NCBI RefSeq assembly: GCF_021117345.1
Contig: NZ_CP088261.1
Location: forward strand, 3,100,001 to 3,164,000
Direction: 5' to 3'
Length of the DNA stretch: 64,000 bases
Source of the DNA: Microbacterium sp. cx-55
GTDB lineage: Bacteria; Actinomycetota; Actinomycetes; Actinomycetales; Microbacteriaceae
Shown here one piece after another: positions 1 through 64,000 of this stretch. The translations under genes and the position numbers were made by a program. Each line of letters starts with the position of its first letter. Within the stretch, counting starts at the first letter, position 1. Below the pieces are notes generated by a model. The model had not been told where the DNA came from and ran no database searches. It saw nothing but the letters and a program-made list of their open reading frames with translations.

Positions 1-420
1 TTCACACTGCGCTCGGGGAAGGCGATCGGGCGCCCGCAGGCCGACATCACACTGACGTTCCGGCCGGTGCGGCACCTGCCTGCGGGGTTCACCGGCGCCG
101 CGCCCGGTTCGGTGCTGCGTTTCTCGCTCGGGCCCGACGCGATGGCGCTCGCCCTCAACGTCAACGGCGGCGAGGACCCCTTCACCTTGACCCGCCAGAC
201 CATGGAGGCATCGCTCGGTGAGGGCGCGCTGCGCGCGTACGCCGAGGTGCTCTCCAGCATCCTCGACGGCGATGCCGCGCTGGCGGTCCGCGGCGACGCC
301 GCCGAGCAGTGCTGGCGCATCGTGCAGCCGATCCTCGACGCCTGGCACCGCGGCGACGTGCCCCTCGACGAGTATCCCGCCGGCTCGAGCGGCCCGGAGT
401 CCTGGCCCGCACTCCCCTGA
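1..420 (+). CDS. zwf: Glucose-6-phosphate 1-dehydrogenase, C-terminal part (5' end outside window)
   Basis: Open from the first base; 139 residues of the C-terminus are visible. The family enzyme oxidises glucose-6-phosphate to 6-phosphogluconolactone with NADP+ in the cytosolic pentose phosphate pathway. Seen: LRSGKAIG near the visible start, then ITLTFRPV, NVNGGEDPF, an Ala-rich helical stretch, and the characteristic tail WRIVQPILDAWHRGDVPLDEYPAGS, all typical of the G6PD C-terminal domain. The NADP-binding and catalytic His regions lie upstream of the window. The gene ends in a TGA followed by a G+C-rich gap, so it is probably not co-transcribed with the LacI operon. Confidence 0.9.
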   Translation, partial: FTLRSGKAIGRPQADITLTFRPVRHLPAGFTGAAPGSVLRFSLGPDAMALALNVNGGEDPFTLTRQTMEASLGEGALRAYAEVLSSILDGDAALAVRGDAAEQCWRIVQPILDAWHRGDVPLDEYPAGSSGPESWPALP

Positions 421-635
421 CCCGGGGTTCGCCCGTGCGCCCCGGGGGTTCGCCCGCGCGCCTCGGGTGCGCGCGCCTCGGATGTGCGCCCGCACTCCCC
501 TGACCCGAGGCTTCCCCCGCGCGCCTCGGGTACGCGCGCCCGCGCTCGCGCGCGCTGATCTCTCGCGCCCTCCGCGCGCGCCGCCCCTCGTGCGCGCCAG
601 AACGCAGGGCCGCAGAAAAATGTGTTGCGAAATCA
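421..635. other. Gene-free low-complexity stretch
   Basis: Between zwf and the operator of the next operon. It consists of imperfect direct repeats built around CGCGCGCCTCGGGT, alternating with CCCGCACTCCCCTGACCCG-like segments copied from the last bases of zwf (the 3' end sequence recurs near 490-505). No promoter, RNA gene or credible reading frame was seen. The duplicated gene end suggests replication slippage. Confidence 0.5.
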
Positions 636-683
636 GATAATGCGCATTAGCATGAGGCGAGCATCGTGATGATGCGCATTATC
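636..683 (+). promoter_or_regulatory. Twin palindromic operator of a LacI-family repressor
   Basis: Two palindromes with a central CG, as usual for LacI-family sites. The first contains the perfect 12-mer TAATGCGCATTA (638-649). The second is GATGATGCGCATTATC (668-683), palindromic except for one pair. Their centres are 32 bp apart, about three helical turns, so two dimers could bind the same face. They lie 26 bp upstream of the LacI start codon, so autoregulation and control of the whole sugar operon are inferred. Confidence 0.7.
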
Positions 684-708
684 AGCTTCACCACTCGACG
701 GAGAGCAC

Positions 709-1755
709 ATGAGCCGCAGCGAAACCGGACGGATCACCCAGCAGCGCATCGCGCAGCTCGCGGGGGTCAGCCAGTCCACGGTCTCCCTGGTCCTGAACGG
801 CCGCAGCGACGGTAGCGTCCGCATCCCGCAAGAGACCCGCGAGCGCATCCTCAAGGTCATCGAGGAGACCGGCTACGTCGCCGATCCGTCAGCACGCCGA
901 CTCGCGGGTGGCGACAACCACATCCTGGGCGTCTTCACCTACGAGCCCGCCTTCCCCACCGAGAGCATCGACTTCTACACTCCACTGCTCGCGGGCATCG
1001 AGGCCGGCGCCGAGATCGTCGGATCCGACCTGCTGCTCTTCACGAGCGCCCCCGTCGTCGACGGCCGTCGTCAGCTCTTCCACGAGCGCAACCGGCTGCG
1101 GCTGGCGGATGGTGTGCTCCTGCTCGGCGTCGAGATGGATCCGGTGGAGCTGCGCCGCCTCACCGAAGACGACTTCCGGGTCGTCGCCGTCGGTCGCCGT
1201 GACACCCCCGGCATCCCCTACGTGGGAATCGACTACGCGGCCGCCGCGACCGCCCTCGTGCACCGCGCCGCCGCCCTCGGGCACGAGCGCGCCAGCTTCC
1301 TGCACCGCTCCAGCCTCGGAGAGTCCGTGCTCGATCGCCGTCGCGGTGTCGTCGAGGGGGCGGCCACCGCGGGCATCGCCCTCGAGAACCGCACGACGGA
1401 CGGCGTCGACCCGAAGGCGGACTGGGCCGCGGTGCGTGCCTCCGGAGCCACTCTCCTCATCGCCGAAGAGCCCGCCCTCGCCGCCGCCATCCTCGACCTG
1501 GCGGAGCGCGACGGCGTATCCGTGCCCCACGACCTGAGCGTCGTCGCGCTCGGTTCGGTCGCCCGCCCCGGCGCCGCCGCCGTCGAAATCACCCGGCTCG
1601 TGCCGCCCCGCGAAGAGCTCGGCGAGCGCGCCGTGGCGCTGCTGGCCCGCATCCTGAGCGAAGGCGCCGAGGTTCCGGCCGCCGACCGCCGCACGCTCAT
1701 GGAGTGCCCGATCGCCGACGGCGTCACCCTCGCCGCGGCACGGGCCACCCGATGA
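709..1755 (+). CDS. LacI-family transcriptional regulator
   Basis: 348 residues, full length for the family. Residues 8-30 form the helix-turn-helix, with the typical RIAQLAGVSQSTVSLVLNGR, followed by a hinge region (PSARRLAGG) and a periplasmic-binding-protein-like sensor domain to the end. It is expected to bind the twin palindrome just upstream and release it when a sugar or sugar derivative binds. ATG is preceded by GGAGAG. Its stop overlaps the next start (ATGA), so it is co-translated with the oxidoreductase and transporter genes. The effector cannot be read from the sequence. Confidence 0.88.
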   Translation: MSRSETGRITQQRIAQLAGVSQSTVSLVLNGRSDGSVRIPQETRERILKVIEETGYVADPSARRLAGGDNHILGVFTYEPAFPTESIDFYTPLLAGIEAGAEIVGSDLLLFTSAPVVDGRRQLFHERNRLRLADGVLLLGVEMDPVELRRLTEDDFRVVAVGRRDTPGIPYVGIDYAAAATALVHRAAALGHERASFLHRSSLGESVLDRRRGVVEGAATAGIALENRTTDGVDPKADWAAVRASGATLLIAEEPALAAAILDLAERDGVSVPHDLSVVALGSVARPGAAAVEITRLVPPREELGERAVALLARILSEGAEVPAADRRTLMECPIADGVTLAAARATR

Positions 1756-3356
1756 GCGCGCTCGAGACCGACGTCCTCGTCGTCGGCGGGGGGCTCGGCG
1801 GTGTCGCCGCGACGCTCGCCGCGCTCGAGGCCGGGCAACGGGTCGTGCTCGTCGAGCAGTACGCCTGGCTCGGTGGGCAGCTGACGAGCCAGGCCGTGCC
1901 GCTCGACGAGCACAGCTGGATCGAGCAGTTCGGTGCGACCTCGCGCTACCGGCGCCTGCGCGACGGCATCCGCGACTACTACCGCGACTGGTATCCACTC
2001 ACGGCCGCAGCGCGCGCGGACGCCACACTCAACCCGGGCAACGGCCTCGTGAGCCGGATGTGCGCGGAGCCGCGCGCGGGCGTCGCAGTCATCGACGCGA
2101 TGCTGGCGCCCCACCGTTCGGCCCGCCGGCTCACCCTCATCCAGCCCGCCGTCGCCGTGTCCGCCGACGTCCACCACGATCGGATCCGCGCGGTGACCGT
2201 CCGCGGTCTCGACGACGATCGCGAGACCGAGATCGTCGCGCGGTTCGTGGTCGATGCGACCGAGCTCGGCGATCTGCTCCCGCTCACCGGCGCCGAGTAC
2301 GTGACCGGGTTCGAGGCCCGCGCCGACACGGGCGAACCCAGCGCACCCGAGGAGGCGCAGCCGCACAACCAGCAGGCGTTCAGCTGGTGCTTCGTCGTCG
2401 ACCACGTCGAGGGCGACCACACGATCGACCGGCCCGTCGACTACGACACCTGGCGCGCCGTGCAGCCGGACTTCTGGGGAGCGCCGATGATCTCGCTCAC
2501 CGGCCCCGACCCGCGCACCCTCGAAACCCTCACCCGCACCTTCACGCCCGGAGCCTCCCGCGCCGATGCCGTCGCGGATCAAGGCAAAGACCCCGGCGAC
2601 CGGGAACTCTGGACCTTCCGCCGGATCCTCTCCCGCGACAACCTCCTGCCCGGGGCGATCCCGAGCGACCTCGTGCTCGTCAACTGGCCGATGATCGACT
2701 ACCTCGGCGGCACGATCGTCGACGTTCCCGCAGACGAGGTCGCCCGCCACGAAGCCGCGGCACGCCAGCAGTCGCTGTCGATGCTCTACTGGCTGCAGAC
2801 CGAGGCACCTCGCCCCGACGGCGGAACCGGCTTCCCCGGACTGCGACTGCGGGGCGATGTGACCCAGGGCCCGGACGGACTCGCGATGGCCCCCTACATC
2901 CGCGAGTCGCGCCGGATCAAGGCGCGCACGACCGTGACCGAGAACGACCTGTCGATCGCGCTCCGCGGCCACGGCGATCCGTTCACGACGCCCGACAGCG
3001 TCGGCATCGGGATGTACCGGATCGATCTGCATCCGTCGTCCGGCGGCGACAACTACCTCGACATCGCGAGCGCCCCCTTCGAGATCCCCCTCGGGATCCT
3101 GGTGCCGCGTCGCATCGAGAATCTGCTCGCCGGAAGCAAGAACGTCGGCACGACCCACATCACGAACGGGGCGTTCCGACTGCACCCCGTCGAGTGGAAC
3201 ATCGGCGAAGCGGCGGGGGCACTCGCCGCGTTCTGCATCGACCGTGCGGCGCTGCCCGGCGCCGTCCACAGCACTCCCGCGCTCCTGCGGGAATTCCAGA
3301 CCTCACTCACCCGAGACGGCGTCGAGCTGCACTGGCCAGACGTCCGAGGCTACTAG
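1752..3356 (+). CDS. FAD-dependent oxidoreductase (PF12831-type) in sugar operon
   Basis: 534 residues. The N-terminus has the dinucleotide-binding motif VVGGGLGG (residues about 10-17) and an acidic residue ending beta-2 (LVEQ). The GGQLTSQAVP segment and the C-terminal GTTHITNGAFRLHPVEWNIGEAAG region place it in the FAD_oxidored family found in carbohydrate and sialic-acid-type operons. The start is the ATG overlapping the LacI stop by 4 bp. A 20-bp gap with AGGAGAG separates it from the binding protein. Oxidation of the imported substrate or of a derivative is inferred from context; the substrate is unknown. Confidence 0.75.
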   Translation: MSALETDVLVVGGGLGGVAATLAALEAGQRVVLVEQYAWLGGQLTSQAVPLDEHSWIEQFGATSRYRRLRDGIRDYYRDWYPLTAAARADATLNPGNGLVSRMCAEPRAGVAVIDAMLAPHRSARRLTLIQPAVAVSADVHHDRIRAVTVRGLDDDRETEIVARFVVDATELGDLLPLTGAEYVTGFEARADTGEPSAPEEAQPHNQQAFSWCFVVDHVEGDHTIDRPVDYDTWRAVQPDFWGAPMISLTGPDPRTLETLTRTFTPGASRADAVADQGKDPGDRELWTFRRILSRDNLLPGAIPSDLVLVNWPMIDYLGGTIVDVPADEVARHEAAARQQSLSMLYWLQTEAPRPDGGTGFPGLRLRGDVTQGPDGLAMAPYIRESRRIKARTTVTENDLSIALRGHGDPFTTPDSVGIGMYRIDLHPSSGGDNYLDIASAPFEIPLGILVPRRIENLLAGSKNVGTTHITNGAFRLHPVEWNIGEAAGALAAFCIDRAALPGAVHSTPALLREFQTSLTRDGVELHWPDVRGY

Positions 3357-3376
3357 GGCTATCAGGAGAGACACCT

Positions 3377-4666
3377 ATGAGATCAGCAAAGACGCTGGCC
3401 GTCGCGGCGATCACCGCAGCGACCGCCCTCGCCGTCACCGCCTGCGCGGGAGGGTCGGGCAACACCTCCGAGCCGACCGAGAACATCGATCTGCGGATGA
3501 CGGTGTGGTCATCGAACGAGGACCACCTGGCCCTCTTCGACTCGATCGCCGACGCCTACATGGCCGACCACCCGGAGATCGCCTCCATCACCTTCGATCC
3601 GCTCCCGTTCGATGACTACACGAGCACCGTGACCACGCAGATCGCCGGCGGGAACGCCCCCGACCTGGCGTGGATCCTCGAGAACGCGGCGCCCGACTTC
3701 GTCTCGAGCGGCGCACTCGTGCCCCTCACCGACGTCTTCGAGGCGACCGACGGGTACGAGTACGACGACCTCGCCCCGAGCGCCACGGAACTCTGGACCG
3801 CCGACGACCAGCTCGTCGCGTACCCGTTCAGTACCTCGCCGTTCGTGGTCTTCGCGAACGACGATCTGCTCGCGCAGGCGGGGCAGCCGACGTCGGCCGA
3901 GCTGCAGGCATCCGGCGATTGGAACTGGGAGAAGATCGACGAGATCGGTTCCGCCGTTCACTCCAGCACCGGCAAGGCCGGCTTCGTGGTGCGCGACTTC
4001 GACTACCTGAACTGGGACTACCTCAGCACCGTGTGGAACGGATGGGGCGCCGCGCCCTGGAACGCCGACGGCACCGAGTGCACGTTCGCCAGCGACGAGA
4101 TGGTCGACGCCTTCACGTTCCTGCACGACGCGGCGTTCACATCGCAGTCGATGCCCGGACCGGGAACGACGGCCGACTTCTTCGCCGGCGAGGCCGCATT
4201 CACGGTCACCCAGATCTCCCGGGCGAACCTGCTCGCCGACGGAGGTTTCACGTGGAACCTGCTGCCGCTTCCGGAGGGACCGGTCGGTGAATACTCGGTG
4301 ACCGGCCAGGCCGGTATCGGCGCCCTCGCGAACGGCGCGAACACCGCCGCCGCGACGGAGTTCCTGGCGTTCTTCACCAACCCGGAGAATGCCGCGCAGC
4401 TCGCGGAGTACTTCCCGCCGCCCCGCACATCCCTCCTGACGGTCGACACGCTCGCCGGAGCGAACCCGCTGCTCACCCCCGAGCAGATCGAGGACGTCGT
4501 CATCCCCGGCATCGAGAACGGTGAGGTGCGACCGAGTCACACCGACTCCGCGCAGATCGCGCAGCAGGTGCGTGCCGGACTCGACGCCCTCTGGGTGGCG
4601 GATGCCGACATCCCCGCGGTTCTCGAGACCACCTGCGGAAACATCTCCCCCCTCCTCGAAGGCTGA
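3377..4666 (+). CDS. Sugar ABC transporter substrate-binding lipoprotein
   Basis: 429 residues, family 1 extracellular solute-binding protein. A short basic N-region, a hydrophobic helix and the lipobox VTAC, then a Gly/Ser linker, predict a membrane-anchored lipoprotein. The mature part has the two-lobed pattern: an MTVWSSNEDHLALFDSIADAYMA start, IAGGNAPDLAWI, the VAYPFSTSPFVVF hinge, and a WNWEKIDEIGSAV substrate-lobe segment. ATG at 3377 follows AGGAGAG at 3364-3369. Its stop shares bases with the next start (TGATG), so it is coupled to the permeases. Confidence 0.88.
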   Translation: MRSAKTLAVAAITAATALAVTACAGGSGNTSEPTENIDLRMTVWSSNEDHLALFDSIADAYMADHPEIASITFDPLPFDDYTSTVTTQIAGGNAPDLAWILENAAPDFVSSGALVPLTDVFEATDGYEYDDLAPSATELWTADDQLVAYPFSTSPFVVFANDDLLAQAGQPTSAELQASGDWNWEKIDEIGSAVHSSTGKAGFVVRDFDYLNWDYLSTVWNGWGAAPWNADGTECTFASDEMVDAFTFLHDAAFTSQSMPGPGTTADFFAGEAAFTVTQISRANLLADGGFTWNLLPLPEGPVGEYSVTGQAGIGALANGANTAAATEFLAFFTNPENAAQLAEYFPPPRTSLLTVDTLAGANPLLTPEQIEDVVIPGIENGEVRPSHTDSAQIAQQVRAGLDALWVADADIPAVLETTCGNISPLLEG

Positions 4667-5619
4667 TGATGGCTCTCCCCTCCTCCGTCTCCTCGGGTCG
4701 CGCCTCCGCGCGGCCCGAGGGGGCACCCCGGAAGCCGTGGCTGACGTACGCCCGCCGCGACGCCCTCGCGGGGTACGTGTTCATCGCCCCGCAGCTGATC
4801 GGCATCGTGCTGTTCGTCCTGGTCCCCCTCGGGCTGATCTTCTACTACGCGTTCCACGAGTGGAACGTGCTGGCGGGCACCTTCACGTTCGTCGGCCTCG
4901 AGAACGTGGATCGGCTGTTCTCCGATCCCCAACTCGCGCCGGTCCTCACCGCGACGGGTGTCTTCTCCATCGGTCTCGTGATCTTCAACCTGTCGCTGGC
5001 GCTTCTGCTCGCGGTGCTCCTGAACCGCCGCTGGCGCGGAGTCACCGCCTTCCGCACGATCTTCTTCTCCCCCGTCGTCGTCTCCCTCGTCGCCTGGACG
5101 ATCGTCTGGGGCTTCCTCCTGCAAGACAACGGCGGCATCAACGGGCTCCTGGCGGTCGTCGGGATCGACGGTCCGAACTGGCTTCGCGAGGGCGGAACGG
5201 CGATGGCGAGCGTCATCGTGGTGCAGGTCTTCAAGAATGTCGGGTTGAACATGGTGCTCTTCCTGGCCGCGTTGCAGGGGGTTCCCCGCGAGCTGCAGGA
5301 AGCCGCCCGGGTCGATGGCGCGAGCGACCGCACCGTCTTCACCCGCATCGTCCTCCCGCTCATCTCCCCGACCATCCTCCTGACCCTCGTGATCACGATC
5401 GTCGGTTCGCTGCAGGTGTACGCGCAGATCGCCGTGCTCACGCAGGGCGGCCCGGGCATCTCCACCACGGTGCTCGTCTATTACCTCGTGCAGCAGGCGT
5501 TCGAGTTCCACCAGTTCGGATACGGGTCGACGCTCGCCATCCTGCTGTTCCTGATCGTCCTCGTCCTCACGGTCGCGCAGTGGCAGTTGCGCAAGAGATG
5601 GGTCTTCTATGAGAACTGA
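4666..5619 (+). CDS. Sugar ABC transporter permease (MalF/UgpA type)
   Basis: 317 residues with about six membrane helices after a cytosolic N-terminus. The EAA loop that docks on the ATPase is QEAARVDGASDRTVFTRIVLPL-like in the C-terminal third. It pairs with the next permease to form the membrane channel. No ATPase gene is in the operon, so a shared MsmK-type ATPase encoded elsewhere is inferred, as is common for actinobacterial CUT1 transporters. The start overlaps the stop of the binding-protein gene; a second ATG three bases later is also possible. Confidence 0.88.
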   Translation: MMALPSSVSSGRASARPEGAPRKPWLTYARRDALAGYVFIAPQLIGIVLFVLVPLGLIFYYAFHEWNVLAGTFTFVGLENVDRLFSDPQLAPVLTATGVFSIGLVIFNLSLALLLAVLLNRRWRGVTAFRTIFFSPVVVSLVAWTIVWGFLLQDNGGINGLLAVVGIDGPNWLREGGTAMASVIVVQVFKNVGLNMVLFLAALQGVPRELQEAARVDGASDRTVFTRIVLPLISPTILLTLVITIVGSLQVYAQIAVLTQGGPGISTTVLVYYLVQQAFEFHQFGYGSTLAILLFLIVLVLTVAQWQLRKRWVFYEN

Positions 5620-6529
5620 CGCCCCGCCCGCCCCGGCACCCGCCGCCGCACCGGCACCGCCCGTCGTGCCGGCCGGCCGCCCGCGCCGGCCCGCCCCCGG
5701 ATCCCCGTGGCGCAAGGTGTTCTTCTACGGAGCACTCAGCATCCTCGCCATCCCGTTCGTCTTCCCGACGTGGTGGATGATCACGTCGTCGCTGAAGCCG
5801 GTCTCGGAGATCTTCGCGTTCCCGCCGTCGCTGTGGCCGACCGACCCGACGCTCGACGCCTACGTCGACGCGTTCACGATGCAGCCGTTCGCCCAGCAGT
5901 ATTTCAACAGCCTGTACATCGCCGTGTTCGTCACGGTGGGCACGATGCTGATCTCGGCGATGGCCGGCTACGCGTTCGCCCGCATCCGCTTCCCCGGGCA
6001 GAACGTGCTGTTCCTCGTGGTGCTGACGGGACTGCTCATTCCGAGCGAGGTGACGATCGTTCCGCTGTTCCAGATGTTCAACACGCTCGGACTCGTCAAC
6101 ACGCACTGGCCGATCCTGCTCGTGACGACCTTCGGGGCGCCGAGCGTGCTGGCGACGTTCATCATGCGGCAGTTCTTCCTCACGCTGCCGGTGGAGCTCG
6201 AAGAGGCCGCCCGGCTCGACGGACTCGGACGCTGGGCGATCTGGTGGCGGATCGCGCTGCCCCTGTCGCGGACCGCGCTGGCCGCCGTTGCGATCTTCAC
6301 GTTCCTGCACGTGTGGAACCTCTACCTGGAGCCGACCGTCTACCTGCTCTCCCCCGAACTGTTCACGCTCCCGCAGGCGCTCACGCGATACGCGGATGCA
6401 TACGGCGGCGAGATGTGGAACGTGCAGATGGCGGCCTCCACGATGACCGCACTGCCCGTGCTGATCGTCTTCGTGTTCGCGCAGAAGCAGTTCGTGGAAG
6501 GCCTCGCCCAGACCGGGCTGAAAGGCTAA
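5609..6529 (+). CDS. Sugar ABC transporter permease (MalG type)
   Basis: 306 residues. The N-terminal 35 residues are Pro/Ala-rich (APAPAAAPAPPVVPAG) and precede six membrane helices. The EAA motif EEAARLDGLGRWAIWWRIALPL is intact. The gene overlaps the upstream permease by 11 bp, so translation is coupled. It is the last gene of the LacI operon; a hairpin follows within 20-50 bp. The partner order (binding protein, F-type, G-type) is the usual CUT1 order. Confidence 0.88.
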   Translation: MRTDAPPAPAPAAAPAPPVVPAGRPRRPAPGSPWRKVFFYGALSILAIPFVFPTWWMITSSLKPVSEIFAFPPSLWPTDPTLDAYVDAFTMQPFAQQYFNSLYIAVFVTVGTMLISAMAGYAFARIRFPGQNVLFLVVLTGLLIPSEVTIVPLFQMFNTLGLVNTHWPILLVTTFGAPSVLATFIMRQFFLTLPVELEEAARLDGLGRWAIWWRIALPLSRTALAAVAIFTFLHVWNLYLEPTVYLLSPELFTLPQALTRYADAYGGEMWNVQMAASTMTALPVLIVFVFAQKQFVEGLAQTGLKG

Positions 6530-6547
6530 CCGATCCCACGCCGAACC

Positions 6548-6578
6548 GGCGTCCGATGCCCGCGCGGCGTCGGACGCC
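6548..6578 (+). terminator. Probable terminator of the sugar operon
   Basis: A 9-bp perfect stem, GGCGTCCGA / TCGGACGCC, with a 13-nt loop, 18 bp after the permease stop. It is followed by TTCGCGTTTG rather than a clean T-run, as is common in high-GC actinobacteria. Confidence 0.55.
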
Positions 6579-6604
6579 GCTTCGCGTTTGCGGGGGGGCA
6601 CGAA

Positions 6605-7128
6605 TTTGGAGGGGTTAGCGCGCGGGGCGTGCACCGAGGCCGCGCCGCACTGACCCGGGCCGGGCGGTGCCACCTCCGCACGCGCTCCCGCGACCTCCGA
6701 CGCGCGCTCCCGCGACCTCCGAGCGCGCTCCAACTCCTCCAAAACGCGGGTTTCGGGACGCCCCGGCCGGGCTACGCAGGATTTTGGAGGAGTTAGCACG
6801 CGCTCGGGGCGTGCACCGAGGCCGCGCCGCACTGACCCGGACCGGGCGGTGCCACCTCCGCGCGCGCTCCCGCGACCTCCGAGCGCGCTCCAACTCCTCC
6901 AAAACGCGGCCTCCGGGGTGCCCCGGCCTGCCGACGCACGATTCTGGAGGAGTTGGCGCGCGATGGGCGTCCGCACCGAGGCCGCGCTGCACTGACCCGG
7001 GCGGGCGGCGCGACCTCCGAGCGCGCTCCCGCGACCTCCGAGCGCGCTCCAACTCCTCCAAACCGCGGCGTCCGGGGCACCCAGACCGGCTGACGCACGT
7101 TTCTGGAGGAGTTAGCGCGCGCTCGGGG
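6605..7128. repeat. Tandem repeat family D: three palindrome-bearing units
   Basis: The start-to-start distances of the recurring TGGAGGAGTTAGCGCGCG-like segment (core at 6608, 6786, 6946, 7105) are 178, 160 and 159 bp. Each unit repeats a GTGCACCGAGGCCGCGC block and a CCACCTCC...CTCCCGCGACCTCC block, and ends in a large palindrome with 27-28 nt arms (6717-6744/6782-6809; 6877-6904/6942-6967; 7036-7062/7101-7128) around AACTCCTCCAAAA / TTTTGGAGGAGTT. The loops (about 37 nt) have diverged. Repeats and the preceding hairpin are all that is seen in the 6530-7337 gap. Reading frames across it are Arg/Ser/Pro low complexity and are not credible genes. Confidence 0.85.
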
Positions 7129-7337
7129 CTTCGGGGGGCGGCTGGCGCGCGAGCAGACAGGCGGAGCGGGTGCAAGCCGGGTGCCGGGCGCCGGGTGGCC
7201 GGGTGCCGGGTGGCGGGTGGCCGGGACCTATGAGCCTGCGGGGAATCGCGGCGGGAACATCCGCGGGTCGCATACGGTTGCATGGATCGGGCCGACGGCG
7301 TCCCCATAGATCAACTTCAGAGACACCCGGAGACATC

Positions 7338-7922
7338 ATGAGCACGATTTCGTCCCGCACGGCCGTCACCGACCGTCCCGTCCTCGACGTTTTCGCCGAG
7401 CGCTGGAGCACCCGCATCTTCGATGCCGCCGCCCCGCTCGACGAAGACGCCTTCCAGAGCGCCCTCGAAGCCGCGCGCTGGGCGCCCTCGGCGAGCAACA
7501 CGCAGCCCTGGCGCGCCATCGTCGCGCGTCGCGGCACGCCCGAGCACCAGCAGGTGCTCGATGCCCTGATGGGCTTCAACCAGGCCTGGGCGGGCGACGC
7601 ATCCGTCCTCGTCGTCTTCGTCACCGAGCTGGCGCGCGAAGACAACGAGCCGCTGCCCTGGGCGGTCTACGACACCGGCCAGGCCGCCGCATTCTTCACG
7701 ATCCAGGCGCACGCGGGCGGTCTCGCGACCCACCAGATGGGCGGATTCCACCGCGACGTGATCGCCTCGACCTTCGGCCTGGAATCCCGCTTCGAAGCCG
7801 TCTCGATCATGGCCGTCGGCACGCTCGGCGACCCGGCGACCGCCGACGCGGGAATCGTCGAGCGAGAGGGTGCCCCGCGCACCCGCCGCCCGATCGCCGA
7901 GACGCTCATCGTCAACGCCTGA
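7338..7922 (+). CDS. Nitroreductase-family protein
   Basis: 194 residues, usual size for the FMN-dependent nitroreductase fold. Seen: the FMN-phosphate-binding RWSTR segment near residues 16-20, AARWAPSASNTQPWR (FMN/substrate contact) at about 45-60, and the GQAAAFFTIQAHAGGLATHQMGGF helix region in the middle. It probably reduces nitro compounds, quinones or related substrates with NAD(P)H in the cytosol. ATG at 7338 follows CCGGAGAC. It stands alone between repeat regions. The physiological substrate is unknown. Confidence 0.85.
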   Translation: MSTISSRTAVTDRPVLDVFAERWSTRIFDAAAPLDEDAFQSALEAARWAPSASNTQPWRAIVARRGTPEHQQVLDALMGFNQAWAGDASVLVVFVTELAREDNEPLPWAVYDTGQAAAFFTIQAHAGGLATHQMGGFHRDVIASTFGLESRFEAVSIMAVGTLGDPATADAGIVEREGAPRTRRPIAETLIVNA

Positions 7923-8038
7923 TCCGGGTTCCGGATGCTGCCGCCCCGGCGCGCAGCATCCGCCCGGCCCGCGAGGTGATGGCCCGGCTCCGCCCCTGCG
8001 CCACCCAAGCCCCGCCCGGCCCACGCCCGACCTGGCCC

Positions 8039-8112
8039 GAAGCGAGGAGATGTGCCGAAGCGAGGACGGATGCGGATGCTTCGCTCCTCGCTCGAGCAGA
8101 TCTCCTCGCTTC
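8039..8112. repeat. Dispersed palindrome family A, copy A1
   Basis: Imperfect palindrome of 74 bp. The left arm contains GAAGCGAGGAG and GAAGCGAGGA 18 bp apart with ATGTGCC between; the right arm is the inverted equivalent with GAGCAGATC between two TCCTCGC motifs. The loop is rich in GGATGCGG. It lies between the nitroreductase and the polyketide synthase gene. Nothing else was seen in 7923-8233. Confidence 0.85.
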
Positions 8113-8233
8113 GGCCGCTGCGGCACCGGAGCGAGGCGCGAATCCCGCGACCCGGAGCGGCGACACTCTAGATCGACCGCAGCGGGTGCACCAGTGCGAC
8201 CCGCACACCCGCGATGCGTGTTTATGGTGAACC

Positions 8234-9316
8234 ATGAACCCGAGCATCGTGGCGATCGGCACGGCCGTGCCGCCGACCCGCCTCGCCCAGCACGACGTGC
8301 GCGAGGTGTTCGCGACGCAACCCGGAATCGGCCGCCTCACGCAGCGTCTCGTCCACGCCGCGTTCGACGCGTCGGCGATCGAGTACCGCCACACCGTGCT
8401 GTCGGGGCTGCTCGGCGACCCGGGAGACGGGCTTTCCGTCCGCCACGGCGACGTGCTGCTCTCGCCTCCCACGTCCGCGCGCAACGCCGAGTACCGCCGC
8501 CTCGTTCCGGCCCTTTTCGCCGAGGCATCGCGGCAGGCGTTGTCGGATGCGGGACTGGATGCGGCCGCCGTCACCCACGTCATCACGGTCTCGTGCACGG
8601 GCCTGTTCGCCCCCGGGCCCGACATGCGGCTCGTCCGCGATCTCGGGCTGAGCCCGAACGTCGAGCGCTACCACCACGGGTTCGTCGGGTGCGCGGCGGC
8701 GGTGCCCGCTCTTCGCGCCGCGCACCGGATCGCGGTCGCCCAACCCGGGTCGGTCGTGCTCGTCGCGTCCGCCGAACTGTGCTCGCTGCACCTGCGGGCA
8801 TCGTCCGACCCCGAGCAGATCGTCGCCGCGTCGCTGTTCGCCGACGGCGCCGCGGCCGCGATCGTCACGTCCGCACCCTCAACCGGGGTGCGCCTCGAGC
8901 TCGACACCTTCGCCACCGCCCTCACGAGCGACGGAGAGGACGACATGACCTGGACGATCGGTGACGAGGGCTTCGAGATGCGCCTGTCGGCGGAGGTGCC
9001 GCGCATCGTGGGCCGCGAGGTGCGGGCCGCCGCATCCGATCTGCTCGATGTCGACGCGTGGGCGGTGCACCCGGGTGGGCGCAGCGTGCTCGATCGCGTG
9101 GCCGCGGGCCTCGAGCTGACCGACGCGCAGATGGCGCCGTCGCGTGAGGTGCTGCGCGACTACGGCAACATGTCGAGCGCGACGATCCTCTTCATCCTGC
9201 GCCGCCTGCTGCACGACGATTCCCTCGGAGACGCCGATATCGGCGCGCTCGCCTTCGGCCCGGGCCTCACGGTCGAGTCGGCCCGCCTGCACCGGCGCAC
9301 GGCCGCGGGCGCGTGA
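8234..9316 (+). CDS. Type III polyketide synthase
   Basis: 360 residues, typical chalcone-synthase-fold length. The catalytic triad is visible: Cys153 in GFVGCAAAVPALRAA, His279 in WAVHPGG and Asn312 in YGNMSSATI. Such enzymes extend an acyl starter with malonyl-CoA and cyclise the product to alkylresorcinols or pyrones; the starter and product here cannot be read from sequence. It is followed by a methyltransferase (4-bp overlap) and an FAD monooxygenase, a set like the srsABC genes of Streptomyces griseus (established for that system), so a methylated or oxidised phenolic lipid is inferred. Confidence 0.85.
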   Translation: MNPSIVAIGTAVPPTRLAQHDVREVFATQPGIGRLTQRLVHAAFDASAIEYRHTVLSGLLGDPGDGLSVRHGDVLLSPPTSARNAEYRRLVPALFAEASRQALSDAGLDAAAVTHVITVSCTGLFAPGPDMRLVRDLGLSPNVERYHHGFVGCAAAVPALRAAHRIAVAQPGSVVLVASAELCSLHLRASSDPEQIVAASLFADGAAAAIVTSAPSTGVRLELDTFATALTSDGEDDMTWTIGDEGFEMRLSAEVPRIVGREVRAAASDLLDVDAWAVHPGGRSVLDRVAAGLELTDAQMAPSREVLRDYGNMSSATILFILRRLLHDDSLGDADIGALAFGPGLTVESARLHRRTAAGA

Positions 9317-10191
9317 GTAGCGAGCGCGTGCGCGCGACCGACGACAGGCGCGAGTGCGCGCGCGTGCGCGCGACCGACGGCAGACGCGACAGCGACGGCG
9401 AGCGCAAGCGCGAGAGCGGCAACCCGCGCGAGAGCCACGGCGGACGCGAGCCGGGCAAACGCAGCGTGAGCGCCAGGCGCGGCCCGCACCACGTGTCGCT
9501 CCGCGAGCGGGATCGCGCGCTGCAGGAGCTCATGGACGACCCGGACTGCGACCCGCACCGCCTCGCCGCGACCTGGCAGCGCTTCGACGCGGTCAACCGG
9601 CTCATCTCGGGCTGGGACACGATCTATCGCCGCGCTGTCCGCCCGGTCCTCGCGCGCACGGGCGGCTCGGCGCGGGTGCTCGACCTCGGATGCGGCGGCG
9701 GCGATGTTCTCGCTCGGCTCGCGCGGCTCGCGCGCGCCGACGGGCTCACGGCGGAGTGGCTCGGTGTCGACCCGGATGCGCGCGCCCTCCCGATCGCCCG
9801 GCGGCGCGAGGCGCCGGGGGTGACGTTCCGCACCACCGACTCCGCGACCCTTCGCGCGGAAGGCGAACGGTTCGACCTCGTGCTCTCCAACCACGTGCTG
9901 CACCATCTGACGGATGCGGAACTGCACGCTTTCGCCGACGACTCCCTCGCCCTCTCGCGTCAGATCGTGGTGCACGCCGACATCGAACGCAGCCGCACGG
10001 CGTACGCGTTGTACGCGGCCGGGATCACGCCCCTCGCGCCCGGCACGTTCCTTCTCACCGATGGGCTGCGTTCCATCCGTCGCAGCTACCGCGAAGCGGA
10101 GTTGGCGGCCGCGCTGCCGCCGTCCGAGGGCTGGGTCATCCGGCGTCCTGTGCCGTTCCGGCTCGTGGCCGTGGGGCGCGGTCGTGGCTGA
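9313..10191 (+). CDS. SAM-dependent class I methyltransferase
   Basis: 292 residues from the GTG that overlaps the polyketide synthase stop. The first 55 residues are a strange Arg/Asp/Gly-rich low-complexity leader (RVRATDDRRECARVRATDGR). In-frame GTG codons at 9466 and 9493 would remove it, and the folded part begins near HVSLRERDRALQELMDD. The SAM-binding motif I is VLDLGCGGGDVLARL, with an acidic motif II (LGVDPDA) and FDLVLSNHVLHHL. It probably methylates the polyketide product. The stop overlaps the next GTG start by 8 bp. Confidence 0.8.
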   Translation: MSSERVRATDDRRECARVRATDGRRDSDGERKRESGNPRESHGGREPGKRSVSARRGPHHVSLRERDRALQELMDDPDCDPHRLAATWQRFDAVNRLISGWDTIYRRAVRPVLARTGGSARVLDLGCGGGDVLARLARLARADGLTAEWLGVDPDARALPIARRREAPGVTFRTTDSATLRAEGERFDLVLSNHVLHHLTDAELHAFADDSLALSRQIVVHADIERSRTAYALYAAGITPLAPGTFLLTDGLRSIRRSYREAELAAALPPSEGWVIRRPVPFRLVAVGRGRG

Positions 10192-11311
10192 CGTCGTCGT
10201 CGTGGGAGCCGGCCCCGTGGGGTTGCTGCTCGCGAGCGAACTGCACCGCCGGGGCATCGGTACGCGGCTGCTCGAACGGCGCCCGTCGGCGGGCGGCGGA
10301 TCCCGCGCGATCGGCGTGCACTCCCCCGTGCTGGCCGCGCTCGAACCGTCCGGCGTCACCGAGCGACTCCTCGCGTCGGCGCTCCGGGTCCACCGCGGCG
10401 AGGCGCGGTCGGGCGCGCAGCTTCTGGGAACCGTGCACTTCGACCGGCTCCGCGCACGGTTCCCGTTCGTCGCCACGCTGCCGCAGTCGGCGACCGAAGC
10501 AGCCCTCGCACACGGCGGACCGCCGGTTCAGCGCGGCGCCGAGGTCACCCGCATCCGCCGCGTCGGTGACCGGATGCGGATCAGCCTCCGAGGCGGCGAC
10601 GATCTCGACGCCGGCATCGTCGTGGTGGCGACCGGTGCGGGCGGGCGGGCGGTCGCGTACCGGCCGGGCGCCGTGCGCGTGCACTCCTACGCCGACCGCT
10701 ATCTGATGAGCGACACAGATGTGGGCTACGACGACCCGACCGCGATCGTGCGGCTCGGGCGCCGCGGAGTGCTCGAGTCGTTTCCGCTCCCCGGTGAGCG
10801 TCGCCGCTACGTCGCGTGGGACGACGACCCGGACGACGACCGGCCAGACGCGCGGCTGGAGCGGTTCCGCAGGGCGCTCGCGGCGCACGGGGAGGGCGCG
10901 GCGGCGGAGCGGGTGGCGGCCGCATCCGGATTCCGCGTGCGTCGTGTCGTCGTGCCCCGGATGCGGCGCGGCACCCTGTTCGTCATCGGCGACGGAGCGC
11001 ACGAGGTGAGCCCGATCGGGGGTCAGGGCATGAACCTCGGCCTGCTCGATGCCGCCGGTCTTGCGCCTCTGCTGGCGGAGTGGGTGCGGCGCGGTGAAGA
11101 ACCCGCCGCCGCTCTTGCGCGCTGGGAGCGCCGCCGGCTGACGTCCGCCCGCACGGCGGCAGCGCTCGCGTCGGCCAACACCGCGCTCGGGCGCCCCCTC
11201 GGCCCCCGTGGCGATGCCCTCCGTCGCCGCGCGCTGCGCGCTGTGCTCTCCGGCCCGTCCGGAATGCTCTTCGCCCACGCCTACGCGATGGGCCTCGACC
11301 GCGACGCGTAG
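10184..11311 (+). CDS. FAD-dependent monooxygenase of the polyketide cluster
   Basis: 375 residues. An N-terminal VVVVGAGPVGLLLASELHRRG binds the FAD ADP moiety. Residues toward the C-terminus, LFVIGDGAHEVSPIGGQGMNLGLLDA, are the GD and flavin-ribitol-binding motif of group A aromatic hydroxylases. It is expected to hydroxylate the resorcinol or pyrone ring with NAD(P)H and O2. GTG at 10184 overlaps the methyltransferase by 8 bp, supporting one operon of three genes. Confidence 0.8.
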   Translation: MADVVVVGAGPVGLLLASELHRRGIGTRLLERRPSAGGGSRAIGVHSPVLAALEPSGVTERLLASALRVHRGEARSGAQLLGTVHFDRLRARFPFVATLPQSATEAALAHGGPPVQRGAEVTRIRRVGDRMRISLRGGDDLDAGIVVVATGAGGRAVAYRPGAVRVHSYADRYLMSDTDVGYDDPTAIVRLGRRGVLESFPLPGERRRYVAWDDDPDDDRPDARLERFRRALAAHGEGAAAERVAAASGFRVRRVVVPRMRRGTLFVIGDGAHEVSPIGGQGMNLGLLDAAGLAPLLAEWVRRGEEPAAALARWERRRLTSARTAAALASANTALGRPLGPRGDALRRRALRAVLSGPSGMLFAHAYAMGLDRDA

Positions 11312-11358
11312 TCCGCGCCCTCGCTCCCCCGCGCGAGCCTCGCGCCGCCGCTCTTCCC

Positions 11359-11427
11359 GCGAGACTGCCGTTTCGGCACGAGACGTCGGTCCGCGACCAA
11401 CGTCTCGCCGCGCAACTGCAGTTTCGC
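11359..11427. repeat. Dispersed palindrome family C, copy C1
   Basis: Imperfect palindrome of 69 bp between convergent genes. The arms contain GAGAC-type motifs spaced 19 bp with TGCCGTTTCGGCAC between; the right arm is CGTCTCGCC...AACTGCAGTTTCGC. The same sequence recurs at 29355-29423 with the same length. Confidence 0.8.
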
Positions 11428-11459
11428 GATCAGCGCGCCCCGAGGGACGGCGGGCGGGG

Positions 11460-12314
11460 TCAGGCGGCGAGGGCGCCACCGGTCGCGACGAGTTGTGCGG
11501 CGAGCAGCAGCGCGGCCAGCATCACCAGGCGGAAGACGATCCGGCCGGGCGCTCCGCGGAGCGCAACGACCGCGGACAGCACCGCGACGACCGACACCGC
11601 CACGAAGAACACCCACGAGAGCCCGGACACGTCGCCGACGCGCCCGCCCACCGGGCCGAGCAGCACGGCGAGCGCCCCGGCGATGACGCCCGCGGCCGCG
11701 GCCACCGCAGACGCCGGGCCGCCGATGCGATGCGGCAGACCGCGGATGCCGGTAGCCCGGTCATCGTCGAGATCCGGCAGCACGTTCGACAGATGCACGG
11801 CCGCCCCGAGCGCGGCGCCGGCGACGAACGCCCACGGCGCGGCGAAGCGGGGTTCGGCGGCCGACAGGGTCGCGAGCGACGGGAACAGGCCGAAGGTCAC
11901 GAGGAACGGCACGACCGAGAACGCCGTGGCCTTCAGCGGTGCGTTGTACGCCCACCCGGAGATCACGGCGACGGCGTGTGCCACCAGCATCCCGACCCCG
12001 AGCGGCGCCGACAGCACGAGAGCGACGATCGCGCAGCCGACCGCCGCGATCCAGGCGGTGCGGATGCGGACGTCCCCGCGCGCGAGAGGCTTGTCGGTGC
12101 GCCCCACGGCGCGGTCGCGGGCGGCGTCGATCGCGTCGTTCGAGATGCCGATCGAGAGCTGGCCGGCGAAGACCGCGGCCGCGAGCAGCAGCATCCGCCA
12201 CAGCTCGAGACCGGCGGCCACCCCGAGTGCGAGCGCCAGCGCCGTGACGACGCACGTCGGGCCGGGATGCGAGGACTGCCACAGTCCGCGGATGACGACG
12301 GCGGGCGAGGACAT
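11460..12314 (-). CDS. UbiA-family prenyltransferase
   Basis: 284 residues with eight to nine hydrophobic helices. Both Mg2+/diphosphate-binding aspartate motifs are present: NDAIDAARD at 59-67 and DLDDD at 181-185. UbiA enzymes attach an isoprenoid to an aromatic or lipid acceptor in the membrane. It is convergent with the type III polyketide synthase genes, so prenylation of that product is a reasonable inference. A menaquinone or carotenoid role cannot be excluded, but no partner genes for those pathways are nearby. Confidence 0.82.
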   Translation of the reverse strand: MSSPAVVIRGLWQSSHPGPTCVVTALALALGVAAGLELWRMLLLAAAVFAGQLSIGISNDAIDAARDRAVGRTDKPLARGDVRIRTAWIAAVGCAIVALVLSAPLGVGMLVAHAVAVISGWAYNAPLKATAFSVVPFLVTFGLFPSLATLSAAEPRFAAPWAFVAGAALGAAVHLSNVLPDLDDDRATGIRGLPHRIGGPASAVAAAAGVIAGALAVLLGPVGGRVGDVSGLSWVFFVAVSVVAVLSAVVALRGAPGRIVFRLVMLAALLLAAQLVATGGALAA

Positions 12315-12436
12315 GCTCCGACGTTACGGGGTGCGCGGACCCGCCGGCGCCCCTTGCGCGCCCACGGGGCACCGCTCGCACCCGGCACCCCGCGACGCAC
12401 GCTCACACCCGGCGAACGCAACCGCCCGCCGCTCCG

Positions 12437-14632
<2,196 letters not shown>

Positions 14633-14661
14633 CTGTTCTCCTGAAATCTGTGCGACTCAAA

Positions 14662-14682
14662 CTTGAGTCGATGTAGCTCAAG
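14662..14682 (-). promoter_or_regulatory. HAIR element (HspR operator) of clpB
   Basis: CTTGAGT, 7 nt, GCTCAAG: one mismatch to the established HAIR consensus CTTGAGT-N7-ACTCAAG. An additional ACTCAA half-site abuts it at 14655-14660. It lies 30 bp upstream of the clpB start, so repression by HspR (gene at 25.2 kb) is expected. Confidence 0.85.
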
Positions 14683-14748
14683 TTTATCGCATCGCCCGCA
14701 CGAACGCGAGGGCAGAAGCCGCATCCGACGTCGGACTCGTGAGAGGCG

Positions 14749-15771
14749 TCAGGCGACGGATGCGGTCATCACCTCGTCGTCGCGATGCTCGCTCGGAGCC
14801 TCGTCCCGGTGGTTCGTGTCGTCGACGCAGGCGAACCGCGCACGGTAGGCCGTGGGGGTGATCGCGAGCGTGCGGGCAAAGTTCTGCCGCATCACCGCGG
14901 CAGAGCCGAAGCCGCACTCGTAGGCGATCCGGTCGAGTCCGAGGTCGGTCTGCTCGAGCATGCGCTGCGCGTGCAGCACCCGCTGGCGCCCGAGCCACGC
15001 GGCGGGCGTCGCGCCGAGGTCCGCCTTGAACCGGCGCGCGAACGTCCGCGGAGACATGTGCGCCTTCGCCGCGAGCTGTTCGACCGTCAGATCGAAGCGC
15101 AGATTCTCCAGCATCCACTCGGTGACCGGCGCGAGCGACAGCGACAGGGTCGCGGGAATCGGCCGATCGACGAACTGGGCTTGCCCGCCGTCCCGCTGCG
15201 GCGCCACGACCATGCGCCGGGCGATGGTGTTGGTGACCTCCGCACCGAGCTCCTGCCGGAGCAGGTGGAGGCACGCGTCGAGGCCCGCGGCGGTGCCGGC
15301 ACTCGTGATGATCTTGCCGTCCTGCACGTAGAGCACGTCGGGATCGATCTCGATCTTCGGGTACATCTGCGCCATCCGCGCCGCGTACTTCCAGTGCGTC
15401 GTCGCGCGGCGGCCGTTCAGGATGCCGGATTCGCCCAGCACGAAGGACCCGCTGCAGACGCTCAGCACCCATGCGTTGCGCGCCACGGCACGCTGCAGCA
15501 CGCCGGCGATCCGCTCGTCGAGCGTGCCCCACGTCGCCCGGGGCACCGGAGTGACGACCACGAGATCGGCCTCGTCGGCGAAGGTCAGGTCGTTCTCGAC
15601 GTTGATCGAGAACCGCATATTCGATTCGATCGCCCCGGGCGTGATCGCGCAGACGCGGAAGTCGAACATCTCGATGCCGTCATCGGTGCGGTCGAGGCCG
15701 AACGCCTCGCAGGCGAGACCGAACTCGAAGGGCGAGAAGCCAGGCTGGACGATGACGGCAACGGTCTTCAC
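14749..15771 (-). CDS. GlxA-family AraC-type transcriptional regulator
   Basis: 340 residues. The N-terminal half is a DJ-1/PfpI-like amidotransferase fold (VAVIVQPGFSPFEFGLACEAFG; nucleophile-elbow Cys in VLSVCSGSFVLGESG). The C-terminal 100 residues are an AraC HTH (LTVEQLAAKAHMSPRTFARRF and GLDRIAYECGFGSAAVMRQNF). The GTG start at 15771 is chosen because GGAG lies 5 nt before it and the protein then starts exactly at the first beta-strand. Family members regulate amine, amino-acid or stress genes; the target here is unknown. It is divergent from the small membrane protein gene. Confidence 0.85.
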   Translation of the reverse strand: MKTVAVIVQPGFSPFEFGLACEAFGLDRTDDGIEMFDFRVCAITPGAIESNMRFSINVENDLTFADEADLVVVTPVPRATWGTLDERIAGVLQRAVARNAWVLSVCSGSFVLGESGILNGRRATTHWKYAARMAQMYPKIEIDPDVLYVQDGKIITSAGTAAGLDACLHLLRQELGAEVTNTIARRMVVAPQRDGGQAQFVDRPIPATLSLSLAPVTEWMLENLRFDLTVEQLAAKAHMSPRTFARRFKADLGATPAAWLGRQRVLHAQRMLEQTDLGLDRIAYECGFGSAAVMRQNFARTLAITPTAYRARFACVDDTNHRDEAPSEHRDDEVMTASVA

Positions 15772-15882
15772 GTCTACTCCGATCGAAGAGGGGCGGATGC
15801 GGACGCGCTTTGGCAGAAAGAACGCGACCGCTGTCCATCCTGCCACTCGTGGCGAGATTCCACCATCCGTAGGTTTACTGCC

Positions 15883-16278
15883 ATGTCCACTTTCCTCCTC
15901 ACCGTCGTCCTCCTCGTCTCCGTCGCCGCTGTCGCCGCGACCGTCGTGGCCGTCGCGCGAGACGGGTACCGCCCCGTCCGCACCGACCGGTCGCGTCTTC
16001 CCGCCCGCGCCGTCGAAGGACGCCGCACCGCCGCTCAGATCGACGCGGATGAGGAAGCTGCCGTTCGCGCGAACACACCGACGGGCACTCCGCTCCCGGC
16101 CGAGGGCCACTCACTCCCGGCCGAAGCCGCACCGCGCAGCGCCCCAACGGAGGCGCCGAGCGTCGAGCCCGCGCTCACCAGCATCCCGACCGAGGACGCG
16201 GCGCACGCGGCGGTCAGGCGCGGCGGGCGAGCTCGCGGACCGCGTCGAGCAGCGTCTGCGCCGAAGTCGCCCAGGTGA
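15883..16278 (+). CDS. Small single-pass membrane protein, unknown function
   Basis: 131 residues. A clear N-terminal membrane helix ([22 protein letters not shown], residues 4-25) is followed by a basic stop-transfer region ([13 protein letters not shown]) and a disordered Pro/Ala/Glu-rich tail. The last 65 bp run antisense over the end of the glycosyltransferase gene, so the real C-terminus might be shorter in relatives. No recognised domain. It is divergently transcribed from the GlxA regulator. Confidence 0.6.
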
Positions 16279-17332
16279 ACCGGGCGATGTGCGCGGCGCC
16301 CGCATCGATCACCCGGCACCGCTCGGCGTCGTCGTCGAGCGCTCGCACCGCATCCGCCACCGCGGCGGGATCCTGCGGATCGACGTAACGGGCGCCGGGC
16401 CCGGCCACCTCGTGGAAGATGTCGAGGTCGCTCGCCACGACCGGCACCCCGAGAGCGAGCGCCTCGGCGAGCGGCAGCCCGTAGCCCTCGTCGAGGCTCG
16501 TGCTCGCGAGCACCGCGTGGTCGGCGAGAAGCGCGGCGTACTCCGCATCCGACACCCCGTTGTGGAACACGACCTGGGCACCGGCCGGCGTGAGACCCGC
16601 CAGCTCGCGACGCCGCTCCGGGGTGATGCGACTGAGCAGATGCAGCGTGCGCCCGGGAAGCAGGCCCATCGCGCGCACGAGCGTCTCGACGTTCTTGTAG
16701 CCCATGAACGACCCCATGTACACGATGTTCCAGGGGGCACCGCCGGGCTCTTCGGCATCGGCGGGCAGCAGGTCCGCGAGGCGCTGCGGGGCGTTCGGCA
16801 CGACCACGACCGGGCGCTTCGTGAGCCGCACCGCCGCGAACTGCCGCTTGCTGGTCTCACTCACCGTCGCCACGATGTCGGCCGCGTTCAGCGTGACGCG
16901 CTGCGGAACGTAGCTCAGGTGGAAGAGTCGCCATCCGACCCGCACCGCCGCCGGGAGGTTTCGGGGCGGTGTGCGGTGGCGGTAGTAGATCGTGTCGTGC
17001 AGCGTCAGGATGAGGCGGAATCGTCGCCCCATCGTGCCGATGGTCTGCATCGGCGAGAACACGACATCGGGCGCGAACCGGTTCAGCATGCGCGCGGTGA
17101 AGGGCTCCCGCCACGACGTCGGGCGATGGATGCCGAGGGTCGTCGCACCGCTCGGCAGCAAGTCGATCTGCCCCGGCTCCGACACGAGGAAGGTCACCTC
17201 GACGCCCGACGCCGACGCCGCATCCTGGACCGCCTCGGCGAGCTCCGCCGAGTAGCGACTGATGCCGTCGTGAAAATCCGTGCGGATGTAGCGCGCGTCG
17301 AAGAACAGCCGCACCGGCGCCGCTGCGGTCAC
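16214..17332 (-). CDS. Glycosyltransferase family 4 protein (second of pair)
   Basis: 372 residues with the GT-B fold: an N-terminal acceptor half ([28 protein letters not shown]) and a C-terminal nucleotide-sugar half with [26 protein letters not shown], the GT4 E-x7-E signature region. It transfers a sugar from an NDP-donor to an unidentified acceptor, probably at the cytosolic membrane face for envelope glycolipid or polysaccharide. GTG at 17332 overlaps the upstream glycosyltransferase stop by 4 bp (GTGA), so the two are translationally coupled. Confidence 0.82.
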
Positions 17333-18588
17333 GGTGCGACCGGCTCGCCCCGGTAGAGCTTCTCGAACGTGTCGAGTGTGCGGTCGATGTCGTGGATCTC
17401 GACGCCCGCCAGCGAACCCTGCTGCAGCGCGCTGTACTCCTCCGGCGAGGCGGTGAGAACGCGGGTGAGCTTCGCGGCGAGGTCGTCGGCGTCCTGCGGG
17501 CGGAACAGCCACCCGTTCTCGCCGTCGTGCACGAGGTGGGGCAGCGCGAGCGCGTCGGCCGCGACCACCGGCAGCCCCGACGCCATCGCCTCCATGGTCG
17601 CGATCGACTGCAGCTCCGCGATCGACGGCATCGCGAACACGGACGCCCGCGAGTACAGGCTGCGCAGGTCTTCTTCCTCGACACGGCCGTGGAACGTGAC
17701 GCGGTCGGTGAGGCCGAGCTGCTGGGTGAGCGCGTCGAGCGACTTCCGCTGGTCGCCGCCGCCCACGATGTCGACCGTGACCTGAAGCGCGGGGTCGAGC
17801 TTGGCGACCGCGTGCAGCAGGGTATCGATGTGCTTCTCGGTTGTCAGGCGACCGACGAAGAGGATGCGGTTCACGTCGCGCTGCCCCAGCGACGGCGTAT
17901 ACCCCGAGGCGTCGATGCCGCAGCTGATCGGAATGACGCCGTCGATGTCGATCGTGGTCTCGAGGAACTCGGCCGCACGACGGGTCGGCGTCGTCACGGC
18001 GCGCGCGATGTGGAACGTGCGCGAGGCGTCGTCCCAGGCGAGCTTCAGCATCAGCTTGTCGAGCACCGGCGGCAGCGTGGTGAAGTCGAGGATGTTCTCG
18101 GCCATCACGTGGTTGGTGGCCACGACCGGGATGCCGCGCTTCTTCGCCTCGCGAGCCAGACCGCGCCCGATGACGATGTGCGACTGGATGTGGACGACGT
18201 CGGGCAGGACGCTGTCGAGCACCTTGCGGGCGTAGTGCTTGGACCGCCAGGGCCACACGAACCGCAGCCAGTCGTGCGGGGGCCAGCGGACGGCCGGGAT
18301 GCGGTGCACCGTGACCGGCACGCCCTCGATGAGCTCGGTGGCCGGGGGGAAGCGCCGGTACTTCTGCGCGGGCGCGACGACGTGGACGTCGTGGCCGCGC
18401 GCGGCGAGGCCGGCGGCCAGGCGCTCGGCGAAGCGAGCCGCACCGTTCACGTCGGGAGCGAACGTGTCGCAGCCGATCACGATGGTCAGCGGGCGGAAGC
18501 TCGCGTCCGAAACGGGAAGGTCGGGGGTCGAGGGGGTAGTCACGGGGTGGTGGCTGCCAATCTCCGAGTAGCGTGCGGGGGTCTGCAC
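17329..18588 (-). CDS. Glycosyltransferase family 4 protein (first of pair)
   Basis: 419 residues from the GTG at 18588, preferred because GGAAGG precedes it by 4 nt; a GTG at 18543 without a ribosome site is the alternative. GT-B fold: [38 protein letters not shown] at the start (PimB/MgtA-like N-domain), and [34 protein letters not shown] in the donor domain. Actinobacterial relatives glycosylate membrane lipids, which is the likely role. It is the first gene of a two-gene operon, divergent from 18677. Confidence 0.82.
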
Positions 18589-18676
18589 ATGCCCTTCCAA
18601 TGTACCCGAGGGCCTCGGCCCGCCCGGCTGCCACCCCGCGGGGCGGCAGCACAGCATCCGCCCCTACCCTGGAGCC

Positions 18677-19315
18677 ATGCTGAGACTGCAGGCCGACGCA
18701 TCCGCCGATCGCTGGGAACCCGTGACCGAATCGCTGGGCTTTCGCGGGCGCCGTCACCGCAAGACGGCGATCCGGATGCTGCTGACTCAGGCGAGCGGTG
18801 CGATGAGCGGCCAGGTGGGTGCCGGCGCAGCGGGGGCCGGCGCGGCGGGCTCCGGCGCGGCTCGCGGCGGGGGCGGTGTGGCCGCGTGGCTGATGAGCCA
18901 GGCGACACCGTTTCTCATGCGCCGGGCGGCCGGTCGGGTGCGGGCGTGGATGTGGAAGGCCGACCCCGAGCTTGTCGTCGTGCTCGCGCAGGTGCAGGAG
19001 CTCACGCCGCAGCTGCGCACGGCGCGCGCGATGATGCCGATCGAGTACGACGACACCGAGACCTTCCGGAACCCGCATCTCGGGGCGGGTGAGCGGCTGC
19101 TGATGGACCTGCCACCGAACCCGCAGACGCCCCCGTTCGTCAGCTACACCTGGGACACCGGCACGCACCTCGTCACGCTCAGCGCGGTCTCGGGAGACCG
19201 GGAGCGATTCGGCACCGTGCTCGGCGAGGTGGACGCGCTCGCGCGGACGCTCCGGATCGTCGACGACCTGCCTCTCGGCGAGGGCGCGCAGGTGCTGCGG
19301 ATCGATCCCGCCTGA
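18677..19315 (+). CDS. Conserved-looking hypothetical protein
   Basis: 212 residues, no recognised domain. The N-terminal third is followed by an unusual Gly/Ala run ([20 protein letters not shown], about residues 48-67) acting as a linker. The C-terminal part is a mixed alpha/beta sequence ([56 protein letters not shown]). No signal peptide; probably cytosolic. It is divergent from the glycosyltransferase operon. GC and codon use match the neighbours. Confidence 0.65.
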
Positions 19316-19327
19316 GCGCGGGGCGCG

Positions 19328-19522
19328 TCAGTCGCGGGTCGCGCTGTGGTCCTCGACGTCGGGCTCGGCGCGGAGGGCGTCGGCGATCTCCTCCTCGGGC
19401 CGCGGCGGAATGGTCTCGTCCTCCTCGAGCTCGGGGATGGTCGGCTCCCCTTCTTCGGGGATGTGCGGCGCGGCGGGATGCGGGGCGGAGTCGGACACGG
19501 CTGTTCCTTCGATCGGCGACAC
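19328..19522 (-). CDS. Small acidic protein, unknown function
   Basis: 64 residues, strongly acidic (PEEGEPTIPELEEDETIPPRPEEE), Pro-rich and probably disordered. A GTG eight codons in would give a 56-residue product beginning SDSAPHPAA. It sits tail-to-tail with the preceding gene, 12 bp away. Coding status is supported only by the sensible acidic composition against an Arg-rich background of shadow frames. Confidence 0.45.
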   Translation of the reverse strand: MSPIEGTAVSDSAPHPAAPHIPEEGEPTIPELEEDETIPPRPEEEIADALRAEPDVEDHSATRD

Positions 19523-19614
19523 GGCACAGCGTAGCCGCGCCCGGTCGCGCGCGTCCGAACCGCGCGGGGCGCGTTACGGTCGAGCATGCTCTTCCGACGA
19601 ATGCGGGCGCCGCG

Positions 19615-19956
19615 GTGCGCGGCTACGACCGCACAACGGGTCGACGTGTGAGCGCCGACGGCTGTCGGACGCGCCGCGTCGAGATCACCCTGCACCGGCC
19701 GTGGTTCGCGCTCTGGGCGGGGATCCGCCCGACCCTCGTCGTTGGGGGCCGCGGACAGCCGGCGCAGTGGGGCCGCGGCACATGGCAGTTCCCGTCGGAT
19801 CAGACGGTGGTGATCGGGGTGTACCTCTTCAACCGGATGTGGCGCTTCGGCCAGGCCGAGGTCGCTCTCGCTCCGGCGGATCCGCCGGAGCTCGTCTATC
19901 GTGCGCCGGCGCTGCCGTTCGTGGCCGGGCGCATCGGCCCGCCGCGTTCGCGCTGA
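19615..19956 (+). CDS. Hypothetical protein, about 100 residues
   Basis: Starts at GTG 19615 (113 residues) or GTG 19648 (102 residues). The core VEITLHRPWFALWAGIRPTLVVGGRGQPAQWGRGTWQFPSDQTVVIGVYLFNRMWRFGQAEVAL has an alternating beta pattern with conserved-looking Trp and Gly, not the composition of a shadow frame. No domain recognised, no signal peptide. It is convergent with the DUF2277 gene 22 bp away. Confidence 0.55.
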   Translation: MRGYDRTTGRRVSADGCRTRRVEITLHRPWFALWAGIRPTLVVGGRGQPAQWGRGTWQFPSDQTVVIGVYLFNRMWRFGQAEVALAPADPPELVYRAPALPFVAGRIGPPRSR

Positions 19957-19977
19957 CCGTCCGTCGCAGGGACCGCG

Positions 19978-20292
19978 TCAGGATGCGGCGCGCGCGGCGC
20001 GCTTCTCCTGCTGGTAGACCCGGATGGCCTCGTACCGTTCCGCCGATCGGGCCTGCCTTTTCGCCGCCTCTTGGTCACGGTTCTTCGGAGCCACGGGCGA
20101 GACGAGTCCGTCGATCAGGTCCCGGGTCGCGCGCGTGATCTGGTCGACGGCCGCGTCGAAGGTCGCCTGATTCGCCTGCGACGGCTTGTTCATTCCGGCC
20201 ACCTTGCGAACGAACTGGAGTGCCGCGTCACGACATTCCTGGTCGGTGGCGGGAGGTTCGAAGTTGTGAAGGGGCACGATGTTCCGGCACAT
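19978..20292 (-). CDS. DUF2277 family protein
   Basis: 104 residues beginning MCRNIVPLHNFEPPATDQE, the hallmark N-terminus of DUF2277, followed by AALQFVRKVAGMNKPSQANQATFDAAVDQI. The family is small, cytosolic and widespread in actinobacteria and alpha-proteobacteria, without assigned function; the invariant Cys2 and Asn/Pro motif suggest a ligand-binding role, unproven. The C-terminal 30 residues are Arg/Gln/Glu-rich helix. No operon partner. Confidence 0.85.
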   Translation of the reverse strand: MCRNIVPLHNFEPPATDQECRDAALQFVRKVAGMNKPSQANQATFDAAVDQITRATRDLIDGLVSPVAPKNRDQEAAKRQARSAERYEAIRVYQQEKRAARAAS

Positions 20293-20423
20293 GCCCGTCA
20301 GAGTAGGGCGTTGCCGCCCAGTTTCCCAGGGGTCCGCCGAAGAACCCCCGGCCTGAGCGGGCCGGTTCCTGCCGGAGGAGCGAGCCGGTACACCCGACCC
20401 GAGCACCCCGGCACGAATCCCTT

Positions 20424-22589
20424 TCAGCCCGAGGTCGACGCGTCGGTCGTGTTCACCGCGGGGCCGCCGGGCGCCGCCGAGCCTCCCGGCGCGACCGGCG
20501 CACCGGGAGCGACCGGCCCGCCGGGCAGCACGCCTCCCCCGGCCTGTTCCCGCGGCGTCGTATCGGCCGCCGTGCCGGGCTGCGCGGCATCCGCCTCGCT
20601 CCCATCGGCGACGGCCTGCTCGAACTGCGAGCGGTACAGACGCCAGTAGGCACCCTCGGCGGCAATGAGTTCTTCGTGCGTGCCCTTCTCGACGATGTCG
20701 CCGTGCTCCATCACGAGGATGAGGTCGGCGTCGCGGATGGTCGAAAGCCGATGCGCGATGACGAACGATGTGCGCCCCTCGCGGAGCGCGGCCATCGCGT
20801 GCTGCAACAGCAGTTCGGTGCGGGTGTCGACCGACGACGTCGCCTCGTCGAGGATCAGCACGCTGGGTTGTGCGACGAACGCGCGCGCGATCGTGATGAG
20901 CTGCTTCTCGCCCGCGGAGACGTTCGAGGCATCTTCGTCGAGCACCGTGTCGTAGCCGTCGGGCAGGGAGCGCACGAACCGATCGACCCGTGTCGCGACC
21001 GCGGCATCGGCGATCTCCTCGTCGGTCGCCGACGCACGGCCGTACCGGATGTTCTCGCGGATGGTGCCGGCGAACAGCCACGGGTCCTGCAGCACCATGC
21101 CGGTGCGGGAGCGGACGTCGTCGCGGGAGAACTCGGCGATGTCTTGCCCGTCGAGCAGAATGCTGCCGCCGTCGAGTTCGTAGAACCGCATGATGAGGTT
21201 CACGAGCGTCGTCTTGCCGGCGCCCGTCGGCCCGACGATCGCGACCGTCTGCCCGGGTTCCACGCGGAACGACAGGTCGGTGATGAGGGGATGATCGGGC
21301 GCGTAGGCGAAGCGCACGTGATCGAACTCGATGACGCCGGCCCCGCCGCGGGGGCGCGGGGCGTCATCCGCATCCGGCTCCTGCTCTTCGGCGTCGAGCA
21401 GCTCGAAGACCCGCTCGGCGGAGGCCGTGCCCGACTGGATCACCGCGGCCATGCCGCCGAGCTCCGACAGCGGCTGCGTGAACTGCTGCGAGTACTGGAT
21501 GAACGCCTGCACGTCACCGAGGCGCAGCTGACCGCCGGCGACCATGAGGCCGCCGAGGACGGCGATGCCGACGTACGTCAGGTTTCCGATGAACATCATG
21601 CCCGGCATGATGATGCCCGACAGGAACTGGGCTCGGAAGCTCGCCTGGAAGAGCTCTTCGTTCTCGGCCTCGAACTTCGCGCGGGAGTCGGCTTCGCGGC
21701 CGTAGACCTTCATCAGCGCGTGGCCGGAGAACGATTCCTCGACCCGCGCGTTCAGCCGCCCGACCTTGCGCCACTGCGTACCGAACGCCTTCTGCGAGCG
21801 CGGCCCGATGACGCCGAAGATCACGGCCATGAGCGGGAGGGAGATGAGTGCGACGATCGCGAGCTGCCAGGAGATCGAGAACATCATCACGAGCACGCCG
21901 ACGACCGTCAGCACAGAGGTGACCACGGTCGAGAGCGACTGCTGCATCGTCTGGGTGATGTTGTCGATGTCGTTCGTCACCCGCGAGATGAGTTCACCGC
22001 GCTGCACCCGGTCGAAGTACGACAGCGGAAGGCGGTTGATCTTCGCCTCGACCGACTCGCGCAGCCGCCACATGGTGCGCACCATGATGATGTTGATGAC
22101 GTAGCCCTGGATCCAGGTGAGGAAGGCCGACGCGATGTAGATCGCGAGTGCCGCCATCGTCACCATCCGGAGGCGATCGAAGTCGACGCCGGTGCCGACG
22201 GAGAAGTTCGGCATCGCCGAGACCATGTTGGCGAGGTCGTTCTGACCGGCCGACTGCAGGGCGGCGACGACGTCGGCCTGCGGAGTGCCCACGGGGAACT
22301 GCCCGCCGAGGGAGGCCGAGACCACGCCCTCGAAGATGATGTTCGTCGCATCGCCCAGCACGCGCGGGGCGATGACGGCCAGCACGACGCCGAGCGCCCC
22401 GAGTACCGAGACGAAGACGAACGCGATGGCGTGCGGCCGCAGGAGCCCGATCAGACGGCCGAAGGATGCACCGAAGTTCGCGGCCTTTCCGGGGGCGACC
22501 GAGTCCCAGTCGCCCGATGCCTGCCGCGCCTGTTCGGCGAGTTCGAGCTCGAGACGCTCCTCTTCGGTGATCGTGTCGGGGGCGCTCAT
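20424..22589 (-). CDS. Heterodimeric ABC exporter, second half (consensus ATP site)
   Basis: 721 residues: six membrane helices, then a nucleotide-binding domain with Walker A GPTGAGKTTL, Walker B LILDEATSSVD (catalytic Glu present) and switch His in VIAHRLST. Its own signature is degenerate (NVSAGEKQL instead of LSGGQ). The C-terminus carries a collagen-like Gly/Pro/Ala tail of about 45 residues (GGVLPGGPVAPGAPVAPGG). With the upstream half it should form an LmrCD/TM287-288-type multidrug or lipid exporter. ATG overlaps the upstream stop by 4 bp. Confidence 0.87.
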   Translation of the reverse strand: MSAPDTITEEERLELELAEQARQASGDWDSVAPGKAANFGASFGRLIGLLRPHAIAFVFVSVLGALGVVLAVIAPRVLGDATNIIFEGVVSASLGGQFPVGTPQADVVAALQSAGQNDLANMVSAMPNFSVGTGVDFDRLRMVTMAALAIYIASAFLTWIQGYVINIIMVRTMWRLRESVEAKINRLPLSYFDRVQRGELISRVTNDIDNITQTMQQSLSTVVTSVLTVVGVLVMMFSISWQLAIVALISLPLMAVIFGVIGPRSQKAFGTQWRKVGRLNARVEESFSGHALMKVYGREADSRAKFEAENEELFQASFRAQFLSGIIMPGMMFIGNLTYVGIAVLGGLMVAGGQLRLGDVQAFIQYSQQFTQPLSELGGMAAVIQSGTASAERVFELLDAEEQEPDADDAPRPRGGAGVIEFDHVRFAYAPDHPLITDLSFRVEPGQTVAIVGPTGAGKTTLVNLIMRFYELDGGSILLDGQDIAEFSRDDVRSRTGMVLQDPWLFAGTIRENIRYGRASATDEEIADAAVATRVDRFVRSLPDGYDTVLDEDASNVSAGEKQLITIARAFVAQPSVLILDEATSSVDTRTELLLQHAMAALREGRTSFVIAHRLSTIRDADLILVMEHGDIVEKGTHEELIAAEGAYWRLYRSQFEQAVADGSEADAAQPGTAADTTPREQAGGGVLPGGPVAPGAPVAPGGSAAPGGPAVNTTDASTSG

Positions 22590-24385
22590 GCTTCGACTCC
22601 CAGCTGCGAGTCGACGATCTCGCGGTACGTCTCGCTCGTCGCGAGGAGCTCGTCGTGGGTGCCGAGCCCGACGGTGCGGCCGCCGTCGAGCACCAGGATG
22701 CGGTCGGCTCCGGTGACCGTCGAGATGCGCTGAGCGACCACGACCTTCGTCACGTCGGGAAGCGCCTGCCAGAGCGCCTGACGCAGATTGGCGTCGGTGC
22801 GCAGATCGAGCGCCGAGAAGGAGTCGTCGAAGACCAGAACCCGGGGGCGGTGGACGATGGCCCGCGCGATGGCCAGGCGTTGCCGCTGGCCGCCCGAGAC
22901 GTTCGTGCCGCCCTGCGCGATGCGCGCGTCGAGACCGCCCTCCATCTCTTCGACGAAGTCACGTCCTTGCGCGATCTCGAGCGCTTCCCACAGCTCGTCG
23001 TCGGTCGCCTCCTCGCGCCCGAAGCGCAGGTTGGAGGCGATCGTGCCGGTGAACAGGAACGGTCGCTGCGGCACGAGACCGATGCCGCTCCACAGCGCAT
23101 CGAGGTCGGCCTCGCGAACGTCGACCCCGCCGACCTGCACGGAGCCGCCGGTGACGTCGAACAGGCGCGGGATGAGCGAGACGAGCGTGGTCTTGCCCGA
23201 ACCGGTCGAGCCGACGATGGCGAGCGTTTCGCCGGGCGCGACGCGGAAGTCGATGCCGTGCAGGACCGGGGATTCGGCCCCGGGGTAGGTGAATTCGACG
23301 CCGTCGAAGACGAGCTCGCCCGGTGCCGGGAAGTCGCTCACCGGGTGCTCGGGGCGCACGAGGGTCGATTCGGAGGCGAGCACTTCGCCGATGCGTTCGG
23401 CGGAGACCGCGGCGCGCGGGATCATGATCGTCATGAAGCTGGCCATCAGCACCCCCATGAGGATCTGACCGACGTACTGCATGAACGCGAAGAGGGTACC
23501 GATCTCGACCTGACCCGCGTCGACCTGGATGCCGCCGAACCAGATCACGCCGACCACGGTGACGTTGAGCACGAGCATGGCGAGCGGGAAGAGCAGCACG
23601 AACAGCGACCCGACCTTGCGGCCGACCACCATGATCTCGGTGTTCGCCCCGCGGAAGCGTTCTTCTTCGATGTCTTCACGGACGAACGCGCGCACGACAC
23701 GCACACCGGTGAGCTGTTCGCGCATGATGCGGTTCACCGCATCGAGCTTCTTCTGGAACTGCCGGAACAGCGGCACCATCCGGCTGATGACGAGGCCCGC
23801 GATGAGCAGCAGCGCGGGGACGGCGACACCGATCAGCCAGCTGAGGCCGACGTCTTGCTGGAGCGCCATGACGATGCCGCCGATCGCGAGAAGCGGCGCG
23901 GTGACGAGCATCGTCGCGCCCATCATCGCCAGCATCTGCACCTGCTGCACGTCGTTCGTGTTGCGGGTGATGAGCGAACCCGGCCCGAACTGCGACACCT
24001 CGCGCTCGGAGAACCCGCTGACCTTCTCGAAGACGTCGCGGCGGATGTCGCGGCCGGCCGACATGGCGGCCCGCGCGGCGAAGTACGTCGCGATGATGGA
24101 TGCCGTGATCTGGCCGAGCGAGATCACGAGCATGATCGTGCCCTGCGACCAGATGAAGGCGGTATCGCCCTGGGCGACGCCGCGGTCGATGATGTCGGCG
24201 TTCAGGCGCGGCAGATAGAGCGAGGCCATCGCCGACGCGAACTGGAAGACCAGCACCGCGAGCAGCAGCCAGCGGTAGGTCGAGAGGTAGCGGATGAGCA
24301 GCTTGCCGAGCACGTCGACTCCGGGTTCGTCAGGCAGGAGATTCCTGCGCAGGGCCAGATTAGGCCCACCCTCCGACATCCGCAT
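22586..24385 (-). CDS. Heterodimeric ABC exporter, first half (degenerate ATP site)
   Basis: 599 residues: six-helix exporter membrane domain, then an ATPase domain with Walker A GSTGSGKTTL, a canonical signature NVSGGQRQRLA, but Walker B LVFDDSFSALD (Asp in place of the catalytic Glu) and Gln in place of the switch His (VVVAQRIST). Those substitutions together with the partner's altered signature build one inactive and one active ATP site, as established for heterodimeric exporters. It overlaps the downstream half by 4 bp. Substrate unknown. Confidence 0.87.
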   Translation of the reverse strand: MRMSEGGPNLALRRNLLPDEPGVDVLGKLLIRYLSTYRWLLLAVLVFQFASAMASLYLPRLNADIIDRGVAQGDTAFIWSQGTIMLVISLGQITASIIATYFAARAAMSAGRDIRRDVFEKVSGFSEREVSQFGPGSLITRNTNDVQQVQMLAMMGATMLVTAPLLAIGGIVMALQQDVGLSWLIGVAVPALLLIAGLVISRMVPLFRQFQKKLDAVNRIMREQLTGVRVVRAFVREDIEEERFRGANTEIMVVGRKVGSLFVLLFPLAMLVLNVTVVGVIWFGGIQVDAGQVEIGTLFAFMQYVGQILMGVLMASFMTIMIPRAAVSAERIGEVLASESTLVRPEHPVSDFPAPGELVFDGVEFTYPGAESPVLHGIDFRVAPGETLAIVGSTGSGKTTLVSLIPRLFDVTGGSVQVGGVDVREADLDALWSGIGLVPQRPFLFTGTIASNLRFGREEATDDELWEALEIAQGRDFVEEMEGGLDARIAQGGTNVSGGQRQRLAIARAIVHRPRVLVFDDSFSALDLRTDANLRQALWQALPDVTKVVVAQRISTVTGADRILVLDGGRTVGLGTHDELLATSETYREIVDSQLGVEA

Positions 24386-24412
24386 CCACCCCCGGGAGGA
24401 GACGGCGTCAGG

Positions 24413-25213
24413 TCAGTCGACCGGCGGGTCGGGGCGGTCGCCGCGCAGCTCCGCCTCGAGCCGCTGGATGTCTCCGCGCGTCGCCGGTCGCTGCTCGATG
24501 TGCGTACGCGTTGCGCGTTCCATCACCCACGACGAGAACGTCGCGACGATGAGCCCCACCAGAACCACACCGCCGAACATCAGGCCGACCGCGATGATCC
24601 GACCGGGCACCGTCACCGGCACGAAGTCGCCGTAGCCGACCGTCGTCACCGTGCAGAAGGCCCACCAGACGGCGTCGCCGAAGGAACGGATGGTGCCGCC
24701 CGGCGCCGCCCGCTCGAAACCGAGGACCGTGACCGAGGCCGTCCAGATCAGCAGCAGTGCAGCACCGAAGCCGTAGACGAGCAACCGGCTGCGGAGCGAA
24801 CCGGCGGCCGTCCGGGTGAACGCGGGGATCCGGGTCAGCGCACCCAGCAGTCGAACCGGTCGAAGCACGGGCAGCGCCGCAACAGCGAGGTCGAACAGAT
24901 GCGCGCGGAACCAGCGCCCGCGGGGGCGCGACATCGCGAGGCGCGCGAGGTAGTCGGCGATGAACAGCGCCCATGTCACGCCCACGATCGTTCCGGTCAC
25001 GGCGGCGAGACCGTCGGTGACCTGAGCGAGCACGTGCACGGTCTGCGCGACGATGAAGGCGAGCGCGGCGGCCGTGAGGGGCCAGAAGGTGGCCTTCTCC
25101 CAGCGGCGGGTCGCGGCGGTCTCCCCGCGCGGATCGCCGCCACGCCGGTGTGATTCTTCGGACTCGTCGCCGTGCCCGCGGTGCGGGCGGTCTGGCGCGT
25201 GCTGCTCGCTCAT
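24413..25213 (-). CDS. Ion channel with K+ selectivity filter
   Basis: 266 residues. The cytosolic N-terminus is His/Asp/Arg-rich, then four hydrophobic segments (voltage-sensor-like, with RPVRLLGALTRIPAF resembling an S4/S4-S5 region), a pore helix and filter CTVTTVGYGDFVP, and a final helix GRIIAVGLMFGGVVLVGLIVATF, then an acidic coiled tail. Likely a six-helix Kv-like potassium channel in the cytoplasmic membrane. It starts 23 bp after hspR on the same strand and may be transcribed by read-through. Confidence 0.85.
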   Translation of the reverse strand: MSEQHAPDRPHRGHGDESEESHRRGGDPRGETAATRRWEKATFWPLTAAALAFIVAQTVHVLAQVTDGLAAVTGTIVGVTWALFIADYLARLAMSRPRGRWFRAHLFDLAVAALPVLRPVRLLGALTRIPAFTRTAAGSLRSRLLVYGFGAALLLIWTASVTVLGFERAAPGGTIRSFGDAVWWAFCTVTTVGYGDFVPVTVPGRIIAVGLMFGGVVLVGLIVATFSSWVMERATRTHIEQRPATRGDIQRLEAELRGDRPDPPVD

Positions 25214-25236
25214 GGCAGCACTCTAGGGAGCCGGCG

Positions 25237-25680
25237 TCAGTCTCCGCTCGGCGGCAGCTCGCGCCGCGGGCGCCACACGACCACGTCGGTCGCCCGGCGC
25301 ACGCGCGTGCCCGAGCGGATCGTGACGACCGAGCCGGTGGCCCCGGCGGCGAACACGCGCGCACCGGGGCGCTTGGCGAGCTCTTCCCGCATCCGGGACT
25401 CGAGTCCGACCACGCGCTGGTGGAGTTCGCGCACCTGGTTCTCGAGCTCGATGATCCGCGCGATCGCGGGCAGGCTCATGCCGTCGGCGGAGAGCCGGGA
25501 GACTTCGCGCAGCTGCTCGACGTGCCGCACCGAATAGCGGCGCGAGCCGCCCTTCGTGCGGTTGGGTACGACGAGTCCGAGGCGGTCGTACTGGCGGAGG
25601 GTCTGCGGATGCATGCCGGCCAGGTCGGCGGCCGTCGCGATGGCGAAGACAGGAGTCTCGGCGTCGATCTCATCATCCAT
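25237..25680 (-). CDS. hspR: Heat-shock repressor HspR (MerR family)
   Basis: 147 residues. The MerR-type winged helix spans about 10-75 (FAIATAADLAGMHPQTLRQYDRLGLVVPNRTKGGSRRYS), followed by a coiled-coil dimerisation helix and an Arg-rich tail. In actinobacteria HspR binds HAIR sequences with DnaK as co-repressor (established). The ATG at 25680 is chosen because AGGAGG lies 8 nt upstream; GTG/ATG codons further upstream overlap the ribosome site. It is the last gene of the dnaK operon; matching sites lie before dnaK and clpB. Confidence 0.92.
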   Translation of the reverse strand: MDDEIDAETPVFAIATAADLAGMHPQTLRQYDRLGLVVPNRTKGGSRRYSVRHVEQLREVSRLSADGMSLPAIARIIELENQVRELHQRVVGLESRMREELAKRPGARVFAAGATGSVVTIRSGTRVRRATDVVVWRPRRELPPSGD

Positions 25681-25702
25681 GTGCATCACCTCCTGCGCTC
25701 GG

Positions 25703-26701
25703 TCAGTTGCGGGCGCGACTCATCATGTCGGCCCGGGGGTTCTCTTTGGGCTCGAGTTCCTGGAACCGCTCGAGCGCCGCGCGGGCGGCGTCGTCGAGGT
25801 GGGTGGGCACGACGACCTGGACCTCGGCGAGCAGGTCGCCGGTGCCCTTCGGCGTCTGGATGCCACGGCCCTTGACGCGAAGGACGCGTCCGGACGGCGT
25901 GCCGGGAGCAACCCGCAGCTTCACGGTCTCACCGCCGAGCGCCGGAACCTCGATCGTCGCGCCGAGCACGGCCTCGGTGAACGTGATGGGCACGGTCAGC
26001 CGGAGGTTCAGCCCATCGCGGACGAACACCGGATGCGGACGCACCGAGATCTGCACGACGATGTCGCCGTTCTCACCGCCGTCGGGTGAAGGCCGCCCGC
26101 GTCCGCGCAGACGGATCTTCTGCCCGTCCGCGACGCCCGCGGGGATCTTCACCTTGAAGGGCTTGCCGTCCTCGCCCTGGAGCGAGATCGTCTCGCCGCC
26201 CGCGGCGGTCACGAAATCGAGGGTGGTACGCGCCGTGACGTCGGCGCCCCGGGTGGGGCCGCCCGCCCCGCGGTAACCGCCGGTGGTCTGCCCGAAGCGC
26301 CCGGAGCCGAAGCCGCCGGAGCCCTGGTTGAACATCGTGAAGAAGTCGTCGAAGCCCTCGGGTGCGTCGAAGCGGGTACCGCTTCGGGCACCGCCCTGAC
26401 CGAACCGCGAGAACACGTCCTCGAACCCGCCGGCGCCCTGGCCGCCCGCCGTGAAGCGGGCACCGGAGCCCATCGCGCGGATCTGGTCGTACTCCTCGCG
26501 CTGTTCCTTGTCGCTCAGCACGGCGTACGCCTCGCTGACCTCTTTGAACTTGGCCTCGGCCGTCGCATCGCCCTGATTGGAGTCGGGGTGATACTTGCGG
26601 GCGAGTTTGCGGTAGGTCTTCTTCAGATCGGCGTCGGCGACGTCCTTCGAGACGCCGAGCGTCGCGTAGAAGTCCTTATCGAACCAATCCTGACTTGCCA
26701 C
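25703..26701 (-). CDS. dnaJ: Co-chaperone DnaJ, zinc-finger-less type
   Basis: 332 residues. J-domain at 8-75 with HPD at 38-40, Gly/Phe-rich linker (FGQGGARSGTRF...FNQGSGGFGSGRFGQ), and two C-terminal beta-sandwich domains (VKIPAGVADGQKIRLRGRG, LRVKGRGIQTP). The Cys-rich zinc module of classical DnaJ is absent, as in the operon-encoded DnaJ1/CbpA type. It stimulates DnaK ATPase and delivers clients. It lies 9 bp after grpE and 22 bp before hspR. Confidence 0.93.
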   Translation of the reverse strand: MASQDWFDKDFYATLGVSKDVADADLKKTYRKLARKYHPDSNQGDATAEAKFKEVSEAYAVLSDKEQREEYDQIRAMGSGARFTAGGQGAGGFEDVFSRFGQGGARSGTRFDAPEGFDDFFTMFNQGSGGFGSGRFGQTTGGYRGAGGPTRGADVTARTTLDFVTAAGGETISLQGEDGKPFKVKIPAGVADGQKIRLRGRGRPSPDGGENGDIVVQISVRPHPVFVRDGLNLRLTVPITFTEAVLGATIEVPALGGETVKLRVAPGTPSGRVLRVKGRGIQTPKGTGDLLAEVQVVVPTHLDDAARAALERFQELEPKENPRADMMSRARN

Positions 26702-26710
26702 ACGCGCCTC

Positions 26711-27319
26711 CTAGTCCGCCGGAACGGCAACGACGACCTTCGCGGGACGAAGTTCGATCGATCCGAGGCGGTAACCGACCTCGACGACGTCGAGGACGGT
26801 CGTCTCGGTCGCACCGGGGGTCGGCTGCTGGAAGATCGCCTCGTGCTGCTGCGGGTCGAACACGTCGCCCACCGCACCGTAGGTCGACAGACCCACGCGC
26901 TCCGCGATGCTCCGCATCTTCTCCGCGATCGCCGCGAACGGGGTGCCATCGACCAGGTCGCCGTGCTTGGCCGCGCGGTCGAGGTCATCAAGCACGGGCA
27001 GCAGGTTCTTCGCGACCGAGCCCTTGGCGCGCTCGATCTCGACTTCGCGCTGGTCTTCCGTGCGACGCCGGTAGTTCGCGTACTCGGCCTGCAGACGCTT
27101 GAGGTCGCCCAGCAGGGCGGACTCGTGGTCGTTCAGCGCCGCGTCCTCCGCCGCCGCATCCACGTTCTGTTCGGCTCCGAGGATGTCGTCGATCGTGAGC
27201 TCCGGTTCCGACGGGGTGGGGGCGGAGGCCTGAGCCTCCGCACCCTCCTCGTTCGGCCGAACCTCGTCGTCGCCGCGACCCGCGTCGGAGCCGGCGTTGT
27301 CGAAGTTCTTGTCGGTCAT
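26711..27319 (-). CDS. grpE: Nucleotide exchange factor GrpE
   Basis: 202 residues. A long acidic disordered N-terminus, then a coiled-coil (LLGDLKRLQAEYANYRRRTEDQREVEIERAKGSVAKNLLPVLDDLDRA) and the C-terminal beta domain ending VEVGYRLGSIELRPAKVVVA. It releases ADP from DnaK. ATG at 27319 is 10 bp after the dnaK stop, consistent with the operon order dnaK-grpE-dnaJ-hspR. Confidence 0.95.
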   Translation of the reverse strand: MTDKNFDNAGSDAGRGDDEVRPNEEGAEAQASAPTPSEPELTIDDILGAEQNVDAAAEDAALNDHESALLGDLKRLQAEYANYRRRTEDQREVEIERAKGSVAKNLLPVLDDLDRAAKHGDLVDGTPFAAIAEKMRSIAERVGLSTYGAVGDVFDPQQHEAIFQQPTPGATETTVLDVVEVGYRLGSIELRPAKVVVAVPAD

Positions 27320-27329
27320 GTCGACTCTC

Positions 27330-29198
<1,869 letters not shown>

Positions 29199-29244
29199 GT
29201 GCTTCTCCTTCGTATGGATCGGAAATGTCTGGGGGCGACTCAAA

Positions 29245-29265
29245 GGTGAGCCGCGATGACTCAAG
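29245..29265 (-). promoter_or_regulatory. HAIR element 1 of dnaK, over the -10 region
   Basis: On the minus strand CTTGAGT, 7 nt, GCTCACC. The first half is perfect and the second keeps 4 of 7 consensus bases. It overlaps the proposed -10 TACGCT (29269-29264) and the start region, so binding would block RNA polymerase. Confidence 0.7.
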
Positions 29266-29293
29266 CGTAACTCGGGCTCCCCGCATCCGTCAA
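29264..29293 (-). promoter_or_regulatory. Candidate dnaK promoter
   Basis: -35 TTGACG (29293-29288), an 18-bp spacer and -10 TACGCT (29269-29264) on the minus strand, about 65 bp before the dnaK start. It is flanked by the two HAIR elements. Identified by eye; no mapping data. Confidence 0.5.
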
Positions 29294-29298
29294 ATGAA

Positions 29299-29319
29299 CT
29301 TGACATGAACCCACTCAAC
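29299..29319 (-). promoter_or_regulatory. HAIR element 2 of dnaK, upstream of -35
   Basis: Read on the plus strand: CTTGACA, 7 nt, ACTCAAC; 11 of 14 positions fit CTTGAGT-N7-ACTCAAG. Centre-to-centre distance to element 1 is 54 bp. Multiple HAIR copies at dnaK are established for Streptomyces. Confidence 0.65.
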
Positions 29320-29354
29320 TTTCAGCATGCGGCTCCTATGGCGAGTTCTCGCCC

Positions 29355-29423
29355 GCGAGACTGCAGTTTCGGCACGAGACGTTGGTCGGGAGCCGACGTC
29401 TCGCCGCTCCGTTGCCGTCTCGC
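29355..29423. repeat. Dispersed palindrome family C, copy C2
   Basis: 69-bp imperfect palindrome: GCGAGACTGCAGTTTCGGCA then GAGACGTTGGTC on the left, and the inverted CGTCTCGCC...GTCTCGC on the right. It sits in the divergent gap between dnaK and the MFS gene, upstream of the HAIR sites. Confidence 0.8.
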
Positions 29424-29537
29424 GGGCAGGGCGCGGGGGCGAGCGGATGCGGGCGGCGCAGGTAGCCTGAGCGCACGCCGCGAGGATGCGGCGCGGCGGC
29501 ACTCCCGGAAACCGCCCGTTCACCGAAGGGCCATACC

Positions 29538-30983
29538 GTGACGCACATGGATCCCGAGTCGCGGTCGTCAGCCGCATCCGCCACACCTCCCGTGCCGCCG
29601 CCGACCGCCAACACCGGCGCGATCGGACCGATGGGCGAGTTGTTCCAGGATGCGGACTCCGACCGCGTGGTTCCGCGCACGCAGGTCATCTCGTGGGCGT
29701 TCTGGGACTGGGCGACGCAGCCGTTCAACTCGGTGATCCTGACGTTCGTGTTCGCGTCGCTGTACATCGTGTCGGACTCGTTCCTTCCGGCCGACATCGC
29801 CGCCCTCCCCGACACGGATGCGGTCAAGGAACGCGCCATCGCCGACCTCGCGAGCGGGTACGGCCTCGCGACGACGCTCGCCGGCATCCTGATCCTGCTG
29901 CTCGCCCCGGTTCTGGGGCAGTCCGCCGACCGCGCCGGACGCAAGAAGCGCTGGCTGGGCGTGTTCACCGTGCTGCTCGCACTCCTGCAGTTCGCGCTCT
30001 TCTTCACCCTCGCCGACCCGGCCTACTTCTGGTACGGCGCGATCGTGCTGGCGGTGGGAGCCGTCGTGTCGGAGATCGCGGGCGTGAACTACAACGCGAT
30101 GCTCGTGCAGGTCTCGACGCCCCGCACGATCGGTCGCGTGAGCGGGCTCGGCTGGGGCCTCGGGTACATCGGCGGCATTCTGGCGCTCACACTCGTCGTC
30201 GTGCTCACGTTCGCCGACTGGTTCGGCATGGACACGTCCAACGGCCTCGCCTACCGCCTCATCGCGGTCGGATGCGGAATCTGGACGCTCGTCTTCGCCA
30301 TCCCGCTGTTCAAGAACGTTCCGGAAGCGCCTCCGATCCCCGGCGCGCAGAAGGTGGGATTCTTCGCCGGCTACGTGGTGCTCGTGAAGGACGTCGCACG
30401 CCTCTACCGCACGCATCGGCCGACGTTCTGGTTCCTGTTCGCCAGCGCGATCTATCGCGACGGGCTCGCGGGGGTCTTCGCGTTCGGCGGCGTGCTGGCC
30501 GCCGCCGGCTTCGGCTTCTCGGATACGGAGGTCATGATCTTCGGGATCGCGGCGAATATCGTCGCGGGCATCTCGACGATCATCGCCGGCCGCTTCGACG
30601 ACCTGTTCGGCGCGCGCGCCGTGATCATCGGCGCCCTGCTCGGACTCGTCGTGATGGCCGTCGTGCTGTTCGCCCTGCACGATTTGGGGCCTGTCATCTT
30701 CTGGATCGGCGGGCTCGCGCTCTCCGTCTGCGTGGGGCCGGCGCAGGCATCGAGCCGGTCGCTTCTCGCGCGCGTGACTCCGAACGGAATGCAGGGCGAG
30801 ATCTTCGGCCTGTACGCCACGACCGGCCGCGTCGCGAGCTTCCTCGCGCCGGCCGCGTGGACGCTCTCGATCGCGCTGTTCGGCGCAATCATCTACGGCG
30901 TGCTGGGGCTCGGCCTCGTGCTGCTGGTCGGCCTCATCATCCTGCTCTTCGTGAAGCTGCCCCCGCACACCCGCCTGCGCTGA
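29538..30983 (+). CDS. MFS transporter, UMF1 (Atg22-like) family
   Basis: 481 residues with about twelve hydrophobic helices after a Pro/Ala-rich N-terminus. Family features: WAFWDWATQPFNSVILTFVFASLY in helix 1, and GIAANIVAGISTIIAGRFDDLFGARAVI in the second half. UMF1 members are related to the yeast vacuolar effluxer Atg22; bacterial substrates are unknown. The GTG at 29538 follows GAAGGG; ATG three codons later is an alternative. Monocistronic, ending at a repeat-rich convergent gap. Confidence 0.82.
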   Translation: MTHMDPESRSSAASATPPVPPPTANTGAIGPMGELFQDADSDRVVPRTQVISWAFWDWATQPFNSVILTFVFASLYIVSDSFLPADIAALPDTDAVKERAIADLASGYGLATTLAGILILLLAPVLGQSADRAGRKKRWLGVFTVLLALLQFALFFTLADPAYFWYGAIVLAVGAVVSEIAGVNYNAMLVQVSTPRTIGRVSGLGWGLGYIGGILALTLVVVLTFADWFGMDTSNGLAYRLIAVGCGIWTLVFAIPLFKNVPEAPPIPGAQKVGFFAGYVVLVKDVARLYRTHRPTFWFLFASAIYRDGLAGVFAFGGVLAAAGFGFSDTEVMIFGIAANIVAGISTIIAGRFDDLFGARAVIIGALLGLVVMAVVLFALHDLGPVIFWIGGLALSVCVGPAQASSRSLLARVTPNGMQGEIFGLYATTGRVASFLAPAAWTLSIALFGAIIYGVLGLGLVLLVGLIILLFVKLPPHTRLR

Positions 30984-31030
30984 CCCGCGGCGGGATGCCG
31001 CGGCGCGTCCGCTGCCCGACCTCGCGTCCA

Positions 31031-31066
31031 CTGCATCCGCTGCATCCACTGCATCCACTGCATCCA
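31031..31066. repeat. Short tandem repeat of CTGCATCCA
   Basis: About three and a half copies of the 10-mer CTGCATCCAC directly beside palindrome B1, after the MFS stop codon. Confidence 0.7.
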
Positions 31067-31070
31067 ACCG

Positions 31071-31137
31071 CGAGACGGGATCTTCGCGCCGAGACAGTGG
31101 GGTAACCCCTAAGTCTCGGCGCGAAGATCCCGTCTCG
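31071..31137. repeat. Dispersed palindrome family B, copy B1 (perfect)
   Basis: 67 bp with perfect 25-bp arms (31071-31095 and 31113-31137), each containing CGAGAC twice 19 bp apart around GGGATCTTCGCGC. The 17-nt loop itself contains the palindrome GGGGTAACCCC. It lies between convergent genes and could also act as a bidirectional terminator. Confidence 0.92.
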
Positions 31138-31159
31138 GTGGTCGATCGGGGCGCGCGGG

Positions 31160-31795
31160 TCAGCGCTCGGCGCGGGCCAGGTTCGCCTCGAGCTCGGCCG
31201 CATCCTGACGCACGACGTACGCCGGGCGGTCGCGCTCGACGCGCCAGCTGTCGGCGAGCGGTCCGATGTTGACGGTGTCGAAGCCGAACTCGTCGTAGAT
31301 CGCGGTCACGAATGCGGAACCCTCGGCGGAGTCGCTCGCGGTGGCGAGCGCGCGGCGTCCCGGGGTGCCTGCGGGGGTGCCGTCCGCGAGGATGTCGCCC
31401 GACATGATGTGGTTGAAGGCCTTCGCGACGACGGATGCGGGCAGGTGCTCCTGAAGCATCTGCGATGTCGTCGTGCGCTTCTCGTCGAGAGCGGAGATGC
31501 GGCCGTCGCGCTCCCAGTAGTAGTTGTTCGTATCGAGCACGATCTTCCCCGCCAGGGGCTCGACGGGCACCGACTCGAGCGCCCGGAGCGGAACCGTGAC
31601 GATCGCCCAGTCGCCGCGCTCGGCAGCATCCTGAGGCGTTCCGGCGGTCGCCCGCGGACCGAGGTCGGCGACGAGGCCCGCGAGGGTCTCCGGGCCGCGA
31701 GAGTTGCTGATCACGACGTCATAGCCGCGGTCGACGAGCCCGCGCGCGAGGGTCGATCCGATGTGTCCTGCTCCGATGATTCCGACAGTAGTCAT
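31160..31795 (-). CDS. NADP/F420-dependent oxidoreductase-type dinucleotide-binding protein
   Basis: 211 residues. Rossmann motif TTVGIIGAGHIGSTLARGLVDRGYDVVISNSRGPE at the N-terminus (F420_oxidored, PF03807), then VPLRALESVPVEPLAGKIVLDTNNYYWERDGRI and VVAKAFNHIM, typical of the family that includes F420:NADP oxidoreductase and related reductases. It probably binds NADP(H) (SNSRG motif). No F420 biosynthesis gene is in the window, so F420 use is uncertain. It may share a transcript with the ElaA gene upstream, although repeat B2 lies between them. Confidence 0.8.
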   Translation of the reverse strand: MTTVGIIGAGHIGSTLARGLVDRGYDVVISNSRGPETLAGLVADLGPRATAGTPQDAAERGDWAIVTVPLRALESVPVEPLAGKIVLDTNNYYWERDGRISALDEKRTTTSQMLQEHLPASVVAKAFNHIMSGDILADGTPAGTPGRRALATASDSAEGSAFVTAIYDEFGFDTVNIGPLADSWRVERDRPAYVVRQDAAELEANLARAER

Positions 31796-31900
31796 ACTGC
31801 GGTCAACGACTCCCGCCGCGCAGAATTCCCGCCCGGCAGGCCGCCTCATCCCCCTCCGACCTCATGAGCACGATCGTGGCGCCGGGTCCCCATCCGACCA

Positions 31901-31967
31901 CGAGACGGGATCAGGGCGCCGAGACCGTGGGGTTACCCCCAAGTCTCGGCGCGAAGATCCCGTCTCG
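31901..31967. repeat. Dispersed palindrome family B, copy B2
   Basis: 67 bp, same right arm as B1; the left arm differs by a few central bases (CAGGG replacing CTTCG). The loop is CGTGGGGTTACCCCCAA, again a palindrome. It lies between two minus-strand genes. Confidence 0.9.
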
Positions 31968-32002
31968 CGGGTGGAGGTCGGCCGGGCTCGCCCCCGCCGG
32001 GG

Positions 32003-32464
32003 TCAGGCGCGGGCGGGGCGGCGCATCGGGACGTGCGGGATTCCATCCTCCGAGAACGGCTCACCGCTGATGACGAAGCCGAAGCGGGCGTACCAGGGGC
32101 CGAGATGCTGCTGCGCATCGAGGACGATCGGATGCTGCGGCCACCACTCCTCGCATCGCGCGACACCGCGCTCCATCAGCCGAGCCGCGATCCCCTGCCC
32201 CCGAGCCGATGCGGCCGTCGCCACCCGGCCGATGCGCGCGACGTCGCCGTCGTGCAGCACCCGGAGCGTCGCGACCACCTCGGCGCCGTCCTCGGCCCAG
32301 AGGAGTTCCGCATCCGGTTCCAGGTCGCGACCGTCGAGCTCGGGGTACGCGGCCTCCTGCTCGACGACGAACACCGTCACCCGCAACCACAGGATGCGGT
32401 AGAGCGTCTCGGGCGCGATCTCGCGCAGCGGGGCGCGGTGGTACTCGACGGGCATGTGCTCCAC
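32003..32464 (-). CDS. elaA: GNAT acetyltransferase, ElaA family
   Basis: 153 residues from GTG 32464; ATG 32455 is an in-frame alternative. ElaA features: LYRILWLRVTVFVVEQEAAYPELDGRDLEPDAELLWA near the N-terminus, acetyl-CoA-binding IGRVATAASARGQGIAARLMERG in the middle, and HLGPWYARFGFVISGEPFSEDGIPHVPM at the end. It acetylates an unknown small molecule or protein. The downstream gene is the F420-type reductase, beyond palindrome B2. Confidence 0.85.
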   Translation of the reverse strand: MEHMPVEYHRAPLREIAPETLYRILWLRVTVFVVEQEAAYPELDGRDLEPDAELLWAEDGAEVVATLRVLHDGDVARIGRVATAASARGQGIAARLMERGVARCEEWWPQHPIVLDAQQHLGPWYARFGFVISGEPFSEDGIPHVPMRRPARA

Positions 32465-32491
32465 GCTAGCGGCGCGACCCCCGGCAGCGAC

Positions 32492-32634
32492 GTCGGCGGG
32501 CTACTGCAAGCCACAACCTCGGCGGGCTACTTCAAGCCACAACCTCGGCGGGCTACTTCAAGCCACAACCTCGGCGGGCTACTGCGGCCAGCTACTGCGT
32601 CCGCGACGTCGGCAGGCTACTGCGGCCAGCCGTC
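32492..32634. repeat. 26-bp tandem repeat derived from the end of the MarR gene
   Basis: Three exact-length units of 26 bp (32492-32517, 32518-32543, 32544-32569) with core CTCGGCGGGCTACTTCAAGC, then two diverged units ending in GGCTACTGCGGCCAGC. The last unit is the stop codon and final codons of the regulator at 32617. Consensus differs by G/T at one position. There are no unique spacers, so this is not CRISPR. Confidence 0.85.
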
Positions 32635-33165
32635 GGCGAACTTCGCGAGCAGCCGGGCGAATTCTTGTTGCTCCGTCTCGGTCAGGCCACCGAGCGCCGT
32701 GCGGATCGCCTCGCGACGCTCCCCGCGGAACCCATTCGCGATCGCCGACCCGCTCTCGGTGAGCACGATCCGCGTACGCCGCGCGTCGTCGGGGTCTGCC
32801 TCCCGGCGCAGCAGTCCGTGCTCGACGCCCTGCTGCACGAGCCGCGATGCGCGGGGCTGGTCGACCCCGATCGCGTCGCCGATCTCGCTGACCGACAGCG
32901 GCCCGGATGCGGATGCCAGCGCCACGAGAACCCGCATCTTCGCCGGGCCGTCGGAGGGACGACCGCGCCCACCCGCCCAGGGCGGCATGCGAGGCGGCAG
33001 GTGCCCGTCGCCCCGTCCGAACGGTCCGTCGGAGTGCCCATGGTGGTGCGGCCCGTCGTGCGGGCCGGGCATGCCGCGCCATCCGCCGCGTCGTCCGCGC
33101 AGACGCCCGAGCGCGTCGGCGATCACCTCTTCGGGGCGGCGGTCGGAGTTCTGCGGGTCGGCCAT
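32617..33165 (-). CDS. MarR-family regulator with His-rich N-terminal insert
   Basis: 182 residues. Residues about 28-75 are an unusual Gly/His/Pro-rich segment (GMPGPHDGPHHHGHSDGPFGRGDGHLPP). The MarR winged helix follows (AKMRVLVALASASGPLSVSEIGDAIGVDQPRASRLVQQGVEHGLLRREADPDDARRTRI). The histidines could bind metal (inference). It is divergent from another winged-helix protein with a His/Phe/Gly tail, and shares a control region of inverted TGACATG repeats with it. Confidence 0.82.
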   Translation of the reverse strand: MADPQNSDRRPEEVIADALGRLRGRRGGWRGMPGPHDGPHHHGHSDGPFGRGDGHLPPRMPPWAGGRGRPSDGPAKMRVLVALASASGPLSVSEIGDAIGVDQPRASRLVQQGVEHGLLRREADPDDARRTRIVLTESGSAIANGFRGERREAIRTALGGLTETEQQEFARLLAKFADGWPQ

Positions 33166-33186
33166 GCGTCAAATTTACATGCATCT

Positions 33187-33211
33187 TGACATGCGACGGG
33201 ATTACATGTCA
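33187..33211. promoter_or_regulatory. Inverted repeat between divergent MarR-like genes
   Basis: TGACATG (33187-33193) and CATGTCA (33205-33211), arms 7 bp with an 11-bp spacer, in a gap with further CATG-centred short palindromes. Its position between two regulators suggests an autoregulatory operator for one or both. Confidence 0.5.
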
Positions 33212-33280
33212 CACTGCATGCACATGCCACATGACAAGTATTTCCGCCGCCGCACAGGCGACACGACGAAAGGACGTCTC

Positions 33281-34036
33281 ATGGAAGACGACACTCAGAC
33301 CCCCATCACTCCCCCTCGCGAACGGCCGCTCGGCTACTGGCTGCGCGCGCTCGACGCACGCATCTCCGAGCGAGTCGCCGCGGCCTTCGAGGCCGGGGGC
33401 ATCGGACGCCGCGAATGGATGCTGCTGAACGTGCTCTCCGGCGACGTTCCGGCTCCCGGATTCGCGGAGCGCCTCGCGCGGCGCGGCAAGAAGCTGCGCT
33501 CGCTCGCCGACCGCGGCTGGGTGACCGAAACCGACGGCACCTGGACGCTGACCGACGAGGGACGCGCGGCGAAGGATCGCCTCTCCGAGACGATCACCGC
33601 CGTTCGCGACGAGATCTCGGGCGCTGTCAGCCCCGAGGACTTCGCCACCACGATGACCTCGCTCGAGACCATGGCCCGCCAGTTGGGCTGGGACGAGCAG
33701 AGCACATACGGTCACGGTCGCCGCGGGTTCGGCCCGGGTCGCTTCGGCGGCCACGGCTTCGGCCCGCACCCGGAGCACCGGCACAGCTTCGGCGCCCGCC
33801 ACGGGTTCGGCCCGGAAGGCGAGCACGGCTTCGATCCGCGCCCGGGCTTCGATCCCCGCGACGGCTTCGGCCCGGACGGCGAGCACGGCTTCGGTCGACA
33901 CGGGCACGGCATGCACGCTCAGCACGGATGCGGCGGCGGCCACGGCCGGCACGCGCGCAACGATGCCGAGCAGGCGTACGAGCGCGGCTTCCGCGCCGGC
34001 TTCGGCGCTCACGCGTCGGACACCTCCGCAGCCTGA
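33281..34036 (+). CDS. Winged-helix protein with His/Gly/Phe repeat tail
   Basis: 251 residues. Residues 15-135 resemble a MarR-type winged helix (LGYWLRALDARISERVAAAFEAGGIGRREWMLLNVL ... LRSLADRGWVTETDGTWTLTDEGRAAKDRL). The rest is a degenerate HGFGP-type repeat (GEHGFDPRPGFDPRDGFGPDGEHGFG), rich in His and containing one Cys, ending in an alanine-rich helix. Possible metal sensing or phase-separating tail is inference. ATG follows AAAGGA. It is divergent from the His-rich MarR gene. Confidence 0.8.
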   Translation: MEDDTQTPITPPRERPLGYWLRALDARISERVAAAFEAGGIGRREWMLLNVLSGDVPAPGFAERLARRGKKLRSLADRGWVTETDGTWTLTDEGRAAKDRLSETITAVRDEISGAVSPEDFATTMTSLETMARQLGWDEQSTYGHGRRGFGPGRFGGHGFGPHPEHRHSFGARHGFGPEGEHGFDPRPGFDPRDGFGPDGEHGFGRHGHGMHAQHGCGGGHGRHARNDAEQAYERGFRAGFGAHASDTSAA

Positions 34037-34132
34037 CGCGACCGCGGCAAGACACGACAGCGGCACGACGCCCCTGTGTCCTGACGCTGCACCGGCCCGG
34101 TGCCCCACCATCCGGACAACCGGCCACACGAC

Positions 34133-34165
34133 AAAGCGCGGGAACCTCGACGGTTCCCGCGCTTT
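34133..34165. terminator. Strong bidirectional terminator
   Basis: Perfect 14-bp stem AAAGCGCGGGAACC / GGTTCCCGCGCTTT with a 5-nt loop, with A-run and T-run on either side. It serves the convergent winged-helix gene and dcd. Confidence 0.9.
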
Positions 34166-34206
34166 CTCGCGCCTACGCCAGCGCCAGCACCGCTCGAGCG
34201 ATCGGT

Positions 34207-34812
34207 TCAGTGACCGGGCGAGCCCGCATCCGTCGTGCCGACGTCGGTGACGTGGAAGTTCTGGAACGACCGCGATGCGGTCGGCCCCCGCTGCCCCTGG
34301 TACCGGTTGCCGTAGGGACCCGAGCCGTACGGGTTCTCGGCGGGGGAGCTGAGGCGGAAGAAGCAGAGCTGACCGATCTTCATGCCCGGCCAGAGCGTCA
34401 TCGGCAGCGTCGCGACGTTGGAGAGCTCGAGCGTCACGTGACCGGTGAAGCCGGGGTCGATGAAACCGGCGGTCGAGTGGGTGAGAAGCCCCAATCGCCC
34501 GAGCGACGACTTGCCCTCGAGGCGCGCGGCGACATCGTCGGGCAGGCTCACCTGTTCGAAGGTCGATCCGAGCGCGAACTCACCCGGATGCAGAATGAAC
34601 GGCTCGTCCGGGTCCACCTCGATCAGGCGGGTCAGCTCCGGCTGGTCGACCGCCGGGTCGATGAACGGGTACTTGTGGTTGTCGAACAGCCGGAAGTACC
34701 GGTCGAGCCGAACGTCGACGCTGGATGGCTGCACCATGCTCAGATCGGAGGGCTCGAGACCGATGCGTCCGGCGGCCAGTTCCTGCTTGATGTCGCGATC
34801 GGAGAGCAGCAC
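34207..34812 (-). CDS. dcd: dCTP deaminase (probably bifunctional, dUMP-forming)
   Basis: 201 residues. The trimeric dUTPase/dCTP-deaminase fold is marked by [57 protein letters not shown] (active site) and the C-terminal [15 protein letters not shown]. It supplies dUMP for thymidylate synthesis; the bifunctional form making dUMP directly is common in actinobacteria. ATG at 34812. The gene precedes the tRNA-Gly on the other strand. Confidence 0.95.
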
Positions 34813-34870
34813 GCACTCAGCCTAGCGATCGAAGGGCGCTGCTATGCTGGCCCAGCGCCGCGAGGCGTAC

Positions 34871-34944
34871 GGGGCTGTAGTTCAATGGCAGAACTTCTGC
34901 TTCCCAAGCAGATAGCGCGGGTTCGATTCCCGTCAGCCCCTCCA
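34871..34944 (+). tRNA. tRNA-Gly (anticodon CCC), CCA encoded
   Basis: Cloverleaf read by eye: acceptor GGGGCTG / CAGCCCC, D stem GTTC/GAAC, anticodon stem TCTGC/GCAGA with loop TTCCCAA (anticodon CCC), T stem GCGGG/CCCGT with TTCGATT loop, discriminator T and encoded CCA at 34942-34944. All stems pair; one G-T pair in the T stem. Confidence 0.95.
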
Positions 34945-34946
34945 TC

Positions 34947-34980
34947 GCCCTGACGTGCGGCTCCGGCCGCGCGGCAGGGC
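34947..34980 (+). terminator. Possible terminator after tRNA-Gly
   Basis: Outer stem GCCCTG / CAGGGC with an inner CGGC/GCCG pair, directly after the CCA end. G+C-rich and lacking a T-run, so modest support. Confidence 0.4.
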
Positions 34981-34992
34981 AATCGTGTTCGA

Positions 34993-35163
34993 AGTGAAGC
35001 GAACCCCTGGGTGGGCCCCGCCGCCCGAGGCTCCGCGCGCCGCGCAGCGGCGGGTGGTGTGGCGGCGGGACGATTCCCGTCAGCCCCTCCACGCCAAGAA
35101 CGGCTCGGCTCGTCCGGGCCGTTCTTCGCGTTTCGGCAGAGTGACGCGAACCCTGGGTGGGCC
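34993..35163. repeat. Partial tandem duplication of the tRNA-Gly 3' end and trailer
   Basis: The last 20 bases of the tRNA (GATTCCCGTCAGCCCCTCCA, 34925-34944) recur exactly at 35072-35091, preceded by GCGGGA resembling the T stem. The trailer AGTGAAGCGAACCCCTGGGT (34993 onward) recurs at 35140 with two changes. Both offsets are 147 bp, so a single tandem unit was duplicated, and the rest of the second tRNA was lost or replaced. Confidence 0.8.
35096..35126 (+). terminator. Terminator after the truncated tRNA copy
   Basis: 13-bp stem AAGAACGGCTCGG / CCGGGCCGTTCTT (one G-T pair) with a 5-nt loop. A good intrinsic terminator positioned like a tRNA trailer hairpin. Confidence 0.75.
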
Positions 35164-35235
35164 GCATCCGCAGATCGCGCCGCATCCGCAGATCGCGTCG
35201 CATCCGCAGATCGCGTCGCATCCGCAGATCGCGCC
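35164..35235. repeat. 18-bp tandem repeat, four copies
   Basis: Four head-to-tail copies of GCATCCGCAGATCGCGTC with C/T variation at the last two positions. They lie between the tRNA trailer and palindrome A2. Confidence 0.9.
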
Positions 35236-35247
35236 GCTGGTCAGCCC

Positions 35248-35321
35248 GAAGCGAGGAGATCTGCCGAGCAGAGGACGGATGGTGCGAATCCCGTCCTCGC
35301 TCGGGCAGATCTCCTCGCTCC
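35248..35321. repeat. Dispersed palindrome family A, copy A2
   Basis: GAAGCGAGGAGATCTGCCGA ... CTCGGGCAGATCTCCTCGCT, 74 bp. Inner motifs are GAGGA and TCCTCGC. Together with the tRNA duplication and the 18-bp array it fills the 34945-35404 gap; no gene is seen there. Confidence 0.88.
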
Positions 35322-35404
35322 GGGCCGCGCTGAGCCGCCCACACCGCGCCCCCGGACCCGCGCACACGACCCCACCCACACCGCCGCATCCGTAAGCTGC
35401 TCCC

Positions 35405-35545
35405 ATGAACGCGCGCGCTGCGGGGCTGCCCGCGTGCCCGACCTGCGGCGATGTGCTGCGGTTCGAGATCCTCGATGACGAGCGCTTCCTCGTGGCGTGG
35501 TCGTGCATCACGTGCGGGCTGATCCGCACGACCGAACCGACCTGA
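35405..35545 (+). CDS. 46-residue zinc-ribbon-like micro-protein
   Basis: A short frame ATG to TGA with two CxxC knuckles: PACPTCGDVLRFEILDDERF, then WSCITCGLIRTTEPT. The spacing of 23 residues between CPTC and CITC, and the beta-like sequence between, fit a rubredoxin-type zinc ribbon. There is no shadow-frame composition. Such small zinc ribbons are usually RNA- or protein-binding; the function here is unknown. It stands alone on the plus strand, convergent with the SDR gene. Confidence 0.7.
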   Translation: MNARAAGLPACPTCGDVLRFEILDDERFLVAWSCITCGLIRTTEPT

Positions 35546-35660
35546 TCGAGGTCAGATCGTCGCGCGCAGGGCGTCGGAGAGCGGCTGACCGTCGCCGCAC
35601 GCGGAGGCGCGCAGCGAGCATCCCGACCATCGGATGCGGTCCGCACGACGCCGAGCGGCG

Positions 35661-36839
35661 TCAGGCGGGGATGAGCCGGTCCGCGCGGTAGCGGTCGAAC
35701 AGCGCCGTGAACGAGTCGACCGTGCGGTGGTGCACACCGAAACCGGCCAGGCGGGACTTGCTGATGTCGGTCACGACCTCGATGCCGCGACCCAGGTCCG
35801 CATCCGTGTGCCACCACGAAGCGATGCGCCCGAGGTCGTCCTCGACGAGGTCGTTCTCGCGCGCGATGCGCGTCCACACGTCCTGCGCACCGGCCATCTG
35901 CTGCGCCAGTGGCTGCGGGTCTACCCCGGGCCCGACCGGCTCGACCCCGAAGTACTGGGCGAGGCGCGTCCACATCCACCGCCACCGGAACACGTCCCCG
36001 TTGACGACGTTGAAGGCCTCGTTGCGCCCCGCATCCGTTGTCGACGCCCAGAGCATCTGCTCCGCGAGAACCGTGGCATCGGTCATGTCGGTCAGTCCGT
36101 TCCACTGCGTGAGCGACCCGGGGAACACGAACGGCGTGCCGAGCTCGCGGCAGATCGACGCGTAGACGGCGAGCGTCGAGCCCATGTTCATGGCGTTGCC
36201 GACGGCGTATCCGATCACGGTGTGCGAGCGGTGCACCGACCACGTGAATGCCGCGCGGTCGGCGGCTGCGAACAGTTCGTCCTCTTGCGCGTAGTAGAAG
36301 TTCGGGGCGTCGAGGCGCGCTTCCTCCTCATGAAACGGCGTATCGGGCATATCGCCCTGACCGTATGCCTCGAAGGGTCCGAGGTAGTGCTTCAGCCCCG
36401 TCACGAGTGCGGCGTGCTGCAGCGGCGCATGAGAGAGCGCGGCGAACAGATCACGCACCATCGCGCCGTTCACCGCGATGTTCTGCTCCTCGGTGTCCTG
36501 CCGCGACCACGCGGTGAAGAACACGTGCGTCGGGTGCTCGTCGGCAAGTGCGCGCGAGAGATCATCGGCGGAGCGGAGGTCGGCCGACAGCGCGCGGATG
36601 CCCGGGCGCTCGGCGATCGGACGCCGCGAGAGCGCGGTCACCGGCCACCCTTGCGCCGCGAGCAGGTCGACGAGAGCAGAACCTCCGATGCCGGTGGCAC
36701 CCACGACGAGCGCGCGGCGCTCCGGAGTGTTCGGGCCGATGCGGTTCTCGTCGGCGCGGTTCGGGTCGATGTCGTTCTCGTCGGCGAGGTCCTCGTCGAT
36801 GTCGAGCGGGCGGGGCGGGGTCTCTGCAGGAGAAGTCAT
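35661..36839 (-). CDS. PRISE-like SDR oxidoreductase
   Basis: 392 residues. Extended-SDR NAD(P) motif VVGATGIGGSALVDLL and PRISE hallmark segments: VFFTAW, LVTGLKHYLGP, APNFYYAQEDELF (Tyr of the YxxxE active site region) and WSVHRSHTVIGYAVGNAMN. PRISE enzymes are progesterone-5-beta-reductase/iridoid-synthase-like 1,4-enone reductases; the bacterial substrate is unknown. The first 30 residues are a low-complexity Asp/Glu/Asn leader (DEDLADENDIDPNRADENRI). It is divergent from a MarR gene, which may control it. Confidence 0.78.
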   Translation of the reverse strand: MTSPAETPPRPLDIDEDLADENDIDPNRADENRIGPNTPERRALVVGATGIGGSALVDLLAAQGWPVTALSRRPIAERPGIRALSADLRSADDLSRALADEHPTHVFFTAWSRQDTEEQNIAVNGAMVRDLFAALSHAPLQHAALVTGLKHYLGPFEAYGQGDMPDTPFHEEEARLDAPNFYYAQEDELFAAADRAAFTWSVHRSHTVIGYAVGNAMNMGSTLAVYASICRELGTPFVFPGSLTQWNGLTDMTDATVLAEQMLWASTTDAGRNEAFNVVNGDVFRWRWMWTRLAQYFGVEPVGPGVDPQPLAQQMAGAQDVWTRIARENDLVEDDLGRIASWWHTDADLGRGIEVVTDISKSRLAGFGVHHRTVDSFTALFDRYRADRLIPA

Positions 36840-36945
36840 TACCCGGGGCAACGCCGTGGACCCGGCAGCATTCCCCCTCCCCGGTCCGGCGTGCGGTGTC
36901 ACCGCGCGTCTGCGCGTCGGGTCGCCGCCGCCGTACGGTGGTCTG

Positions 36946-37440
36946 GTGAGCGAGTCGACCGAGTTCCCCACGGCCCAAGATGCGGCGAACGACCCGCGCA
37001 TCCTCCTCTTCGGGCGGCTGCTGGGCGCAGCCAACCGCCTCGACTACCTGCTCGGGCGGGCGCTGGAGGAGAACTACGGCATCAGCCACTCGACATTCGA
37101 ACTGCTGCTTCTCGTCGGGCGTGCCGGCGCGGGCGGCATCCCCATCCGAGACATCGCACAGGGTCGCGTCGTGACCTCGGGCGGCGCCACCCGGCTCGTG
37201 CAACGCGCCGTCACGGACGGGCTCGTCGAGCGCCGGCCCTCCCCCGACGATGCGCGGGTGCAGCTCGTGACGCTCACCGCACAGGGCACCCAGACGGTGC
37301 TTCGCGCCAGCGAGGCGCACGTCGAGAACATCCAGCGCTATCTGATCGACAACCTTCCCGCCGGCGACGTGGAGACGTTCGCGCGGGCGATCCGGATGCT
37401 GAGTCTGCGCGCCGGCGATGCGCTTCCCGTCATGCCCTGA
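36946..37440 (+). CDS. MarR-family transcriptional regulator
   Basis: 164 residues from GTG 36946. MarR fold with HTH STFELLLLVGRAGAGGIPIRDIAQGRVVTSGGATRLVQRAVTDGLVERRPSPDDARVQLVTLT and terminal dimerisation helices. It lies between the divergent PRISE reductase and the downstream metallo-hydrolase, whose promoter region contains a 22-bp palindrome; control of that operon is likely. The effector is unknown. Confidence 0.85.
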   Translation: MSESTEFPTAQDAANDPRILLFGRLLGAANRLDYLLGRALEENYGISHSTFELLLLVGRAGAGGIPIRDIAQGRVVTSGGATRLVQRAVTDGLVERRPSPDDARVQLVTLTAQGTQTVLRASEAHVENIQRYLIDNLPAGDVETFARAIRMLSLRAGDALPVMP

Positions 37441-37460
37441 CGCACTTTCTCTTCTTCGGG

Positions 37461-37482
37461 AATAGCTGACTGCTCAGCTATT
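37461..37482. promoter_or_regulatory. Palindromic MarR-type operator
   Basis: AATAGCTGACTGCTCAGCTA followed by TT: 9-bp perfect arms (AATAGCTGA/TCAGCTATT) around a 4-bp centre. It is in the 111-bp gap after the MarR gene and 70 bp before the metallo-hydrolase start; a TTGACA box follows at about 37490. Confidence 0.75.
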
Positions 37483-37551
37483 GTTCTTCTTGACAGCCGC
37501 GAGCGACGTTCGCGGCCTCGGCCCCGCCGAGCCTCCTCAGGAAGGATCCCC

Positions 37552-38358
37552 ATGTCTCTCGAATTCCAGGTCTTCGACCTCGACTTCCCCGTCGGCTCCC
37601 CCAACAAGTCCGCCGTCCTCGTGACCGGCCCGAACGAGGCCCTCCTGGTCGACGCCGGGTTCACCCGCGCCGACGGGCACCGCCTCGTCGCGGCCATTCT
37701 CGACTCCGGCAAGACCCTGCGGACGGTCTTCATCAGCCACGCCGACCCCGACTTCTACTTCGGCCTCGAGGTCATCGCCGACGCCTTCCCGGATGCGGCC
37801 ATCGTCGCGACGCAGACGGTCATCGACCACATCCGCGCATCGTACGAAGGAAAGCTCAAGGCGTGGGCCGCGCTCGGCGCCAACCTGCCCACCCGTCTTC
37901 CCGAGATCACCCCGCTCGAGGGAGCCACGCTCTCGATCGACGGCGGCGCGCTCGAACTGCGCGGCGGATCTCCGGTCCTTCCCGACCGCGCGTACCTCTG
38001 GAGCGCTGAGCACCGGGCGATCCTCGGTGGTGTGCTGTTGTTCCAGCAGGAGCACGTCTGGACGGCCGACACGGCGACACCCGAGAAGCGCGCCGCCTGG
38101 ATCGACCTGCTCGACGAGATGTCGGCGCTCGAACCCGCGCTCGTGATCGCGGGCCACCGCCTGCCCGGTGCCCCGAATGACACCACCGCGATCGACCACA
38201 CGCGCGACTACCTGCGGAACTTCGAGACCATCCTCGAAGAGTCGGCCGACGCGGCGGCCGTGACGGCGGCGCTCATCGCGGCCTACCCTGAGGCGGGAAT
38301 GCTGATCGCGGCCCAGATCGGGCCGAAGGTTGCGAAGGGTGAGATGACATGGGGCTGA
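37552..38358 (+). CDS. MBL-fold hydrolase-like protein with altered metal motif
   Basis: 268 residues. Metallo-beta-lactamase fold: VLVTGPNEALLVDAGF, then FISHADPDFYFG (residues 61-71), where the usual HxHxDH reads H63-A-D65-P-D67-F68, and VIAGHRLPGAPND, the later metal His. Two of the canonical His ligands are replaced by Asp65 and Phe68, so metal content may differ. Followed by a SnoaL-like gene with a 10-bp overlap. AGGAAGG precedes the ATG. Likely under the MarR operator just upstream. Confidence 0.8.
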   Translation: MSLEFQVFDLDFPVGSPNKSAVLVTGPNEALLVDAGFTRADGHRLVAAILDSGKTLRTVFISHADPDFYFGLEVIADAFPDAAIVATQTVIDHIRASYEGKLKAWAALGANLPTRLPEITPLEGATLSIDGGALELRGGSPVLPDRAYLWSAEHRAILGGVLLFQQEHVWTADTATPEKRAAWIDLLDEMSALEPALVIAGHRLPGAPNDTTAIDHTRDYLRNFETILEESADAAAVTAALIAAYPEAGMLIAAQIGPKVAKGEMTWG

Positions 38359-38774
38359 ACGAATCCGCCGATCCGGCGACCTCGACCGCGCCGCGCGACG
38401 TCGTGCGCCGCCAGTACATCGCGTCGGCCACGGGCGACTTGGACGCCCTGCGCGCGACGCTTGCCCCCGACGTGGAGTGGACGGAGATGGCGGGCTTCCC
38501 GCTCGCCGGAACGTACCGCACCCCCGAAGGCGTCACGTCGAACGTGATGGAGGTGCTCGGTCGCGACTGGGAGGGTTGGGCCGCCCACGACGACACCTAC
38601 GTCGTCGACGGCGAGAACGTGGTGGTCCTCGCCCGATACACGGCAACCCACCGCGGCACGGGGAAGAGTCTCGACGTGCGCGTGGCCCACGCGTTCGTCG
38701 TGCGAGGCGGCCTGATCGTCCGCTTCGAGCAGTTCGTCGACACCGCGAAGGTCGCCGAAGCCGCCGCTTCCTGA
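38349..38774 (+). CDS. SnoaL/NTF2-like protein
   Basis: 141 residues. Small cone-shaped NTF2-like fold: VVRRQYIASATGDLDALRATLAPDVEWTEMAGFPLAGTYRTPEGV, then VVVLARYTATHRGTGKSLDVRVAHAFVVRGGLIVRFEQFVDTAKV. Such proteins are isomerases, hydrolases or ligand carriers. It overlaps the MBL gene by 10 bp and is thus co-translated; the pair may degrade or detoxify one compound. Confidence 0.8.
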   Translation: MGLNESADPATSTAPRDVVRRQYIASATGDLDALRATLAPDVEWTEMAGFPLAGTYRTPEGVTSNVMEVLGRDWEGWAAHDDTYVVDGENVVVLARYTATHRGTGKSLDVRVAHAFVVRGGLIVRFEQFVDTAKVAEAAAS

Positions 38775-38839
38775 AGACTGTCGCGCGGGCGGCGCCCCTC
38801 GGGTAGTCGCCCGCGCGAGGGCCCGCCCGGTGCGGCGCC

Positions 38840-39244
38840 TCAGCCTGCGTTCGCGGCGGTCCCGTCGTAACGCTCCCAGGATGCCGCCACCTGGCCGAAG
38901 TGTTCGATCGACCAGCGCTCGAGCGCCTTGAGCGGTGCACGAAGGGTCTCGCCCGCATCCGTCAGCTCGTATTCGACCCGCGGCGGAACCTCGGCGTACA
39001 CCGTGCGGGTGACGAGTCCGTCGCGCTCGAGACCCCGGAGGGTCTGGGTGAGCATCTTCTGCGAGATCCCCTCGACCGCCCGGCGGATCTCCGAGAAACG
39101 GCGGGGACCGTCGCCCAGCGTGCCGATGATGAGGACCGTCCACCGGTCGCCGATGCGATCGAGCAGGCGGCGGCTGGGGCATCCGTCGGCATAGGGATCG
39201 AGATCAGCCGCCGTGAAGGTCGCCGGGGTGTTGATGGTTACCAA
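38840..39244 (-). CDS. HxlR-family transcriptional regulator
   Basis: 134 residues, starting at TTG 39244; no better ATG exists upstream of the conserved N-terminus. HxlR features: Cys in [63 protein letters not shown]. The conserved Cys often senses electrophiles or redox stress. It is divergent from the NAD(P)-binding oxidoreductase, the usual HxlR arrangement, and probably controls it. Confidence 0.85.
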
Positions 39245-39245
39245 G

Positions 39246-39284
39246 AAGTGCCTACTTCCGAAAAGTGACTATCGGATCTAGCGT
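39246..39284 (+). promoter_or_regulatory. Divergent HxlR control region
   Basis: Contains the short palindrome AAGTGCCTACTT (39246-39257), a second AAGTGACTA half-type motif (39263-39271) and a candidate -10 TAGCGT (39279-39284) for the oxidoreductase gene. HxlR sites are commonly paired AAGT/ACTT motifs, so this is the probable operator. Confidence 0.45.
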
Positions 39285-39324
39285 ATCGACGCAGAGCAAC
39301 ACACGCACGACCGGAGGAAATCTC

Positions 39325-39975
39325 ATGACCCGAATCACCGTCATCGGCGGAACCGGCTACGCCGGGAGCAACGTCGTTCGCGAGGCCGCATCGCGCGGTC
39401 ATCACGTCACGTCCTACAGCCGCAACCTGCCCGCCGTCGACGCCCGGATCGACGGGGTGCAGTACGAGACGGGGTCGATGCTCGATGCCGACGTCCGCTC
39501 CCGCGCGGTCGCCGGAGCCGACGTCATCGTCTCGACACTCTCTCCGCGCGGCGAACTCGACGGCCGCCTGGTCGAGGTCGATCGCGAGCTCGCTGCCCTC
39601 GCGGGCGAGCAGGGAAAGCGCATCGCGATCGTGGGCGGTTTCAGCTCACTGCGCCCCGCCGACGGCGCGCCCCGGTTCGCCGACGGCGACGACCTGCCCC
39701 CGCAGTTCGCGGGTGAGGCGAAGCAGATGAACACCATCCTCACCGAGCTGCTGGCTGCATCCCCGTCCGTCGACTGGGTGTTCTTCTCTCCCGCGCAGCA
39801 GTTCGGGTCGTACGCCCCCGGCGAGACGCTCGGCCGCTACCGCCTGGGCGGTGACGTCGCGTTCTTCGACGAGAACGGGGTCTCTGCCATCAGCGGCGCG
39901 GACTTCGCCCTCGCGATCGTCGATGAGATCGAGCGCCCCGCGCACCGCCGGGAGCACGCCAGCGTCGCATACTGA
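39325..39975 (+). CDS. NAD(P)H-binding oxidoreductase (atypical SDR)
   Basis: 216 residues. The NAD(P)-binding motif TVIGGTGYAGSNVVREAASRGHHVTSYSR begins the protein; no catalytic YxxxK is evident, as in NmrA/YwnB-like atypical SDRs. ATG 39325 follows GGAGGAA. Family members act as quinone or flavin reductases and redox sensors. Divergent HxlR regulator upstream; a strong terminator follows within 8 bp of the stop. Confidence 0.83.
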   Translation: MTRITVIGGTGYAGSNVVREAASRGHHVTSYSRNLPAVDARIDGVQYETGSMLDADVRSRAVAGADVIVSTLSPRGELDGRLVEVDRELAALAGEQGKRIAIVGGFSSLRPADGAPRFADGDDLPPQFAGEAKQMNTILTELLAASPSVDWVFFSPAQQFGSYAPGETLGRYRLGGDVAFFDENGVSAISGADFALAIVDEIERPAHRREHASVAY

Positions 39976-39982
39976 GAAACGC

Positions 39983-40022
39983 ATGACGCAGGGCCCGGGA
40001 GATTCCCCGGGCCCTGCGTCAT
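39983..40022. terminator. Very strong hairpin terminator
   Basis: Perfect 17-bp stem ATGACGCAGGGCCCGGG / CCCGGGCCCTGCGTCAT with a 6-nt loop, 8 bp after the oxidoreductase stop. It lies between convergent genes, so it may serve both. Confidence 0.88.
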
Positions 40023-40123
40023 GTCCGGCGGCGGAGCCGTCAGGCCAGGCGGGCGGTCCGTGCCGCCCGGCGTCCGCGCCGTCACGCGAGGCGCTCGGGC
40101 CGTGCCGCCCCGTGTCCGAGCCG

Positions 40124-41164
40124 TCAGGCCAGGCGCTCGCCCGGTGCAGCGATGAACTCGTCGAGAGCCGTCCAGACATCCGCGGGGATCTCGGCCTTGC
40201 TCGCCTCGATGGCCTCGTCGACCTGCCCGGGGCGCGACGCCCCGATGATCGCGGTCGTGACCACGGGGTCGCGCAGCACGAACGCGACTGCGAGAGCCGG
40301 GATCGACAGACCCGCCTGCTCGGCGACGCCGGCGATTCCGCGGATGCGGCGCAGATAATCGTCGGTCAGGGCCGAGGAGTTCAGGAAGATGCTGTTGGCC
40401 GCGCGGGAGTCGGCGGGAACCGTGCCGTCGAGGTATTTCGCCGTCAGCAGTCCCTGCGCGAGCGGTGAGAAGACGGCGCTGCCGACGCCGAGCTCGCGGA
40501 GCGCGGGGAACAGCGACTCCTCGGGCGTGCGGTCGAGCGCGGAGTAGCGCGGCTGGTGCAGCAGCAGCCGAACGCCCTCGTTCGCGAGCAGCTCGTGGGC
40601 CCGCCGGGTGAGGTCGGCCGGGTAGTTCGAGATGCCGACGTACAGGGCCTTGCCGCTGCGCACGATATCGGCGAGCGCCGTCATCGTCTCTTCGAGGGGA
40701 GTCTCCGGGTCGTGCCGGTGCGAGTAGAAGACGTCGACGTAGTCGGTCCGCATCCGGGTCAGGCTCTGCTCCAGCGAACGCACGAGGTACTTTCGCGATC
40801 CGCCGTCGCCGTACGGGCCCGGCCACATGTCGTACCCGGCCTTCGTCGTGAGGAACAGTTCGTCGCGGTACCGCCCGAGATCGCTGTCGAGCACCGTCCC
40901 GAACGTGACCTCCGCCTGACCGTAGGGCGGGCCGTAATTGTTGGCGAGGTCGATCTGGGTCACACCGCGATCGAACGCATGCAGCAGGATCTCGCGCTGA
41001 TCGGCGAGCGCACGACCCGAACCGAAGTTCTGCCACAGACCGAGCGACACCTTCGGAAGACGGATGCCGCTCGCCCCCGCTCGAGCGAACGGAACGTCGT
41101 CGTACCGGGTCGCCGCGGCGACGTGGGGCACGGGCAGGCGGGAATCATCGGGCGAGATGGGCAT
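40124..41164 (-). CDS. Aldo/keto reductase, YghZ-like
   Basis: 346 residues, (beta/alpha)8 NADPH-dependent reductase. Catalytic Asp72 and Tyr77 in QIDLANNYGPPYGQAE, Lys in LFLTTKAGYDMWPGPYG, and His in YSHRHDPETPLEETM. The YDMWPGPYGDGGSRKYL segment matches the L-glyceraldehyde-3-phosphate reductase/Kv-beta-like group (AKR14). It detoxifies aldehydes in the cytosol. Ends in a region of GTCAGGCCAGGCG repeats before the hairpin at 40 kb. Monocistronic. Confidence 0.88.
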   Translation of the reverse strand: MPISPDDSRLPVPHVAAATRYDDVPFARAGASGIRLPKVSLGLWQNFGSGRALADQREILLHAFDRGVTQIDLANNYGPPYGQAEVTFGTVLDSDLGRYRDELFLTTKAGYDMWPGPYGDGGSRKYLVRSLEQSLTRMRTDYVDVFYSHRHDPETPLEETMTALADIVRSGKALYVGISNYPADLTRRAHELLANEGVRLLLHQPRYSALDRTPEESLFPALRELGVGSAVFSPLAQGLLTAKYLDGTVPADSRAANSIFLNSSALTDDYLRRIRGIAGVAEQAGLSIPALAVAFVLRDPVVTTAIIGASRPGQVDEAIEASKAEIPADVWTALDEFIAAPGERLA

Positions 41165-41300
41165 CGGTGCCTCTTCCTGGGTGGGGAGCTCTGCGAACTC
41201 TAGCGGTCGTGGCGGTCCTGCTCGCGCGTCGCCCCGTTCGCTCTGGCGCCAGCCCCGTGCCCGCGCGCGCCACTTTCCTGCTCACGCGCCTCAGATCTGT

Positions 41301-41475
41301 AGCGCGCGAGCGGGAAAGTGGCGCGCGGCGGGAAGATTGCGCGCGGGCGGGGAAGGTCGCGCGCGGGCGGGGAAGGTCGCGCGCGGGCGGCAAGGTAGCG
41401 CGCGGAAGTGGCGCGCAGCGAGAAGGTGGCGCGCGAGAGGGAAGGTCGCGCGCGAGCGGGAAAGTGGCGCGGGGC
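41301..41475. repeat. About 20-bp tandem array, eight to nine units
   Basis: Units vary around GCGCGCGGGCGGGGAAGGTC and shorter GCGCGCGAGCGGGAAAGTG forms (18-20 bp). It occupies most of the gap 41165-41509 between the divergently oriented regions of the aldo/keto reductase start and the ribokinase end; no gene or clear promoter is seen there. Confidence 0.85.
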
Positions 41476-41509
41476 GACCTGATGTCGGGGGCGGCGGGGC
41501 CGCCGGGCG

Positions 41510-42346
41510 TCAGGTGTACGCCGCGAGACCCCGGAGCGGCGGCTGCGACTCGGGGTGGGTGACCGCATCCGCCCCCACCGCGCACGCGGCCGTCAGGGCG
41601 AGCTCGGGCTCCCAACCGGCGTGCAGGCCGAGCGTGAGGGCCGCGCAGAACGCGTCGCCGGCGCCGACCGCGCTCACCGGCTGCACCCGCGGCGCGGGCA
41701 CCCGCACGATCTCGACGCCGTCCCGCACGAGGGCGGCTCCCGCCGAGCCGTAGGTCACCGCGACGAGTCGCGCCGCCGACAGCTCGGGCAGCAGCGCGTA
41801 CTCGGTCTCGTTCACGATCACCAGGTCGGCGCGCGCCACCACCTCCGGCGGGAGCGACTGAGCCGGTGCCGCGTTCACCACGAAGAACCCGGAGACGGAT
41901 GCGGCCACCGCCTCCACCGTCGCCATCGGGATCTCGAGCTGCACCAGCACCGCTTCGTCGTCCGAGAAGGTCTCCGCATCCGCCGTCACATCGTCGTTCG
42001 CCCCGGGGCACACGACGATCTGGTTCTCGCCGGTCTCGTCGACGGTGATGAGCGCGGTTCCGGTGGGGGTGTCACCCAGCCAGATTCCGCTCGGATCGAC
42101 GCCGGCGTCGGCGAGGTTCTGCAGCATCCGCTGGCCGTCCGTGTCGTCGCCGACCGCGCCGATCATCCGCACGCGGGCACCGAGCCGCGCCGCGGCGACG
42201 GCCTGGTTCGCGCCCTTTCCACCGGGCTCACGACGCAGCGCCCCGCCGAGCACGGTCTCGCCCGGAGCGGGAAGTCGTTCGACGGATGCGGTCACGTCGA
42301 TGTTGATGCTGCCCACCACGCACAGGGGGCCGAAGGAAGCGGGCAT
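41510..42346 (-). CDS. rbsK: Ribokinase (PfkB family)
   Basis: 278 residues from ATG 42346; a GTG at 42367 would add seven residues. PfkB signatures: GSINIDVTASVERLPAPGETVLG and GGKGANQAVAAARLG at the N-terminus, and the ATP-site anion hole SAVGAGDAFCAALTLGL with catalytic Asp near residue 235. Phosphorylates ribose to ribose-5-phosphate. It is divergent from a nucleoside hydrolase that releases ribose, so the pair forms a nucleoside-salvage unit. Confidence 0.87.
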   Translation of the reverse strand: MPASFGPLCVVGSINIDVTASVERLPAPGETVLGGALRREPGGKGANQAVAAARLGARVRMIGAVGDDTDGQRMLQNLADAGVDPSGIWLGDTPTGTALITVDETGENQIVVCPGANDDVTADAETFSDDEAVLVQLEIPMATVEAVAASVSGFFVVNAAPAQSLPPEVVARADLVIVNETEYALLPELSAARLVAVTYGSAGAALVRDGVEIVRVPAPRVQPVSAVGAGDAFCAALTLGLHAGWEPELALTAACAVGADAVTHPESQPPLRGLAAYT

Positions 42347-42449
42347 AGCTCCATTTGACCACGCCACCGCGCGCGGTGCCCTTGGCCCCAGCCCTCAGCC
42401 CCCGCCCCGGCCCGGCCCCGGCCCCGGCCCCCGCCCCGGCCCCGGCCCT

Positions 42450-42520
42450 AGCGAGGAGATCTGCCCAAGCGAGGAGCGATTCCCGGCATCCGAACCTCGC
42501 TCGGGCAGATCGCCTCGCTT
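42450..42520. repeat. Dispersed palindrome family A, copy A3
   Basis: AGCGAGGAGATCTGCCCAAG ... CTCGGGCAGATCGCCTCGCT, 71 bp, preceded by a CCCCGGCCCC-type short tandem run. In the divergent gap between ribokinase and nucleoside hydrolase. Confidence 0.88.
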
Positions 42521-42620
42521 CCGGCCGGAAACCCAGCCGTCACGAGGCCTCCCGCACCGCACGTGGCGTGTGCACGGGCCCCAGCCCTCAGCCCCGACCC
42601 CAGCCCTCAGCCCCGACCCT

Positions 42621-42691
42621 AGCGAGGAGATCTGCCCAGGCGAGGAGCAATTCGCGGCATCCGAACCTCGCTTCGGCAGATCACCTCGCTT
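42621..42691. repeat. Dispersed palindrome family A, copy A4
   Basis: AGCGAGGAGATCTGCCCAGG ... CTTCGGCAGATCACCTCGCT, 71 bp, 171 bp after A3 and sharing its flanks (CCAGCCCTCAGCCCC before it and GGCATCCGAACC in the loop), so A3 and A4 arose by local duplication. The remainder of 42347-42876 holds only a candidate -10 TATAAC (42804-42809) for the hydrolase gene. Confidence 0.88.
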
Positions 42692-42876
42692 CGGGCCGGA
42701 ATGCAGCCCGCCGCAACACCTGTCTCACGAGCAGCCGCACCCGCACCGCATCACCCACACCCGCACGAGCACACCGCGTCACGTGCGCGACACACGATCG
42801 GGCTATAACCGAGAGAGTGCCCGCATCCGGGCGCGCGGACGACGGAGTCCGATCCGCCCGACTCCAGGAGCACGAC

Positions 42877-43833
42877 ATGACCACGCCCATCCCCGTCTAC
42901 CTCGACTGCGACACCGGTGTCGACGACACCGTCGCACTGGCGTATCTGCTCGCCTCCCCCGCCGTCGAAGTGGTCGGCATCGGCACGGTGAGCGGCAACA
43001 TCGACGCCGCACAAGCCGCCCGCAACACGCTCGATCTGCTCGCTCTCGCGGGGCACGCAGACATCCCCGTCGCCGTCGGAGCTCACGACCACCTCGACCA
43101 CCCTTACGGTGGCGGCGCTCGTCACGTGCACGGCGAGAACGGCATCGGTGGCGTCGAACTTCCCCGCGCGGCCGCCGAGCCCGACCCGCGAGGCGCGGCG
43201 CAGCTGCTGGTCGACCTGTCGCACACCTACGAGGGACGGCTGCATGTGCTGACGATCGGTCCGATGACCAATCTGGCCCACGCGCTGGAACTCGACCCGA
43301 CCCTGCCCGGTCGAGTCGCCGAGGTCACCGCGATGGGGGGCGCAGCGCTGGCCGCCGGCAACATCACGCCCGTCGCCGAAGCCAACGTCTACAACGACCC
43401 GCAGGCGGCCGCCGCGCTGGTCGGCGCCGACTGGAATGTCACGCTCGTGCCGCTCGACGTCACCCTCGATCACACTCTCGACGAGGATCAGCGGCGGATG
43501 CTGCTGGCTTCGCCGCATCCGTTCGTCCGGGCCGTCGGCGAGATTCTGGACCACTACTTCGACTTCTACCTGCCCACCTACGGGGTGCGCAGTTGCGCAC
43601 TGCACGACCCGCTGGCGGCGGTCATCGCGGCGGGCGGCTCTCAGCCGACGCGCGCGCCGCGCGTGCCCGTCGAGGTCGACGTGTCGCACGGTCCCGGGCG
43701 CGGTCAGACGATCGCCGACCTGCGCGGACAGCGCCTCGGCGTGCGCCACCACGACGGCGCCCGCACCCGCGTCGTGCTCGAGGTCGACGCTCCGATCGGG
43801 CCGCACCTGGTCGAGACGATCCTCTCGGTCTGA
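42877..43833 (+). CDS. Ribonucleoside hydrolase (inosine-uridine preferring type)
   Basis: 318 residues. The Ca2+-binding aspartate motif DCDTGVDD is at residues 10-17, with HGENGIGG (active-site region), LTIGPMTNLAHAL, and the late His/Asp in ALHDPLAAV. Hydrolyses nucleosides to base plus ribose in the cytosol. ATG follows CCAGGAG. Its ribose product can be phosphorylated by the divergent ribokinase. Confidence 0.9.
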   Translation: MTTPIPVYLDCDTGVDDTVALAYLLASPAVEVVGIGTVSGNIDAAQAARNTLDLLALAGHADIPVAVGAHDHLDHPYGGGARHVHGENGIGGVELPRAAAEPDPRGAAQLLVDLSHTYEGRLHVLTIGPMTNLAHALELDPTLPGRVAEVTAMGGAALAAGNITPVAEANVYNDPQAAAALVGADWNVTLVPLDVTLDHTLDEDQRRMLLASPHPFVRAVGEILDHYFDFYLPTYGVRSCALHDPLAAVIAAGGSQPTRAPRVPVEVDVSHGPGRGQTIADLRGQRLGVRHHDGARTRVVLEVDAPIGPHLVETILSV

Positions 43834-43893
43834 CCCTCGGCCCGAGGGTCGCGCTGATGCCCGCGCCCGCGGCCCGCGCCCGGCTTCCATCCG

Positions 43894-43960
43894 CGAGACG
43901 GGATCTTCGCGCCGAGACAGGGGGGTTACCCCACGGTTTCGGCGCGAAGAACCCGTCTCG
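43894..43960. repeat. Dispersed palindrome family B, copy B3
   Basis: 67 bp. The left arm is identical to B1; the right arm has two changes (GTTTCGG and GAACCCG). The loop retains GGGGGTTACCCC. It lies between convergent genes. Confidence 0.9.
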
Positions 43961-43987
43961 CGGTCAAGGGGCGGGTGCGCAGCGCGG

Positions 43988-44947
43988 TCAGGCCAGCGGC
44001 TCGGCGGGCGGCACCGGCGTGCCGGACGGGCCCGACTCGCCCGACGAGCCCGAACGCCCCGCACTCGAGCCGGACGCCCCCGAACGCCCCCCACCCGGGC
44101 CGCGCCGGGCACCCGTCAGCACCGCACCGATGCTCGCGACGATCACGAGCGCGATTCCGGCGCCCTCGAGCAGATTCAGGTGCTGCCCCAGCAGCAGGAA
44201 GCCGGCGATCGATGCGATCGCGGGTCCGAGGCTCATCAGGATCGCGAAGACGGATGCGGCCAACCGCCGCAGCGCCACGAGCTCGAACGCGTACGGCACC
44301 GTCGATGACAGCATCGCGACCGCGAACCCGAGCGCCAGCAGATCGGGGCGCAGCAGCGCGGCGCCCGCATCCGCGATCCCGAACGGCAGCGACAGCACGG
44401 CGCCGACCGCCATCGCGAGAGCGAGACCGTCGAGGCGCGCGAACTCCCGCCCCACGCGCGCGGACGAGAGGATGTAGAACGCCCACGCAACCGCGGCGCC
44501 GAGCGCGAAGAGCACGCCGAGCAGGTCGAGACGCTCCCACCCGCCACCGCCGAGCGCGGCGACGCCGGCGAATGCGAGCAGTGCCCAGATCCACGCCGAG
44601 GCGCGCCTCGCCGCGACGATCGACAACACGAGGGGTCCGAGCACCTCGATCGTCACGGTCACCCCGAGGGGCAGCCGCTCCAGCGCGAGGTAGAACAGGC
44701 CGTTCATGACGGCCAGCACGACGCCGAACTGCACGACCGCCGTCCAGGCGGAGCGGCCGTGTCCGCGCAGCGTCGGCCGCGAGATGAGCAGCAGCACGAC
44801 CGCCGCGAACACGAGGCGCAGCATCACCATGCCGAGCGGACCGACCGCGGGGAACAGCAGAACGGCGACCGATGCGCCGATCTCCTGGCACGCCAGCCCG
44901 ACGAAGACGAACCCCACCGCGGGGCCCGCGCCCCACCGGCGGGTCAC
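43988..44947 (-). CDS. EamA/DMT-family transporter (RhtA-like)
   Basis: 319 residues with ten hydrophobic helices in two EamA repeats (VGPLGMVMLRLVFAAVVLLLISRP; FYLALERLPLGVTVTIEVLGPLVLSIVA; second repeat ending SIAGFLLLGQHLNLLEGAGIALVIVASIGAVL). The C-terminal 40 residues are Gly/Ser/Pro disordered. RhtA-type exporters efflux amino acids such as threonine; the substrate here is unknown. GTG 44947 overlaps the stop of the upstream lipoprotein gene by 4 bp. Confidence 0.85.
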   Translation of the reverse strand: MTRRWGAGPAVGFVFVGLACQEIGASVAVLLFPAVGPLGMVMLRLVFAAVVLLLISRPTLRGHGRSAWTAVVQFGVVLAVMNGLFYLALERLPLGVTVTIEVLGPLVLSIVAARRASAWIWALLAFAGVAALGGGGWERLDLLGVLFALGAAVAWAFYILSSARVGREFARLDGLALAMAVGAVLSLPFGIADAGAALLRPDLLALGFAVAMLSSTVPYAFELVALRRLAASVFAILMSLGPAIASIAGFLLLGQHLNLLEGAGIALVIVASIGAVLTGARRGPGGGRSGASGSSAGRSGSSGESGPSGTPVPPAEPLA

Positions 44948-46200
44948 GAGGCGGGCAGCGGGCAGACCGCCGAAGCGGCGATCGCGTCGTGATACTGCTG
45001 CGCGGTCCACGGCAGACCGGCATCCGGCGCCGTGCGCCCGCTCGCGGCGGGCGCCTTCGAGACGGTGGCGGCGAGCTCCCACGCGAGGTACGCGCCGACC
45101 CGGTCGGATGCCGCCGAGTTGTTCAGCACGACCGAGACCGTCATGCCGGTCGCGGGATCGGCGAAGGATGCCGTGATGTAGCCCGGGATCGAACCGAACT
45201 GACCGATCAGCGACCCGGCCTGAACCGCGCCGCCGTCGGTCGTCAGCCACGAGGGCTGATCAGCGGCGATGGGCTGCGGGCTGCCGAAACGATCGATGCC
45301 GCTCGGGACGAGCGACCCGGCCGCCAGGGCCTGCGTGTACCGCGCGACGTCGGTGATGTTCGAGACGGCACCGCTGTTGGTGAAGCCGATGCTCGCCGAC
45401 AGGTCGGTCATGTCGCGCGGTTCGGCGCAGTTCAGTGCACCATCCGCGCCGGGCTGAGACAGGAGCCCCGTGAGCACGGGGTCGCCCGCCGGAGCGGCGG
45501 CGCCGACCGGCAGCGAAGTCGACTCGAGCTCCAGCGGGCCGAAGACGTCCTGCTGGAGCAGTGTGGGCGCGGGGGTCTTCGCCGCGTTCTGCAGGGCGAG
45601 GCCGAGCAGCACGTACCCGGTGTCGGAGTCGCGCCAGGCGGCACCCGCCGTCGACGGGTCATACCCGACGATGCCGTACGCCGCGAGCTCGTTCGGATTC
45701 CAGACGCGGGTGGGCAGTTCCACGGCCTCCGGGCCGAGCACGGGGCCGTACGATCCGAGCCCGCTCGTGCCATCGCACAGCATCCCGAGCGTCACGTTCG
45801 CGAGTCCGGCGACGCTCGGCACGTATTCGCGCACCTCGTCGTCGAGCGACACGGTTCCCGCATCGACCATCTGGTAGAGCACGTCGCAGGTCATCGGACG
45901 CGTGAGATTTCCGACACGGAACGCGTCGTCGGCGGATGCATCGCCCACCCCGGCGACCCACGAACCGCTCCACGGCGCCCACACGCCGACAACGGCCCCG
46001 GTGGAGCCGGTCGCCGCCATCGCGAAGGTCACCGCGGCTTCGAGCGAGGCCTGCGTCTCGGCGGGGAAGGCGGCCTCGACCTGCTCGGGAACATCCACGG
46101 TCACGGTGCGGGAGTCGCTGCATCCGCTGATCGCGAGCACGACGACGGCCGCGCCCGCCACGATTGTGGCGGCGCGTCTGAGGCCGGTGCGGAACGGCAT
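44944..46200 (-). CDS. Beta-lactamase-fold lipoprotein, catalytic residues replaced
   Basis: 418 residues. Lipobox LAISGC puts the lipidated Cys at 27. The rest aligns with class C/serine hydrolase proteins (DAFRVGNLTRPMTCDVLYQMVDAGTVSLDDEVREYVP; RDSDTGYVLLGLALQNA; FGSIPGYITASF). However, the nucleophile motif SxxK reads N98-L-T-R101 and YxN reads D191-S-D193, so a classical Ser/Lys/Tyr mechanism is impossible. Probably a binding or sensory cell-surface pseudoenzyme. Translationally coupled (4-bp overlap) to an exporter. Confidence 0.8.
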   Translation of the reverse strand: MPFRTGLRRAATIVAGAAVVVLAISGCSDSRTVTVDVPEQVEAAFPAETQASLEAAVTFAMAATGSTGAVVGVWAPWSGSWVAGVGDASADDAFRVGNLTRPMTCDVLYQMVDAGTVSLDDEVREYVPSVAGLANVTLGMLCDGTSGLGSYGPVLGPEAVELPTRVWNPNELAAYGIVGYDPSTAGAAWRDSDTGYVLLGLALQNAAKTPAPTLLQQDVFGPLELESTSLPVGAAAPAGDPVLTGLLSQPGADGALNCAEPRDMTDLSASIGFTNSGAVSNITDVARYTQALAAGSLVPSGIDRFGSPQPIAADQPSWLTTDGGAVQAGSLIGQFGSIPGYITASFADPATGMTVSVVLNNSAASDRVGAYLAWELAATVSKAPAASGRTAPDAGLPWTAQQYHDAIAASAVCPLPAS

Positions 46201-46279
46201 GCTCACCCCCGTGATCGTGCTCCAGCATTCAAACACACGCACATCACAGGACCATCACGACGGTCCGTACGCTATGGGG

Positions 46280-46588
46280 ATGCCTCACGCCTTCGACGAC
46301 CAGACCGTCACCGCGGTACTCGGTCACATGAACTCCGACCACACCGACGACAACATCCTCATCGCCCGCGCCTTCGGCGACCCCCCCGCCCCGGAGTCGG
46401 CACGCATGACCGGGTTCGACGGCGACGGCGGGGATTGGGTCGTCACCACCGCCGGCGGCGAGACCGCGGAACTCCGGGTTCCGTGGCCGGGTGGCCCGAT
46501 CACGGCCCGGCCCGAGGTGCGGCGCGAGGTCGTCGCCCTGTACGAGGAAGCGTGCCGTCGCCTCGGCATCACCCCTCGGCCCCACTGA
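46280..46588 (+). CDS. DUF2470 (HugZ-like) heme-utilisation protein
   Basis: 102 residues from ATG 46280 (an ATG two codons earlier is possible). AVLGHMNSDHTDDNILIARAFG, with the HMNSDH motif, identifies DUF2470, the domain fused to heme-binding split-barrel proteins (HugZ). TACGCT at 46268-46273 could be a -10 for a leaderless mRNA starting exactly at 46280. Next gene is a heme oxygenase, supporting a heme-iron role. Confidence 0.82.
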   Translation: MPHAFDDQTVTAVLGHMNSDHTDDNILIARAFGDPPAPESARMTGFDGDGGDWVVTTAGGETAELRVPWPGGPITARPEVRREVVALYEEACRRLGITPRPH

Positions 46589-46637
46589 GCGGCTGCGGGC
46601 TCGCGGACACTCAGCGACACCCGAAGAAACTCAGAGG

Positions 46638-46665
46638 TTAGGTTCTGCTTAGCTGAAGGTATAGT
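46638..46665 (+). promoter_or_regulatory. Iron-box-like operator with leaderless promoter
   Basis: TTAGGTTCTGCTTAGCTGA (46638-46656) matches 14 of 19 positions of the established DtxR/IdeR consensus (TTAGGTTAGGCTAACCTAA). The same TTAGGT can serve as a -35, 16 bp before -10 TATAGT (46660-46665). A start 7 bp later is the A of the ATG at 46672, so the mRNA would be leaderless. Confidence 0.7.
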
Positions 46666-46671
46666 GGCGGC

Positions 46672-47328
46672 ATGAGCGAGCCGATCTCCTTCTCCGCAGC
46701 CCTCCGCGAGCGTTCCAGCGGCGCCCATTCCGGCAGCGAGGGCGCGGGATTCATGTCCGACCTCATCAAGGGCGAGGGCACCCGAGACGACTACATCAAT
46801 CTCGTGGCGCAGCACTGGTTTATCTATGAGGCGCTCGAAGGAGCGGCCGATCGGATGCGGCGCGACCCCGTGGCATCCGTCTTCATCTCCGAAAAGCTCA
46901 CCCGGCTGCCCGCTCTCGAGGCCGACCTCGAGTTCCTCGTCGGCCCGGACTGGCGCGAGCGCATCGTCCCCCTCCCGACCACGCAGCGCTACGTCGACCG
47001 CATCCGCCAGGTCGGCGCGACCTGGGCCGGCGGCTTCGTCGCGCACCACTACACGCGTTACCTGGGCGACCTGTCCGGCGGGCTCTTCATCGGCAAGCTC
47101 ATGCAGCGCCGCTTCGGATTCGACACGAACGGCATCGGCTTCTACATCTTCGGCGACATCGCCGACCCGAAGGCGTTCAAGGACGTCTACCGCCTCCAGC
47201 TCGACGCCGTGCCGTGGGATGACGACGAGCGCGAGCGCGTGATCGACGAGGTCCTGCAGGCATACCGGTTCAACACCGAACTCTTCGAGGACCTCGCGCG
47301 CGCGAAGGCCGAGTCCGCCGTCGCCTGA
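46672..47328 (+). CDS. hmuO: Biliverdin-producing heme oxygenase
   Basis: 218 residues. Proximal heme ligand His19 in SSGAHSGSEGAGFM; distal helix RYLGDLSGGLFIGKLM with the conserved GDLSGG; FYIFGDIADPKAFKDVYRLQLDAV. It degrades heme to biliverdin, CO and iron. Preceded by an iron-box-like promoter and by a DUF2470 gene; iron-starvation induction is the expected control. Confidence 0.92.
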   Translation: MSEPISFSAALRERSSGAHSGSEGAGFMSDLIKGEGTRDDYINLVAQHWFIYEALEGAADRMRRDPVASVFISEKLTRLPALEADLEFLVGPDWRERIVPLPTTQRYVDRIRQVGATWAGGFVAHHYTRYLGDLSGGLFIGKLMQRRFGFDTNGIGFYIFGDIADPKAFKDVYRLQLDAVPWDDDERERVIDEVLQAYRFNTELFEDLARAKAESAVA

Positions 47329-47542
47329 CCCGCCCGGGCGGGTGCTCCGCCTCCGGTCGCGGGCGTACCCGGTCGCTCCGCATCCGCATCCAGTCGCGGG
47401 CGTACCCGCATCCGGTCGCCGTCTCGGCGTCCGGTCGCCGTAGCCGTCCGGCAGCCCTTGCGTCACCGCATCCGGTCAGGCCGCTCCGCATCCGGTCCCC
47501 GTGGCCCGTCCGGCAGCCCTCACGCCACCGCTTCCGGTCACC

Positions 47543-47614
47543 AGATTCGGAGATGTCACCAGATTCGGATGCTGCGCCCCGATCCGGTCCGAATCTCGCC
47601 GCATCTCCGAATCT
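47543..47614. repeat. Palindrome E (single copy)
   Basis: 72 bp: AGATTCGGAGATG and AGATTCGGA 18 bp apart on the left, with the inverted GAATCT...GCATCTCCGAATCT on the right. Same layout as families A-C with different sequence. The rest of 47329-47753 consists of GCATCCGGTCGC-type and CCGCACCGCAGCACCCGCC-type short repeats, with no gene seen. Confidence 0.75.
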
Positions 47615-47753
47615 CGCGACACCGCAGCACCGCCGCCAGCACCCACACCGCCGCGCGCCCGCGCCGCGCGCCCGCACCGCAGCACCCGCCACGCCGCACC
47701 GCGCGCCCGCACCGCAGCACCCGCCACGCCGCCCCCGCAGCACCCGCCCGGCG

Positions 47754-49112
47754 TCAGGAGGTGGCGGCGCGCGCGCTCCGCATGAACCGCTCCACGTCGG
47801 GGTCGACCCGCACGTCCGAGGGGCGGAGCGGTCGCGATAGATACAGCCCGTCCAGCGATGTCAGCCGTGACAGCGCGACGTACGTCTGCCCGGGCGCGAA
47901 GGCGCCGGCCCCCATGTCGACGATGGCGCGCTCGTAGGTCTTGCCCTGCGACTTGTGGATCGTGACGGCCCAGGCGAGCCGCAGCGGGAACTGCGTGAAT
48001 TCGGCCACGATGTCGCGGCTCAGCGACCGGGTTGCCGGGTTGTAGGCGTAGCGGAAACGTTCCCAGACGGCCGGTTCGACGTCGTGATCGCGGCCGTCGA
48101 CCTCGACCCGCACCGACCCTCCGCGCATCTTCACGACCGTGCCGATCGTCCCGTTGACCCATCGCGGGCCCTCGCCGTGCGGCTGGATGTCGTTGCGGAG
48201 GAACATCACCTGCGCCCCCGGCTTCAGCTGCAGTTCCGCATCCGCGGGATAGTTCGCCTCGCCGCGACCGAAGTCGCCGCTGATCTCCGCGCGTGCCGTC
48301 TGCGCCTTACCTGCGAGCGCTTCGAGGTGGCGCCGGTTGATCGCGTTCACCCGGTCGTTGCGGGTGGCGAGCGTGATCATGGGGGGTTCGTCGGCGCTGG
48401 GCTCGGGGGGCCGACGTGCGCCGGTGTCATTCAGGATCTTCGCCATGTCGGCCGTGACCTGGCCGTGCCGCACGGCGTTCAGCAGAGCTTTGAAACCCGG
48501 ATCGGCCTGGCGGTGGATGTCGCGGAGCTCACGCACGTGCAGCTCGGCACCGAACCGGCCGAGGTCGACCAGACCGTCGTCGGATGGCTCACCCGCCCAG
48601 ACGTGCGCGTCGAAGAACCAGAACGACCGGTAGTGGTCGTTGACGTACCGCAGCTCGTCACCGCGCGGCGGCACGGGTGCCAGCTGGTACGGGTCGCCGA
48701 ACATGATCAGCTGCACGCCGCCGAACGGCTCGGCGCGGCGGCGACGCGCCTGGCGGAGCGAGCGGTCGATGCCGTCCATCAGGTCGGCGTTGACCATCGA
48801 TATCTCATCGATCACGAGGGTGTCGATCGAGTTCAGGATCTTGCGGGTCGCGTCGGACTGATCGAGCTCGGTGTTCGCGATGAGGCCGATGGGCAGCTTG
48901 AACAGCGAGTGGATCGTCTGGCCCTCGACGTTCAGCGCGGCGACGCCGGTGGGCGCGCAGACGGCGATCGTCTTCGCGGTGTTCCACGCGAGGTGCTGCA
49001 AGAGCGTGGATTTTCCGGTGCCGGCGCGTCCCGTCACGAACACGTGCTCGCGCGTGTCTTCGATGAGCCGGAACAGCGCCTCCTGCTCGGCAGAGAGCGG
49101 CGGCGTGTTCAT
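47754..49112 (-). CDS. PIF1/RecD-like superfamily 1B helicase
   Basis: 452 residues. Walker A VFVTGRAGTGKSTLLQHLA (28-40), ALNVEGQTIHSLF, Walker B LVIDEISMV, FGDPYQLAPVPP (motif III), and the C-terminal AWAVTIHKSQGKTYERAIVDMGAGAFAPGQTYVALSRL motifs V-VI. A 5'-3' DNA helicase of the PIF1 group; role in replication or recombination inferred. ATG 49112 is chosen; an ATG three codons upstream is also possible and neither has an ideal ribosome site. Confidence 0.87.
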   Translation of the reverse strand: MNTPPLSAEQEALFRLIEDTREHVFVTGRAGTGKSTLLQHLAWNTAKTIAVCAPTGVAALNVEGQTIHSLFKLPIGLIANTELDQSDATRKILNSIDTLVIDEISMVNADLMDGIDRSLRQARRRRAEPFGGVQLIMFGDPYQLAPVPPRGDELRYVNDHYRSFWFFDAHVWAGEPSDDGLVDLGRFGAELHVRELRDIHRQADPGFKALLNAVRHGQVTADMAKILNDTGARRPPEPSADEPPMITLATRNDRVNAINRRHLEALAGKAQTARAEISGDFGRGEANYPADAELQLKPGAQVMFLRNDIQPHGEGPRWVNGTIGTVVKMRGGSVRVEVDGRDHDVEPAVWERFRYAYNPATRSLSRDIVAEFTQFPLRLAWAVTIHKSQGKTYERAIVDMGAGAFAPGQTYVALSRLTSLDGLYLSRPLRPSDVRVDPDVERFMRSARAATS

Positions 49113-49243
49113 CCCTCCCATGGTAGGCGGGCGGATGCGCAGAATCGGGCCGTCCACACCCGCGCGTCCGCCGTCCACAGCACACATTGCGCCCCGTGGC
49201 GACTCCCCACGTTCTCGCGGGGAGGGTTTCCTAGACTGACCGC

Positions 49244-50311
49244 GTGAGCAATGCGACGACCGGGGGGCGGATGCGGAGCGCCCGGGGTCGGACGTTCGAC
49301 CTCGGCATCCTCGCGCTCATCGGCGTTCTGCTGTTCGGCGCGCTCGCAGCGGGCACCGCCGCGCTCTACCGCGAGTTCTACAGTCCGTCCGCCTTCGTCC
49401 TCCGCTACCTGTCGATGCTGGAGTCCGGTCGCGCCGCCGATGCGCTCGCGATGCCGGGCGTCACGCTCGACGGCCGGCAGCTGACCAACGCGCGGCTGCC
49501 GCAGTCCGCATCCGATGCCCTGCTGCGCAGCGCCGCGCTCGGCGACCTCGATGACGCAGAGATCACCGGCGAGGTGCAGGATGGCGACACGACGATCGTC
49601 AGCGCCCGGTACGAAGCCGGCGGGCACCGCGCGACCACCTCGTTCCGGATCGCGCGCAACGGCACCATCGGCCTCGCCCCGTCCTGGCGATTCGCGCAGA
49701 GCCCGCTCGCGGTCATGAAGGTGTCGGTCGCCGGTTCGATGACGTTCGAGGTGAACTCCTTCTCGCTCGACAAGCGCCAGGTGTCGCCGGAGGGGGCCGA
49801 CGCTGACCCGCTCGCCCCCGTGTCGATGCTGGTGTTCTCGCCCGGCCTGTACTCGATCTCGGTCGACACCCCGATCGCGAAGACGCCGGGGATGGCCGTG
49901 CTCGCCGACGCGCCGATGGTGAACGTGCCCGTGACCCTGCAGGCCGAGCCCACACAGAAGTTCATCGACGTCGTGCAGCAGCGCGTCGAGGAGTTCCTCA
50001 CCAACTGCACCTCCCAGCAGGTGCTGCAGCCGACCGGATGCCCATTCGGCTTCGTGGTCCGCAACCGCGTCGAGCAGTTGCCAAAGTGGACGATCACGGA
50101 ACAGCCCGAGATCAGCGTGGTCGCCGACGGTGCCGGATGGCGCATCCCCGACACGGCAGCGACCGCCCACATCGATCTCACGGTGCGGTCGCTGTTCGAC
50201 GGCGCGTTGTACCCCGTGGCCGAGGACGTGCCGTTCGTCGTCAACGGCACGATCTCCGTGCTGCCCGACGGCACCGCGTCGATTCGGCTCGGCGGTTCCG
50301 ACCTCGACTGA
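49244..50311 (+). CDS. Membrane-anchored extracellular protein, unknown
   Basis: 355 residues from GTG 49244. A short Arg-rich cytosolic segment, one membrane helix (LGILALIGVLLFGALAAGTAALY, 20-42), then an extracytoplasmic beta-rich domain containing one Cys pair (NCTSQQVLQPTGCPFGFVV). No recognised family. The small repeated beta modules (VNVPVTLQAEP; VNGTISVLPDG) suggest an envelope role. It faces the helicase gene across 130 bp. Confidence 0.75.
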   Translation: MSNATTGGRMRSARGRTFDLGILALIGVLLFGALAAGTAALYREFYSPSAFVLRYLSMLESGRAADALAMPGVTLDGRQLTNARLPQSASDALLRSAALGDLDDAEITGEVQDGDTTIVSARYEAGGHRATTSFRIARNGTIGLAPSWRFAQSPLAVMKVSVAGSMTFEVNSFSLDKRQVSPEGADADPLAPVSMLVFSPGLYSISVDTPIAKTPGMAVLADAPMVNVPVTLQAEPTQKFIDVVQQRVEEFLTNCTSQQVLQPTGCPFGFVVRNRVEQLPKWTITEQPEISVVADGAGWRIPDTAATAHIDLTVRSLFDGALYPVAEDVPFVVNGTISVLPDGTASIRLGGSDLD

Positions 50312-50391
50312 AGGCCGCCCGGCGAGGCTGAGCGCCCGGCGAGGCTCGGGGCCGCCCCCCGGCCCCAGCGCGCGTCAGCGCCCGGCAAAGC

Positions 50392-52428
50392 TCACCGAGC
50401 TGCGCGGGAGTCCTTCTCGGCGAGCGCCGCGAGCCGGGCGTTGTACTCGTGCAGCTCCGCATCACCGGAGCGATCGGCCTGACGGTCGCTGCTGCGCTGC
50501 AGCCGGTCGTCGCTGCGGCTCCACTGGATCGCCACCGTGATGCCGATGATGAGGGCCGGGATCTCGCCGATCGACCAGGCCGCGCCGCCGCCGATGTACT
50601 GGTCCTCCAGCGGCGTCGGCCCCCACGTGCGCCCCATCGACCCGAACCATTCCGCCGCAAACAGGCCGGTCTGCATCATGATCGCGATGCCGAAGAAGGC
50701 ATGGATGGCGATCACCATCGCCAGCGTCACCAGGCGGAACGGGTACGGGAGCCGGTAGGGCACCGGATCGATCCCGATCAGAGAGAGGACAAACAGGTAC
50801 CCCGTGATGAGGAAGTGGACGACCATCCACTCGTGCCCGAGGTGGTCGTACAGCGACCAGCGGAACAGGTCGGTGTAGTAGAAGATCCAGAGCGAGGCGA
50901 CGAAGTTCGCGGCCGCGAAGAGCGGATGCGTCACGACCTTCGACAGCGGCGAGTGCACGGCCCACAGGATCCACTCGCGTCCGCCGCGGGTGCCGTCATC
51001 ACGCTTGCGGATGGCGCGGAGTGCGAGGGTCACGGGCGCACCGGGCACCAGCAGCACCGGGATCGCCATCGTGAGCGCCATGTGGCCACCCATGTGCACG
51101 CTGAACAGGTAGTCCTGGTAGACGTTGATCGGTCCGCACGTCACCCACAGCAGCAGCAGCATCCCGAGCACCCAGAGGATGGTGCGGTAGATGGGCCAGC
51201 GATCGCCGCGGCGGTGCAGCCGCCACACTCCGGCGAGGTAGAAGAACAGCCCGAACCCGGCGGCGAACGCCCACAGCAGGTCGATGTTCCACGACGTGAA
51301 CCATTGGCCGATACCGAGCTCCGGGGGAACGGTCGCGTCCGTCAAGAACTGCGCCGGCGTCTGGGCGATCGGCGGAGTCTGGTCGGTCGGCGGGGCCGTT
51401 CGCGCGAGCGCCGCAGCCGCCCCGCTCGCGATGCCCATCAGCGCGAGTTCGATGCCGATCAGCATCCAGAAGCTCCGGGATGCCGCATCCGCCGTCAATC
51501 GTCCGATCAGGCGCAGGCGATACCAGGCGGCGAGGACGCCCATCGCGACCAGGGCGACGACCTTGACGATCAGGATCGCTCCGTACGGCGAGAACAGCGC
51601 CGGCAGCGACCCGAGGCTGACCGTTGCGCGCACGGTTCCCGAGATCGCGACGACGATGAACGCCACCAGCGCGATGCTCGAGTAACGACGCAGCACTCCG
51701 GTCAGCTGGGTGCTCCCCATGACCGGACGGATGAGCACGAGCAGGAGCAGCCCGCCCAGCCACACGGCCGCGGCGATGATGTGCAGCACCAGCGAGAGCG
51801 TCGCGATGTTGTGGTTCGCGAGTTCGCCGGAGTGCCCCTGGGTGCCCATCGGCACGAGTGTCGCCGTGGCGAGCAGCGCGACGATGAGGGTCGGCGTCCA
51901 CGAGCGCACCGCGAAGGTCAGCACCGTCAGGACGGCCCCGGCGATGGTCGTGATGAGCCAGGTGCGGCCGAGTTCCAGGTCGACGAGGAATCGACCGAGC
52001 TGCTGCCCGAACACCGCGTCGGCGCTGGGAGCGGCATTGAAGACATTGACGAAGGTGAGAAAGCCCGTCGCCGCGGCCGCGACCGTGAACACGGCGGCGG
52101 CAACGGATGCGGTATCGAGCGCGATATCGAACGCGCGCTCCTCGGGCTTCAGCGCGAACAGCGCGAGAACGAGCGAGCCGACCAACCCGGCCGCCGAGAG
52201 GTTGACGACGAGGGTGACGATGGGGAGTCCCCATCGCACCACGGGACCCGCGTCGGCGATCGCGAGCGGCGCAGCGCCCCCGCCGTAGAGGAGCGCGGCG
52301 ACCAGAGCGAGAATCGCCGTCACGAAGAGGATCGCCGGTCCCGCGAACCGCAGAACCGTGGGCGATCCCGGGCGGTTCGCGCCTCCGCGCGCGGCATCGA
52401 CGCCGCGGGGAGGGAGCGTCGTGGTCAC
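50392..52428 (-). CDS. CopD-CtaG fusion: copper/cytochrome oxidase assembly membrane protein
   Basis: 678 residues, about fourteen or more helices. The N-terminal half has the CopD-type copper-resistance domain (LADLELGRTWLITTIAGAVLTVL ... HIIAAAVWLGGLLLLVLIRPVMG). The C-terminal half is caa3_CtaG (LLWVTCGPINVYQDYLFSVHMGGHMALTMAIPVLLVPGAPVTLALRA, HAFFGIAIM). Transfers copper to cytochrome c oxidase. This fusion is common in actinobacteria. Ends in a short Arg/Ala-rich tail. Confidence 0.88.
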   Translation of the reverse strand: MTTTLPPRGVDAARGGANRPGSPTVLRFAGPAILFVTAILALVAALLYGGGAAPLAIADAGPVVRWGLPIVTLVVNLSAAGLVGSLVLALFALKPEERAFDIALDTASVAAAVFTVAAAATGFLTFVNVFNAAPSADAVFGQQLGRFLVDLELGRTWLITTIAGAVLTVLTFAVRSWTPTLIVALLATATLVPMGTQGHSGELANHNIATLSLVLHIIAAAVWLGGLLLLVLIRPVMGSTQLTGVLRRYSSIALVAFIVVAISGTVRATVSLGSLPALFSPYGAILIVKVVALVAMGVLAAWYRLRLIGRLTADAASRSFWMLIGIELALMGIASGAAAALARTAPPTDQTPPIAQTPAQFLTDATVPPELGIGQWFTSWNIDLLWAFAAGFGLFFYLAGVWRLHRRGDRWPIYRTILWVLGMLLLLWVTCGPINVYQDYLFSVHMGGHMALTMAIPVLLVPGAPVTLALRAIRKRDDGTRGGREWILWAVHSPLSKVVTHPLFAAANFVASLWIFYYTDLFRWSLYDHLGHEWMVVHFLITGYLFVLSLIGIDPVPYRLPYPFRLVTLAMVIAIHAFFGIAIMMQTGLFAAEWFGSMGRTWGPTPLEDQYIGGGAAWSIGEIPALIIGITVAIQWSRSDDRLQRSSDRQADRSGDAELHEYNARLAALAEKDSRAAR

Positions 52429-52451
52429 CGCTTAAGCCTAGGCGCGAACGA

Positions 52452-52483
52452 CGAAGGAGGACGCCGAGCGGCGTCCTCCTTCG
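52452..52483 (-). terminator. Terminator of the HU gene
   Basis: 14-bp perfect stem CGAAGGAGGACGCC / GGCGTCCTCCTTCG with a GAGC loop, 16 bp after the HU stop on the minus strand and before the CopD-CtaG start. Confidence 0.88.
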
Positions 52484-52498
52484 CGGGTCTTCCGTCGA

Positions 52499-52786
52499 TT
52501 ACTTGACGGCTGCCTTCAGCTTCGAACCTGCGGTGACCTTGACGCGCTTGCCCGCGGGGATCTGGATCTCGGCGCCGGTCTGGGGGTTGCGGCCGGTGCG
52601 AGCAGAGGTCTCGACCTGCTCGAACGCGATCCAGCCCGGGATGGAGACCTTCGAGCCCTTGGCGACGGCCTCGGACACGGTGGAGAAGAGGGAGTCGAGC
52701 ACGCTCGAGACGGCGGACTGGCTCTGTCCGGTTGCGCTGGCAATGCTCGCGACGAGCTCGGTCTTGGTGATGGACTTGTCGGCCAT
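52499..52786 (-). CDS. HU-family DNA-binding protein
   Basis: 95 residues from ATG 52786, with GGAGG 8 nt upstream. Typical HU: DKSITKTELVASIASATGQSQSAVSSVLDSLFSTVSEAVAKGSKVSIPGWIAFEQVETSARTGRNPQTG, with the DNA-clamping arm GRNPQTGAEIQIPAGK (Pro intercalator). It lacks the long Lys/Ala C-terminal tail of mycobacterial HupB. It bends and compacts DNA. A -10-like TATATT lies at 52879-52874 on the minus strand. Confidence 0.93.
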   Translation of the reverse strand: MADKSITKTELVASIASATGQSQSAVSSVLDSLFSTVSEAVAKGSKVSIPGWIAFEQVETSARTGRNPQTGAEIQIPAGKRVKVTAGSKLKAAVK

Positions 52787-53128
52787 GTGGTTGTCCTCCA
52801 AGCGGCGAGATTCGCCGCTGCTTGACTTCGACCCGGGGGCTTGGCCCTCGGTTGGTCGGATCGACCGTGCTCGAATATACCCACGTTCCCCGACATTCCG
52901 CGGATTTACGGGGTTTTACGACGCGAAAAGGCGGCGTGTCCGGTTACGCCGCGGGCGTAGCGGGCGGATGAGGCCGTTTTCACGCATCCGCAGCGGTCTT
53001 CGTGGGGTTTTTCGCGGGTTTCTGCGGGAGGGGTGGGTCGAGGGGCGGGGGGCCGGGCGGGAGCCTGGTCGAGGGCCGGGTGGGGGGCCCGATCACGTCC
53101 CGGCCCGACCCGGCCCGGCCCGGCCCGT

Positions 53129-53198
53129 AGCGAGGAGATCTGCCGGAGCGAGGACCGAATCGCCCGCACCCGCCCTCGCTTCGGCAGATCACCTCGCT
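53129..53198. repeat. Dispersed palindrome family A, copy A5
   Basis: AGCGAGGAGATCTGCCGGAG ... CTTCGGCAGATCACCTCGCT, 70 bp, beside a CCCGGCCCGG tandem run. Between divergent HU and DUF559 genes. Confidence 0.86.
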
Positions 53199-53248
53199 CG
53201 GGCCGGCGCCGCCAGCCTCCGCGGCCGCGCCGATCCGGGCGAAGAGCC

Positions 53249-53360
53249 CGAGCGATGCCGAGCCATGCCGAGCCGATCCGCGCGATGCCGAGCCATGCCG
53301 AGCCATGCCGAGCGAAGCCGAGCGAAGCCGAGCCGATCCGCGCGATGCCGAGCGATGAGC
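53249..53360. repeat. 10-bp tandem repeat around CATGCCGAGC
   Basis: About eleven degenerate units of 10 bp (GATGCCGAGC, CATGCCGAGC, GAAGCCGAGC, GATCCGCGCG), including one larger internal duplication. With A5 and G-rich sequence it fills 52787-53496; no gene is seen there. Confidence 0.8.
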
Positions 53361-53496
53361 CCGAGGGCGGAGTACTCCGGCGTCCGAGTCCTGTCAGCGC
53401 GCCACCGTTCCTCCCCAGGTCGGTGTGCAGCGCGCATCGTCCACGGATGGGAAGAATCGGATGCGGTCGCGACCCTGCGGCCGCCAGGCTCGCGGC

Positions 53497-54339
53497 ATGA
53501 GAGCTACCGCCTTCCGTGCCGTCGACGCCGTGATGGCCGCCGGCGGAGTTGCGCGCAGTGCGACCCTGATGCGCGCCGGGGTGTCGAAGCACGCGCTCGC
53601 TGAGGCCGTCGGCGCCGGTGCACTGATCCGCATCCGGCGCCGCTGGGTGGCGATCCCCGACGCCGACCCGTTTCTCATCAGCGCCGCCCGGGAGAGGGTG
53701 ATTCTGTCGTGCATAACGCGGGCGCAGCGGCTGCGTCTGTGGGTGCTCGAAGACGAGCGTCCGCACGTCGCCGCGCCTCCGCACGCGGGAATGGTGACGA
53801 CCCGCGCCGCCGTCGTGCACCGGCATGCGCCGCTGGTGCCGCGCCATCCGGATTCCCTCGAGGACTCGATCGAGAACACGCTGAGTCTCGTCGCCGTCTG
53901 CCAGCCGTTCGAGCGGGCGCTCGCTATCTGGGACTCCGCCTTCCGCCAGGGCATCGCTGACCCGCACGCGATGTCGGGCTACGATCTGGGCCTCAAGGCA
54001 CGCGAGGTTCTCGAAAGCGCCAGCGCCTACCGCGATTCGGGGCTCGAGACGATCGTCTACGTACGGCTGCGCTTTCTTCGGATGCCGATCGTCTCGCAGG
54101 TGTGGATCGCCGGCCATCGCGTGGATTTCCTCATCGGCGAGCGCCTCATCCTGCAGATCGACGGCGGACACCACGTCGGCGCGCAGCGAGCCGCTGACAT
54201 CGCGCACGATGCGCAGTTGATGCTGCTCGGCTACCACGTCATCCGGGTCACCTACGCCCAGGTGATGGAGGGCTGGGCGACCGTGCTCGACCTCATCCTT
54301 CGCGCGATCGGACAGGGCCTGCACCTCGCCCGCCGCTGA
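53497..54339 (+). CDS. DUF559 / VSR-fold protein with N-terminal winged helix
   Basis: 280 residues from ATG 53497. The N-terminal 60 residues resemble the AbiEi-like winged helix (GGVARSATLMRAGVSKHALAEAVGAGALIRIRRRWVAIP). The C-terminal 110 residues are the DUF559 endonuclease-like fold (VWIAGHRVDFLIGERLILQIDGGHHVGAQRAADIAHDAQLMLLGYHVIRVTYAQVM). The usual acidic residue before the DG motif is Gln (LQIDG), so catalysis is uncertain. Widespread, unassigned actinobacterial family. Stand-alone. Confidence 0.82.
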   Translation: MRATAFRAVDAVMAAGGVARSATLMRAGVSKHALAEAVGAGALIRIRRRWVAIPDADPFLISAARERVILSCITRAQRLRLWVLEDERPHVAAPPHAGMVTTRAAVVHRHAPLVPRHPDSLEDSIENTLSLVAVCQPFERALAIWDSAFRQGIADPHAMSGYDLGLKAREVLESASAYRDSGLETIVYVRLRFLRMPIVSQVWIAGHRVDFLIGERLILQIDGGHHVGAQRAADIAHDAQLMLLGYHVIRVTYAQVMEGWATVLDLILRAIGQGLHLARR

Positions 54340-54467
54340 CGCCCGGAGACCTGCCCCCGCACCGCCCGCCGTGCGCCTGAGGGAGAGCTGCCCGATCGCC
54401 CGCGCGTTGCAAGGAGATGTGCCCGATAGCCCACCCGAAGCGAGGTGGCTGGCGCGAACGCCCGGCG

Positions 54468-54541
54468 GAAGCGAGGAGATTTGCCCTAGCGAGGACCGAA
54501 ACACCCGCATCCGCCCTCGCTTCGGCAGATCACCTCGCTTC
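54468..54541. repeat. Dispersed palindrome family A, copy A6
   Basis: GAAGCGAGGAGATTTGCCCT ... CTTCGGCAGATCACCTCGCT, 74 bp; part of a longer duplicated block with A7 (offset 199 bp, sharing the following GGGCCGCGGATGGGAGCGAT). Confidence 0.88.
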
Positions 54542-54666
54542 GGGCCGCGGATGGGAGCGATCACGCCCGGATGCAGCCTCGCCCGGACCACCTCAGTCCT
54601 GAAACAACCCCGGGCATCTGTCGGAACACTCGACCAGAGCGAGGCGAATTACCCGAACGCCCCGCC

Positions 54667-54738
54667 GAAGCGAGGAGATCTGCCCTAGCGAGGACCGAAT
54701 CACCCGCATCCGCCCTCGCTTCGGCAGATCACCTCGCC
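54667..54738. repeat. Dispersed palindrome family A, copy A7
   Basis: GAAGCGAGGAGATCTGCCCT ... CTTCGGCAGATCACCTCGCC, 72 bp. Repeats and the hairpin at 54871-54906 are all that is seen in the convergent gap 54340-54918. Confidence 0.88.
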
Positions 54739-54870
54739 ACGGGCCGCGGATGGGAGCGATCGCGACCGGATGCTGACTCCACCGCCAGCACCAGACCCCA
54801 GCCCGACCTCGCACCCCGAACCCCAGCCCGCGGCCCGCGGCCCGCAGCCCACCCCCGCATCCGCCAACGC

Positions 54871-54906
54871 GAAAGCCCCGGAGTTCCGTAGAACTCCGGG
54901 GCTTTC
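54871..54906 (-). terminator. Terminator of the rpmB-rpmG-rpsN operon
   Basis: Perfect 16-bp stem GAAAGCCCCGGAGTTC / GAACTCCGGGGCTTTC with a CGTA loop, 13 bp after the rpsN stop. Confidence 0.92.
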
Positions 54907-54918
54907 TGCTGCGGGTGC

Positions 54919-55224
54919 TTACCAGCTGGACTTGGTCACACCGGGCAGCTCGCCACGGTGGGCCATGTCGCGGAAGCGCACACGGGAGATGCCGAACTTC
55001 GTCAGCACACCGCGGGGGCGGCCGTCGATGACGTCGCGCGAACGCACACGCACCGGCGACGCGTTGCGCGGCAGCTTCTGCAGGCCGAGGCGAGCGGCTT
55101 CGCGCTCTTCGTCGGTCGAGGTCGGGGCGACGAGCGCCTTCTTCAGCTCGGCGCGCTTGGCAGCGTTGCGGTCGACGACCACCTTGCGCTGCTCGTTGCG
55201 CGCGATCTTGCTCTTCTTAGCCAT
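54919..55224 (-). CDS. rpsN: 30S ribosomal protein S14, zinc-free (Cys-less) form
   Basis: 101 residues: [29 protein letters not shown]..., then [51 protein letters not shown]. No Cys, so it belongs to the zinc-independent type; the zinc form has a CxxC...CxxC finger. Last of three ribosomal genes; its start is 5 bp after the rpmG stop. Strong terminator follows. Confidence 0.95.
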
Positions 55225-55228
55225 GGGA

Positions 55229-55399
55229 TCAGCGCTCCTCTCGGAATTCGACGTGCTTGCGGACCACCGGGTCGTACTTCTTCAGCACGATGCGGTCGGG
55301 GTTGTTGCGGCGGTTCTTGCGCGTCACGTAGGTGTACCCCGTGCCTGCGGTCGAACGCAGCTTGATGATCGGACGAACGTCCTGAGCCTTCTTGGCCAT
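55229..55399 (-). CDS. rpmG: 50S ribosomal protein L33, Cys-less form
   Basis: 56 residues: [56 protein letters not shown]. All zinc-ligand Cys of the C+ form are missing. The ATG shares one base with the rpmB stop (TAATG), so it is coupled. Found by reading the gap between rpmB and rpsN. Confidence 0.95.
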
Positions 55400-55635
55400 T
55401 AGAGCTTCACGCCCTTCGCGAGGATGTCCTTCACGACGGACTCGATGCCACGTGCGTCAATGACCTTGATGCCCTTCGCCGAAACGTTGAGCTTGATGTT
55501 GCGACCCAGCGACGGAACGAAGTAGGTCTTCTTCTGCACGTTCGGGTCGAAGCGGCGCTTCGTCCGACGGTGCGAGTGCGAGATGTTGTGACCGAAGCCG
55601 GGAACTGCTCCTGTCACCTGGCACACTGCTGCCAT
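55399..55635 (-). CDS. rpmB: 50S ribosomal protein L28, zinc-free type
   Basis: 78 residues: [40 protein letters not shown], ending [11 protein letters not shown]. Only one Cys, so it cannot form the zinc finger of the C+ form. AAGGAGA precedes the ATG. In Streptomyces the matching L28-L33-S14 set is Zur-repressed (established); no clear Zur box is seen in the 140 bp upstream here, but a 14-bp inverted repeat is (55681-55694 / 55765-55778). Confidence 0.95.
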
Positions 55636-55776
55636 GGTGATGTCTCCTTCTGTACCGTGAGGCCGGACGGCCCCACCCAAGATCCCTTGTCTGCACCCCA
55701 CTCGCACCCGATCGTTTCGGATCGGCGATGTGAGGGAGGGTGCGTACTGCTCGCTGGAGTGCGGGCAGACAAGAGA

Positions 55777-56487
55777 TCAGCTTAGCATCCCGCGGCGCGT
55801 CGGCTTGACGAGAGTCCCGGATGCGGCAGCAGCGCCTCTGCCCCACCGGAAGGGCGAGACCGTGTCGTCGCCGGGGATCCAGAACCGCCAGGGGAACGCG
55901 TCGGTGCCGGCGACTCCCGCCACTCCGACACGGGGTCCGCTGGCGATCGCCGGCAGCGGATCGGCGCGCAGCAGCAGCGTGGCGCGGGCGCCGGCCAGGG
56001 GCGCTCCGGTGACCGCATCCATCCCGTCGTGCACCGGATGCCGCAGGCCCGACGCGTCGCCGAGCCGCCCGGGCCCGCGCGCCAGGTCGCGCGGCTCGCG
56101 CACGACGCCCCGCACCGTGCGGCGCCGGAGCGCCGCATCCGCCCCTTCGATGACCTCCGCCGCGCGCAGCAGCACTCCCCCGGCCATCCCCGGGGGAGCG
56201 CAGACGACGTTGACGCACGAGTGGATTCCGTGGCTCAGGTATACGTACAGATGCCCGGGCTCGCCCCACATCGTGGCGTTGCGGGCGGTCGGCCCCATCC
56301 GCGCGTGCGACCCCGGGTCGGGCACGTCACCCGTGCCGCGGCCGTGGTACGCCTCGACCTCGGTGATGCGCAGGACCACCCGCTCGCCCGCGACCTCGGT
56401 CTGCAGCAGCGCATCGAGGAGGCGCGGGGCGACCTCGAGCGGCACGGCGGCGAGGGCCTCGCGGGTGGCCGGCACGCGACGCGTCAT
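55777..56487 (-). CDS. DNA-3-methyladenine glycosylase (MPG/AAG family)
   Basis: 236 residues, the size of mammalian-type AAG. Family motifs: LLQTEVAGERVVLRITEVEAYHG (catalytic Glu in the TEVEAY segment), GPTARNATMWGEPGHLYVYLSHGIHSCVNVVC, and GPGRLGDASGLRH. Excises alkylated purines in base-excision repair. ATG overlaps the upstream stop by 4 bp (ATGA), so it is the end of a run of coupled minus-strand genes starting at the zur region. Confidence 0.9.
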   Translation of the reverse strand: MTRRVPATREALAAVPLEVAPRLLDALLQTEVAGERVVLRITEVEAYHGRGTGDVPDPGSHARMGPTARNATMWGEPGHLYVYLSHGIHSCVNVVCAPPGMAGGVLLRAAEVIEGADAALRRRTVRGVVREPRDLARGPGRLGDASGLRHPVHDGMDAVTGAPLAGARATLLLRADPLPAIASGPRVGVAGVAGTDAFPWRFWIPGDDTVSPFRWGRGAAAASGTLVKPTRRGMLS

Positions 56488-57953
56488 CGCAACGGCACCC
56501 GGCACCACGAGATGTCGAAGGCATCGAGGCTCGAGACCTCGGTCGCCGTCCCGTCCGCGTCGAGGTCGAGGATGTGCGTCTCCACCCGACGCGGCAACGG
56601 CAGGTCGTACGACGTGTCGTACGGGTTCGACACCGCATCGGGTTGCACGAGCACGGCGGCGTACCGTCCCGACGGGGAGATGCAGGTCTGCAGCAGCGAC
56701 GACGTGCCCTGCACGGTGAACACCGGCGTCGACGTGCCGTCGGCGCCCACCCGGTAGAGCGTGCTGCCGCTGCCGGCGGCGTCGGCGCCTGCCGCCGTGT
56801 ACTGGCGCAGCGTCGCCCCCGACGCGACGGGCACGATGCCGCCGAGGTACCCGGTGGTGCCGGTCGCGTCGACGAGCGGCACATCGCTGCCGTCCTGCAG
56901 GTTCACCTCGAACAGCCCGTCCGCACGCAGGATCACGGCCGTCGCCGACCCTCGCGCGATGCCCTCGATCTGCGCGGCGGCCCCGAGGTCCACGGGCCCC
57001 TCGCCCGCGGTCGCGGTCAGCAGAAGCCGCCCCTCGAAGCTGAGCAGCAGCAGGCTGTCGGTGTCGGGAACGAAGCTCCACTGCGCGACGCTCACCGGCT
57101 GACCCGCGACCTCGATGCGCGTGGGCGGGGCGTCCGCATCCGCGTCCTTCAGAGACGCCGTGTAGAGGACGCTCGCCTGCGCACCCGCGACCGACATGTC
57201 GGGCGGCGTGTACGTGTAGCCGATCGACTCGCCGCGGTCGGCCGTCTGCAGGTCCTGCACGGTGCCCGGCCCCGGAAGCGGAAGCGTCCGCGCGTTGGCG
57301 CCATCGGTGTCGGTCACGACGAGCTGCGGCGCCCCCGAATCGTCTTTCACCGACATGACGAGGTGCTGGCCGGTCGCGCGGAAGTCCTCGATGTGCGCGT
57401 GCGTATACATCGGCACGGCCGTGGCGCCGTCGAGCCCGGTGCGGAACACGGTGTCTTCGGTGTCGCCGCGCTGCAGCAGGTACACCGCGAGCGGCGGCGT
57501 GCGGAAGCTCTGCTCGAGCGTCGCCGTCGTCTCGCCACCGACCGCCGTGACCCCGTCGACCGTCACTGTGTAGTCGGTGTCGTCGCGCAACGGCAGCGTG
57601 AACCGGATGCCGATGCTCCGCCCCGATGTCTGCACCGTCACGTCGGCGGCGGGCGTCACCTCGACCTGCGACGGGTCGATCTCGGCGAGCGACTGAGACG
57701 TCGTGAGGATCATGCGGGATCCGGATGCGGACACCGCCGCATCCGGATCGAACTGAACGCCGGTGACCCGCGGCCCCTGCGCGGCTCCGACGAGTCCGGC
57801 GACGCCGCCGACGATCACCAGCACGCCGAGCACCGCGAGGAACGAGAGCAGGTACGCGCGTGCGCGACGCCGGCGGGCGTGCTCGCGGCGGGAGACCCCG
57901 GTCGGGGCGCCGCCATCGCGGGAGCGCCTCGAGGGTGGACCGTCAGTACTCAT
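56484..57953 (-). CDS. Membrane-anchored beta-propeller-like protein
   Basis: 489 residues from ATG 57953. Arg-rich cytosolic N-terminus, one helix (AYLLSFLAVLGVLVIVGGVAGLVGAAQ), an Ig-like SbsA-type domain (VQFDPDAAVSASGSRMILTTSQSLAEIDPSQVEV), then TolB/WD40-like blade repeats (SVKDDSGAPQLVVTDTDGAN, VAQWSFVPDTDSLLLLSFEGRLLL). Extracytoplasmic. Coupled to the TIGR03943 gene (11-bp overlap) and to the glycosylase. Its position suggests a zinc-related envelope role, unproven. Confidence 0.75.
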   Translation of the reverse strand: MSTDGPPSRRSRDGGAPTGVSRREHARRRRARAYLLSFLAVLGVLVIVGGVAGLVGAAQGPRVTGVQFDPDAAVSASGSRMILTTSQSLAEIDPSQVEVTPAADVTVQTSGRSIGIRFTLPLRDDTDYTVTVDGVTAVGGETTATLEQSFRTPPLAVYLLQRGDTEDTVFRTGLDGATAVPMYTHAHIEDFRATGQHLVMSVKDDSGAPQLVVTDTDGANARTLPLPGPGTVQDLQTADRGESIGYTYTPPDMSVAGAQASVLYTASLKDADADAPPTRIEVAGQPVSVAQWSFVPDTDSLLLLSFEGRLLLTATAGEGPVDLGAAAQIEGIARGSATAVILRADGLFEVNLQDGSDVPLVDATGTTGYLGGIVPVASGATLRQYTAAGADAAGSGSTLYRVGADGTSTPVFTVQGTSSLLQTCISPSGRYAAVLVQPDAVSNPYDTSYDLPLPRRVETHILDLDADGTATEVSSLDAFDISWCRVPLR

Positions 57954-58791
57954 ACGGGTCCTGCGGCTCATCGATCGGCGTCACCTCGGCCGCGACGATC
58001 GCGAGCTCACCCGTGCTCGAACTCCGCACCGTGCCGGTGATCTCCACCCACTGGCCGGTCGCGGGCACACTCTGGGCGCTCGTGACCGTGAGGCTCGCGG
58101 GCTGCGCGTCGATCACGCAGTGCGTGATCACGAGCCGCGACAGGTCGAAGCCGCCGTCCGCGTCTCCGCTGACGAACCCGGTGAGGGTCACGGCGTCGCC
58201 GTCGAACGCATCCGGGTTCGTCGCCGTTGCGAACACGCTCGCCCAGTCGCCGACACCGAAGGAGGTGGTGTCGCCGGTCGCAGCGAGGGTCACGGTGTCG
58301 TCGCCGGCGAAGAGCGGCGGCGCGCCGACGTCGCGGGATGCGGCGAGCTCGGCCGAGAGCGACGCGGGCGGAAGCACGAGCATGCCGAGCACGATGCCGG
58401 AGGCGAGCACCCCGCCCGAGACGGTCGCGATCCGGCCGATGCGCACCGGCGCAGGGCGGCGCCGGTGGAGGATCGCTTCCGGTGCCGGGGGGCGGAGGTG
58501 CGGCGCGGCGCCGTGGTCGTGCGCATCGCCCGCGCCGTCGCCCGCACCGTGGGCGGCCGCATCCGCGCCGTGATCGTGGCCGTGATCGGCTTCGGCACCG
58601 AGCGGCACGACGAAGCTGAGCACCGTGCCGACCAGCACGACGACCGCCATGACGACCGCGAACCAGGCCGATTCGGGGTTGATGTAGAGCGCGATCCGGT
58701 CGGTCAGGGCGAGCACGAGGGTGATCACGGCGAGGCAGGCGGCAAGGCCCACCCCGAGCCACCGCGAACCGATCCAGCGGGCATCACGCAA
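57943..58791 (-). CDS. TIGR03943/YcgQ-like membrane protein, His-rich
   Basis: 282 residues. Helices at the N-terminus, then a His/Asp-rich loop (HGHDHGADAAAHGAGDGAGD) that could bind zinc, then a helix and an extracytoplasmic domain ending VITHCVIDAQPASLTVTSAQ with the conserved Cys. The family is always paired with a YcgR-type permease; here overlapped by 8 bp with it. Likely metal handling, in the zinc cluster. Confidence 0.8.
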   Translation of the reverse strand: MRDARWIGSRWLGVGLAACLAVITLVLALTDRIALYINPESAWFAVVMAVVVLVGTVLSFVVPLGAEADHGHDHGADAAAHGAGDGAGDAHDHGAAPHLRPPAPEAILHRRRPAPVRIGRIATVSGGVLASGIVLGMLVLPPASLSAELAASRDVGAPPLFAGDDTVTLAATGDTTSFGVGDWASVFATATNPDAFDGDAVTLTGFVSGDADGGFDLSRLVITHCVIDAQPASLTVTSAQSVPATGQWVEITGTVRSSSTGELAIVAAEVTPIDEPQDPYEY

Positions 58792-59824
58792 GGAGGTTCA
58801 CCGCCGCTCCGAGGGCGAAGGAGAACAGCAGCACCACGACGACGATCCCCGCGATCGCGCGGGTGCTGAACGTCGTGCGCAGCAGCGCGATCATCTTCAC
58901 ATCGACCAGCGGACCGGTCACGAGGAAGGCGACGATCGAGCCCGGCGTGAACGTTGACGCGAACGACAGCGCGAAGAACGCATCCACGTTCGAGCAGATG
59001 GCGACCACGATCGCGAGGCACATCATCGCGACGATCGAGAGCACCGGGTTCGATCCGATCGCGAGCAGCGCGTCGCGCGGCACGAGCACCTGCACAGCAC
59101 CCGCGAGCGCAGAACCGATCACGAGCGCGGGCATGACCGCGCGGAACTCGACGATGAACTGGGCCAGGCTGCGGCGCCCGCGCCCGCCGGGTTCGTCGGC
59201 GGCGATCGCGCACGCATCCCGGAACCGGTCGGTCAGCAGCGCATCGGGAGACGGATGCCGGCTGTACAACCAGCCGATCAGGTTGGCCACGACGTAACCG
59301 CCCAGAAGCCGTGCGATCAGGATGCCGTCGCTGAATCCGAAGGCCTGGTGGGTCGTGATGATGACGATCGGGTTCACGATCGGCGCGGCGATCAGGAAGG
59401 TCAGGGTCTCCGGCACCGTGAACCCGCGCATGAGCAGACCCCGGGCGAACGGCACGTTGCCGCATTCGCACACCGGGATGACCATCCCGAGCAGCGACAG
59501 CACCGCCCGCCGGGCCCATGCCCGTCGCGGCATCCATCTCTCGAGCCACCCGGCCGGCACCCACACCTGCACGAGGATCGAGAGCACGACGCCCAGGGCG
59601 ACGAACGGCAGCGACTCGATGAGCACACTGAGCGCGAGCGTCAGGCCGTCCTGCAGGCGGGTGGGCACGTCGCCCGGAAGCACGCTCGGCGCGAACAGGT
59701 CGAGCAGCACGATGACGACGATCAGCCCGACGCCGAGCGCGAGAGCGACGAGCGTACGATCGCCGCGCGAGCGGACGCGCGCGGGAGCGGTGGCCCGCTC
59801 GCGCTCGGGACTAACCCGCGTCAC
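58784..59824 (-). CDS. YcgR/YraQ-like (DUF318) permease
   Basis: 346 residues, eight or more helices. Motifs of the predicted permease family: VIPVCECGNVPFARGLLMRGF (CxCG segment), FLIAAPIVNPIVIITTHQAF, IVAICSNVDAFFALSFASTFTPGSIVAFL. These are related to ArsP-type transporters. Partner of the TIGR03943 protein. The start overlaps the zur stop by 14 bp. Metal transport inferred from its place in the zinc operon. Confidence 0.82.
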   Translation of the reverse strand: MTRVSPERERATAPARVRSRGDRTLVALALGVGLIVVIVLLDLFAPSVLPGDVPTRLQDGLTLALSVLIESLPFVALGVVLSILVQVWVPAGWLERWMPRRAWARRAVLSLLGMVIPVCECGNVPFARGLLMRGFTVPETLTFLIAAPIVNPIVIITTHQAFGFSDGILIARLLGGYVVANLIGWLYSRHPSPDALLTDRFRDACAIAADEPGGRGRRSLAQFIVEFRAVMPALVIGSALAGAVQVLVPRDALLAIGSNPVLSIVAMMCLAIVVAICSNVDAFFALSFASTFTPGSIVAFLVTGPLVDVKMIALLRTTFSTRAIAGIVVVVLLFSFALGAAVNLLA

Positions 59825-60224
59825 GCTCTTTCGCCCGCGCGGTCGTGCATGCGGCGCAGAGGCCGAAGATGTCGACGATGTGCTCGGCCTCGGTGAACCC
59901 GTTCGCGGCGGCCGTGCGCTTCGCCCACGCCTCGACCTCGGTGGCCTCGATCTCGACCGTGAGACCGCAGGAGCGGCAGATCAGGTGGTGGTGGTGGCCG
60001 CTGGTCACGCAGGCGCGGTAGAGGTTCTCGCCCTCCGGGCTCTGCAACGAGTCGGCGTTGCCATCGGCGGCGAGACCGGCGAGCGCGCGGTACACCGTCG
60101 CGAGACCGATCCCGGTGTTCTCGTCGCGCAAGCGCGCGTGCAGCGACTGCGCGCTGACGAAGCCACTCGCGTCGGAAAGGGCCTCGCGGACGCGCTCGCG
60201 CTGCCAGGTGTTGCGCTGAGCCAT
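59811..60224 (-). CDS. zur: Fur-family regulator, probably Zur
   Basis: 137 residues. N-terminal winged helix (QRNTWQRERVREALSDASGFVSAQSLHARLRDENTGIGLATVYRALAGLA), then the metal region SGHHHHLICRSCGLTVEIEATEVE and AEHIVDIFGLCAACTTA, two CxxC structural-zinc pairs plus His ligands. Its place between znuB and a metal permease identifies it as Zur rather than Fur. With zinc it should repress the znuA promoter. A 166-bp gap separates it from znuB. Confidence 0.88.
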   Translation of the reverse strand: MAQRNTWQRERVREALSDASGFVSAQSLHARLRDENTGIGLATVYRALAGLAADGNADSLQSPEGENLYRACVTSGHHHHLICRSCGLTVEIEATEVEAWAKRTAAANGFTEAEHIVDIFGLCAACTTARAKERDAG

Positions 60225-60390
60225 GGCCGGAAGTCTACCGGCGACGCCTGGCAGCGGGCCGGGCAGAGTCGATGTGCCGCGTGCACGGCGCGGCCGGCGC
60301 GGTTCGGACGTGCGCGGCACTCCCCGCGTGAGGCACGGGCCCCGGGTCACGCGGCCCGCGTCTCGTCCGCCCCGAGTCGCCCGCCCCGAG

Positions 60391-61251
60391 TCACGCGGCG
60401 CGGGTCACGCGATCCCGGCGCGAGCCGACGATGCGGCACACCAGGTAGATGACGAACGAGATCGTGGTGATGTACGGGCTGACCGGGAGGGTGCCGGCGA
60501 TCGCGAGCAGGATGCCCCCCACCGCCGAGACCACACCGAACAGCGCGGCGAGCAACGGCACGGCGAGCGGCCCGGTGGAGATGCGCATGGCCGCCGCAGC
60601 CGGCGTCACGAGCAGGGCCAGCACGAGGAGCGCACCGATGATGTGCACCGCGACGGCGACGATGAGTCCGAGCAGCAGCATGAACGCGAACGAGACCCAC
60701 CCCGTCGGCACACCGCGCGCGGCCGCAGACTGCGGGTCGAGCGAATCGAACGTCAGCGGGCGCCAGATGAGCAGCAGGCCGATCAGGACCACGATGCTGA
60801 TGCCGACGAGCACGCCCAGCTGGCCGGACTGCACCGAGACGATCTGCCCCGTGAGCAGGCTGAAGCGGTTCGCGCTTCGTCCGTTGTAGAGCGACAGGAA
60901 CAGGATGCCGAGCCCCAACCCGAACGGCATCAGCACCCCGATGATCGAGTTGCGGTCCCGGGCCCGGGCGCCGAGCCATCCGATCAGCCCGGCCGCGATC
61001 ATCGAGCCCACGATCGAGCCGGTCACGACGTCGAACCCGAGCAGGAGCGCCCCGGCCGCGCCGGCGAACGAGAGTTCGCTGATGCCGTGCACCGCGAACG
61101 CCATGTCGCGCTGCAGCACGAAGACGCCGATCAGGCCGCCGACGATGCCGAGCACCGCGCCCGCCCAGACCGAGTTCTGCACGAGTTCGAGGATCGCGCC
61201 GTACTGCGAGGCCCCGCCGAAGAGTGCGTCGCCGATGTCGTCGAGGTTCAT
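60391..61251 (-). CDS. znuB: Zinc ABC transporter permease
   Basis: 286 residues, eight to nine helices, ABC-3 family. GIVGGLIGVFVLQRDMAFAVHGISELSFAGAAGALLLG and ALLVLALLVTPAAAAMRIS are typical of metal permeases. ATG overlaps the znuC stop by 4 bp. With ZnuA and ZnuC imports Zn2+ (or Mn2+). Confidence 0.9.
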   Translation of the reverse strand: MNLDDIGDALFGGASQYGAILELVQNSVWAGAVLGIVGGLIGVFVLQRDMAFAVHGISELSFAGAAGALLLGFDVVTGSIVGSMIAAGLIGWLGARARDRNSIIGVLMPFGLGLGILFLSLYNGRSANRFSLLTGQIVSVQSGQLGVLVGISIVVLIGLLLIWRPLTFDSLDPQSAAARGVPTGWVSFAFMLLLGLIVAVAVHIIGALLVLALLVTPAAAAMRISTGPLAVPLLAALFGVVSAVGGILLAIAGTLPVSPYITTISFVIYLVCRIVGSRRDRVTRAA

Positions 61252-62063
61252 CCGCGCACCTCATCGTGATGGTGGTGGGAGTCGTCCGCATCCGGAGCAC
61301 CGACCACGACGAGACGCCCGCCCGCCCGCAGCACCTGCACGGGCGCGCGGTACAGCTCGCTGAGCACGCGCGAATCGAGGACCTCCTCGGGGGTGCCGAG
61401 GGTGAACGCGCCGTTCGCGATGTAGAGGATGCGGTCGACCGCCGAGAGCACGGGGTTCACGTCGTGGGTGACCAGCAGCACTCCGGCTCCGGTGTCGCGC
61501 CGGTGCCGATCGATGAGACCCACCACGGCCTGCTGGTTGGCGAGGTCGAGGCTCGTGAGCGGTTCGTCGCAGAGCAGCAGCCGCGGATCGTCGGCGAGCG
61601 CCTGCCCGACGCGCAGTCGCTGCTGCTCGCCGCCGGAGAGAAGACCCACCGGGCGGTCGGCGAACTCGTCCGCGCCGACGGCGGCGATGAGGCTCGCGAT
61701 CCGTTCGCGGTCGCGGCGCCGGGGCAGGGGCGGGCCGAAGCGGTGCCCGTTCACGCCGAGGGAGACGAGGTCGCGCCCGCGCATCGAGGTGTCGCGGGGC
61801 AACGGGCGCTGCTGCGGGATGTAGCCGATGCGCCGGTTGCCCGCGCGCACGACCGGGGCGCCGAGCGCCTCGATGCTGCCGCTGCTCAACCGGTCGAGGC
61901 CGAGGATGGCGCGCAGGAGCGTCGTCTTGCCCGCGCCACTCGGACCGAGCACGGCGACCACCTCGCCCGGCGCGACCGTGAGGTTCAGTCCGGTCCACAG
62001 GTCACGTCCGCCGCGTCGGAGCGCGGCGGACGTGATCACGAGCGGGCTGTCGCCCGGCGTCAC
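61248..62063 (-). CDS. znuC: Zinc ABC transporter ATP-binding protein
   Basis: 271 residues from GTG 62063, which overlaps the znuA stop (GTGA). Walker A GPSGAGKTTLLRAILG, signature LLSGGEQQRLRVGQALA, Walker B LLLCDEPLTSLD, switch VTHDVNP. The C-terminal His run (DSHHHHDEVRG) is typical for zinc systems. Confidence 0.9.
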   Translation of the reverse strand: MTPGDSPLVITSAALRRGGRDLWTGLNLTVAPGEVVAVLGPSGAGKTTLLRAILGLDRLSSGSIEALGAPVVRAGNRRIGYIPQQRPLPRDTSMRGRDLVSLGVNGHRFGPPLPRRRDRERIASLIAAVGADEFADRPVGLLSGGEQQRLRVGQALADDPRLLLCDEPLTSLDLANQQAVVGLIDRHRRDTGAGVLLVTHDVNPVLSAVDRILYIANGAFTLGTPEEVLDSRVLSELYRAPVQVLRAGGRLVVVGAPDADDSHHHHDEVRG

Positions 62064-63067
62064 GATCCGAGGGCTGTCGCGATGTCCTCGATGTTCTGCT
62101 GCATCCATTGCACGTAAGTCTGGTCGTCCGGGAGCGTTTCGGAGAACTCGAGCACGGGCACGCCCGCGGTGCCGGCGGCATCAATGGTCTGCGTGGTCTC
62201 GGCACCGGCGGCCTGGGAGTTGGCGATCAGCAGCTTCACATCGCCCGAACCGATCAGGTTCAACGCGGTGAGCAGCGTCGCGGGGGGCACGTCCTGGCCC
62301 TCTTCGACGGCTTCGCTGAACTCGGACGGGGTGACGTTCTCGAGCCCCGCGGCCTCGATCATGTATCCGGGCACCGGCTCGGTCACGAACACGCCTTCGC
62401 CGGCGTGCGCGGTCTTGATGTCGGCGAGGCTCGACTGCAGCGCCTCGAGCTTCTCGGTGAACGCCGCGGCGTTCGCCTCGAATGTATCGGCCTGGTCGGG
62501 CAGCTGGGCAGACAGCTCCTGCGCGATGGCCGCCGTCACGTTCTTGATCGTGTCCTGGTCGTACCAGACGTGCTCGTTGAAGCCTTCGATGTGGCTGTGG
62601 CCGTCGGCATCCTGAGCCTCGGCGTGGTCCTCTTCGGAGTGCGGGGACTCCTCGAGGGCCTCGGTGTCGGTGTCGCCGGCTTCACCCTCGGGCCACGCGT
62701 GCGAGTACTCGGCCGCGACGATGACCGGCGCCTCCGAGCCGCTTCCGGAGATGAGCGTGTCCATGAAGGCGTCGTATCCGCCGCCGTTCTCGATGATCAG
62801 GTTCGCCGCGCGCACCGTGATCTGGTCGGCCGGGCTCGCCTCGAACTCGTGCGGGTCCTGCGAGTTCGACGTGATGATCGGCGTCACGGTGATCGCATCC
62901 CCCGCGATCTCCTGGGCGATCTGACCGTAGACGTTGGTCGACGTCACGATCGTGAACTCGTCCGACGACGAGGGGGATGCGGATGCGCCCCCCGCGCAGC
63001 CGGCGAGGGCGAGGACGGATACGGCGGCCAGAGCGGGCGCGACGAGGAGGAGACGGCTTTTGGGCAT
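62060..63067 (-). CDS. znuA: Zinc ABC transporter binding lipoprotein
   Basis: 335 residues. Lipobox LALAGC with lipidated Cys24. Cluster A-I fold: IVTSTNVYGQIAQEIAGDAITVTPIITSNSQDPHEFEASPADQ (first metal His), then a His/Glu/Asp-rich loop (about 130-155: HSEEDHAEAQDADGHSHIEG), HVWYDQDTIK (second His), and LIANSQAAGAETTQTI. The acidic-His loop is typical of zinc proteins. ATG 63067 has no ribosome site; it coincides with the expected transcription start, so a leaderless mRNA is inferred. Confidence 0.92.
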   Translation of the reverse strand: MPKSRLLLVAPALAAVSVLALAGCAGGASASPSSSDEFTIVTSTNVYGQIAQEIAGDAITVTPIITSNSQDPHEFEASPADQITVRAANLIIENGGGYDAFMDTLISGSGSEAPVIVAAEYSHAWPEGEAGDTDTEALEESPHSEEDHAEAQDADGHSHIEGFNEHVWYDQDTIKNVTAAIAQELSAQLPDQADTFEANAAAFTEKLEALQSSLADIKTAHAGEGVFVTEPVPGYMIEAAGLENVTPSEFSEAVEEGQDVPPATLLTALNLIGSGDVKLLIANSQAAGAETTQTIDAAGTAGVPVLEFSETLPDDQTYVQWMQQNIEDIATALGS

Positions 63068-63073
63068 GCGCCC

Positions 63074-63102
63074 ATCATAGGACTACTGATAATGGTTATC
63101 AA
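63074..63102 (-). promoter_or_regulatory. znuA promoter overlapped by a Zur-type palindrome
   Basis: -35 TTGATA (63102-63097), 17-bp spacer, -10 TATGAT (63079-63074) on the minus strand. The palindrome TGATAACCATTATCA (63087-63101; 6-bp perfect arms, 3-bp centre) covers the -35 and spacer, the expected place for Zur repression. +1 falls on the A of the znuA ATG. Confidence 0.78.
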
Positions 63103-63127
63103 AATCCGTGCGCAGTGCCGCGCCGGA

Positions 63128-64000
63128 TCACTCCACGAGCAGCGCGGGCTCCTCCAGCACCGAGGCGATGTCGGCGATGAACCGGGAGACGCCGTCGCCG
63201 TCGACCACGCGGTGATCGAACGACCCCGACACGGTCGTCACCCAGCGCGGGCGCACCTCGCCGTCGACGACCCACGGCTTCTGCCGGATGGCGCCGAGCG
63301 CGACGATGCCGACCTCGCCCGGATTGATGATCGGGGTGCCCGCATCCATCCCGAACACGCCGATGTTCGTGATCGTGATGGTGCCGCCGGACTGATCGGC
63401 GGGCGTCGTCTTGCCCTCCCGCGCGGTGAGTGTGAGTTTCTCGAGCGAGCGGGCCAGGTCGCGCATGTTGAGGTCCTGCGCGTCCTTGATGTTCGGCACG
63501 AGAAGGCCCCGCGGGGTGGCCGCGGCGATGCCGAGGTTCACGTAGTGGCGCACGCGGATCTGCGCGCCCTCGTCGCCGTCGATCCACGCGGCGTTGACCA
63601 TCGGCGTGCGACGCACGGCCCAGATCACCGCGCGCGCCATGATCAGCAACGGCGACACCTTCACGTCGGCGAAGTCCGGCGAGGACTTCAGGCGCTTGAC
63701 GAGCTCCATGGTGCGGCTGGCGTCGATGTCGCGCCACACCGAGACGTGCGGGGCCGTGTAGGCGCTGCGCACCATGCCGGATGCGGTCGCCTTGCGAACG
63801 CCGCGCACCGGGATCGACTCCTCGCGCGCGTCGTTGACCACGGCGGCCGGGGCCGGAGCCGGGGCTGCCGGTGCGGCCGTCGCGACGGAAACCGGAATGG
63901 TGGACTCCCGCTCATCGGGCCACTCGGGCGTCTCGATGTTGCGGAAGACGCTGGCCTGCGAGGCGTGGGCCACGACATCGTCGCGGGTCACTTCGCCGGC
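63128..64000 (-). CDS. Dihydrolipoamide acyltransferase (E2), C-terminal part
   Basis: Open at the window end; 290 residues visible. The start of the visible part ([13 protein letters not shown]) is the end of the E1/E3-binding domain, followed by an Ala/Pro linker ([17 protein letters not shown]) and the catalytic domain ([31 protein letters not shown] ... [32 protein letters not shown]), with catalytic [10 protein letters not shown]. Transfers acyl groups to CoA in a pyruvate or branched-chain 2-oxoacid dehydrogenase complex; the specificity cannot be fixed here. Confidence 0.92.

Follow-up and report, generated by a model that had tools for sequence, protein, structure and literature searches.

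What are the short palindromes that recur between genes in this stretch of the Microbacterium sp. cx-55 chromosome, and how can they share one architecture with differing sequences? The window, the whole 64,000-nt stretch analysed here from a 3.27-Mb genome, had been described in a sequence-only reading as holding four families of inverted repeats, A, B, C and E, and this observation is confirmed. Motif scans recovered the implied copies of A (7), B (3) and E (1) in their places. One family A element is at 8035..8116; further A elements lie at 35244..35323 (one inner motif mutated), at 42444..42525 with a tandem neighbour at 42621..42696, and on the left (53125..53203) and right (54464..54545) of a DUF559 gene, the latter with a tandem neighbour at 54664..54744. 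Family B, here in its B1 dialect, occupies 73 nt at each of 31068..31140, 31898..31970 and 43891..43963. Two elements, at 11357..11429 (scan core 11360-11426, with 3 nt added at each end to match other B elements) and 29353..29425 (73 nt), share the B layout with another arm sequence; they are probably the two reported C copies and constitute a B2 dialect of a B superfamily. The E element spans 84 nt at 47537..47620, its loop free in letters and fixed in length.

A sequence-blind layout scan of the window's intergenic DNA added a palindrome of the same layout, family D at 41264..41327, whose arm repeats CGCGCC 19 nt apart and whose centre is CAGATCTG; D-related copies occur at 3077837 in the same genome and also in the sequence L309. 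None of these window elements is assigned a strand. The scan counted 12 elements, against a mean of 0.1 and a maximum of 1 in 40 dinucleotide shuffles of the same DNA, which puts them far above chance. Reversed-motif controls for A and B gave 0 matches in either genome, against 81 real A and B matches in the stretches examined of cx-55 and 53 in those of G175, the nearest relative found (about 80% identity in genes). The spacing of the direct repeats is as first described, 18 nt in A and E and 19 nt in B and C. The reported size of 67-75 bp is correct as the span between outer motifs; the conserved elements measure 80 nt (A), 73 nt (B and C) and 84 nt (E).

The sequence-only reading had tied its proposal to further copies in the genome, and the families do recur across it, as about a hundred short intergenic inverted repeats of one fixed length per family. 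We located at least 25 places for A, at least 40 for B and at least 12 for E, with about 66 elements in the B superfamily (B and C). Length is 80 nt in 25 of 25 listed A copies and 84 nt in 12 of 12 listed E copies, despite the variable E loop; among listed B copies it is 73 nt in 38 of 40 from cx-55 and 40 of 40 from G175, and the A, B and E alignments are almost without indels. The arms had been called unrelated except for a core shared by B and C, which needs revision: B and C belong to one superfamily as two of its dialects, and A, B and E may be alignable on a GAGR...GAT core, as judged from an unscored alignment by eye. Constant geometry with changing sequence holds between families and also between species. 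Tandem A clusters repeat part of their own flanks. The B consensus is symmetric and degenerate, and the flanks carry a consensus too, yet are mostly unpaired with each other. We rejected flank pairing as a longer stem: it does not exceed shuffles in cx-55 (P 0.93 for the first 6 positions, 0.83 for the first 12, 0.55 for positions 7-18 and 0.21 for the longest run) and is at most weak in G175 (0.98, 0.79, 0.04 and 0.06, respectively). Identity with a curated Rfam RNA family was also rejected, the 3 window matches with E up to 1 all lying away from the elements.

Gene context was read from our own codon-bias gene calls. All 13 window elements of the earlier description are intergenic and six lie between convergent genes. 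"Always intergenic" is not fully borne out for E genome-wide, because two of 12 listed copies overlap a called ORF, the others being convergent (5), tandem (2) or divergent (3). "Often convergent" is a fair description: the 40 listed B copies of cx-55 comprise 20 convergent, 15 tandem, 3 divergent and 2 ambiguous, and the 40 of G175 comprise 21, 16, 2 and 1, respectively. The 25 listed A copies divide into 12 convergent, 8 tandem, 4 divergent and 1 ambiguous, with 7 of the 12 convergent ones falling in three tandem clusters. A link between the directional B centre and transcription was rejected, as the ratio of same to opposite orientation in tandem gaps, 11:3 in cx-55 (p 0.057), was not repeated in G175 (7:9).

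The proposed check in relatives found elements of the same layout in G175 and in other Microbacterium. G175 carries about 62 B-type elements in a dialect of its own, which keeps the four CGAGAC motifs and the 73-nt length while much of the remainder differs family-wide; further B dialects exist in other congeners. A B model matched 71 of 99 genus genomes including cx-55, with a best E < 0.001 in 63, and left 28 without a match. Of 24 collinear cx-55/G175 intervals with an element, 11 hold B in both genomes (one of them, at 1010631 in cx-55, being a 74-nt copy outside the search pattern that was added from the alignment), 6 in cx-55 only, 6 in G175 only, and 1 pairs A with B. Within the window, the G175 gap orthologous to that of 31068..31140 holds a G175-dialect element; the G175 counterpart of 31898..31970 also lies beside the orthologous F420-type gene, with a different next gene; and the G175 interval upstream of the MFS gene that matches 29353..29425 has none. 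Two elements at the same place resemble each other no more than random cross-pairs do: the 10 B1 pairs average 44.5 identical positions of 73, against 43.9 for all B1 cross-pairs, and the other 4 average 48.75 against 48.5 (these 14 exclude the cx-55/G175 pair 788711/2474875, which lies on opposite sides of one gene). This result and the G175 dialect are the new observations here. Judged from such comparisons, element position appears partly inherited, and sequence appears to belong to the genome, without locus memory. Some shared positions could reflect insertion more than once at favoured gaps. In a related species, gaps equivalent to some of those in cx-55 contain repeats of the same shape and different spelling, and the whole set may be undergoing rewriting in each species. 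Orthologous empty gaps show no readable insertion boundary or target duplication, because intergenic DNA of the two genomes is too diverged to align.

Strong folding is a feature of whole B elements (mean z -7.5 to -10.9 in four B sets of up to 15 elements each). Single arms are not hairpins, with mean z of -0.4 to +0.6 in four B sets and z of +1.4 and -0.1 for hand-made consensus arms of A and E. Compared with within-genome shuffles of the arms, the oriented B1 arms of cx-55 under-pair (34 elements, 0 of 3000 shuffles as low), as do unoriented B arms of G175 (P 0.008) and G093 (P 0.0065); the G175 signal comes mainly from its directional centre and vanishes after orienting. Pooling 135 B elements gave 0 of 5000 shuffles as low, with columns 14-18, 29, 31 and 32 involved. 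Three of six genomes did not reach this (G078, P 0.18; G099, P 0.71; G050, P 0.054); in these, pairing predominates at the central columns 29 and 31, and G099 includes a copy whose palindrome is perfect. Complementarity of the A and E arms equals that of shuffled arms or falls slightly below it (P low 0.055 and 0.066). Among 28 single elements of other genomes, and in a second analysis, covariation leans to pairing, but those elements had been found or selected for their resemblance to a paired model or query; because such sets are biased towards pairing, the under-pairing claim rests on the within-genome shuffles. Under-pairing at some columns, in several genomes but not all, hints that a folded strand is recognised.

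The sequence-only reading had seen no RAYT gene in the window, and the same holds for the whole genome and for 22 congeners, all without a match to the Y1_Tnp/RAYT profile PF01797; RAYT was rejected as mobiliser on this ground. The profile matched one of 38 genomes searched, a member of another family. The gene search, which covered Y1_Tnp (PF01797), found no mobilising enzyme. Plasmids, phages and viral contigs were likewise rejected as the source of B, with no match to the B1 consensus among plasmids or phages at E up to 0.001, nor to the exact motif pattern in viral contigs.

Among four protein sites, a cruciform and a mobile unit, the options originally offered, the data tilt towards a non-autonomous unit of hairpin type. 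The reason is that the arms in cx-55, G175 and G093, though not in all genomes tested, under-pair at some columns, which would be invisible to a reader of duplex DNA. The explanation we put first, at somewhat less than even confidence, is that the elements are REPIN-like, non-autonomous intergenic hairpins served by a putative copying or overwriting enzyme and presumed to be mobile. The form recognised would be a folded single strand, either an ssDNA hairpin or a cruciform. A putative enzyme other than a Y1/RAYT transposase would insert copies of whichever sequence is currently the master into fresh gaps behind genes and would also overwrite resident copies, so that each genome would hold one or two dialects without locus memory. 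The CGAGAC-type motif, present twice per arm about 19 nt apart, may be the enzyme contact; the internal loop at columns 14-18 may be a needed or tolerated unpaired zone, and any role as a transcript-end hairpin might be a by-product. Less probable is the wider proposal of a genus-wide, RAYT-free actinobacterial hairpin element whose putative machinery would overwrite resident copies where they sit, leaving inherited loci with the dialect that the genome now uses.

The main rival, which we hold to be rather doubtful, makes that by-product the function: bidirectional transcript-end hairpins, kept by selection, whose folded RNA ends or protects convergent and tandem mRNAs and whose sequence is shared through a reading protein or RNase. 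It would account for the strong folding of whole B elements, for their closeness to stop codons (median distance to the nearest one 28 nt in cx-55 and 24 nt in G175), and for the excess of convergent B gaps (20/40 and 21/40) over divergent ones (3 and 2). A T-run stands on one side in 3 of the 16 non-B1 cx-55 copies with flanks read, but the flank base tables of B1 and G175 show no T-run after the hairpin, and G175 flanks have T before and A after, the reverse of a terminator. The directional centre bears no consistent relation to transcription, some copies sit in divergent gaps (B 3/40, A 4/25, E 3/12), and family-wide dialects without locus memory are left unexplained. We consider it unlikely that the elements are four rigidly spaced double-stranded sites for one class of nucleoid or chromosome-organising protein. 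Rigid length and spacing even where E loop letters are free, the symmetric, degenerate consensus with mostly unpaired flanks, and A and E arms no more complementary than shuffled would all suit such sites, but under-pairing within the same B1 element should escape a protein that reads duplex DNA.

Quite improbable, in our view, are attC-like recombination sites bounding movable single-gene cassettes. Element-gene-element-gene-element arrays do occur in G175, and in cx-55 around the MFS and F420-type genes; at one place with a single element in cx-55, G175 has two with a subtilase-like gene between them, and cx-55 lacks a GNAT gene together with its elements. Gene content differs in 8 of 24 intervals with elements against 5 of 55 without (Fisher p 0.017), an association that is biased because the compared stretches were chosen around elements. 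Element pairs closer than 2 kb number 6 against 0.95 expected in G175 (40 elements, P 0.0006) and 6 against 1.9 in cx-55 (57 elements, P 0.009; 0.07 against a local-density null). Against cassettes, the genes are dispersed in both orientations, some flanked genes are kept in both genomes, and attC end motifs are absent. Least credible of all are uptake signal sequences with dialects, arranged partly as inverted pairs at gene ends. The available sections of PMC3630211 describe such genome-wide dialects between species, with inverted pairs at gene ends and terminators, for the DUS of Neisseriaceae, at roughly 900 to 6000 copies per genome; neither B, at about 66 copies, nor A or E reaches about 900, and of the 35 matches to the paired A motif, 28 fall on A units within elements or their tandem array, the other 7 looking unrelated.

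If the REPIN-like reading is true, a REPIN-like system exists outside the RAYT world, dispersed 73-nt elements offer a clear case of concerted evolution in bacteria, and the spread and homogenisation of repeats without a known transposase become testable. Layout and dialects would then give a handle on the enzyme, through genes that track element presence across the genus genomes, of which 71 of 99 have model matches and the other 28 none.

How do the elements compare with known systems? The attC sites of chromosomal integrons keep structure more than sequence, fold as a strand with unpaired positions, form species-specific sets behind genes and end in RYYYAAC ... GTTRRRY. Our elements resemble them in structure kept over sequence, unpaired positions, species specificity and location; unlike attC, they are dispersed in both orientations at fixed lengths of 73, 80 or 84 nt, and inspection of the alignment and flanks revealed no such ends. 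With the DUS, as the available part of PMC3630211 presents them, they share dialects and inverted pairs at gene ends, but they are far fewer (about 66 B, at least 25 A and at least 12 E), much longer and have two motifs per arm.

The likeness to REP/REPIN, as set out in the available text of PMC3116915, PMC3733652 and PMC3686654, is broader: intergenic location next to ORF 3' ends, copy numbers from tens to hundreds, hairpin-forming inverted doublets about 70-80 nt long, spacer length kept more than spacer letters, tandem clusters with flanks, and genome-specific classes. Our inverted doublets likewise form one long hairpin with a length-constrained spacer; B is extragenic and near 3' ends, more often in convergent and tandem than in divergent gaps in both genomes, much as REPs adjoin the 3' ends of ORFs in convergent and unidirectional arrangement (PMC3733652, in part), and tandem A clusters with partly repeated flanks resemble the REPIN clusters of PMC3116915, as far as its available text goes. 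Unlike REP/REPIN, there is no PF01797 gene in cx-55 and 22 congeners, the arm is not itself a hairpin and holds its motif twice as a direct repeat, and the host is an actinobacterium. Inspection found no conserved terminal GTAG or CGTC at A, B or E ends, B ending in CCGCGAG/CTCGCGG. Palindromic families that are short and have no reported transposase do have a precedent in the CGTC-tagged REPs (PMC3733652, available sections), which share with our elements a short palindromic form with no dedicated transposase known; their stems measure 8-9 bp and they carry a CGTC end, whereas the arms here measure about 30 bp and lack that end.

The palindromes are a real hairpin element of fixed length, found in most of the sampled genomes of the genus, in dialects (sequence versions of the B superfamily) that are genome-specific. 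We confirmed the 13 palindromes of the sequence-only reading in the window (7 of family A, 3 of B, 2 of C and 1 of E) and found beside them a further one of the same layout, D (41264-41327). A sequence-blind scan required 30-nt arms with at least 21 pairs, each arm carrying a direct repeat at 17-20 nt spacing. It gave 12 matches in the window and overlooked the known elements at 35244 and 43891, 2 of 14 in all. The reading had suggested a constraint behind this geometry. The window's intergenic pieces hold 12 matches against a mean of 0.1 (maximum 1) in 40 dinucleotide shuffles of the same pieces, and ten whole-window shuffles yielded one match in all. Further copies lie beyond the window. DNA searches of the single-contig Microbacterium genome (3,271,299 bp, of which the window is 3100001-3164000) placed B at 40 or more sites, E at 12 or more and A at 25 or more, lower bounds from the best 40 of 55 B, 43 E and 72 A candidates. 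A covariance model trained on 44 B-type elements, scoring the best 150 candidates per genome on both strands, gave 132 matches (about 66 places) here and 124 (about 62) in G175, the genome that ranked second to our own among 366 of the genus when matched to one region of the window.

Length is nearly invariant. With lengths of 68-78 nt searched, every one of the 40 G175 copies of B and all but two of the 40 own ones measure 73 nt, those two being 74 nt long; with 70-95 nt searched, A measures 80 nt in 25/25 and E 84 nt in 12/12, the E loop being constant in length with freely varying letters. Same-layout palindromes with letters unrelated to the other families lie at genome 172515 and 191537-191857 among the own stretches examined. 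Three near-tandem palindromes of the GATGAGGG type (L103:3538-3858), again of this layout, form a further family.

Family A also has an 18-nt tandem array (genome 2220514-2220606, by DNA search), which a 19-bp array of about nine units at 41302-41471 resembles; the latter overlaps one arm of D and looks as if it were an amplified D arm. A 4.3-copy, 18-bp tandem repeat (35161-35237) adjoins the left side of an A element. Elsewhere in the window are 2.7 tandem copies of a 160-bp unit (6689-7127), every copy containing a palindrome of the CCGAGCGCGCTCCAACTCCTCC type as well as an internal repeat of 21 bp, and 3.6 copies of a 26-bp repeat (TCGGCGGGCTACTGCAAGCCACAACC, 32493-32585).

One own dialect, B1, is tight (mean identity 65.6/73). 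The remaining own B copies are looser and mostly B2, the former family C; 17 non-B1 copies share 57.2/73 among themselves, two of them (210156 and 2911332) being nearer to B1. In the gap separating an MFS gene from an F420-type oxidoreductase gene, our genome carries a B1 element and G175 one with identical CGAGAC positions and a different interior, a dialect with at least 40 copies there (DNA search, best 40 of 65 candidates); more B versions are present in other congeners. Two A-like elements in G175 (L360:3819-3892 and L367:7282-7352) have AGCGGAGGAGAT in place of AGCGAGGAGAT, which suggests dialects in family A as well. DNA search found B in 7/149 genus genomes and A in 18/366, own counted. 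At E up to 0.01 the covariance model, whose E-values are rough, detected B in 71 of 99 genomes, of which 63 have a best E below 0.001, and in none of the other 28.

For the proposed comparison of presence and absence in orthologous gaps, we examined 79 collinear intervals between orthologous genes of the two genomes, and 24 hold an element in one or both: 11 in both (one added by hand), six only in our genome, six only in G175, and one with A in ours and B in G175. Since stretches were fetched around elements, the 11/24 is indicative only. Same-place B1 pairs (n=10) are identical at a mean of 44.5/73 positions, versus 43.9 over all B1 cross-pairs; same-place pairs with other own copies (n=4) reach 48.75, versus 48.5. 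Inherited positions retain hardly any memory of sequence. We infer a machine that copies or overwrites elements.

A palindrome that served merely as a symmetric protein site would have arms that copy the consensus independently of each other within an element. Whole elements fold strongly and single arms show nothing comparable. In 34 own B1 elements oriented by centre, arm pairing is 0.858 versus 0.882 for arms shuffled among elements (0/3000 shuffles as low), the deficit falling at alignment columns 17-18, 29 and 31. Pooling 135 elements from six genomes (own as two sets) puts total pairing below all 5000 shuffles, with columns 14-18, 29, 31 and 32 under-paired. The signal is uneven across the six genomes: unoriented P(low) is 0/2000 in our genome, 0.008 in G175, 0.0065 in G093, 0.054 in G050, 0.18 in G078 and 0.71 in G099. 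Oriented, G175 shows total pairing not below chance and a central effect that is a fixed directional mismatch. Counter to under-pairing, the centre is largely paired in G078, G099 and G050, with one G099 copy perfectly palindromic. A and E arms pair at or slightly under the shuffled level. A weakly paired internal zone within columns 14-20 recurs in our genome, G175, G093, G078 and G050 and is less marked in G099. Our reading of the under-pairing is that in some dialects the folded strand is under selection, either because it has a function or to avoid a perfect hairpin, the data being compatible with both.

With gene positions from a simple codon-bias caller, the median distance of B to the closest stop codon is 28 nt in our genome and 24 nt in G175. 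Own B settings (n=40) are 20 convergent, 15 tandem, 3 divergent and 2 unresolved; those of G175 (n=40) are 21, 16, 2 and 1. A and E are placed more loosely (divergent in 4/25 and 3/12), and no T-run was found in the flanks checked of B1 or G175 copies. Element pairs often bracket 1-4 genes, and gene content differs in 8/24 intervals with elements versus 5/55 without (p 0.017), an association biased by the choice of stretches. Ten flanked G175 genes were scanned and the eight with Pfam matches are of ordinary accessory kinds (GNAT twice, LysE, TetR, CtaG, DUF2243, transglutaminase-like, subtilase-like). At L376:13324-14723, G175 has a run element-gene-element-gene-element; in our genome neither the GNAT gene nor any of the three elements is present, and the other genes stand close together. 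A DUF559 gene (53530-54339) with a weak AbiEi_4 match has A elements on both sides, and the matching G175 interval has a B element and no DUF559 gene.

By title and abstract, no relevant publication on repeats of this kind was found for Microbacterium, Microbacteriaceae or Actinobacteria in an open-access literature collection. None of the REP marks tested was found (a PF01797 gene in the genome, GTAG/CGTC, or a self-folding unit), and the elements are therefore not filed as REPs. In PMC3686654, orthoswitch denotes differing REP classes at syntenic RAYTs. REPINs, as described in PMC3116915 and PMC3733652, have in common with our elements a doublet hairpin, a spacer limited in length, clusters that include flanking sequence, and a position at 3' ends; the elements would work most like REPINs.
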